Assembly (NCBI GenBank): GCA_017455585.1
Contig: JAFSZU010000155.1
Location: 1 to 34,545, forward strand
Source of the DNA: Bacteroidaceae bacterium
GTDB taxonomy: Bacteria; Bacteroidota; Bacteroidia; Bacteroidales; Bacteroidaceae
Length of the DNA: 34,545 nucleotides
Reading direction: 5' to 3'
The translations under genes were made by a program, and so were the position numbers. The notes below the pieces were generated by a model. The model had not been told where the DNA came from and made no database searches. It saw only the letters and a list, made by a program, of their open reading frames with translations. Position 1 is the stretch's first letter; the number at the start of each line of letters is the position of its first letter. Below, in pieces: positions 1 to 34,545 of this stretch.

Positions 1-131
1 ACCGCTCTGCGGTCATATTGAGGATCAACCGCACACGCAGTTTGGATATTTCTGGGGAAAATGCCCTCCCCGGACATGATTTTCCGCAAATAATTGACGA
101 ACCTGCGGCCCGTTTCAAAGAAAATGTGTAT
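1..131. other. Left edge, no gene assigned
   Basis: I see no convincing gene here. A plus-strand frame stays open from about 3 to 165, and a short minus-strand frame runs off the left edge. Neither has recognisable motifs or a good start. The segment may hold the end of a gene that lies outside the window. Confidence 0.3.
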
Positions 132-204
132 CTTTCCTCTAAAGAAAACTTAATTTCTTTATAGGACTGGCTTATATTTCGCGATATTTATCTATATTTG
201 CAGC
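132..204 (+). promoter_or_regulatory. Promoter region of the toxin-antitoxin operon
   Basis: TATATTTG at 193-200 matches the Bacteroidetes -7 consensus TAnnTTTG and lies about 30 bp before the antitoxin start. No clear -33 TTTG is visible. At 141-160 there is a perfect inverted repeat, AAAGAAA and TTTCTTT with a 6-nt spacer, which could be an operator. The whole block resembles the promoter of the PUL at 1085-1156. Confidence 0.6.
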
Positions 205-231
205 GTAATTGCATTAAAGACATCGAAAAGT

Positions 232-519
232 ATGGAAGCAACTGTTAGGAAAAGACGTACCACTCACCCCATCACCCACTACTGGGGATTGGTGAAGGAC
301 ATGGACGACAGCCAGAAACTGCAGCTTATAACGATGCTGGCAGAAAGCGTAAAGCCTGCCCCGGCAGAGCCGAAGAAGTCCAGGAAAAAGAAGTTGGACA
401 TAGACGACATTTATGGAGGATGGAACGACGATTACTTCATGGATGCAGATGAGTTGGTGAAACTTCTCAAGGAGTCACGCCATTTCAAAGACCGCACTAA
501 ATTCTGGGACGAGCTATGA
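232..519 (+). CDS. Putative VapB-like antitoxin
   Basis: This 95-residue protein is rich in Lys, Asp and Glu. Its central Lys/Arg-rich stretch (about residues 46-55) is followed by an acidic C-terminal half. I do not recognise a specific DNA-binding fold. The antitoxin role is inferred from position: it directly precedes a PIN-domain toxin, and its TGA overlaps the toxin ATG (ATGA), the usual translational coupling of type II toxin-antitoxin pairs. The acidic C-terminal part would be the likely toxin-wrapping segment. The ATG at 232 lies about 30 nt after the TAnnTTTG box. Such antitoxins normally repress their own operon, and the inverted repeat at 141-160 would be the obvious site. The role is likely; the family is unassigned. 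Confidence 0.65.
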   Translation: MEATVRKRRTTHPITHYWGLVKDMDDSQKLQLITMLAESVKPAPAEPKKSRKKKLDIDDIYGGWNDDYFMDADELVKLLKESRHFKDRTKFWDEL

Positions 520-941
520 AACGACAAAAGTATCTACTCGACACCTGCATCTGTGCCTACATCTTGCGCGGAAAATACGACTTGAACGAGCGGGTAAAGG
601 CCATAGGAGGTTTGGAAAACTGTTGTATTTCTGAGGTGACTATAGCCGAGTTGAAGTTTGGCAAGATTCTCGGACAATTGAAAGGAGGTCCGAAATATGT
701 AGAGCAACACATGGAACTGCTCATAGAGGCTGTTCAAGTCCTCCATATTGAGCCGTACTTCGATGTCTATGCCGATGAGAGAGCACGACTGGAACTGGCT
801 GGAACGCCGTCGCACGATGATTTCGACCTGCTCATCGGCTGCACCGCCGTCGCTGAGAATATGGTGATGGTGACACAGAACGTGAAGGACTTCAAGAATA
901 TCAAAGGCATAAAGATTGAGAACTGGATTCCTGAACAATAG
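516..941 (+). CDS. PIN-domain ribonuclease toxin, VapC-like
   Basis: This 141-residue protein has the length and pattern of VapC toxins, which are Mg-dependent endoribonucleases that cut tRNA or rRNA when released from their antitoxin. The first acidic residue is Asp9 in the motif LLDTCICAYIL. Glu45 lies in the motif TIAELKFG. The late acidic cluster falls around Asp101-Asp104 in DDFDLLIGCTA. The C-terminal TQNVKDF (about 120-126) is the usual PIN ending with Thr, Asn and Asp. All expected active-site acids are present, so it looks intact. The start overlaps the antitoxin stop. The exact RNA target cannot be read from the sequence. Confidence 0.87.
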   Translation: MKRQKYLLDTCICAYILRGKYDLNERVKAIGGLENCCISEVTIAELKFGKILGQLKGGPKYVEQHMELLIEAVQVLHIEPYFDVYADERARLELAGTPSHDDFDLLIGCTAVAENMVMVTQNVKDFKNIKGIKIENWIPEQ

Positions 942-976
942 AAGAGCTACTTTCCCCCCATAAGAAGAATTATCCG

Positions 977-1008
977 CCGCCGCGACTTTCCGCAAGGAGT
1001 CGCGGCGG
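977..1008 (+). terminator. Strong GC-rich hairpin after vapC
   Basis: CCGCCGCGACT (977-987) pairs perfectly with AGTCGCGGCGG (998-1008), giving an 11-bp stem and 10-nt loop. It lies 36 bp after the toxin stop. The T-tract behind it is poor, so it may be a terminator or an mRNA-stabilising end. It separates the toxin-antitoxin operon from the PUL. Confidence 0.6.
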
Positions 1009-1031
1009 TGTCGTTTGTGCTAATCGGGCAA

Positions 1032-1066
1032 AACAATTGGTTGACGGGCGCAGAACATTTGGTTGA
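1032..1066 (+). promoter_or_regulatory. 22-bp-spaced direct repeat, candidate activator site of the PUL
   Basis: AACAATTGGTTGA (1032-1044) and AACATTTGGTTGA (1054-1066) match at 12 of 13 positions and start exactly 22 bp apart, two helical turns. They sit about 80-115 bp upstream of the PUL -7 box. This is the expected geometry for a dimeric activator such as a hybrid two-component regulator. The regulator itself is not in the window. Confidence 0.5.
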
Positions 1067-1084
1067 GCGGTGCCAAACAATAAC

Positions 1085-1156
1085 CTTTCCTCTAAGAAAT
1101 CTTAAATTCTTTAACGAATGGGAATCTATTTCACATTATTTATATATATTTGCAGC
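1085..1156 (+). promoter_or_regulatory. Promoter of the PUL operon
   Basis: TATATTTG at 1145-1152 matches the TAnnTTTG -7 box, and the PL11 start codon lies about 50 bp downstream. No good -33 TTTG is seen, which fits an activator-dependent promoter. The block aligns with 132-204 over about 73 bp with one 1-bp gap, at roughly 80% identity by eye. That region includes a weaker version of the inverted repeat (AAGAA and TTCTT, 1094-1111). Confidence 0.65.
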
Positions 1157-1203
1157 CGAAAGACTGCGATAACGGAATTTGAAATGTTAATAGATAGGAT
1201 ATA

Positions 1204-4200
1204 ATGAAAGCCATGATTGAGGTAATGCCCAGACGGGTGTCCGTTAGCATGAGTACAAGCCGCAGGAAAAGGATGCTTCCTGTTTTCAGATTACTGCTGG
1301 CGGCAGTGATTCTTCTGCCGCAGTTGACGACCGCGCAGCGCATCCAGCAGCCGCTGGGGCGCGGTGTCGTGGCGGTGAAACGCACAGGCACCAGCCGCAC
1401 CGGCGACGGCGGCAGTGGTGCCCTGATCTCGTGGCGCAAGCTGGCGCAGGAACCCGAGGGCACCACCTACAACGTCTATCGGCGCGCCAAGGGTGCCGAC
1501 TCGTGGACGAAGCTGAACGCCAAGCCGCTGGCGAAGACCAACTACACGCCATCGTCTCTCACGGCGAACACGGAATATGCCGTCAGTGCCGTCACAGACG
1601 GCGTGGAGGGACCCATCAGTACACCTTATCTATATAATGCGCGCGCGTGGGACAATGTGTGGTTCGACTTCGACTTCGACGATACCGTCATCCGCCGCGA
1701 CGACTACCGCACCAAGTTCGTCTGGCCCATGGACCTCGACGGCAACGGCGAGGTGGACGCCGTGGTGGTGGATCGTCTGTTTGCCGGAGCCACCGGCGGC
1801 GACGATGCTGAGGATGCGCAGGACAACACCGCCACCACCAGTCACAAGCTCCAGGCCTACCGCCTGGACGGCACCCTGCTGTGGACGGTCGATATGGGAC
1901 CGAACGTGAACATCTGCGGCGGCCAGAACGACATGGTGTTGGCCTACGACATCGACTGTGACGGCCGATGCGAGGTAATCATTCGCAGCAGCGACGGCAC
2001 CCGCTTCTGGGACAAGGCCGGCGAGACGTGGGGCAAGTATGCCTGCGGCAGCAGCCAGGCCGATACCGACCGCGACGGCATCACCGACTACCGCACACAG
2101 ACCCGGCGCAACCCGCCCTTCTATATCTCGGTGATTGACGGACAGACGGGCGAGGAGAAGGCCTGGGCCGAGGCCATCTACATTCAGATGACAGACGGCA
2201 CAGACAGCTACAGCCGCGACAACCGCAGCAGCTACAGGAACTTCGGCTACGGTGCCATGGAGGGACACTATGGCATCGCCTATCTCGACGGCATACACCC
2301 CTCGCTCGTCATGGAGTGTGCCGACCGTGAGAGCGGTGGCCTTCACCATGTCTATGTGCTCTCCTGGGATTTCGACTGGAGCGGCGGGACACCGTCCAAC
2401 TGGCATCACAGCCACACATGGTCGGCCAATGACAAACGGCCATTGTGTTCCGAGTTCCACCAGATACGCATCCTCGACAGCGACGGCGACGGCCGGGACG
2501 AGCTGTGGACCGGCGGCTACGGTGTGAACCCTGCACAGAACCGTTACACCTCGACAGGCATCGGCCACGGCGACCGCTTCATCATCAGCGACATAGACCC
2601 GGAGCATCCGGGAATCGAAGGCTTTGCCATCCAGCAGAGCGCGCTGCTGGGCCAACTCATCTACGACGCGGCCACGGGCGAGCGCCTCAAGGAGTGGTAC
2701 CTGCCCAGCGTCTATGACGTGGGGCGCGGAGCCTGCATGGACATCGACCCCAGCCACAAGGGCTATGAGCTCTACAGCTTCACCGACGACTACATCTACG
2801 ACTGCAAGGGCGACGGCACCGGCGAGACGCGCTCGCAATGGGGCATCAGCACCTGCTTCGAGGGCTGCTGGTGGAACGGCGACCTGCTGCGCGAGGAGCT
2901 CTCATCGCCCGGCGGCAAGGGCTGGGGCACCAACCTCATGGTGACCACCGTGCGCGGCAAGGCACGCCTCATCGAGTTCTCGCGCGAGTCCAGCTGGGGC
3001 ACCATGGCCGCCACCGGCACGCGACCCGCCTTCATGGGCGACATCGTAGGCGACTGGCGCGAGGAGGTCATCCTGGCCAAGCAGAGCGATGACCACAGCA
3101 CGGGACTCACGGGCTACACCACCAACCTCCCCACCAGCTACAGCATCTACTGTCTGCAGCAAGACCCGCACTACCGCGGCGACTGCACCACCCGCGGCTA
3201 CTACCAGCACCCCAACACGGGCTTCTACCTGGGTGCCGACATGCCGCTGCCGCCGCTGCCGCCGGTCTTCACGGCCGACCTGCGCTACCGACAAGGCGCA
3301 TGGAGCCAGGGCGCAACGGGGTTCACCACATACGACCAGACACAAGGCAAGGTCTTTGCCAACGGCCAGAGCGTCATCTTCGACCTCACAGGCGACAATG
3401 CTTCCACCATCGACATCACGGGCGACGTGCAGCCCAGTGCCACCTACCTGATGAACCCACGCGGCAAGGACTATACCTTCAGCGGCAACCTGGGCGGCGA
3501 GGGCCGTATCCTGAAATCGCAACTCGGCACAGCCACCTTCAACGGCGACCTCTCCACCACAGGCACCACGATTATCGGCGAGGGCACACTGGCCGTGAAT
3601 GGCAGCATCGCAGGTCCCGTGGAGCTACGTGCCAAGGGAACGCTGAGTGGCCAGGTGACGCTGCAGGACACCATCACCTTCGAGGGTGCCCTGAACTACG
3701 AGGGCTGCCGTCTGCTGGCCGGGAACCATCTGATCTGCTCAGAGAAAAGCATGACACTGCCGGGCAATGTCTATCTGGAAATCAATACAAAACGGGTAGA
3801 TAACGGAGCCGACACGGAGCCGACCTACCTCTCCGGCTACCTCACGGTCGAGGGTGACCTGACGTTCAAGGGCACCAACTACATCACCGTGAACCTGGAC
3901 AGCGAGGATGCCGCCACCTACGACGTGGCACGATGCACCGGCACCCTGACCTGCGACGTCAGCAAGCTGAAGGCCCGCGGGCTGGAAGGCATCAACTATG
4001 ACTTCTCCATAGACGACAACCGTCTGGTGCTCATCATACACAGTTCCCGCCAGCCGCAGACCATCGTCTGGACCGGAGCACTGGGCAATGCATGGAACTA
4101 CAAGGACCAGAACTTCCTCCTTGGTGACCAGCCCACCGCTTTTGTCACCGGCGACAGCATCGTCTTTCCCGAAGATGCCGGACGGTACACCATCACGCTG

Positions 4201-5703
4201 TCCGACAAGATGGTGACCGGCGGCGTGCGCTTCACCCACGACTATTCCACCTACACCTTCAACGGTGACGGTGGCTTCAGCGGCGAGGGCGACCTGGTGA
4301 TGGACGGCGCCGGAGCACTGGTGCTCAACACCACCAAGAGCGACTACACCGGCAAGACCGTCCTCAACAACGGCTCTGTGACGGTGAAGAATCTGGAGAA
4401 CCAAGGCACGGAGAGTTGCTTCGGTGCCGGTTCCGTCATCGAGATCGGCAAGGCCGTGCTCACCGTCAACCACACCAACGCGGCCACAGACCGCAGCGTG
4501 GTGCTCACAGACACCGCCGCCATCAACGTGCCCGCCAACAGCACCACTTCCCTGCAGTCGGCCCTCACCGGCAAGGGCTTCCTGGTGAAGCGCGGCCCCG
4601 GACAGCTCAACCTCAACTACGGCGGCAGCAACGGCTATGCCGGAACCATCCTTGAGGCCGGAACCCTCTCGCAGGGAGCATGGAACGCCACCCTGGGCAA
4701 GAGCGGCTCAAAGATCGACGTGACGGGCAACGCCACCATCCGCGTCTTCAACAACAACAGCACCAGTGCCGTGCCCACACTCAACAACGCCATCACCGTT
4801 GAGCAGGGCAAGACGCTCACCATCAGCACCGGACAACGCTGTAAGGTGCAAGGCTCGCTCGCTGGCACAGGCACCGTGAAGATCAGCTTCCCCTACGTGC
4901 GCGGCGATTTCTCCACGACCCTCACCAACTTCGAAGGTGTGCTCAACCCCACCAGCGGACAGTTTCGCCTCACCTCCGGCATGAACATGCAGAAAGGCAC
5001 CTTCACGATGGGTGACGGTGTCTATGCCGTGGGCGTGCAGAGCCAGAGCGGCTCGGAAACCAACTTGACGCACAAGATTGGAGCGTTGACCTCCACCGCC
5101 GCCGATGCGCAGCTCGCCAACGGCACATGGAATGTGGGCTATCTGGGCACCAATACCACCTTCGCCGGCATCATCGGTGCCAACGCCACGCTGAACAAGC
5201 ACGGCGAAGGCACACTCACCCTCACCGGCACCAGCACAGGCAAGGTAGTGATCGTGGAAGGCACCATTGCGGGCACCGGCACCGTGGGCACCCTCACCGT
5301 GCAGAAGGGCGGCGCGCTCCTCGTCCGCGGACGAGGTGCCAGTGCGCTCGATGTGCTGAAAGTCAGCGGCAAGGTAACCCTCAGCAGCCCCGTCCTGCGC
5401 ATGGAGCGCGCCTCCGGCTCCTGGAAAGCCGACACAGACTACCAGCTCTTCACGGGAGCTGTCACGCTCACAGGCACACCCACCTTCGAACCCGCCGTGC
5501 CCATGGAAGGCTACAAGTGGGATTACAGCCTGCTCAAATCCAATGGCATCATACGCATCATCGAAGACACAACGGGACTTGACGACATCATAAATAGTAA
5601 ATCGTCTGACCATAATTCTGTTTACGACCTCAGTGGTCGCCGTGTGCAAAGAACCAAAGGCGGGATATTCATCCAGAACGGTAAAAAGATACGGGTTCAA
5701 TAA
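1204..5703 (+). CDS. Secreted PL11 rhamnogalacturonan lyase with autotransporter-type repeats and C-terminal sorting-like tail
   Basis: This 1499-residue protein has a basic N-terminus and hydrophobic core ending near residue 44 (LPQLTTAQ). The first ATG at 1204 is used, but residues 16 or 24 could also start a good signal peptide. Residues about 45-135 form the fibronectin-like domain that opens PL11 enzymes (motif GRGVVAVK ... SWRKL). Residues about 140-695 are the PL11 beta-propeller, with repeated Ca-binding acidic loops (DLDGNGEVD, DIDCDGRCE, DSDGDGRDE). PL11 cleaves the rhamnose-galacturonic acid backbone of rhamnogalacturonan-I by beta-elimination. Residues about 700-1440 are Gly/Thr/Asn-rich strands such as GEGTLTLTGT, like autotransporter-associated repeats. 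The last residues (YDLSGRR ... FIQNGKKI) resemble a type IX secretion sorting tail. PL11 enzymes are usually about half this length, so the fusion is unusual. Confidence 0.87.
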   Translation: MKAMIEVMPRRVSVSMSTSRRKRMLPVFRLLLAAVILLPQLTTAQRIQQPLGRGVVAVKRTGTSRTGDGGSGALISWRKLAQEPEGTTYNVYRRAKGADSWTKLNAKPLAKTNYTPSSLTANTEYAVSAVTDGVEGPISTPYLYNARAWDNVWFDFDFDDTVIRRDDYRTKFVWPMDLDGNGEVDAVVVDRLFAGATGGDDAEDAQDNTATTSHKLQAYRLDGTLLWTVDMGPNVNICGGQNDMVLAYDIDCDGRCEVIIRSSDGTRFWDKAGETWGKYACGSSQADTDRDGITDYRTQTRRNPPFYISVIDGQTGEEKAWAEAIYIQMTDGTDSYSRDNRSSYRNFGYGAMEGHYGIAYLDGIHPSLVMECADRESGGLHHVYVLSWDFDWSGGTPSNWHHSHTWSANDKRPLCSEFHQIRILDSDGDGRDELWTGGYGVNPAQNRYTSTGIGHGDRFIISDIDPEHPGIEGFAIQQSALLGQLIYDAATGERLKEWYLPSVYDVGRGACMDIDPSHKGYELYSFTDDYIYDCKGDGTGETRSQWGISTCFEGCWWNGDLLREELSSPGGKGWGTNLMVTTVRGKARLIEFSRESSWGTMAATGTRPAFMGDIVGDWREEVILAKQSDDHSTGLTGYTTNLPTSYSIYCLQQDPHYRGDCTTRGYYQHPNTGFYLGADMPLPPLPPVFTADLRYRQGAWSQGATGFTTYDQTQGKVFANGQSVIFDLTGDNASTIDITGDVQPSATYLMNPRGKDYTFSGNLGGEGRILKSQLGTATFNGDLSTTGTTIIGEGTLAVNGSIAGPVELRAKGTLSGQVTLQDTITFEGALNYEGCRLLAGNHLICSEKSMTLPGNVYLEINTKRVDNGADTEPTYLSGYLTVEGDLTFKGTNYITVNLDSEDAATYDVARCTGTLTCDVSKLKARGLEGINYDFSIDDNRLVLIIHSSRQPQTIVWTGALGNAWNYKDQNFLLGDQPTAFVTGDSIVFPEDAGRYTITLSDKMVTGGVRFTHDYSTYTFNGDGGFSGEGDLVMDGAGALVLNTTKSDYTGKTVLNNGSVTVKNLENQGTESCFGAGSVIEIGKAVLTVNHTNAATDRSVVLTDTAAINVPANSTTSLQSALTGKGFLVKRGPGQLNLNYGGSNGYAGTILEAGTLSQGAWNATLGKSGSKIDVTGNATIRVFNNNSTSAVPTLNNAITVEQGKTLTISTGQRCKVQGSLAGTGTVKISFPYVRGDFSTTLTNFEGVLNPTSGQFRLTSGMNMQKGTFTMGDGVYAVGVQSQSGSETNLTHKIGALTSTAADAQLANGTWNVGYLGTNTTFAGIIGANATLNKHGEGTLTLTGTSTGKVVIVEGTIAGTGTVGTLTVQKGGALLVRGRGASALDVLKVSGKVTLSSPVLRMERASGSWKADTDYQLFTGAVTLTGTPTFEPAVPMEGYKWDYSLLKSNGIIRIIEDTTGLDDIINSKSSDHNSVYDLSGRRVQRTKGGIFIQNGKKIRVQ
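5589..5623 (+). repeat. Possible degenerate heptamer island before the PL11 tail
   Basis: Two adjacent 7-mers, AAATAGT and AAATCGT (5592-5605), are near-identical. The following bases are only weakly periodic. The island sits immediately before the codons for the YDLSGRR tail motif, as in the GH5 gene. On its own this would not be convincing. Confidence 0.3.
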
Positions 5704-5706
5704 GAC

Positions 5707-8700
5707 ATGAGCATGAGACTGCACAAGATAACCTTCGCCACGTTGCTGGCGGTGACATTTGCGCTGGCATCGGCGGCGGCAGAGCGGCAGAGACTCAACT
5801 TCAACGGCGGCTGGCGATTGTGCGTCGGCGACGTGCCGGGGGCTGCCGAGGCGGCGTTTGACGACAGCGGGTGGCAGTGCGTGACACTGCCCCGCGCCTT
5901 CAACGGCGACGAGGCGTTCCGCAAGGACATCGTGGATTTGACGGATACGGTCGTTTGGTACAGGAAGGAGTTTCGCGTTGAGCGTTCAGCGTTGAGCGAG
6001 CGTAAATACTTCATCGAGTTCGAGGGCGTGCGCCAGGGGGCGGACTTCTATCTGAACGGTCGCCACCTGGGATTCAGCGAGAACGGGGTGATGGCCTGCG
6101 GGTTCGACTTGACACCGTATATAATGGAGGGCGAGAACGTGTTGGCCGTGCGCTGCGACAACAGCTGGACCTACCGCTCGCGCCGCCACAACAGCCGCTA
6201 CCAGTGGAACGACCGCAACTTCAATGCCAACTACGGCGGCATACCCAAGAATGTTTACCTGCACATCACAGACAAACTCTACCAGACACTGCCGCTCTAC
6301 TCCGACCTCGGCACCACCGGCACATACGTCTATGCCACCGACTTTGACATCGCAAAATGTCATGCCACCATCCATGCCGAATCGCAGGTAAAGAATGAAG
6401 ACACACGGCCTCATACATTCAGGATGGGAATGCTTGTGCGTGATCCGGAAGGAAAGATGAAGGTCTCCACGATGTCACCTGTCGTTACATTGCAACCTGG
6501 CGAGACCCGCATTCTGAAGGCCGCCAACACAGCACACGAATTGCATTTCTGGTCGTGGGGCTATGGCTACCTATATACTGTTGAAACATATCTTATTGAG
6601 AACGAACGGGAATTCGATAACGTGATCACCCGCACGGGCTTCCGCAAGACACAGTTCAAGGATGGCAAGATATGGTTGAATGACCGCTGCCTGATGGTGC
6701 ACGGCTATGCGCAGCGCACCAGCAATGAGTGGCCGGGCGTGGGGCTGAGCGTCCCAGCCTGGCTGAGCGACTACAGCAACGGGCTGATGGTGGCATCGGG
6801 CGGTAACCTCGTGCGTTGGATGCACGTCACGCCGTGGAAGCAGGACATCGAGTCCTGTGACCGCGTGGGACTCATCCAGGCCATGCCCGCCGGTGATGCC
6901 GAGAAGGATGTCACTGGTGCCCGCTGGGAGCAGCGCACGGAGTTAATGCGCGATGCCATCATCTATAACCGCAACAACCCCTCAATCCTTTTCTACGAGT
7001 GCGGCAACGAGAGTATCAGCCGCGAGCACATGCTGGAGATGAAGACCATCCGCGACGAGTATGACCCGCATGGCGGACGCGCCATCGGCAGCCGCGAAAT
7101 GCTGGACATCGACGAGGCAGAGTACGGAGGTGAGATGCTGTATATCAACAAAAGCCACAAGCACCCTATGTGGGCTATGGAATACTGTCGCGACGAGGGC
7201 TTACGCAAATACTGGGACGAATGGAGCTACCCCTATCATAAGGAAGGCGACGGCCCGCTATATCGCAATCAGCCCGCACCAGACTATAACCACAACATGG
7301 ATCAGTTTGCCATTGAGATGGTACGCCGCTGGTACGACTACTGGCGTGAGCGCCCTGGCACAGGCACCCGCGTCTCGTCGGGCGGCGTGAAGATTGTCTT
7401 CAGCGATACCAACACCCATCATCGTGGTGAGTCGAACTATCGTACCAGCGGCATCACCGATGCCATGCGCATCCCAAAGGATGCTTTCTTCGTGCATCAG
7501 GTGATGTGGTCGGGATGGGTAGAACCGGAAGAGGCAAAGACGTATATCATCGGCCACTGGAATTATAATAATGGTGAAGGAGTAATGGCGAAGGGTGAAG
7601 AGCTGAGGAAACCAGTCTATGTAGTGTCAACAGGCGATGAGGTGGAGCTGTTTCTGAATGGACGTTCGCTGGGTAAGGGTAGAGAGAGCTACCGTTATCT
7701 GTTTACTTTCGATAATGTGCCCTATGAACCAGGAGTGCTGGAGGCTGTAGCAAATGATGGAAGCCGATACAAGTTAGAGACCGTTGGTGAACCCTATCAA
7801 CTGAAACTGACGGCTATTGAGAACCCCGAGGGTACAAAGGCTGATGGGGCTGATATGGTGCTCTTTCAAGTGGAGGTGCTCGACAAAATTGGACGGCGAT
7901 GTCCGCTTGATGACCGTATGATCCACTTCGAGCTCTCGGGTGAGGCTACATGGATTGGAGGTATTGCCACCCGCAATAACCAGTCGTTGCAGCGCCCCGA
8001 TGACAATCGCCCGGAAGGGCTGCTCGACGCCGCCGCCACAAAGAATGTCTCGGACAACTACGTCGGTGCTATGTCCCTGCCTGTGGAGTGCGGCGTCAAT
8101 CGTGTGCTCGTCCGCACAACCACTCACGACGGCAAGATCTGCTTGACCGCCCGTGCCGACGGGTTACCGAAGACAGAGTTGAAAGTTAAAAGTTTAAAGG
8201 TGAAAGGTGAAGAATACCTGCCGCAGTTGACACTGAAAGGCCAACTGTCTCGCGGCGAAACACCAGTGATACCCTCCTATACAGAATTGGCCCGAGGCGT
8301 GAACATCGTTTCCGCAACAGCAGGTTATGATAGCGAGCACGCTGCATGCAGCTACGACGACAACGAGCTATCGGAGTGGAAGAACGACGGGCGACTCTCC
8401 ACCGCATGGATCACCTACAAGCTTGAGAAAGAAACCGTCATCGATGACATCTGCCTCAAACTCACTGGCTGGCGTCTGCGCAGCTATCCCCTCGAGATTT
8501 ATGCCGGCGAGACACTCATCTGGAGTGGCGAGACGGAACGCAGCCTCGGATATGTCCACCTGAAGCCCGTCACCCAGGTCAAGACCGATGAGGTCACTAT
8601 CCGCCTGAAGGGAGCCGGCAAGGACGAGGATGCTTTCGGCGGCATCGTGGAGGTGGCAGAACCCGCCGCCGGCGAGCTGGATCTTTTCAAGGCCAGGAAC

Positions 8701-8766
8701 GGCGGCGAGACCAAGAATGAGCTCCGCATCGTGGAGATAGAGTTTCTGGAGAAAAGCAATCAATGA
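5707..8766 (+). CDS. GH2 glycoside hydrolase (beta-galactosidase-like) with DUF4982 and C-terminal discoidin-like region
   Basis: This 1019-residue protein starts with a signal peptide (about residues 1-24, ending ALASAAA). A GH2 sugar-binding domain (about 30-210) with WYRKEF and YLNGRHLGF is followed by an immunoglobulin-like domain and the TIM barrel. The acid/base is Glu435 in ECGNES. The nucleophile is probably Glu492 in AMEYCRDEG, assigned only from spacing. About residues 610-680 resemble DUF4982 (GDEVELFLNGRSLG), and the C-terminus (about 860-1010) looks like a galactose-binding or F5/8-type sandwich. Such enzymes are common in rhamnogalacturonan PULs, where they remove galactose side chains; beta-galactosidase is therefore likely but not proven. 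The start is 3 bp after the PL11 stop. Three short heptamer-repeat islands lie in frame at 5975, 7571 and 8177, an unusual number for one gene. Confidence 0.85.
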   Translation: MSMRLHKITFATLLAVTFALASAAAERQRLNFNGGWRLCVGDVPGAAEAAFDDSGWQCVTLPRAFNGDEAFRKDIVDLTDTVVWYRKEFRVERSALSERKYFIEFEGVRQGADFYLNGRHLGFSENGVMACGFDLTPYIMEGENVLAVRCDNSWTYRSRRHNSRYQWNDRNFNANYGGIPKNVYLHITDKLYQTLPLYSDLGTTGTYVYATDFDIAKCHATIHAESQVKNEDTRPHTFRMGMLVRDPEGKMKVSTMSPVVTLQPGETRILKAANTAHELHFWSWGYGYLYTVETYLIENEREFDNVITRTGFRKTQFKDGKIWLNDRCLMVHGYAQRTSNEWPGVGLSVPAWLSDYSNGLMVASGGNLVRWMHVTPWKQDIESCDRVGLIQAMPAGDAEKDVTGARWEQRTELMRDAIIYNRNNPSILFYECGNESISREHMLEMKTIRDEYDPHGGRAIGSREMLDIDEAEYGGEMLYINKSHKHPMWAMEYCRDEGLRKYWDEWSYPYHKEGDGPLYRNQPAPDYNHNMDQFAIEMVRRWYDYWRERPGTGTRVSSGGVKIVFSDTNTHHRGESNYRTSGITDAMRIPKDAFFVHQVMWSGWVEPEEAKTYIIGHWNYNNGEGVMAKGEELRKPVYVVSTGDEVELFLNGRSLGKGRESYRYLFTFDNVPYEPGVLEAVANDGSRYKLETVGEPYQLKLTAIENPEGTKADGADMVLFQVEVLDKIGRRCPLDDRMIHFELSGEATWIGGIATRNNQSLQRPDDNRPEGLLDAAATKNVSDNYVGAMSLPVECGVNRVLVRTTTHDGKICLTARADGLPKTELKVKSLKVKGEEYLPQLTLKGQLSRGETPVIPSYTELARGVNIVSATAGYDSEHAACSYDDNELSEWKNDGRLSTAWITYKLEKETVIDDICLKLTGWRLRSYPLEIYAGETLIWSGETERSLGYVHLKPVTQVKTDEVTIRLKGAGKDEDAFGGIVEVAEPAAGELDLFKARNGGETKNELRIVEIEFLEKSNQ
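5975..6002 (+). repeat. In-frame heptamer island in GH2 gene (first)
   Basis: Four consecutive 7-mers, with GCGTTGA occurring twice and GCGTTCA and GCGAGCG as variants. They encode residues about 90-98 (VERSALSER), just after WYRKEF in the sugar-binding domain, where GH2 proteins have a variable loop. Confidence 0.6.
7571..7605 (+). repeat. In-frame heptamer island in GH2 gene (second)
   Basis: Five consecutive 7-mers of an ATGGTGA / ATGGCGA / AGGGTGA type, each starting with A. They encode a loop (GEGVMAKGEELR) between the HWNY strand and the following beta-strand of the DUF4982-like domain. Confidence 0.55.
8177..8211 (+). repeat. In-frame heptamer island in GH2 gene (third)
   Basis: Five consecutive 7-mers, for example AGTTGAA, AGTTAAA and AGGTGAA twice. 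They encode a Lys/Glu-rich linker (LKVKSLKVKGEE) between domains. The reverse complement of AGTTGAA matches the units of the array upstream of aspS (30684-30802). Confidence 0.7.
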
Positions 8767-11030
8767 AACTACCAAAGGACATGAGCAAGATGAAACGAAT
8801 CCTATCTGCATTCCTGTGTTTATTCTGTGCGGGCTGCATGACAGCCGCGACACCAGAGCGCAAGCAGTTGTTTGATGCAGACTGGCAATTTGCCCTCAAC
8901 GACACAAGCCGGTGGCGGACAGTGAACCTGCCGCACGACTGGAGCATTGAGGGGGCTTTCGACAAGGACGCGCCAGCGGGCAATGACGGCGCCTACCTGC
9001 CGACGGGCGTGGGCTGGTACAGGAAAAAAATAATAATTAAGAATGAAGAATTAATAATTGATAAGAGGCTGCGGCTGTATTTCGAGGGTGTGTATATGAA
9101 TGCCGAGGTCTATGTGAACGGACAGCGGGCAGGCGGTCACCCCTATGGCTACTCATCGTTCTTCGTCGATATCACACCTTATATAAATTTAGGAGTTAAC
9201 ACGGTGGAGGTGCGGGTCGATAACTCTCAGCAGAAGAACTGCCGGTGGTACAGCGGGTCGGGCATCTATCGACATGTCTGGCTGTTGACGACGGGCCGCA
9301 GGTACATCGATGAGTGGAGTGTGAGCGTGACCACGCCCGACATCCACACGGTGAGCCTCAAGGCCGAGGTGGTGATGGAGGACGGGACGCGCAAACCCAT
9401 CGAGAAGACGCTGCACGTGGAGAATCCGCGTCTCTGGTCACCCGGCGATCCTTATCTCTATGAAACAACCCTTGAAGCAGAAGGCGACCAGATTCCCGTC
9501 ACGTATGGCATCCGCACAATCTCGTGTGATGCCGCGCAGGGACTGAGGCTCAACGGCAAACCTATCTTGCTCAACGGCGGCTGTGTGCATCATGACAACG
9601 GCATCCTGGGGGCGGCGGCCTACGATGCAGCTGAATATCGCAGGGTGAGACAGCTCAAAGAGGCGGGCTTCAATGCTGTGCGCACCTCGCACAACCCGCC
9701 CTCGGAGGCTTTCCTGCGGGCTTGTGATGAGCTGGGGCTGCTGGTGATTGACGAGGCATTTGACGGCTGGCGCGAGAAGAAGAACGACCACGACTACTCG
9801 ACGCTCATCGACCAATGGTGGCAGGAAGATATCCGGGCGATGGTGCTCCGTGACCGCAACCATCCCAGCGTCTTCTGCTGGTCAACAGGCAACGAGGTCA
9901 TCGAGCGCAAGAAGATAGAGGTGGTGAAGACGGCTCATCGGCTGGCCACGCTTTGCCGCGCGCTCGATGAGCAGCAGCGCCCTGTGACTTCTGCACTCTG
10001 TGCCTGGGACAGCGATTGGGACATCTATGACCCGCTTGCAGCCGAGCATGACGTTGTGGGTTACAACTATATGATTCACAAGGCCGAGAGCGATCATGAG
10101 CGCGTGCCACAGCGTGTGATGGTGCAGACAGAAAGCTACCCCCGCGATGCCTGGCAGAACTATGACCGGACGATGAGGCGTCCCTACGTGATCGGTGATT
10201 TCGTGTGGACGGCCATCGACTATCTGGGCGAATCGGGCATAGGCCGCTGGTATTATGAAGGCGACGTGCCGGGCGAGCACTGGGAGCGTCCGCTCTTCCC
10301 GTGGCACGCTGCCTACTGCGGTGACATCGACCTGACAGGGTTGCGCAAACCCATCAGCCATTACCGCTCGATGCTGTGGAACGAGGACGGCGAGCAGCTC
10401 TATATGGCTGTGCGCGAGCCTGATGGATACAACGGCAAGGTGAAGACGACGCTCTGGGGCACGTGGCCGACTTTCGAGAGTTGGACATGGCCGGGGCACG
10501 AGGGCAAGCCCATCGAGGTGGAGGTCTGTTCGCGTTTCCCCAAGGTGCTCCTCTACCTGAACGACCAGTTGGTTGCTGAGAAGGAGACATCCAACAACAT
10601 GGCTGTTTTCACGCTGCCCTATCAACCTGGCACGCTTCGTGCAGAAGCGGGAGGCAAGCAGACCGTCTTGCAAACTGCCGGCGAAACCAGGCTCATCCGT
10701 CTCACTGCCGACCACACCACACTCCACGCTGACGGGCAGGACCTCGCCTTCATAACCATAGAACTCACCGATGCCAAAGGAATCCTGAATCCCACCGCCG
10801 ACAACGAGTTAACGGCAACAATTACCGGCCCTGCCACGCTGATAGCATTCGGCAATGCCGACATCAAGGACTGTGACAGCTACACCGACGGCACCCATAA
10901 AGCCTGGAAGGGACGGGCACTGCTGGCCGTCAGGAGCACGCCGAAGGCGGGCCGGGTCATGGTGGATATACGGGGAAAAGGCTTGAAGGCATCCACCCTC
11001 ACGATAAAATCTGTGTCCAGTGTTAAATAA
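8763..11030 (+). CDS. GH2 beta-galactosidase, possible lipoprotein
   Basis: This 755-residue classic GH2 enzyme starts with an ATGA overlap with the preceding GH2 gene. ATGs at 8781 or 8790 would give a more usual signal peptide. The sequence FCAGC (Cys25 counted from 8763) could be a lipobox, though Cys at -3 is atypical. The sugar-binding domain begins at about residue 35 (NLPHDWSIEGAF) and contains WYRKK and YVNGQRAGGHPYGY. The TIM barrel carries RTSHNPPS, the acid/base Glu378 in STGNEV and the nucleophile Glu457 in VQTESYP, spaced 79 residues as expected. The C-terminal sandwich includes LYLNDQLVAEKE and a big_1-like segment. It probably releases beta-galactose from oligosaccharides. An AT-rich heptamer island is embedded in frame at 9029-9063, lengthening the loop after WYRKK. 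Confidence 0.9.
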   Translation: MKLPKDMSKMKRILSAFLCLFCAGCMTAATPERKQLFDADWQFALNDTSRWRTVNLPHDWSIEGAFDKDAPAGNDGAYLPTGVGWYRKKIIIKNEELIIDKRLRLYFEGVYMNAEVYVNGQRAGGHPYGYSSFFVDITPYINLGVNTVEVRVDNSQQKNCRWYSGSGIYRHVWLLTTGRRYIDEWSVSVTTPDIHTVSLKAEVVMEDGTRKPIEKTLHVENPRLWSPGDPYLYETTLEAEGDQIPVTYGIRTISCDAAQGLRLNGKPILLNGGCVHHDNGILGAAAYDAAEYRRVRQLKEAGFNAVRTSHNPPSEAFLRACDELGLLVIDEAFDGWREKKNDHDYSTLIDQWWQEDIRAMVLRDRNHPSVFCWSTGNEVIERKKIEVVKTAHRLATLCRALDEQQRPVTSALCAWDSDWDIYDPLAAEHDVVGYNYMIHKAESDHERVPQRVMVQTESYPRDAWQNYDRTMRRPYVIGDFVWTAIDYLGESGIGRWYYEGDVPGEHWERPLFPWHAAYCGDIDLTGLRKPISHYRSMLWNEDGEQLYMAVREPDGYNGKVKTTLWGTWPTFESWTWPGHEGKPIEVEVCSRFPKVLLYLNDQLVAEKETSNNMAVFTLPYQPGTLRAEAGGKQTVLQTAGETRLIRLTADHTTLHADGQDLAFITIELTDAKGILNPTADNELTATITGPATLIAFGNADIKDCDSYTDGTHKAWKGRALLAVRSTPKAGRVMVDIRGKGLKASTLTIKSVSSVK
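9029..9063 (+). repeat. In-frame AT-rich heptamer island in second GH2 gene
   Basis: Five consecutive 7-mers: AATAATA, ATTAAGA, ATGAAGA, then ATTAATA and ATTGATA. They encode a segment (IIIKNEELIIDK) between WYRKK and LRLYFEG. The sharp drop in GC against the surrounding gene makes the insertion easy to see. Confidence 0.72.
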
Positions 11031-11044
11031 GATATTTATTTCTA

Positions 11045-12529
11045 ATGAAGAAGCTGTTATTTGTATTGCCCATGTTGGCAATGATGGCATGTACCCCTTC
11101 ACAGAAGGAGCAGACATGTCCGGTATTGACCGTTGAAGGCGGTCAGATTCAAGGCGTTCAGACAGAGAACCCAGGTGTGTTTGTCTTTCGAGGCATTCCA
11201 TACGCAGCACCGCCAATCGGTGATCTGCGCTGGAAAGAGCCTCAGCCTGTTGTGACATGGGAGGGAGTGCGCCTATGCGACAAGTTTGGCCACCCAGGCT
11301 ATCAGGCGTCTCATCTTCCAGGTGGCTATGCCTCTGAGTGGGGCTACGGCGACGAGTCCCCCTATAGCGAGGACTGCCTTTACCTGAACGTTTGGACGAA
11401 GGCTGCGGGGCAGACGGACAAGAAACTGCCGGTGGCTTTGTGGATACACGGCGGCGGCTACTTTGAGGGCTGGGGCTCGGAGCCCGAGTTTGACGGTCAG
11501 GAGTGGGCCTCGAAAGACGTGGTGCTTGTCACTATTAACTATCGTTTGGGCATATTCGGCTTTATGACATACCCGGAACTGTCGGCCGAGAGTCCCCATC
11601 ATGTCAGCGGCAATTATGGCATTCTGGACCAGATACAGTCGCTGAAATGGATCAAAGCCAATATCTCTCAGTTCGGTGGCGATGCAGACAATGTGACCAT
11701 CTTCGGGCAGAGTGCGGGTGCCGGCAGCGTGCGCACGCTGTGTGAGAGTCCGCTGGCACGTGGACTGTTTCACAAGGCTGTCATCATGAGCGGTGGCGGC
11801 ATCAACGTGCCTGCCAAGGAGGGTGAAGCGGCCAAGCCCGCCGTGCCGATGAACAAGTTCTTCAGCTATATGCCCTCTTTGACACAGAGTGAAGCCGAGA
11901 CGAAACAGGTGATGGACTGGGCCGGCATGACGGACCTCCAGCAACTGCGGGCTGCCTCATCGGAGACGATGTATTCGGTAGGCCGGTTATATAACATGGT
12001 GAACAAGAGCGACCTCTTCCTGATGCAACGCCCCATTGTCGATGGCTATGTCACGTTGAAGACTTTTGATGAAGCAACCCGTGCAGGGACGATTGCCGAC
12101 GTCCCCTATATGATCGGCTACACGCTGAACGATATGGGTAACATGTCGCCAGGCATTGCAGAGTTCTGCAAGGTGCGTCAGGAACAGGGTGGCAAGGCTT
12201 GGGCCTATGAGTTTGCCCGTCCGCTGCCCGATGACGGCAGCCACCCCGAAGTGACGGCACGTCTGAAGGGTGCTTTCCACAGCAGTGACTTGTGGTTTGT
12301 CTTCAAGAGTATGAAACACTGTTGGCGACCCTGGACACAGGGCGATTGGGACTTGTCCGAGAAGATGCTTACCGCATGGACAAACTTTGCCAAATTCAGC
12401 GACCCGAACGGCAAGAATAATGCTCTCGGCTGGGAACCCTGTACGGCCGAGAATCCGCAGTTCATGCTTTTCAAGCTTGATGCCAATGATGCAGAGGCCT
12501 CAGAGATGGGTGACCCTATTCTGCCTTGA
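11045..12529 (+). CDS. Type B carboxylesterase lipoprotein (COesterase family)
   Basis: This 494-residue alpha/beta-hydrolase has an N-terminal lipoprotein signal, MLAMMAC (Cys16). It opens with the family signature VFRGIPYAAPPIGDLRW and carries the oxyanion region WIHGGGYFEGW. The nucleophile is Ser223 in FGQSAGAGS and the likely catalytic His is His412 in GAFHSSDLW. Length and motifs fit family PF00135. In a PUL the plausible role is removal of ester groups (acetyl or feruloyl) from pectin or hemicellulose so that hydrolases can act; the substrate cannot be read from the sequence. It follows the GH2 gene by 14 bp and precedes a larger gap before the first susC. It probably sits in a membrane facing the periplasm or outside. 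Confidence 0.88.
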   Translation: MKKLLFVLPMLAMMACTPSQKEQTCPVLTVEGGQIQGVQTENPGVFVFRGIPYAAPPIGDLRWKEPQPVVTWEGVRLCDKFGHPGYQASHLPGGYASEWGYGDESPYSEDCLYLNVWTKAAGQTDKKLPVALWIHGGGYFEGWGSEPEFDGQEWASKDVVLVTINYRLGIFGFMTYPELSAESPHHVSGNYGILDQIQSLKWIKANISQFGGDADNVTIFGQSAGAGSVRTLCESPLARGLFHKAVIMSGGGINVPAKEGEAAKPAVPMNKFFSYMPSLTQSEAETKQVMDWAGMTDLQQLRAASSETMYSVGRLYNMVNKSDLFLMQRPIVDGYVTLKTFDEATRAGTIADVPYMIGYTLNDMGNMSPGIAEFCKVRQEQGGKAWAYEFARPLPDDGSHPEVTARLKGAFHSSDLWFVFKSMKHCWRPWTQGDWDLSEKMLTAWTNFAKFSDPNGKNNALGWEPCTAENPQFMLFKLDANDAEASEMGDPILP

Positions 12530-12581
12530 TATGGCTAATAAACCAACGGTATAGTATGCGTTGATTATTATACAATACATT

Positions 12582-12589
12582 TACCTTTA
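12582..12589 (+). promoter_or_regulatory. Possible weak internal promoter before first susC
   Basis: TACCTTTA resembles TAnnTTTG with one mismatch at the last base, 15 bp before the susC start. This 75-bp gap is one of the longer ones in the operon. There is no convincing -33 element, so this is a tentative call. Confidence 0.25.
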
Positions 12590-12604
12590 TTAAAACTATT
12601 ATCT

Positions 12605-15600
12605 ATGAAGAAAAGAAGCAAAACCTTTCTTTTTGCCTTGTGGGCACTGCTGTGCCTGCTGCCCACCGTGGCGTTTGCGCAAACGCTGACGGTGGAGGGC
12701 ACGGTGAGCGACGAGACAGGCGAACCCCTGTACGGCGCCACTGTGAAGGTGGCGGGCCAGAAGACTGGCACCGTCACGGACATGGATGGCCACTTCCGTC
12801 TGCCGGACGTGGCGACCGGTGCCACGCTGGAGTTCTCCTTCATGGGCTATCTCACCCAGACGCAGCGGGTGAGAAAAGGCAGCATGAAGGTCACGCTGCA
12901 GCCCGACACGAAGGCGCTGGAAGAGGTCGTGGTCATCGCCTACGGCCAGCAGAAGAAGCTCACCATCACGGGTGCCGTCTCCGCCGTGGGCGGCGAGGAG
13001 CTGCTGAAGGCTCCCGTGGCCAACGTGAGCAACGCCCTCCAGGGCAAGTTGCCGGGCATCACCGTGGTACAGCCGTCGGGCATGCCGGGCGGCGATGAGC
13101 CTGTTATCCGTGTGCGCGGCACCGGCTCCCTGAACAGTGCCGAGCCGTTGGTGCTGGTGGATGGCGTGGAGCGTTCCTTCAGCCAGCTCGACCCCAATGA
13201 GATCGAGGACATCTCAATCCTGAAAGATGCGAGTGCCACGGCCGTTTTCGGTGTCCGCGGTGCCAACGGTGTCATCCTCGTCACCACCAAGCGCGGTGCT
13301 CCGGGCAAGGCCTCGGTGAGCGTCTCGGCTAGCGCCGCCGTGCAGCAGATCTCCAAGTTCGTGGATTTCGCTGACTCCTACACCTACGGCAAGATGTGGA
13401 ACTACACCGCCATCACCGATGCGCTGCCGATGAGCGAGTGGCCAACTTCGGTCACCATTCCCGACTACAGTGACTACGCCGGCACGGGTATCCGCTTCTC
13501 GCAGGACGTGATGGAGCACTTCCGCACGGGCGACATGCCTGTCACCTTCCCCAATACGGACTGGATTGACTACATGATGAAGGACGCCGCCTGGCAGGAG
13601 CAGGTGAACGTGAACGTAAAGGGAGGCACGGACAGGGTGCGCTACTTCGTCTCCGCCGGCTTCCTGAACCAGAACTCGCTCTTCAAGACCTTCTCTGCGA
13701 ACGACGATGAAACTTTCAAATACAACCGCTTCAACTACCGTGCCAACCTGGACATCGATGTGAGCAAGTACAGCCAGCTCTCCCTGACGCTGGGCGGACG
13801 TGCACAGAACCGCACCACGATGGGCGGCGGCGAAGGATTCCTCTTCCGCTATTTGCAGGGTGCCACCCCCTACGCCGGTATCGGTGTGGACGACCAGGGC
13901 CGGCACATCGTCGCCGATGCTAACCTCGTGGGACCCTACGACCGCGATGCCCTCTCCAATTACTATGAGCTGGGCTATCTGAACGAGAGTGTCAACGTGC
14001 TGAACCTGGACCTACAGTACAAACTGGACATGAGCTTCCTCACGCCGGGACTGGATTTCAAGGTGAAAGGCTCCTACAACACCGACTACACAGCCCAGAA
14101 GAATCGTCAGAACGGATTCGGAACGGGGGTCACCTACGTGGCAACCCTTGTTGACGGACAGGAGGTGCTGCGCAAGGAGAACATCACCTGGCCCATCCCC
14201 TACAGCGAGAGCAAATGGGGCAACCGCAACTGGTACGCCGAGGCCAGCTTCAACTATGCCCGCAAGTTCGGTAGGCACAACGTCGGCGCGCTGGCACTGT
14301 ACAACCAGAGCAAGACCTATTACCCTTGGGATTCTGCCAACAGTCTCTACAAGTCGATTCCTAAAGGCTATGTGGGACTGGTCGGACGCGTCACCTACGA
14401 TTATGACACGCGTTACCTCCTGGACCTGAATGTCGGTTACAACGGCTCCGAGAACTTTGCCGAGGGACATCGCTACGGCCTCTTCCCATCCTTCTCCGCA
14501 GGCTGGATTCCCTCCAACGAGAAGTTTTGGGAACCTCTGGAAAACGTCATCGGATACCTGAAACTGCGCGGTTCATGGGGTAAGGTCGGTAACGACTATA
14601 CCAATGGTGCCCGCTTCCTCTACCTGCCAGGTGCCTGGCAGTTCTATCAGGGTTCGATGACGGGTAACCCGCAGAACCGCGGAGCCAACTTCGGCACGAG
14701 CGGCAACTGGCTGCAGGCCGTGAAGGAAATGACTGCCGGTAACCCGAATGTAACGTGGGAGACCGCTTCCAAGATCAACCTGGGTCTGGACGCCGCCTTC
14801 TTCAAGGATCGCCTGATGGTGAACGTCGATTTCTTCTGGGAGGACCGCAAGGACATCCTCGTTTCCAACGCGTCGCTGCTGCCCGCCGTCACCAGTCTGC
14901 CTGGAAGCTACGTCAACGAGGGCCGCGTGAAGAACCACGGTTACGAGCTGACACTGAAATGGTCCGACAAGATTGGCGATTTCCGCTACAGCATCAGCCC
15001 CAGCATCGCCTTCGCCCGCAACAAGATTATTGAGATGCTCGAGGTTCCACCATTGTATGACTATTTGAGCCAGACGGGACTGCCCGTGGGACAGCGCTTT
15101 GGCTACGATCTTTTCGAACTCTATCAGGAGGGAACCGAGGAACGCTACAAGGCAACGTATGGCGTGGATATGCCGGAGCAGCTCGTCAACCTGAAGTACG
15201 GCGATGCCGTCTATGTCGATCTGAACGGCGACGGCAAGATTGACCAGAACGACCGCAAACCCCTGGGCTACCCGGACAACCCTGAAATCACATGGTCTGT
15301 CAACGCCAGCCTGAACTGGAAGGGACTGGACTTCTCCATGCTCTGGGTGGGCGCAGACAACACCAGCCGACAGCTCAATGGCTACTTCCGCGACCAGTTT
15401 GGCTCCACCAACACATCGGCACTCACACAGTGGGTGGCTGACAACTCATGGACTGTGGATAACCCGGATGCCATCCTGCCACGCATCTCATTCACCAACC
15501 GAGGGAACAACAACCTGGATTCACGCGCCTGGATCGTGGACTCCAAGTACGTGCGACTGAAGAACGTGGAACTGGGCTACACCATCAACAAGCCCCGTTG

Positions 15601-15766
15601 GATGCCGCTGTTGAACTACATCCGCTTCTATGCCTCCGGACAGAACCTGCTGACCTTTGCCGACTTCAAGGGCAACGACCCCGAAGCTCCCGGCTCGGGA
15701 CTGGACTACGGCGTGCGCTATCCCATGACACGTGTGTATAACTTCGGCGTGCAAGTGAACTTCTAA
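12605..15766 (+). CDS. SusC/RagA-family TonB-dependent outer-membrane transporter (pair 1)
   Basis: This 1053-residue protein is a full-length SusC homologue. Residues 1-25 are a signal peptide (LPTVAFAQ). Residues about 28-105 are the carboxypeptidase-regulatory-like domain (VEGTVSDETGEPLYGATVKV). The TonB box region (EEVVVIAYGQQKK) leads into the plug (about 120-230), with VRGTGSLNSAEPLVLVDGVE and ILKDASATAVFGVRGANGV. The rest is the 22-strand barrel, ending in an aromatic residue (QVNF) as outer-membrane barrels do. It imports oligosaccharides using TonB energy, with the SusD lid encoded next door. Specificity is not readable. Codon and base usage match the neighbours. Confidence 0.96.
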   Translation: MKKRSKTFLFALWALLCLLPTVAFAQTLTVEGTVSDETGEPLYGATVKVAGQKTGTVTDMDGHFRLPDVATGATLEFSFMGYLTQTQRVRKGSMKVTLQPDTKALEEVVVIAYGQQKKLTITGAVSAVGGEELLKAPVANVSNALQGKLPGITVVQPSGMPGGDEPVIRVRGTGSLNSAEPLVLVDGVERSFSQLDPNEIEDISILKDASATAVFGVRGANGVILVTTKRGAPGKASVSVSASAAVQQISKFVDFADSYTYGKMWNYTAITDALPMSEWPTSVTIPDYSDYAGTGIRFSQDVMEHFRTGDMPVTFPNTDWIDYMMKDAAWQEQVNVNVKGGTDRVRYFVSAGFLNQNSLFKTFSANDDETFKYNRFNYRANLDIDVSKYSQLSLTLGGRAQNRTTMGGGEGFLFRYLQGATPYAGIGVDDQGRHIVADANLVGPYDRDALSNYYELGYLNESVNVLNLDLQYKLDMSFLTPGLDFKVKGSYNTDYTAQKNRQNGFGTGVTYVATLVDGQEVLRKENITWPIPYSESKWGNRNWYAEASFNYARKFGRHNVGALALYNQSKTYYPWDSANSLYKSIPKGYVGLVGRVTYDYDTRYLLDLNVGYNGSENFAEGHRYGLFPSFSAGWIPSNEKFWEPLENVIGYLKLRGSWGKVGNDYTNGARFLYLPGAWQFYQGSMTGNPQNRGANFGTSGNWLQAVKEMTAGNPNVTWETASKINLGLDAAFFKDRLMVNVDFFWEDRKDILVSNASLLPAVTSLPGSYVNEGRVKNHGYELTLKWSDKIGDFRYSISPSIAFARNKIIEMLEVPPLYDYLSQTGLPVGQRFGYDLFELYQEGTEERYKATYGVDMPEQLVNLKYGDAVYVDLNGDGKIDQNDRKPLGYPDNPEITWSVNASLNWKGLDFSMLWVGADNTSRQLNGYFRDQFGSTNTSALTQWVADNSWTVDNPDAILPRISFTNRGNNNLDSRAWIVDSKYVRLKNVELGYTINKPRWMPLLNYIRFYASGQNLLTFADFKGNDPEAPGSGLDYGVRYPMTRVYNFGVQVNF

Positions 15767-15799
15767 TTGGTAATTAGAAACAGACAAAAGAATATTGAT

Positions 15800-17869
15800 A
15801 TGAAAAAGTACATTAAATATATATTGGCTTTGGCTGTGACCACGGGCACCTTCACCGCGTGTGTGGACGACATCAACGTGGGCAACGCCTTCCTGGAGAA
15901 AGCACCCGGCGTGGATGTAAATATTGATACCGTGTTCTCCAAGGCCGAATATACCCGCAATTTCCTCTGGAGTGCCTACGGACAGCTTTACTGCACCTAT
16001 ACCTCCGGAAACATGATGAACGGAGCACCCATTGACGTGCTCTCCGATTCCTATCACTGCTATGTCAGCTGGGGCGGACCCAAGCAGAGCTACTATCCCG
16101 GACTGCTGACAGAGAACGCACAGGACGTGGATGACGGCAACCTGCAAGGCAAATTCTCCTATTCCACAAAAGGCAGCCCCAGCGACCCCGACGGTCAAGG
16201 GTTGAACAGCGATGCCGGCGGCCGTGTGTCCATCTACGAGACCGTTCGCAAGTGCTGGCAGCTTATTGAGAATATTGACCGTGTTCCCGATATGAGTGAT
16301 GCCGAGAAGAGCCGTCTGCGCGGAGAGGCATACACCATCATGGCGAGCCGCTACTACGACGCCTTCCGCAATTTCGGCGGCTTATGTCTGGTGGACAGGG
16401 CCTACGAAGTGGGAGAGAATTTCACCCAGGGCCGTTCCACAGCCTGGCAGACTGTGGAGTTCATCGACTCGCTTTGCCAGTGTGCCATCAATGAGCCCGG
16501 ATACATCTGGAATATCCCTGATGCCGACGTAGGCCAGTGGTCGGGTCGCCTGACAAAGGCATCGGCACGTGCCCTGCGTGCAAAGGTCTGGATGTTTGCC
16601 GCATCACCCCTGTTCAACAGCGCTGCGCCCTACATCACCTACGACAAGAAACCCACAGGCCTGGAGGACGAGCACCATGTATGGTTCGGAAAGGAAGACC
16701 CCACGCTGTGGCAGCGCTGTCTGCAGTACTGCAATGACTTCTTCACCGACAACGAAGCCAACGGCAACTATTATCAACTCATCCAGCCCGCCACACAGGA
16801 CGAGGGCGGCTACCGCATGGCCTATCGCCGTGCCTACCGCTACCGCAACAACGAGACACGTCATGAGAAGATCTTCGATGCACAGCCCACGCAGTACTTC
16901 AGTGACGCCGTCGTGAATGGCGAGCGCCAGAACAACTGGGGGTGGGGGTGGAAAGGTTTCGCCATCGACTGCTATCGTCAGGGCGGTGCCGTTCCCACCA
17001 ACGAGTTGATGGAGTGCTTTGGCATGCAGGATGGTCGCAACTTCCCCTATGCCGACATTTACGGTCCGGGCAAGAACCCCAACGGCATCGACATGTTTGC
17101 CGATCGTGACCCGCGTCTGTATGAGACGATGGTGGTGCCCCGTTCCTCCTTCCCCTCGGGAGTGGTGGGTGACTACAACGGCTACACCTATATAGATACA
17201 TGGTACCACGGCGCCATGCGCACAGCACCCAACGAGTTCGGTGCCGAGGGTAACGACGATGTAGCCTCCGGTTACAGGAAGTTCAAGTGGATGCTGGACT
17301 ACTCCAACGACAAGCTGAACGACGAGTACATCGGCATCTCCTACATCCGACTGGCCGAGATGTACCTCATCCGTGCCGAAGCCAAGGCCGAGACGGGTGA
17401 TTTGGCAGGCGCGCTCGACGACCTCCATGTGGTGCGCAGCCGCGTGGGTCTGGGCCGTATAGAGACCATGAACCCCAGCCTGAACCTGACCACCAACAAG
17501 GAGAATCTCATCAACGAAATCCTGCGTGAGCGCAACTGCGAGATTGGTGCCGAGTGTGGCGACCGCCTCTACGACATGGTGCGCCGCAAGCGGCAGGATC
17601 TCTTCACCAAGCCGCTGCATGAGATTGTCATCTACCGTCTGGACGCCAACGGCAACCGCATGGGCAAAGATGCCGACGGCAATGACGTTGACACGAATTG
17701 GGATCCCAGCACGCCTTGGCCCAAGTTTGAGTACGAGAAACCACAGATTGTCAACGGCGCACGCCGCTGGTGGGATGAAGGCTTCTGGACCAACAAATGG
17801 TATTTGGATCCTGTCTCCCGTGATGAAATTCAGAAGGGCTATGGCCTTACACAGAATCCTGGATGGTAA
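15800..17869 (+). CDS. SusD/RagB-family surface glycan-binding lipoprotein (pair 1)
   Basis: The start at 15800 gives MKKYIKYILALAVTTGTFTAC with lipobox Cys21; the frame is open upstream to 15767 but that start would spoil the signal. The mature protein is about 668 residues, somewhat long for SusD. It contains typical SusD elements: RLRGEAYTIMASRYYDAFRNFGG, AKVWMFAASPLFN, then the late IRLAEMYLIRAEAKAETG repeat region and the ending GLTQNPGW. SusD proteins bind glycan at the cell surface and act as a hinged lid on SusC. It lies 33 bp after susC 1 and forms an obvious pair with it. Substrate specificity is unknown. Confidence 0.94.
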   Translation: MKKYIKYILALAVTTGTFTACVDDINVGNAFLEKAPGVDVNIDTVFSKAEYTRNFLWSAYGQLYCTYTSGNMMNGAPIDVLSDSYHCYVSWGGPKQSYYPGLLTENAQDVDDGNLQGKFSYSTKGSPSDPDGQGLNSDAGGRVSIYETVRKCWQLIENIDRVPDMSDAEKSRLRGEAYTIMASRYYDAFRNFGGLCLVDRAYEVGENFTQGRSTAWQTVEFIDSLCQCAINEPGYIWNIPDADVGQWSGRLTKASARALRAKVWMFAASPLFNSAAPYITYDKKPTGLEDEHHVWFGKEDPTLWQRCLQYCNDFFTDNEANGNYYQLIQPATQDEGGYRMAYRRAYRYRNNETRHEKIFDAQPTQYFSDAVVNGERQNNWGWGWKGFAIDCYRQGGAVPTNELMECFGMQDGRNFPYADIYGPGKNPNGIDMFADRDPRLYETMVVPRSSFPSGVVGDYNGYTYIDTWYHGAMRTAPNEFGAEGNDDVASGYRKFKWMLDYSNDKLNDEYIGISYIRLAEMYLIRAEAKAETGDLAGALDDLHVVRSRVGLGRIETMNPSLNLTTNKENLINEILRERNCEIGAECGDRLYDMVRRKRQDLFTKPLHEIVIYRLDANGNRMGKDADGNDVDTNWDPSTPWPKFEYEKPQIVNGARRWWDEGFWTNKWYLDPVSRDEIQKGYGLTQNPGW

Positions 17870-17876
17870 CATTATG

Positions 17877-17911
17877 ATTGACAATGTATAATTGACAATT
17901 CAAAGTTCAAA
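17877..17911 (+). repeat. Heptamer island between susD 1 and susC 2
   Basis: Five consecutive 7-mers, including ATTGACA twice, ATTCAAA and GTTCAAA. They fill almost the whole gap between the two genes. Confidence 0.65.
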
Positions 17912-17914
17912 GAT

Positions 17915-20701
17915 ATGAAAATAAAGAAATTATTTCTATATACCTTGGCGGGACTTTTCGGCGCTCCTGTAATGGTCGGCGCCCAGGTGACGCTCAGCGA
18001 CAAGGAGTCGCAAAAGGTAGATTTAGGCTATGGTGTGGAGCAGTCGGAGTTCCTCACGACGGCGGCCACGACCACCATCACTGCCGAAGAACTCCGCCGC
18101 ACCTCCGCCATCAGCCTGGCAGATGCCCTGTATGGCAAGCTCCTGGGCCTGAACGCCTACCAGAACACAGGCTTCAAGGGCGAGGAAGGCCGCGGCGCAA
18201 CATTTAACATACGTGGCGTGCAGACTACGGGCGAGAAAGACATTCTCATCCTTGTCGATGGCGTGGAGCGACCCATTGACCGCCTCACGGTAGAGGAGGT
18301 GGAGAGCGTTACCGTGCTGAAAGACGCGGCCGCCGTGGCACTCTACGGGCATGAGGCCATCAACGGCGTACTCCTGGTGAAGACCAAGCACGGCACCAAG
18401 GACGGTAAATTCCACTTCAAGGTGGGACTGTCCCACAAGATTCAGTTTGACCCGCAGACGGCCGATATGGTCGATGCCTACGGCTATGCCAAAGCACTGA
18501 ACCAGGCACGCCAAAACGACGGCCTCACTCCTGCCTACACCGATGCCGAACTGCAGAAGTTCGCCGATGGCAGCGACCCCCTGGTCTATCCCAATGTTGA
18601 TTGGAAGAAGGAAGCCTTCAAGAACACGGCTCATGAGTCCAACGCCTACCTCTCCTTCTCCGGTGGAACCGACAGGGTGCAGTATTATACACAGCTCGAC
18701 TACACCGATGCACGCGGACTCTACAAAAACCCCGACCAGGGCGACTGGAACTCTCAGTTGAAGTATTCCAAGGCCAATATCCGTGCCAACGTGGACTTCG
18801 AGGTGAGTAGTACCACCCGCGTGAAAACCAATATCTTGGGAATCCTCATGGAAACCAACGGTGTGCCCAACGTCAGCTCCAACGACGCTTGGTGGCATCT
18901 TTATAAAGTGCCCGCACTGGCCTTCCCCGTCCAGACGGCAGGGGGCGTGTGGGGAGGCAGTCAGACCTACGGCAACTTCAACCTTCTGGCCAAGGCCGAG
19001 GGTACCGGATTCATGAAGACCCACCAGCGCCAGATATGGGCCAACGCCACGCTGGAACAGGACCTGGACATCATCACCAAGGGGCTGAAGTTCTACGTGG
19101 GAGCTTCCTACGACAACTCCTCTAACACCGTCGAGACCCGCTCCAAGGGTTATCAGTATGGTTGGAACTGGTATGACGCTAATGGCACTATGCAGGAAAC
19201 CGTGATGGGAACCGTCGAGGACAAACTGGTCTTCAACAACTGGGTGGATACGCAGTGGCGCATAGCCACTTTCAATGCCGGACTGAAGTACGCCTGGCAG
19301 TTCCAGAACGGCGACAACTTCGCCGCCAACGCCAACTACAACATGAAGAGCGAGATCCGTGACAACCGCAGCAACACCTGGTACCGCACCAACTGGCAGC
19401 TGGCATTGCACTATGACCACGCCAACCGCTTCATGGCCGACTTCGTGATGGCAGCCAACGGCTCCAACCGCAGCTATCCGGCCAAATGGGCAGGCTCGCC
19501 CACCTTGGGCTTGGGCTACATCTTCATTAACAATCCCGAGAGCAGTCTCTTTAATTACGGCAAGGTCCGCCTCTCCGGTGGCCTCCAGCACACCGACTAC
19601 GTGCCGCAGGCCGGCCTCTGGCTCGCTGCCTGGAACAACTCCCACGGTCAGTTCTGGTACGGCAACAACTTCCAGAGCTCCTGGGGAGCCTTCCTCACAC
19701 AGTTCCCCACCGATGACTTCCTGCAGGAAGCTGCCTACAAGGCCAACTTCGGTACCGACCTGCGCATTGCCAACTGCCTGGACTTCACGGCCGACTTCTT
19801 CTATCAGCAGCGCCGCAACATCCTGGTGAGTGCATCTGCCCTCAACTCTGCGGTCGTCGGCATTCAGTCGTCGTATGACGATGAAGGACGCGTGGAGAGT
19901 TATGGACTGGAACTGGGACTGCGCTTTGCCAAGACCTTCCAGAATGGTCTGAACCTGAATGCCGGTGCCTCCTTCTCCACCGTGAAGAGCAAGATTCAGC
20001 GTTGGATTGAGACACCCGCCTATCCCAATCTCTCTGTGATTGGCACACCCGCCGATGCCGAGCGAGGACTCATCGCTCTGGGCTTCTTCCAGAGTCAGGA
20101 AGAAATCGACAACAGCCCCGTCCAGCAGTTCGGACAGGTGAAAGTGGGCGACATCAAGTACAAGGATGTCAACGGCGACGGTGTCATCAACGAAAATGAC
20201 TACGTGGCACAGGACTACGGCAACGCCTTCCCCGCACTCAACTACGCTTTCACGCTGGGAGCAGAGTACAAGGGATTCGGCATCAACGCTACCCTGCAAG
20301 GTGCTGCTCATCAGGTGAAGAACCTGCGCTACGTGGATGGCGTATGGGGTGCCCTCTCAGATAACCGCAACCTCTCGCAGGAGTACTACGACCACTGTTA
20401 TGACGTGGCCGGTGCCAGCGCAGATTTTCCGCGTCTCTCCACGGAGAACGTGGCCAACAACGCCCAGAACTCTACTATCTGGTACCGCAACGTCAGTTGG
20501 TTGAAACTGCGCGACTGCGAGCTCTATTACAAGCTGCCGGAATGCGTCTTGAAGCCCCTGAAGATCACATGTGCCAAGGTTTTCGTACAAGGACAGAATC
20601 TCCTCTCCTTCGACAATATCGATGCGATGGATGCCGAGAACCTCAACACCGGCTATCCCGTGATGAAGAGCGTGAACCTGGGACTGTCAGTGCAATTCTG
20701 A
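17915..20701 (+). CDS. SusC/RagA-family TonB-dependent transporter lacking the N-terminal extension (pair 2)
   Basis: This 928-residue SusC homologue has a signal peptide ending at about residue 24 (MVGAQ). It goes almost directly to the plug: the carboxypeptidase-regulatory-like domain found in pair 1 is missing, which accounts for most of the shorter length. Plug motifs include FNIRGVQTTGEKDILILVDG and VLKDAAAVALYGHEAINGV. The barrel ends in LSVQF with a terminal Phe. A DVNGDGVINENDYV Ca-like loop lies in the late extracellular region. It should import a glycan distinct from, or a different size class of, that handled by pair 1 (inference). A recognisable TonB box is not obvious, so how it couples to TonB is an open point. 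Confidence 0.93.
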   Translation: MKIKKLFLYTLAGLFGAPVMVGAQVTLSDKESQKVDLGYGVEQSEFLTTAATTTITAEELRRTSAISLADALYGKLLGLNAYQNTGFKGEEGRGATFNIRGVQTTGEKDILILVDGVERPIDRLTVEEVESVTVLKDAAAVALYGHEAINGVLLVKTKHGTKDGKFHFKVGLSHKIQFDPQTADMVDAYGYAKALNQARQNDGLTPAYTDAELQKFADGSDPLVYPNVDWKKEAFKNTAHESNAYLSFSGGTDRVQYYTQLDYTDARGLYKNPDQGDWNSQLKYSKANIRANVDFEVSSTTRVKTNILGILMETNGVPNVSSNDAWWHLYKVPALAFPVQTAGGVWGGSQTYGNFNLLAKAEGTGFMKTHQRQIWANATLEQDLDIITKGLKFYVGASYDNSSNTVETRSKGYQYGWNWYDANGTMQETVMGTVEDKLVFNNWVDTQWRIATFNAGLKYAWQFQNGDNFAANANYNMKSEIRDNRSNTWYRTNWQLALHYDHANRFMADFVMAANGSNRSYPAKWAGSPTLGLGYIFINNPESSLFNYGKVRLSGGLQHTDYVPQAGLWLAAWNNSHGQFWYGNNFQSSWGAFLTQFPTDDFLQEAAYKANFGTDLRIANCLDFTADFFYQQRRNILVSASALNSAVVGIQSSYDDEGRVESYGLELGLRFAKTFQNGLNLNAGASFSTVKSKIQRWIETPAYPNLSVIGTPADAERGLIALGFFQSQEEIDNSPVQQFGQVKVGDIKYKDVNGDGVINENDYVAQDYGNAFPALNYAFTLGAEYKGFGINATLQGAAHQVKNLRYVDGVWGALSDNRNLSQEYYDHCYDVAGASADFPRLSTENVANNAQNSTIWYRNVSWLKLRDCELYYKLPECVLKPLKITCAKVFVQGQNLLSFDNIDAMDAENLNTGYPVMKSVNLGLSVQF

Positions 20702-20703
20702 GT

Positions 20704-20738
20704 GTAAATTGTTAAATATCTAATCGTAAATTGAACAA
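20704..20738 (+). repeat. Degenerate heptamer-like spacer before susD 2
   Basis: The 35-bp gap can be read as five 7-mers, several containing TAAAT (GTAAATT, GTTAAAT, CGTAAAT). Similarity between units is weak, so this could be chance in AT-rich DNA. Confidence 0.3.
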
Positions 20739-20739
20739 T

Positions 20740-22443
20740 ATGATTACGAATATATATAATAAGGTAGCGGTGGGAGTGCTTGCTTTCCTCTTGCCTCTTT
20801 CCTCTTGCCTCCTTTCCTCTTGTGCCGATCTGGACTACACCGAGGAAACGACCCGCGACGAGGAGTGGACCTATGAATACTTTGCCAACGGCATCAAGAA
20901 CTTGGTCTTTGATGTCTATGCGCAGGTTTATAATAATGAATTTGAGTCCAACAGCCCCTACTTCCTTGCCGGAGCCACCGACGAAGCACAGTATGCACTC
21001 GCCACGGGCGACGTCAACAGCTATGTCAACGGTGGATGGAGTCCGGCCAATCCATACGACCGCACATGGACCAAGTCCTATACCGCCATCGCCGATGTCA
21101 ATATGTATCTGGAAAAGATTGACCAGACAGATATATCCGACTGGCAGTACAACAGCGACTACAAGAACTGGATGGCACAGATGGAGCTCTTCCCCTACGA
21201 ACTGCGCTTCCTCCGCGCCTACTTCTATTTCGAACTGTTCCGCGCCTATGGTGATGTGCCCCTGGTGACCACCACGCTCACCAATGGCGAGGCCAACAGC
21301 ATTCCGCGCACGTCCGCAGACAAGATCGTGAAGTTCATCGTCGATGAGTGCGATGCCATCGCACCCTATCTGCCAGAGACCTATGCCACCGAGATCGGTG
21401 CCGAGGTGGGACGAGCAACCCGTATCGCCGCCTTTGCCCTCAAGGCCCGCACCCTGCTCTATGCCGCCTCTCCGCTGCATAACCCGACGGGCGACAAGGA
21501 CAAGTGGGCACGCGCTGCAGAGGCTTGCAAGTATATTCTTGACAATGCCTCTCAGTGGGGACTGAAGCTCAGTGCCTACGGCTCCCTCTGGGGGCACGAT
21601 GCTTTCTTCAATCCGGAGCTCATCTTTGGCCTCGGACGTGGAGAGAGCAACACTTTCGAGCAGGCCAACTATCCCATTGGCGTGGAGAACGCCTCATCGG
21701 GTAACTGCCCCACACAGAGCTTGGTAGATCAGTATGAGTATCAAGACAACGGTGAGACCTTCCTCCAACGCAATCCCGGCGAGATTGACCTCCTTCTGGA
21801 AGATCCCTATGAGGGCCTTGACCCGCGCTTTGCGCTCACTGTGGTGAAAAACGGCGACGAGTGGCCCAGCAACGGTGCCCAGAAGAAAGCGATTGAGACC
21901 TTTGTCGGTGGCTTCAACGCCGCTCCCAAGTACGGTGCCACACCCACGGGCTACTACCTTCGCAAGTTCGTTGATGGCTCCTGCGTTACCACTGCCGACA
22001 ACCAGACCACGCGCCGCCACACGTGGATCATCTTCCGCCTGGGAGAGTTCTATCTGGACTATGCCGAGGCCGTCTTCAATGCCACTGGCAGTGCCAACGA
22101 TGCCACCTACGGCCTCACCGCCAACGAGGCTGTCAACAAGCTGCGCACGCGCGACGATATCCAGATGCCCAAGTTCACCGAGGACGGCGACGCCTGGGTG
22201 ACACGCTATGAGCGTGAACGCCTCGTGGAACTCGCCTTTGAGAACCATCGTTTCTGGGACGTGCGCCGTTGGAAGAAGGGGGCACAGTACTTTAAGACCA
22301 TTCAGGTGGCTACCATTAGCAACGACCTGATTCTCTCGCGTTCCGCCGTCACACGCCAGTGGGACGAGAAGTACAACCTTTACCCCATTCCGCAGTCCGA
22401 ACGCATCAGGAATGCCAACCTCACCCAGAACCCTGGATGGTAA
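20740..22443 (+). CDS. SusD/RagB-family surface glycan-binding lipoprotein (pair 2)
   Basis: The ATG at 20740 is preferred over an in-frame TTG at 20731. The signal peptide carries two candidate lipobox cysteines, Cys23 and Cys28 (LPLSSC and LLSSC), because its coding DNA is a heptamer repeat (20784-20826). The mature protein shows SusD signatures: ELRFLRAYFYFELFRAYGDV, TRIAAFALKARTLLYAASPL, a late LGEFYLDYAEAVFNATG helix pair and the ending NLTQNPGW. It partners the SusC encoded just upstream. At about 567 residues it has a typical SusD length. Which cysteine is lipidated cannot be decided from sequence. Confidence 0.94.
   Translation: MITNIYNKVAVGVLAFLLPLSSCLLSSCADLDYTEETTRDEEWTYEYFANGIKNLVFDVYAQVYNNEFESNSPYFLAGATDEAQYALATGDVNSYVNGGWSPANPYDRTWTKSYTAIADVNMYLEKIDQTDISDWQYNSDYKNWMAQMELFPYELRFLRAYFYFELFRAYGDVPLVTTTLTNGEANSIPRTSADKIVKFIVDECDAIAPYLPETYATEIGAEVGRATRIAAFALKARTLLYAASPLHNPTGDKDKWARAAEACKYILDNASQWGLKLSAYGSLWGHDAFFNPELIFGLGRGESNTFEQANYPIGVENASSGNCPTQSLVDQYEYQDNGETFLQRNPGEIDLLLEDPYEGLDPRFALTVVKNGDEWPSNGAQKKAIETFVGGFNAAPKYGATPTGYYLRKFVDGSCVTTADNQTTRRHTWIIFRLGEFYLDYAEAVFNATGSANDATYGLTANEAVNKLRTRDDIQMPKFTEDGDAWVTRYERERLVELAFENHRFWDVRRWKKGAQYFKTIQVATISNDLILSRSAVTRQWDEKYNLYPIPQSERIRNANLTQNPGW
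20784..20826 (+). repeat. Heptamer island forming the SusD 2 signal peptide
   Basis: TTTCCTC (three times) alternates with TTGCCTC (twice), with one extra C at 20812 and a final variant, TTGTGCC. The block encodes the hydrophobic core and both lipobox cysteines of the lipoprotein signal. Confidence 0.72.
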
Positions 22444-22449
22444 GCGGGA

Positions 22450-22484
22450 AATGATAATTCAAAATACAACATTGATAATAGATC
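22450..22484 (+). repeat. Heptamer island between susD 2 and the binding-protein gene
   Basis: Five consecutive 7-mers such as AATGATA, ATTCAAA and ATTGATA fill the gap immediately before the start codon at 22488. The family resembles 17877-17911. Confidence 0.55.
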
Positions 22485-22487
22485 ATT

Positions 22488-24452
22488 ATGAAACATATAA
22501 TCCAATATTTAGGCGCACTGCTGGCGGTGGTTCTCATGGGCACCACTTTCACGGCCTGTGTGGACGATGACGGCCCAATGACGGCTAACAGCACACTGGG
22601 TATCAAAACGTTCTTTCCAACAAAGGTGGTCGCCAACCAGCCGATGACCATCAATGGTTCTGGCCTCAATGCCGCCACAGAAATAGAATTCCCCGGTGGC
22701 GCGAAAGTGACAGATTTCGAAATCGTCAGCGACAATATGATCCGTGTCAACGCCCCTGCAGGCATTGCTGCTGAAGGGGGCAAGATTGTCGTGCGCAACG
22801 CCGATGACGCAGCAGAGTCCCGACTGCCGCTGACCCTCGGACACCCCCAGGTGACAGGATTCGACAAGCAGCTCGGCGAGAGCGTCACGGGTGGCGACCT
22901 CATCACCGTCTATGGCTCCGACCTCGAGTCCGTTAACAGCATAGAACTCCTCGACACCGACTCTGTTCCACAGCTGATAGACCAGAAGGACTTCTATCGC
23001 AAGGGAACCAGCACGGTCATCTTCCGCGTGCCTGCGAAAAATATCTATAAAGGCACCTTCGTGGGATATGTCCACACCTACGACGGACAGCAGTTCGCCA
23101 TGCCCGAACTGGCCTACGAGCCCGCTGCTGACGGCGGTCACTGGGAGACAGTGAAGACGACAATCTGGGAGAACAAGGATCCCGATGGCACCGGCAAGGT
23201 CAGCTGGAACGGAACCTACCGCTTCGCGCTCGAAGGCCATGATGGCAACAACGAGTGCATCGCCGAAATCCCGCAGGATGCCTGGGACAAGATGAAGACC
23301 GGCACATTCTATCTGAAGTTCAGACCGGAGACTGACTGGTACCAGGTGCGTGTCACCACCGGCTGGTGGGATCCTCAGTGGATGGGCAAGGACAACGACA
23401 TCTCGCCCAACAACATGGCCGATCGGATTATCGACAACGAGGACGGTACGTACTATATTGAAATCAACTTCGGTGACGACCCGATTGTGGAAGCCCTTGA
23501 TGAAAGGCATCTGCTCTTCACGGGCGACGGTTACACCCCACTTGAAATCTACTTCTCCGAAGATGTATGGATTGAAGGCGAAGGACACTTGGAAATCGTC
23601 AAGACGACATTCTGGAAGAACACAGATCCCGATGGCACTGGCAAGGTCAGCTGGAATGGAATCTACCGCTTCGCCCTCGAAGGTCACGATGGCAACAGCG
23701 AGTGCATCGCTGAACTCCCGCAGGATGTCTGGGACAAGATCAAGACCGGCACATTCTATATGAAGTTCAGACCAGAGGCCGACTGGTACCAGGTGCGCAT
23801 CACCACCGGCTGGTGGGATCCCCAGTGGATGGGCAAGGACAACGACATCTCGCCCAACAACATGGCCGAACGGATTATCGACAACGAAGACGGTACCTTC
23901 TACATCGAAATCAACTTCGGAGACGACCCGATTGTGGAAGCCCTCGATGATAGGCATCTGCTCTTCACCGGTGACGGCTACACCCCGCTCGAACTCTATT
24001 TTGCAGAAGAAGTCTGGGTCGGTGGCGGCGGTGCTGCCAAGGAAGTGGATTTCTGGACCAATGAAGACCCCAGTGGAACCGGCAAGGTCAGCTGGAACGG
24101 AATCTACCGCTTCGCCCTCGAGGGTCACGATGGTAACAACGAGTGCATCGCTGAACTCCCGCAGGATGTCTGGGACAAGATCAAGACTGGCACATTCTAT
24201 ATGAAGTTCAGACCGGAGGCCGACTGGTACCAGGTGCGCATCACCACCGGCTGGTGGGATCCCCAGTGGATGGGCAAGGACAACGACATCTCGCCCAACA
24301 ACATGGCCGATCGGATTATCGACAACGAAGACGGAACCTTCTACATCGAAATCAACTTCGGAGACGACCCGATTGTGGAAGCCCTTGATGATAGGCACTT
24401 GCTCTTTACGGGCGACGGTTACACACCACTGAAACTCTACTTCATGGAGTAG
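22488..24452 (+). CDS. Surface glycan-binding lipoprotein with two IPT/TIG domains and three tandem C-terminal repeats
   Basis: This 654-residue lipoprotein has a lipobox at FTAC (Cys24) and sits where SusE/SusF or other surface glycan-binding proteins sit in PULs. Residues about 30-112 and 115-216 look like IPT/TIG immunoglobulin folds. Three copies of a domain of about 140 residues follow (about 222-361, 371-510, 520-654). Each has VSWNGxYRFALEGHDGN, the aromatic stretch DWYQVRxTTGWWDPQWMGKD and a final LLFTGDGYTPL strand. The Trp/Tyr cluster is the likely sugar-binding platform, so three sites per molecule are expected; this is inference. Copies 2 and 3 are closer to each other than to copy 1. 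It should present captured glycan to the second SusCD pair and the GH5 enzyme. Confidence 0.85.
   Translation: MKHIIQYLGALLAVVLMGTTFTACVDDDGPMTANSTLGIKTFFPTKVVANQPMTINGSGLNAATEIEFPGGAKVTDFEIVSDNMIRVNAPAGIAAEGGKIVVRNADDAAESRLPLTLGHPQVTGFDKQLGESVTGGDLITVYGSDLESVNSIELLDTDSVPQLIDQKDFYRKGTSTVIFRVPAKNIYKGTFVGYVHTYDGQQFAMPELAYEPAADGGHWETVKTTIWENKDPDGTGKVSWNGTYRFALEGHDGNNECIAEIPQDAWDKMKTGTFYLKFRPETDWYQVRVTTGWWDPQWMGKDNDISPNNMADRIIDNEDGTYYIEINFGDDPIVEALDERHLLFTGDGYTPLEIYFSEDVWIEGEGHLEIVKTTFWKNTDPDGTGKVSWNGIYRFALEGHDGNSECIAELPQDVWDKIKTGTFYMKFRPEADWYQVRITTGWWDPQWMGKDNDISPNNMAERIIDNEDGTFYIEINFGDDPIVEALDDRHLLFTGDGYTPLELYFAEEVWVGGGGAAKEVDFWTNEDPSGTGKVSWNGIYRFALEGHDGNNECIAELPQDVWDKIKTGTFYMKFRPEADWYQVRITTGWWDPQWMGKDNDISPNNMADRIIDNEDGTFYIEINFGDDPIVEALDDRHLLFTGDGYTPLKLYFME
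23151..24449 (+). repeat. Triplicated domain-length direct repeat in the binding-protein gene
   Basis: Three highly similar copies have anchor positions at 23196, 23643 and 24084 (the AAGGT of the shared motif), giving periods of 447 and 441 bp. Long runs are identical at the nucleotide level, including synonymous positions. This indicates recent duplication or gene conversion. Confidence 0.9.
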
Positions 24453-24472
24453 TTCAGGTATGGATTCACCAA

Positions 24473-24508
24473 GGTGAGGACTCAACCGCAACAAGTTGAG
24501 TCCTCACC
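24473..24508 (+). terminator. Perfect 14-bp intercistronic hairpin before the GH5 gene
   Basis: GGTGAGGACTCAAC (24473-24486) pairs perfectly with GTTGAGTCCTCACC (24495-24508) around an 8-nt loop. It ends 21 bp before the GH5 start codon. There is no T-tract, so it may attenuate transcription or set an mRNA processing or stability boundary. Confidence 0.6.
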
Positions 24509-24529
24509 GTCCTAACACAAGAGACAGTT

Positions 24530-26263
24530 ATGAAAAAGAGTATCGTTACTGCATTGCTGGCCACCGTGATGATGGTGGCGCACCCTGCCACCGCCGCAGA
24601 CTTCGAGACCGCTACGGCTGCCGTGAAGAATATGGGACTGGGCTGGAACCTCGGCAACACGCTGGAAGCCAACGGCCAGAAGGTGACAGATGTCACCAAC
24701 CCCGCCTACTGGGGCGGGCAGGACCTCTCGTCGGAGTCCTGCTGGGGCCAGTTCCCCACCAAGTCCGAACTGATGAAGATGATGCAGCGCGCCGGCTTCG
24801 GAGCCATCAGGGTTCCTGTCACCTGGTACAACCACATGGATGCCGGCGGCAACGTGGATCCCGCTTGGATGGCACGCGTGCACGAAGTCGTGGACTATGT
24901 GATGAACCAGGGCATGTACTGCATCATCAACGTTCACCATGACACAGGTGCAGACGGTGACAACTTCAAGTCATGGATTAAAGCCGACGAAGCCAACTAC
25001 GCCCAGAACCGCATCCGCTATGAGAAACTCTGGCAGCAGATTGCCGAGGAGTTCCGCGATTACGGCGAACGCCTCCTCTTTGAGGGATATAATGAGATGC
25101 TGGACGGCCTCAGCTCTTGGTGCTACGCTTCCTTCTCCGCATCCAGCCAATACGACAAGGCTGTGGCCACATCCGCCTACAACGCCATTAACAGCTATGC
25201 CCAGAGCTTCGTCAGCACCGTCCGGGCCACCGGAGGCAACAACGCCCAGCGCAATCTCATCGTCAGCACCTATGCCGCTGCCAACGGCTATGGCAGCTGG
25301 AATAGCCATCTGGCAGAACCGCTGACTTCGCTCCGAAAGCCTGAAGGCGAGACCAATCACATCGCTTTTGAGGTGCATGCCTATCCCGCTATTGCGAATA
25401 GCAACAACACAGACCGTCCCCTTGCCGACATCAAGCAGGAAGTCGATGGCATGATCAGCCTCCTGAAAAAGCACCTCGTCTCCAAGGGAGCACCTGTGAT
25501 ATTCGGCGAGTGGGGCACCTCCAACGTCGATGCCGCAGAGACCGACTATGTGAAACGTCCCGAACTCATGAAGCAGTTCTGCCAGTACTTCGTCCAGCAG
25601 TGCAAGGCCAACGACATCGCCACCTTTTACTGGATGGGCATCACAGACGGCGCCGCACGACTCTTCCCCGCCTTCAGCCAAGCCGACCTCGCGCGCTGGA
25701 TCCTGCAGGCCTATCATGGCAGCAATTACGCCCCCTTTCTGCCCGAGCGCAGTGACTACGGCTCCAGCTGCATTGCCTGCACCGTGGATTTCACCCAGCA
25801 GTGGGCGGAACTCAACCTGGTTCAGGGGAGCTTTACCGTCAGGGACTACGCGCAGATAATCATGGAACTGGAAGAAGCACCCGCAGCAGGACTCCTGAAC
25901 ATCAAGATATACGGGAAATCCAACAGCAGCGTCCAGGTCACCGCCGCCACTTCCACCATACCCTTTACTGCGCAGATGGGAACCATCACCCGCATCACCC
26001 TCCAGTGTATGCAGCAGATCGGCACTGTCCGCGTGAAGAACGTCTGGCTCGTGACCAAGGACGGAGAGAAAACGCCCTGCGACCCAAGCGTCTATTGGGG
26101 GTGCACGATGAGTGATATTGATGTCACCTATCCCGCTTCTGTCACCGCCTTAAACGCTAAACCTTCAACCCTCAACTATTTCGACCTCTTAGGTCGGCCA
26201 CAGGCAGGCCAGCTAAAACCAGGCATATATATCAGAAACGGAAAGAAGATAATTATTCGCTAA
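24530..26263 (+). CDS. GH5 endo-beta-1,4-glucanase (subfamily 4-like) with C-terminal binding module and sorting-like tail
   Basis: This 577-residue protein has a Sec signal peptide ending at about residue 23 (HPATAA). The barrel starts with MGLGWNLGNTLEA and contains FGAIRVPVTWYNHMD and MYCIINVHHDTG. The acid/base is Glu189 in FEGYNEM and the nucleophile is Glu327 in IFGEWGTS; the spacing is normal. The pattern is most like GH5 subfamily 4, which attacks xyloglucan, mixed-linkage glucan, glucomannan or cellulose. Residues about 405-540 form a beta-sandwich seen after Prevotella cellulases, probably carbohydrate-binding. The last residues (YFDLLGR ... YIRNGKKIIIR) match the PL11 tail, suggesting export or surface anchoring by the same route. 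Heptamer units precede that tail. It should produce oligosaccharides for the GH3 enzyme next door. Confidence 0.9.
   Translation: MKKSIVTALLATVMMVAHPATAADFETATAAVKNMGLGWNLGNTLEANGQKVTDVTNPAYWGGQDLSSESCWGQFPTKSELMKMMQRAGFGAIRVPVTWYNHMDAGGNVDPAWMARVHEVVDYVMNQGMYCIINVHHDTGADGDNFKSWIKADEANYAQNRIRYEKLWQQIAEEFRDYGERLLFEGYNEMLDGLSSWCYASFSASSQYDKAVATSAYNAINSYAQSFVSTVRATGGNNAQRNLIVSTYAAANGYGSWNSHLAEPLTSLRKPEGETNHIAFEVHAYPAIANSNNTDRPLADIKQEVDGMISLLKKHLVSKGAPVIFGEWGTSNVDAAETDYVKRPELMKQFCQYFVQQCKANDIATFYWMGITDGAARLFPAFSQADLARWILQAYHGSNYAPFLPERSDYGSSCIACTVDFTQQWAELNLVQGSFTVRDYAQIIMELEEAPAAGLLNIKIYGKSNSSVQVTAATSTIPFTAQMGTITRITLQCMQQIGTVRVKNVWLVTKDGEKTPCDPSVYWGCTMSDIDVTYPASVTALNAKPSTLNYFDLLGRPQAGQLKPGIYIRNGKKIIIR
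26151..26178 (+). repeat. In-frame heptamer island before the GH5 C-terminal tail
   Basis: Four consecutive 7-mers: TAAACGC, TAAACCT, then TCAACCC and TCAACTA. They encode part of the linker NAKPSTLNY, directly before FDLLGR. Closely similar units recur right after the tail at 26261-26281. Confidence 0.65.
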
Positions 26264-26281
26264 ACTCTAAACCCTCAACTT
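26261..26281 (+). repeat. Heptamer island containing the GH5 stop codon
   Basis: Three 7-mers (TAAACTC, TAAACCC, then TCAACTT) provide the GH5 TAA stop and the entire gap to the GH3 start codon at 26282. They match the units at 26151-26178, so the tail-coding segment is flanked by the same repeat. Confidence 0.65.
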
Positions 26282-28618
26282 ATGAAAAATAAACTGTTTA
26301 TGACCATCGTTAGTCTCTCCGTGCTGGCCGCCTCCTGCGGCAAGCAGGCCGTCAGCCAAAATCAGGATGCAGCGATAGAAGCCAAAGTGACCGAGACACT
26401 GAACCGCCTGACCCTGGAAGAGAAAGTTGGGCAGATGATGCAACTGGTGACCGACCTCTTTGGCACCAACGACGCCCAGGGCGTATTCCACATCGACCCT
26501 GCCAAGGCCGACACGCTGTTCTCCAAGTACAAGATAGGTTCTATCCTGAATGCTCCCAACACCTGCGCCCCCACCGCCGAGCAGTGGCAGGAGATCATGG
26601 CCGACATCCAGGAACTGTCGATGAAGCACATCGGCGTGCCATGCCTCTTCGGTCTGGACCAGAACCACGGCTCCACCTACACGCAGGGCGGTACGCTCTT
26701 CCCCCAGAACATCAATGTGGCAGCCACCTTCAACCGCGAGATTGCCCGCCAGTGCGCCGAGGCCACGGCCTACGAGACACGAGCCGTGAGTGTGCCCTGG
26801 ACCTTCAGTCCCACGCTGGACCTGGGCCGCGATGCGCGCTGGCCGCGCTTCTATGAGAACTTCGGCGAGGACTGTTACGTGAATGCCGAGATGGGTCTGG
26901 CACAGACCCTCGGCTTCCAGGGCGAAGACCCGAACCATGTGGACCAGCAGCATGTGGCCGTTTCACTGAAGCACTATCTGGGCTACGGCGTGCCATGGAC
27001 TGGCAAGGACCGTACCCCCGCCTACATCGCTCCGGCCCAGCTGCGCGAGAAATACTTTGCACCGTACCTGGCTTGTGTCAAGGCCGGCGCACACTCGGTG
27101 ATGGTCAACTCTGCTTCCATCAATGGTCTGCCTGTGCACGCCAACCGCGAGCTGCTCACCGTGTGGCTGAAGGAGCAGACAGGATGGGACGGCGTGCTCA
27201 TCACCGACTGGGCCGACGTGAACAACCTCTACACCCGTGAGATGGTGGCCAAGGACAAGAAGGATGCCTTGCGCATCGCCATCAATGCCGGCATCGACAT
27301 GGTCATGGAGCCCTACAGCGCCGACGCCTGCGTGCTGCTGAAGGAACTGGTAGAGGAAGGTGCCATCCCCATGAGCCGCATCAATGATGCCGTGAGCCGC
27401 GTGCTGCGCATGAAGTACCGTCTGGACCTTTTCGACCATCCCACGCAGCAACTCGCCGACTATCCCAAGTTCGGCGGCGAGGAGTTTGCGCAGCTCGCCC
27501 TTGAAGGAGCCGTGGAGAGCATGGTGCTCCTCAAGAATGAAGGCAACCTGCTGCCTCTTTCTGGACTGAAATCGTCAAATGCCAAAATCCTTTTGACTGG
27601 TCCCAACGCCAACCAGATGCGCTGTCTCAATGGTGGATGGAGCTACACTTGGCAGGGCGACCGCACCGACGAGTTCGCCACCGCCTACAACACCATCTAC
27701 GAGGCCATGTGCAACGAGTTTGGACAGGACAACGTGCGGCTGGCACAAGGCGTGACCTACAATGAGAAGGGCAAATGGTGGGAAGAGAATGAACCCGACA
27801 TCGCTGCCGCTGTGCGTGCCGCACAGGGCGTGGATGTCATCGTGGCGTGCATCGGCGAGAACTCCTACACCGAGACACCGGGTAACCTCACCGACCTCAC
27901 CCTCTCCGAGAACCAGCGCAACCTGGTCAAGGCTCTGGCCAAGACTGGCAAGCCCATCGTCCTCGTCCTCAACGAGGGCCGTCCCCGCATCCTCGCAGAC
28001 ATAGAGCCGCTGGCACAGGCGGTGGTGCACATCATGATTCCCGGTAACTACGGCGGCGACGCCCTGGCAGGACTCCTCAGCGGACGCTTCAACTTTTCCG
28101 GTCGTCTGCCCTTCACCTATCCCAGCGAGATCAACTCCCTCACCAACTATGACTTCAAGAAGAGCGAGGAGACGGGAACGATGGAAGGTGCCTACGACTA
28201 CAATGCCCTCATCACCCAGCAGTGGGGCTTCGGCTACGGCCTGAGCTACACGACCTTCGAGTACAGCAATATGCAGGTCGATAAGCAGCATTTCACCAAG
28301 GACGACGTGCTCAACATAAGCATCGATGTCACCAACAGCGGCGAGCGTGCCGGCATGGAGAGCGTGCTGCTCTTCAGCAGCGACCTCATCGCCTCCATGG
28401 TGCCCGACGGTCGCCGTTTGCGCGAGTTCCAGAAAGTGGAACTGCAACCCGGCGAGACCCAAACCGTCAACTTCGTGCTGCCCGCCAGCTGTCTGGCCTT
28501 CGTGGGCTACGACGGCCGCTGGACGCTCGAGGAAGGCGATTTCCTGCTTTCCGCAGGTCGGCAAACCATCACCGTCAATTGTGACAAGACCCACGTCTGG
28601 GACACACCGAACCGTTGA
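26282..28618 (+). CDS. GH3 beta-glucosidase lipoprotein
   Basis: This 778-residue protein has lipoprotein signal AASC (Cys19). Residues about 35-380 are the GH3 N-terminal barrel, beginning [13 protein letters not shown] and including [12 protein letters not shown] and [13 protein letters not shown]. The nucleophile is Asp309 in [10 protein letters not shown]. Residues about 400-620 are the second GH3 domain ([15 protein letters not shown] ... IACIGE-like strand [13 protein letters not shown]), and about 690-770 the fibronectin-like C-terminal domain ([14 protein letters not shown]). GH3 enzymes release terminal beta-glucose, sometimes xylose. Next to GH5 the likely substrate is cello- or mixed-linkage oligosaccharides, though this is inference. 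It is the last PUL gene, followed by a hairpin. Lipidation suggests membrane anchoring. Confidence 0.93.
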
Positions 28619-28632
28619 GATTCCCCTCGTCT

Positions 28633-28668
28633 TGACGGCTCATGCGTGAGGCCGTCATTGAATTTTTA
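28633..28668 (+). terminator. Rho-independent-like terminator of the PUL
   Basis: TGACGGC...GCCGTCA hairpin (28633-28657), with inner TCA/TGA pairing and one bulge around a TGCG loop, is followed by TTGAATTTTTA. It starts 15 bp after the GH3 stop, so it likely ends the PUL transcript. Confidence 0.7.
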
Positions 28669-28699
28669 CAGAATCATTCACTTTAAATAATTATGGAAT

Positions 28700-29683
28700 A
28701 TGACTACAGGTAATGTACGTCCGGCTGAGATGGAGCGCATCACCACGTCCGCTTTGGCCAAACAATTCATTGATAAACAGATAGATGCACTGCGTGCACA
28801 GATTGGTGACAAGAAGGTGCTGCTGGCACTCTCCGGCGGCGTGGATTCGTCGGTTGTGGCAGCACTGCTCATCAAGGCCGTGGGTCGGCAGTTGGTGTCT
28901 GTGCATGTGAACCACGGCCTATTGCGCAAGGGCGAAGCCGAGCAGGTGGTGCGTGTCTTCCGTGATGAGCTGAATGCCAACCTGATCTATGTGGATGCCA
29001 CCGACCGGTTCCTTGACAAGTTGGCTGGAGTGGCAGACCCGGAGCAGAAACGCAAAATCATCGGCGCTGAGTTCATCCGCGTGTTTGAGGAGGAGGCCCG
29101 CAAGCTCGAGGGCATCTGTTTCCTGGCTCAGGGAACCATCTATCCTGATATTGTAGAATCCGGTCCCGTCAAGTCACACCATAATGTGGGGGGACTGCCA
29201 GAAGACCTGCAGTTTGAACTGGTAGAACCCATCAAACTGTTGTTCAAGGATGAGGTGCGTGTGGTCGGCAAGGAGCTGGGTCTGCCCGATAACATGGTTT
29301 ATCGTCAGCCGTTTCCGGGACCGGGGCTGGGTGTACGTTGCACAGGTGCCATCACGCGTGACCGTCTGGAGGCCCTGCGTGAGAGCGATGCCATCCTGCG
29401 TGAGGAATTTGCCAGGAACGGACTCGAAGGCAAGGTCTGGCAGTACTTCACCATTGTGCCGGACTACAAGTCAACGGGTGTCAAGGACAACAAGCGCAGC
29501 TGGGATTGGCCGGTAATCATCCGTGCGGTGAACACCCGCGACGCCATGACCGCCACTATCGAGGAGATTCCCTACGAGCTGCTGCACCACATCACACGCC
29601 GCATCATCACCGAGGTGCCGGGTGTGAACCGTGTGCTCTATGACCTCACGCCGAAGCCCACAGGCACAATCGAGTGGGAGTAA
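28700..29683 (+). CDS. guaA: GMP synthase ATP-pyrophosphatase subunit without glutaminase domain
   Basis: This 327-residue protein aligns with the C-terminal two thirds of GuaA, which converts XMP to GMP with ATP and ammonia. The PP-loop [11 protein letters not shown] lies at about residues 43-53. Other family motifs are [34 protein letters not shown] and the dimerisation-domain ending [14 protein letters not shown]. The N-terminal glutamine amidotransferase domain (about 190 residues) of ordinary bacterial GuaA is absent, and no candidate for it is nearby. The protein starts cleanly, so it is not an obvious truncation. It may pair with a separate glutaminase as in archaea, or use free ammonia, or be a second copy. 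Its stop abuts the stop of the convergent gene with no gap. Confidence 0.88.
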
Positions 29684-30418
29684 CTATTTCGCGGAAGTGA
29701 GGAATTGCTCGGCGTGCTCGAGGGTGTCCAGTTTGCCCACGTCCAGCATGCGGAGGTCTGGCTTGAAGCAACCCGCGATGGGGTGATTCTGGCAGAAACG
29801 CATGTAAAAGTCGAAGACGCCGAACTTGTCTGGCATCAGTGCCAGTTCGCGGGTTAGGCGCGGGTGGATGGTGTGTATGCCCGTGAATGCCAAACGGCGT
29901 AGCTGCGAGACATCGCGCTCGGACGGCACACAGCGGACGATGCCTTTGTCATCGTTGGTCCACCCGCAGAGGTGAAGTTGGTCATCAAACAGCAAGTAGC
30001 GGCTGGTCTTGCGCTCTCCCACAAGCAGTTGCGCGTCAGCCTCTTCGGCTTTGTCATAGAAGGTCTCCACATCCACGTTACTGAGGATGTCCACGTTGTG
30101 AATGAGGATGGGGCTGTCTGTGTCAAAGAGCGGCAGGGCGTGTTTGATGGCCCCGCCCGTGTCTAATAGTGTGGCTGTCTCGTCGCTGATGCGGATGTCA
30201 AGCCCGAAGTTGTCGTTCTCCTTCAGGTAATCCACAATCTGCTGGGCGAAGTGGTGCACGTTGACCACGATGCGTTCGAAGCCCGCGGCTTTCATCTTCA
30301 TCACGATATGCCAGAGGAGCGGCTTGCCCGCAACGGGCACCATGGCCTTGGGCATACGGTCGGTCAGGGGTTTCAGGCGGGTGCCCATGCCTGCCGCTAA
30401 AATCAGTACTTGCTTCAT
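29684..30418 (-). CDS. Sugar-phosphate nucleotidyltransferase
   Basis: This 244-residue protein begins with the NDP-sugar pyrophosphorylase signature ILAAGMGTRLKPLTDRMPKA, followed by MVPVAGKPLLWH. A LDTGGAIKHALPLF motif and the metal-binding region HNVDILSNVD complete the fold. It transfers a nucleoside monophosphate to a sugar 1-phosphate. The closest relatives by pattern are MurNAc-1-phosphate uridylyltransferase (MurU-like) and mannose-1-phosphate guanylyltransferase, and I cannot choose between them. It lacks the long C-terminal hexapeptide domain of GlmU. It is convergent with the GMP synthase gene; the two stop codons are directly adjacent. A TAACTTTG promoter box lies upstream on the minus strand. 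Confidence 0.85.
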   Translation of the reverse strand: MKQVLILAAGMGTRLKPLTDRMPKAMVPVAGKPLLWHIVMKMKAAGFERIVVNVHHFAQQIVDYLKENDNFGLDIRISDETATLLDTGGAIKHALPLFDTDSPILIHNVDILSNVDVETFYDKAEEADAQLLVGERKTSRYLLFDDQLHLCGWTNDDKGIVRCVPSERDVSQLRRLAFTGIHTIHPRLTRELALMPDKFGVFDFYMRFCQNHPIAGCFKPDLRMLDVGKLDTLEHAEQFLTSAK

Positions 30419-30462
30419 ATATTATATATAATATAAGGTATAGGTTTGCGGTGGAGTGGGTA

Positions 30463-30470
30463 CAAAGTTA
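30463..30470 (-). promoter_or_regulatory. Promoter -7 box of the nucleotidyltransferase gene
   Basis: Read on the minus strand, TAACTTTG matches TAnnTTTG exactly, about 45 bp before the start codon at 30418. No clear -33 TTTG was found. Confidence 0.5.
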
Positions 30471-30537
30471 GCCATGTTTCACCAATCCGCCAAGGAAATT
30501 AGGAAAAATGAGTCGCAGGTGAGGATTTTTGCTTTTT

Positions 30538-30571
30538 TTTGTCGTCAAGTCAGAATTTAGCTGTACCTTTG
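30538..30571 (+). promoter_or_regulatory. aspS promoter
   Basis: TTTG (30538-30541) and TACCTTTG (30564-30571) match the Bacteroidetes -33 and -7 elements, with a 22-bp spacer, slightly longer than usual. Transcription from here would give a leader of about 230 nt containing the heptamer array. Confidence 0.6.
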
Positions 30572-30588
30572 CAAACGATTTGTGCGTC

Positions 30589-30665
30589 TGTCTCGCAGAA
30601 AGCACAGAAAGAGCGAACACAGATTGCACAGATTACACGGATGCAGGATGTGTCTCGCAGAAAGC
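30589..30665 (+). repeat. Repeated 15-mer in the aspS leader
   Basis: TGTCTCGCAGAAAGC occurs at 30589-30603 and again at 30651-30665, starts 62 bp apart. Between them lie shorter repeats of the ACAGATT type. The function is unknown; it looks like expanded intergenic repeat DNA. Confidence 0.65.
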
Positions 30666-30683
30666 GCAGACAACGCAGAGGGG

Positions 30684-30802
30684 TTTTAACTTTCAACTTT
30701 CAACTTATAACTTTCAACTTTCAACTTATAACTTTCAACTTATAACTTTCAACTTTCAACTTTCATCTTTCATCTTTCATCTTTCATCTTTCAACTTATA
30801 AC
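30684..30802 (+). repeat. 17-unit heptamer tandem array in the aspS leader
   Basis: Exactly 119 bp can be divided into 17 uninterrupted 7-mers of three main types, TTTCAAC, TTATAAC and TTTCATC (the last four times in a row). It ends 8 bp before the aspS start codon, so unit number would change the untranslated leader and could affect ribosome access. Confidence 0.95.
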
Positions 30803-30810
30803 TCTCTATA

Positions 30811-32619
30811 ATGTATAGAACCAAGACTTGCGGCGAGCTGCGTCTCGCCAATGTGGGCGAGACTGTGACCCTCGCCGGATGGGTGCAGCGCACCCGCAAA
30901 ATGGGCGGCATGACATTTGTGGATATGCGTGACCGCTATGGTATCACACAGGTGGTATTTGAAGCCCCCCATTGCTCCCCAGCGGCGGGCGAGCTAAGCG
31001 GCAATGAAACGTCCCCCACCGGGGGGCTACAGGGGGCCGCCAATGCTTTGGGCCGCGAATATGTCATTCAGGTGACGGGCACCGTCAGCGAACGTTCCAA
31101 CAAGAACAAGAACCTGCCCACGGGCGACATCGAGATTATCGCCACTGAGCTGAAAGTGCTGAATGCCAGCGTGACACCCCCCTTCACCATCGAGGACCAG
31201 AGCGACGGCGGCGACGACCTGCGCATGAAATACCGCTATCTGGATCTACGCCGCACACCCGTGCGCCGCAACCTGGAGCTGCGTCACCGCATGACGATGG
31301 AGGTGCGCCGCTACCTCGACAGCCTCGGCTTCTTGGAGATAGAGACGCCCATGCTCATCGGCAGCACACCCGAGGGAGCACGCGACTTCGTGGTACCCTC
31401 CCGCATGAATCCCGGACAGTTCTACGCCCTGCCGCAGTCGCCCCAGACGCTGAAGCAACTGCTGATGGTCAGCGGCATGGACCGCTACTTTCAGATTGTG
31501 AAGTGCTTCCGTGACGAAGACCTGCGTGCCGACCGCCAGCCCGAGTTCACGCAGATCGACTGCGAGATGAGCTTTGTCACCCAGGAGGACATCCTGCAGA
31601 CCTTCGAGGGAATGGCCAAGCACCTCTTCCGCGAGCTGCGCGGCATAGAACTGGAAGGTGCCTTCCCCCGCATGACGTGGGCTGATGCCATGAAGTACTA
31701 CGGCAGCGACAAACCCGACACTCGCTTCGGGATGCGCTTTGTGGAGCTGAAGGATGTGTTTGCACAGGCGCCGGGCTTCTCCGTCTTCGACGAGGCCAAG
31801 TACATTGGCGGCATCTGCGCCACAGGGCAGGCCGTCTATACGCGCAAGCAGCTTGACCAGTTGACCGACTTCGTGAAGCGTCCGCAGATTGGTGCCAAGG
31901 GACTCGTCTATGCCCGCGTGCAGGAGGACGGCAGTGTGAAGTCCAGCGTGGATAAGTTCTACGGCCCCGAGGTGCTCAATGTCCTGAAAGAGAAGATGAA
32001 TGCCCAGCCCGGCGACCTCATCCTCATCCTCTGTGGCGACGATGCCATGAAGACCCGCAAGCAGCTCTGCGAACTCCGTCTGGAGATGGGAGCACGCATG
32101 GGCCTGCGCGACAAGAACCAGTTCTCGCTGCTCTGGGTCATCGACTTCCCCATGTTTGAGTGGAGCGAGGAGGAAGGCCGCCTCATGGCCACCCACCATC
32201 CCTTCACCCATCCCAAGGACGAGGATATTCCTCTCCTCGACACCGACCCCGCCGCCGTGCGCGCCGACGCATACGATATGGTGTGCAACGGTGTGGAAGT
32301 GGGCGGTGGCAGCATCCGAATCCACGACCCGGAGCTGCAGGACAAGATGTTCCGCATCCTGGGCTTCACCGAGGAACGTGCACAGGAGCAGTTCGGCTTC
32401 CTCATGAACGCCTTCAAGTACGGTGCACCCCCTCACGGAGGCCTCGCCTACGGCCTCGACCGCTGGGTGAGCCTCTTCGCAGGCCTCGACAGCATTCGTG
32501 ACTGCATCGCCTTCCCCAAGAACAACAGCGGCCGCGACGTCATGCTGGATGCACCTGCCCGTCTGGAGCAGAAGCAGTTGGATGAATTGTATCTCAAGAT
32601 AGACCTCCCACAAGAATGA
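30811..32619 (+). CDS. aspS: Aspartyl-tRNA synthetase with an in-frame inserted segment
   Basis: This 602-residue class IIb synthetase charges tRNA-Asp. It opens with the OB-fold anticodon-binding domain ([31 protein letters not shown]). Motif 2 is [16 protein letters not shown] at about residues 233-248 and motif 3 lies around GLAYGLDRW (about 545-553). A bacterial GAD insertion domain lies between them. Recalled Bacteroides AspRS proteins are about 585 residues. The extra length falls at about residues 52-76, where [12 protein letters not shown] and [11 protein letters not shown] replace a short helix before ANALGREYV; it is encoded by a GC-rich palindromic element (30963-31028). The ATG follows the heptamer array by 8 bp. 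The TGA overlaps the next gene's ATG. Confidence 0.97.
30963..31028 (+). repeat. Palindromic element inserted in frame in aspS
   Basis: The ends AGCCCCCC (30963-30970) and GGGGGGCT (31021-31028) are perfect inverted repeats, and CATTGC (30970-30975) and GCAATG (31001-31006) form a second nested pair. This is the structure of a REP-like or miniature palindromic element; it encodes the extra loop of AspRS. Confidence 0.7.
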
Positions 32620-32915
32620 TGGATATAATCAATAGTGACCACCCCCTCCCTCTCAGGGAGGGTGAGGGGAGGGTCTTCTACACCTGTCAAGGCACCTGCT
32701 CCAAGGCCATCGAAGTGACGGCCAAGGACGGTGTCATCGAGAATGTCACGTTCTATGGCGGTTGCAACGGCAATACCAAAGGCATTTCCACCCTCGTCCG
32801 TGGCATGAAGGTGGAGGATGTCATTGCCAAGCTGAAAGGCACTCAATGTGGCAATCGTGGTACCTCCTGTCCCGACCAGCTCACCCACGCTTTAGAGCAG
32901 TTGAATAATGAGTGA
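32616..32915 (+). CDS. TSCPD-domain four-cysteine protein (TIGR03905-like)
   Basis: This 99-residue protein has the conserved cysteine pattern [18 protein letters not shown] and [12 protein letters not shown], as in the small TSCPD family related to the C-terminal part of some ribonucleotide reductases. Its function is not established; the cysteines suggest metal binding or redox chemistry. The start codon overlaps the aspS stop (ATGA), so the two are probably translated together. Before the first conserved motif the N-terminus carries an odd segment, [11 protein letters not shown], encoded by a GC-rich palindrome (32644-32662) that looks like an inserted repeat. Without that segment the protein would have the usual family length of about 80-85 residues. 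Confidence 0.85.
32644..32662 (+). repeat. Palindrome inserted in frame in the TSCPD gene
   Basis: CCCTCCCT and AGGGAGGG form a perfect 8-bp stem around CTC, followed by a G-rich extension to about 32673. The element is compact, GC-rich and REP-like, and encodes the atypical N-terminal residues of the protein. Confidence 0.65.
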
Positions 32916-32954
32916 TCGGTGTCGGATCTAAAGCGGACAATACATTCATAGCTT

Positions 32955-33608
32955 ATGAATATAGACAACCTAGTTCATACATATTTCAAGGATTGTTCTT
33001 CATTGCCAATCATCGAAGTATTCGACAATGAGAATATTTATGATGTCTATGTTGATATTGTTAAGACGCTGAAACACTCACCAGATATAGAATTGAGCGT
33101 CCTGCAATTGCTGAGTTATTGCTTCTATGAGATTCTGGACAATGTGCTTACACATTCGGGCAAGCAAACAGGAACCGTCATGATTCTCTACGAGCCTTCA
33201 CACTCCAGAATCCGAATCTTAGTAGCTGATGATGGCATTGGAATCCAGCGATCCCTGTCAGAGAATGAAACTTATAAAGACATCTCAGAGGCTGAAGCCA
33301 TACGGATCTGTCTGGAAGACAAAGTAACTGATGGCAAAGGACTGGGCTATGGGCTGTATTCTACATCTTGTCTCATAAAGAATGCAGGTATTGTATTGGA
33401 GATTCATTCTGGTAAGCACCTTCTTCATATAGATGAGGAGAAGGAAATTGTGTCTGATATTTCTCACTGGCAAGGGACTATCATATATTTTGAACTCCAC
33501 ACAGATAAGGAAATAGATCCAAATAGTATCTTAGAGCATCGTACAGATGCAGAAGCAGAATTCAATGAAACTTTCATTGATACGTCTGATATAGACGAGT
33601 TATGGTAA
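32955..33608 (+). CDS. GHKL-type ATP-binding protein (histidine-kinase-like ATPase)
   Basis: This 217-residue protein contains the three ATP-lid motifs of the GHKL fold. The N box is YEILDNVLTHSG with Asn63, the G1 box is ADDGIGI with Asp93, and the G2 box is GKGLGYGLY at about 127-135. There is no transmembrane segment, phospho-acceptor His domain or receiver domain, so it is a bare ATPase, like anti-sigma-factor kinases of the RsbW/SpoIIAB type. It precedes a STAS-like protein by 16 bp, which suggests a partner-switch pair (inference). The gene is visibly richer in A and T than the PUL and aspS genes and may have been acquired separately. Its target is unknown. Confidence 0.85.
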   Translation: MNIDNLVHTYFKDCSSLPIIEVFDNENIYDVYVDIVKTLKHSPDIELSVLQLLSYCFYEILDNVLTHSGKQTGTVMILYEPSHSRIRILVADDGIGIQRSLSENETYKDISEAEAIRICLEDKVTDGKGLGYGLYSTSCLIKNAGIVLEIHSGKHLLHIDEEKEIVSDISHWQGTIIYFELHTDKEIDPNSILEHRTDAEAEFNETFIDTSDIDELW

Positions 33609-33624
33609 TTCAAGAAACAAAGAT

Positions 33625-33924
33625 ATGGTTACATTCCGTTTTAGTGATTATGGTGAACATCTTGGCACACGACAATTGGGCCAGAGGGTGAGCCGTCTGT
33701 TATGGCCGCTTATCCAAGGTAATGAGAAAGTTTGCCTTGACTTTGAGGGAGTGGATGTCGTCTCCAATTCCTTTGCTGATGAATGTATCGCAAAGATGCT
33801 ACTGTTTATGTCTCTTGATGAATTGAAACGACATACCACATTCCATGGACTCAATGACTTTGCTCGCAAGAATATAGCTCTTGCCTTGAAACGAAGATTG
33901 CAGGTAGCCGCGGAAAAAGTATGA
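33625..33924 (+). CDS. STAS-like domain protein (DUF4325)
   Basis: This 99-residue protein has the DUF4325 pattern: a beta-strand NEKVCLDFEGVDVVSNSFADE (about residues 32-52), then a helix AKMLLFM and an FHGLNDFARKNI segment. STAS domains bind or antagonise regulatory ATPases and are often phosphorylated on a Ser in the VVSNSFAD loop. Here the loop has Ser47 and Ser49. The gene follows the GHKL ATPase by 16 bp, with the same AT-rich composition, so the two likely act together. DUF4325 proteins are named for the fold only; no function is established. There are no membrane segments. Confidence 0.82.
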   Translation: MVTFRFSDYGEHLGTRQLGQRVSRLLWPLIQGNEKVCLDFEGVDVVSNSFADECIAKMLLFMSLDELKRHTTFHGLNDFARKNIALALKRRLQVAAEKV

Positions 33925-33927
33925 ACT

Positions 33928-33967
33928 ATTCATGATATATTCGTGAACCCATTCGTGGATATTCGTG
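33928..33967 (+). repeat. ATTCGTG-type dispersed repeat
   Basis: ATTCATG (33928) is followed by three copies of ATTCGTG (33939, 33951 and 33961) with uneven spacing of 10-12 bp. This is intergenic repeat DNA between the STAS-like gene and the lipoprotein gene. Confidence 0.55.
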
Positions 33968-34014
33968 TGAGAAAGAATAATGATCTATTCTATTTGCTCT
34001 TCATAACCATAATT

Positions 34015-34431
34015 ATGCGCCACACATTATTCATTATTCATTGTTCATTATCCATTCTTCTTGCGGCGTTGACGGCAAGCAGCTGCACTGAGTCCTTCGA
34101 GGACCGTTGTCGTCGGGAGGCACGGGAGTTCACCGAGAAGCAGTGTCCGCGTCTGGTGGAGAAGAACATCATCCTGGACAGCATGACCTATGTGGACACG
34201 CCCCAAGGGTTTATCTACCACTACCGTGTCACGGGCGAACTGGATAATCCCGAACTGCTGACCGCCGACAACCTGGAGCCCATCATCGAGGGAATGCGCC
34301 AGAACCTGCGCCAGAACCTCTCGCTGCGGGCCTACAAGGAACGGGGTCTCTCTTTCACCTATCGCTACCTCTCGGACTCCACAGGAGAACCTTTCGTGGA
34401 TACCACCTTCGGACCCGAAGACTATCAGTAA
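34015..34431 (+). CDS. Small lipoprotein of unknown function
   Basis: The preferred start at 34015 gives a 138-residue protein with a signal peptide ending in lipobox ASSC (Cys24). An upstream in-frame ATG at 33943 would add 24 residues that read through repeat DNA and spoil the signal. The mature part is rich in charged residues, with DRCRREAREFTEKQCP and a later ENLEPIIEGMRQNLRQNLSL helix. I do not recognise the family. The hydrophobic core of the signal peptide is encoded by a heptamer island (34026-34060). It follows the STAS-like gene by 90 bp, but base composition differs, so it need not belong to that pair. Confidence 0.75.
   Translation: MRHTLFIIHCSLSILLAALTASSCTESFEDRCRREAREFTEKQCPRLVEKNIILDSMTYVDTPQGFIYHYRVTGELDNPELLTADNLEPIIEGMRQNLRQNLSLRAYKERGLSFTYRYLSDSTGEPFVDTTFGPEDYQ
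34026..34060 (+). repeat. Heptamer island forming the lipoprotein signal peptide
   Basis: Five consecutive 7-mers, ATTATTC twice and ATTGTTC, then ATTATCC and ATTCTTC. They encode the hydrophobic core (LFIIHCSLSILL) of the signal peptide. Confidence 0.72.
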
Positions 34432-34440
34432 TTGGTTTAG

Positions 34441-34480
34441 AGGTGAGGGTCGCTACGCGACGGTGAGAGGTGAGGGTTGA
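34441..34480 (+). repeat. Palindrome-containing repeat after the lipoprotein gene
   Basis: GTCGC-TAC-GCGAC (34449-34461) is a small perfect hairpin flanked by AGGTGAGGG (34441-34449) and AGGTGAGGG (34469-34477). This is REP-like intergenic DNA that might also act as a terminator, although no T-tract follows. Confidence 0.55.
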
Positions 34481-34504
34481 ATGCTCAGATAGTAGGTGAC
34501 AATT

Positions 34505-34545
34505 ACGTGCGGTCATAAAAGCCTTCACGTGCGGTCGTGAAACTG
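34505..34545 (+). repeat. Start of a 22-bp-period repeat running off the window
   Basis: ACGTGCGGTC occurs at 34505-34514 and 34527-34536, 22 bp apart, in similar contexts. The second copy is palindromic (TCACG and CGTGA around TGCGGT). The window ends before it is clear whether more copies follow. Confidence 0.5.

Follow-up and report, generated by a model that had tools for sequence, protein, structure and literature searches.

Heptamer repeats related to those analyzed here have been described from cyanobacteria, Beggiatoaceae, Xanthomonas and five Bacteroidetes (PMC4679880, PMC4692102). The TAACTGA repeats of Beggiatoaceae, cyanobacteria and the five Bacteroidetes share with ours a 7-bp unit, many sets per genome, a placement mostly just upstream of starts and a patchy distribution. 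They involve one unit, rarely repeated related heptamers and one indirect repeat (PMC4679880), whereas our islands fall into 52 consensus units, often form matched inverted pairs and in many cases lie within genes. The first-pass annotation of this DNA knew of no equivalent in this group, but these Bacteroidetes records are a precedent within the phylum; a limited literature search turned up nothing on such repeats in Prevotella. The GGGAATC and GGGGA(C/T)T repeats of Xanthomonas and Nostoc likewise form intergenic heptamer arrays that differ in length among relatives, with an inverted pair noted and, in Nostoc, a degenerate C/T position, but these units are G-rich and quadruplex forming, while ours are AT-rich and of many kinds (PMC4692102). 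The cyanobacterial heptanucleotide repeats (STRR), with three units in Calothrix as cited in PMC4692102, resemble ours in having several units per genome. DRT10 demonstrates that bacteria can synthesize short-unit DNA one repeat after another; its 9-nt unit is set by a noncoding RNA and its product is single stranded, genomic arrays are not described in the portion of the paper available, and no DRT10 gene is shown here (PMC12632851). Mrazek and co-workers, as related in passages of PMC4679880 and PMC4692102, suggested that polymerase geometry favors 7 nt, and the arrays below bear on the question of why bacteria carry more repeats of 7 nt than of other lengths.

The window, by which we mean the whole 34,545-nucleotide stretch analyzed, was scored by comparing base i with base i+7 (+1 for a match, -1.5 for a mismatch). 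Six period-7 islands reached a score of at least 12 (5975, 8177, 9025, 20783, 30684, and 34025) whereas 20 dinucleotide shuffles averaged 0.00, and among periods 4 to 23 at this threshold period 14 came second, with three islands. At a score of at least 8 there were 10 islands, compared with a mean of 0.45 and a maximum of 3 in 40 shuffles. These 10 comprised an AT run at 30417 and 9 of the 11 islands proposed in the first-pass annotation, three of them marginal (17877, 26151, and 26261, with scores of 8.5, 9.0, and 8.0); the other two, at 7571 and 22450, scored below 7 and did not pass the chance test. The predicted 7-bp excess over shuffled sequence is thus borne out: the periodicity is real and not a chance effect, and the islands have the above-chance tandem 7-bp units of heptanucleotide simple sequence repeats (LSSR/STRR type). 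They are dispersed, with units alike within an island and unlike between sites, and, as had been described, they occur in both orientations (AGTTGAA at 8177, TTTCAAC at 30684), in intergenic as well as coding DNA, and in frame within genes, including hydrophobic N termini and linkers. The typical size given earlier, five units or 35 bp, was close to the commonest length, 32 bp (22 of 227 islands of the genome).

Heptamer islands of the window, with period-7 scores and gene context
Feature	Positions	Score	Context
Island, unit GCGTTGA	5975..5998	12 (none in shuffles)	Inside GH2-family ORF 5707-8766 (Pfam GH2 domains)
Island, units AGTTGAA/AGTTAAA/AGGTGAA	8177..8211	18	Inside open GH2 ORF 5707-8766
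Island	9025..9064	15.5	GH2 ORF 8763-11030, loop before LRLYFEGVYMN
Weak island	17890..17912	8.5	Between SusD-like (15767-17869) and TonB-plug (17915-20701) genes (Pfam)
Island CTTTCCTCTTGCCTC, 7/14-bp period	20783..20811	14.5	Near N terminus of SusD-like ORF 20731-22443
Weak island, TAAACGC/TAAACCT/TCAACCC	26151..26176	9.0	Near C terminus of GH5 (24530-26263), directly before FDLLGR
Weak island, TAAACTC/TAAACCC/TCAACTT	26260..26279	8.0	Between GH5 stop and GH3 start (26282)
17-unit array, TTTCAAC/TTATAAC/TTTCATC	30684..30803	70.5	Ends 7 nt before aspS start (30811; AspRS Pfam)
32-bp island, (ATTATTC)n	34025..34056	17.5	Hydrophobic N terminus of small ORF without Pfam match

The FDLLGR motif at the GH5 C terminus presumably resembles a short T9SS tail.

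The pattern extends across the genome: of 20 contigs picked blind to hits, 5 were wholly masked and dropped, and the rest carried 27 strong islands in 162,622 unmasked bases (~163 kb), with zero islands in shuffles outside the masked contigs. A pooled sample of the same genome, partly chosen for hits, contained period 7 at 220/Mb and periods 4, 5, 6, 10, 11, and 13 at 0 to 14/Mb; periods 8 and 9 were also enriched (46 and 83/Mb, the latter partly through a MITE-like element). Multiples of 7 were enriched as well. The 227 islands of the genome fall into 52 consensus units, which rules out the single dispersed repeat family of the first-pass annotation in favor of many unit families. Island lengths of 7n+4 formed the commonest class in this genome (46 of 227 versus 32 expected, a modest excess), and in other genomes 7n+5 was commonest (26 of 108) and 7n+4 second (21); part of this peak may be a product of the score threshold. 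With regard to viral spread, a 21-mer was carried by 19 viral stretches.

Neighboring islands are often paired. Inverted pairs with matched units made up 30 of 70 neighbors, compared with 533 of 5,000 (11%) under random pairing, and the order of units within a family was never reversed (15 of 15 for GTTGAAA-type pairs). Spacers were mostly locus specific, AGTGCAT excepted, and 11 of the 30 pairs lay inside called ORFs. At gene edges the units point outward (49:15 at stops, 34:17 at starts), with no such rule for AAATGGT (5:8) and GAATGAA (5:5) units. We rejected G-poor leaders as the cause of the order because AATTCAT arrays keep the outward rule at the opposite base bias. A reversed-pattern control was uninformative for TTTCAAC since this unit, written in reverse, gives a rotated form of the same sequence. 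To our knowledge, neither paired order nor insertion into genes is known for the cyanobacterial STRR.

Comparisons between species, with one genome per species, showed islands adjoining gene ends and also, in frame, within loops of conserved enzymes; the orthologues of these enzymes do not have the inserted DNA. The NSS transporter loop has 165 nt here and 6 nt in all 17 relatives compared, the M20 peptidase loop has 147 nt versus 33 nt in 20 of 20 genomes, and the MurF segment has 333 nt versus 234 nt in 9 of 20 (range, 195 to 321). The first two insertions, of +159 and +114 nt, include nonrepeat spacers. The GH2 loop before LRLYFEGVYMN behaved differently: its length is nearly constant (57 nt here, 45 to 84 nt across 13 orthologues), and therefore sequence was replaced rather than added, with arrays of other units at that site in L359 and L365. 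At the AsnB site, L279 carries an inverted pair of other units, and L281, L283, and L284 have loops of 33 to 60 nt with no detected array. Of 19 same-genus loci, 6 had arrays of other units in the aspS leader as well, and 13 had no period-7 island there at a score of at least 9. Presence or absence of arrays and change of unit are thus observed at the species level, and other units at equal sites in relatives indicate that arrays arise repeatedly. Because the genome has hundreds of arrays, many of them in matched inverted pairs whose order is constant, and because orthologues without arrays are at hand, the event that gives birth to an array can be read from this material.

The explanation we favor, at slightly less than an even chance, is that the islands are heptamer arrays generated locally, with replication or repair adding DNA 7 nt at a time, and not copies of one mobile repeat, and that they survive where tolerated. 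A 3' end under replication or repair would be lengthened by repeated 7-nt steps, reannealing each time over a few nucleotides within a conserved core, such as AGTT/AACT, before the rest of the unit is copied. Extension on both sides of a gap, or a copied fold-back, could then yield an inverted pair of the same unit in fixed order, and the arrays, which may be neutral, would persist after stops, before starts, and in signal peptides, linkers, and surface loops. If the unit order does reflect extension of ends, a repair or terminal-addition activity not yet described would be at work, one that rewrites protein loops too. Several points speak against local synthesis: the 7n+4 excess is modest, periods 8 and 9 are enriched too, the GH2 sequence was replaced rather than added, AsnB loops of 33 to 60 nt occur with no detected array, the variant pattern of AACTTTC arrays discussed below fits a 4+3 cycle poorly, similar units occur in distant genera, and no array-making enzyme was found among the reverse transcriptases (RTs) and Y1 transposases looked for. 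RVT_1 matches numbered one in the genome itself and two in G105, with none in the array-rich G037, G114, G028, and G062 (70 to 87% complete assemblies in which divergent RTs could be missed), and the genome's own RT (L066:10038-11375) gave PADLOC matches to generic RT models (best E value, 4.9e-10). By inspection, neither RT nor Y1 transposase appears to be a required part, as both seem to be missing from several array-rich genomes. We consider it rather improbable that a telomerase-like activity added the same heptamer (e.g., GTTGAAA) from one short template to both 3' ends of a double-strand break; joining would produce a head-to-head pair like that of fused telomeres, different templates would give different units, and hundreds of such scars would accumulate.

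The first-pass annotation had offered slippage or copying as the origin. Growth of ordinary heptanucleotide microsatellites through unequal exchange and slippage at replication, polymerase geometry favoring 7 nt, fits the heptamer excess known in bacteria, the enrichment of multiples of 7, and local blocks, for instance the four TTTCATC units at 30761-30788. In AACTTTC arrays, positions 1, 2, 3, and 6 have clustered variants, as expected from duplication; position 6 is conserved at 96%, level with the AACT core (93 to 99%), so that only positions 5 and 7 are free and a 4+3 cycle is not clean. T and C at position 5 follow random order (z of -0.12 for neighboring variants), whereas slippage simulations with founder polymorphism gave a mean |z| of 2.0 to 12.7 in nine settings; T/C content differs among arrays (38 of 101 all T versus 17.9 expected). 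However, slippage with a mutation hotspot gave no or little clustering and stays compatible, so the random order is weak evidence, and we do not take it as proof of templated synthesis. Slippage alone produces neither inverted partners with matched units in constant order nor the nonrepeat spacers of the two large insertions, and we regard it as a somewhat unlikely full explanation. Matched inverted pairs, sites in genes and at gene ends, other units at the same sites in relatives, and the failure of variant strings to recur among loci more than in a unit-shuffled null all go beyond a plain microsatellite. The last comes from exact strings shared by locus pairs among 35 long AACTTTC arrays (145 versus 132.8 in the unit-shuffled null at 28 nt, 65 versus 53.9 at 35 nt, and 29 versus 18.5 at 42 nt), where sharing never rose above the maximum of that null, although it exceeded a simpler iid null. 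Copying between sites is accordingly disfavored, and copy-paste between loci was rejected.

RNA or DNA stem-loops under selection at gene borders, with arms that join a stop to the next start or shield message ends and unit matching as compensatory change, would account for the outward direction of units; four pairs picked by eye gave better folds than shuffled sequence did (z of -7.5, -4.3, -6.9, and -6.0), and in all 10 unit types tested the first-placed unit has stop codons, compared with 3 of 10 for its complement. The pairs within ORFs, the 13 aspS leaders lacking an island, and the two units that ignore the outward rule make this selection unlikely. Mobile elements of the MITE or REP type with heptamer arrays as ends would also give constant order through terminal inverted repeats, and the AGTGCAT pairs are indeed copies of one element (spacer of 49 bp in 4 of 5), the only ones that, by inspection, have both ends and interior in common. 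GTTGAAA, AATTCAT, AAATAAG, and GTTTAAT pairs, inspected in the same way, have unrelated spacers and flanks and no common outer ends. Sharing of variant strings between loci stays within the unit-shuffled null though above the iid null, no Y1_Tnp (Y1/RAYT transposase) match at an E value of ≤0.001 was found in the genome itself (80% complete), and the REP/RAYT combination of a palindromic unit and a Y1 transposase was not found there; we doubt strongly that mobile elements explain the arrays at large. Such elements do accompany them: CACAGATTn 9-bp arrays are part of the MITE-like element, which has TAAGTAG..CTACTTA-like ends, and a double-hairpin repeat, CTTSAAG..CGAGCG (23 pattern matches in 1.03 Mb), lies in arrays and supplies part of the M20 and NSS insertions, being an element separate from the heptamer arrays.

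The window (contig C80 of a 2.82-Mb assembly, 80% complete) contained six strong period-7 islands (score of at least 12 by match scoring at shift 7) versus none in 20 shuffles, and at a lower cut-off 10 islands versus 0.45 expected. Nine of the eleven heptamer islands proposed in the first-pass annotation exceeded chance, while those at 7571 and 22450 did not. In an unselected sample of the same genome (20 contigs picked by number, blind to hits; 5 masked, 15 used; 162,622 bases), we found 27 period-7 islands, one each of periods 4, 5, and 6, eight of period 8, and 14 of period 9. Pooling 1.03 Mb yielded 227 period-7 islands, or 220/Mb, a density biased upward by contigs partly chosen for hits. 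Midpoints fell within called ORFs (simple longest-ORF calls with approximate starts) in 103 cases versus 202.8 expected from the coding fraction; thus, coding DNA is avoided, yet not spared. Three TTTCAAC units with at most one mismatch occurred in 65 of the 121 genomes in the genus, with between 0 and 308 matches per genome and the highest number in this one; a phylum sample of 395 genomes gave 12 with matches, from 10 families. Islands with other units were also present in other genera, and at each of four loci (L126, L139, L144, and L145) a 32-bp AATTGTN-type array lies between two divergent TAnnTTTG boxes that we take to be promoter-like.

Orthologues revealed empty and filled sites. The named relatives nearest by AspRS (L071 to L089; 89 to 93% identity) are metagenome assemblies titled mostly as rumen Bacteroidaceae or Prevotellaceae, and 21 relatives were searched for each of the first four genes below (NSS transporter, M20 peptidase, MurF, and AsnB). 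The NSS transporter loop was 165 nt here versus 6 nt in 17/17 genomes compared, and the M20 peptidase loop was 147 nt versus 33 nt in 21/21 loci (20 genomes); a dispersed double-hairpin repeat forms part of both inserts. MurF had 333 nt, against 195 to 321 in 20 relatives (234 in nine). For AsnB (14 of 16 given loci found), the loop was 39 nt, with 21 to 24 nt in 10 relatives and 33, 39, 60, and 96 nt once each; no array was detected in the loops of 33, 39, and 60 nt, and in that of 96 nt (L279) two inverted arrays with a different unit formed a pair. The GH2 loop at 9025 was 57 nt versus 45 to 84 nt in 13 orthologues, two of which (L359 and L365) carried arrays with different units, each scoring 17; at this site, then, sequence was replaced, not added. 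Within 230 nt upstream of aspS, 6 of 19 same-genus loci had a period-7 island scoring at least 9 (at least 12 in three), none of the TTTCAAC type; one additional locus had an 8-bp array. This genome and the compared relatives are all metagenome assemblies, with several array matches at contig ends, but an assembly artefact is disfavored by arrays lying in frame within conserved genes and by the independence of the assemblies.

Among 70 neighboring islands 4 to 200 bp apart, 30 were inverted with matched units, 23 direct, and 17 unlike; random pairing gave 10.7% inverted matched and 12.1% direct. Arm order was constant within each unit family, with no reversal in the 30 pairs: AAAGTTN/AATGTTT came first in 15/15, AATTCAT in 4/4, AAATAAG/T in 4/4, and AGTGCAT in 5/5 (copies of one element), and two further families were singletons. 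Eleven pairs lay within called ORFs, and spacers were locus specific except for AGTGCAT. The four pairs that were folded had been selected by eye. Elsewhere pairs were sparse: two in L118 and one in G028, all three compatible with the same order, and one of an unrelated unit in G105. Where a single array lay no more than 25 nt from a gene end, the same unit usually read outward (outward:inward, 49:15 at stops and 34:17 at starts; GTTGA, 44:12; AATTCA, 14:1), without such bias for AAATGGT (5:8) and GAATGAA (5:5).

The 227 islands had 52 consensus units, most frequently AAAGTTG (73), and most often measured 32 bp (22 islands); length class 7n+4 led in this genome (46/227) and 7n+5 in others (26/108). 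In 114 AACTTTC-type arrays, conservation was 93 to 99% at positions 1 to 4 and 96% at position 6, with C in 84% at position 7. Position 5 was T or C at 73:25 overall; arrays within genes had 75:23, those outside genes 72:26, and arrays of two other species 69:29, and the ratio varied between arrays. At position 5, adjacent units were no more alike than chance, while at positions 1, 2, 3, and 6 (in two other species, also 7) they were. In simulations, a mutation hotspot and templated variation were not distinguishable by this order test. Two telomere papers attribute interspersed variant repeats to misincorporation in humans (PMC3919612) and to stuttering in Paramecium (PMC5855555).

Any explanation has to cover an exact 7-bp period, units that differ by locus, inverted partners that match and keep a constant order, recurrent birth at the same sites, and variant strings that loci share no more than in a unit-shuffled null. 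Most of this is accounted for if arrays were made by local synthesis through iterated re-priming. Slippage would give the periodicity and local blocks but leaves the inverted pairs unexplained, and we consider it a rather doubtful origin. Selection for stem-loops, an unlikely cause, would account for the pairing of islands but explains neither pairs inside genes nor array absence in relatives. Mobile elements agree with the AGTGCAT pairs and the CACAGATT arrays; as the source of heptamer arrays they seem quite improbable.

The boldest reading is a terminal-addition enzyme: the pair order matches what head-to-head joining of two lengthened 3' ends would give. Against it, a search of four array-rich genomes (assemblies 70 to 87% complete) yielded no RT; we give such an enzyme only a slim chance.

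Other repeats were also present. The double-hairpin repeat is REP-like and often lies within heptamer or 9-bp arrays, after TT; this genome had no Y1 transposase match. In the first 557 kb, inverted 9-bp pairs had the C-rich arm first in 10/10.

Coordinates of repeat elements and neighboring features (L, loci of this genome or relatives)
Feature	Position	Remarks
MITE-like element	L034:16117-16238, L043:18087-18238, L047:6754-6876, L069:1564-1716	9-bp subterminal repeats CACAGATTn / nAATCTGTG; TAAGTAG..CTACTTA-like ends
Remnant-like stretch of MITE-like CACAGATTn element	window 30617-30642	
Double-hairpin repeat CTTSAAGnGTSAAGCG...CGAGCG	e.g., L031:16807, L047:1622, L057:934, L249:8546	23 places in 1.03 Mb
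AGTGCAT element	L058:13063-13152, L228:11322-11411, L241:4253-4339, L249:155-241	constant 49-bp spacer; all four within called ORFs
Degenerate 9-bp arrays, type ATAGGTCTT / ATAGAGACT	L031:15207-15265, L043:10478-10566, L049:4616-4755	separate class
AATTGTN-type array, 32 bp	L126:3577, L139:3416, L144:2434, L145:4910	flanked by two divergent TAnnTTTG boxes; different genera
447-bp tandem repeat	window 23154-24443	2.9 copies; within ORF 22488-24452, adjoining SusD-like gene
Reverse transcriptase-like protein	L066:10038-11375	445 aa; YADN motif; PADLOC matches generic RT models only
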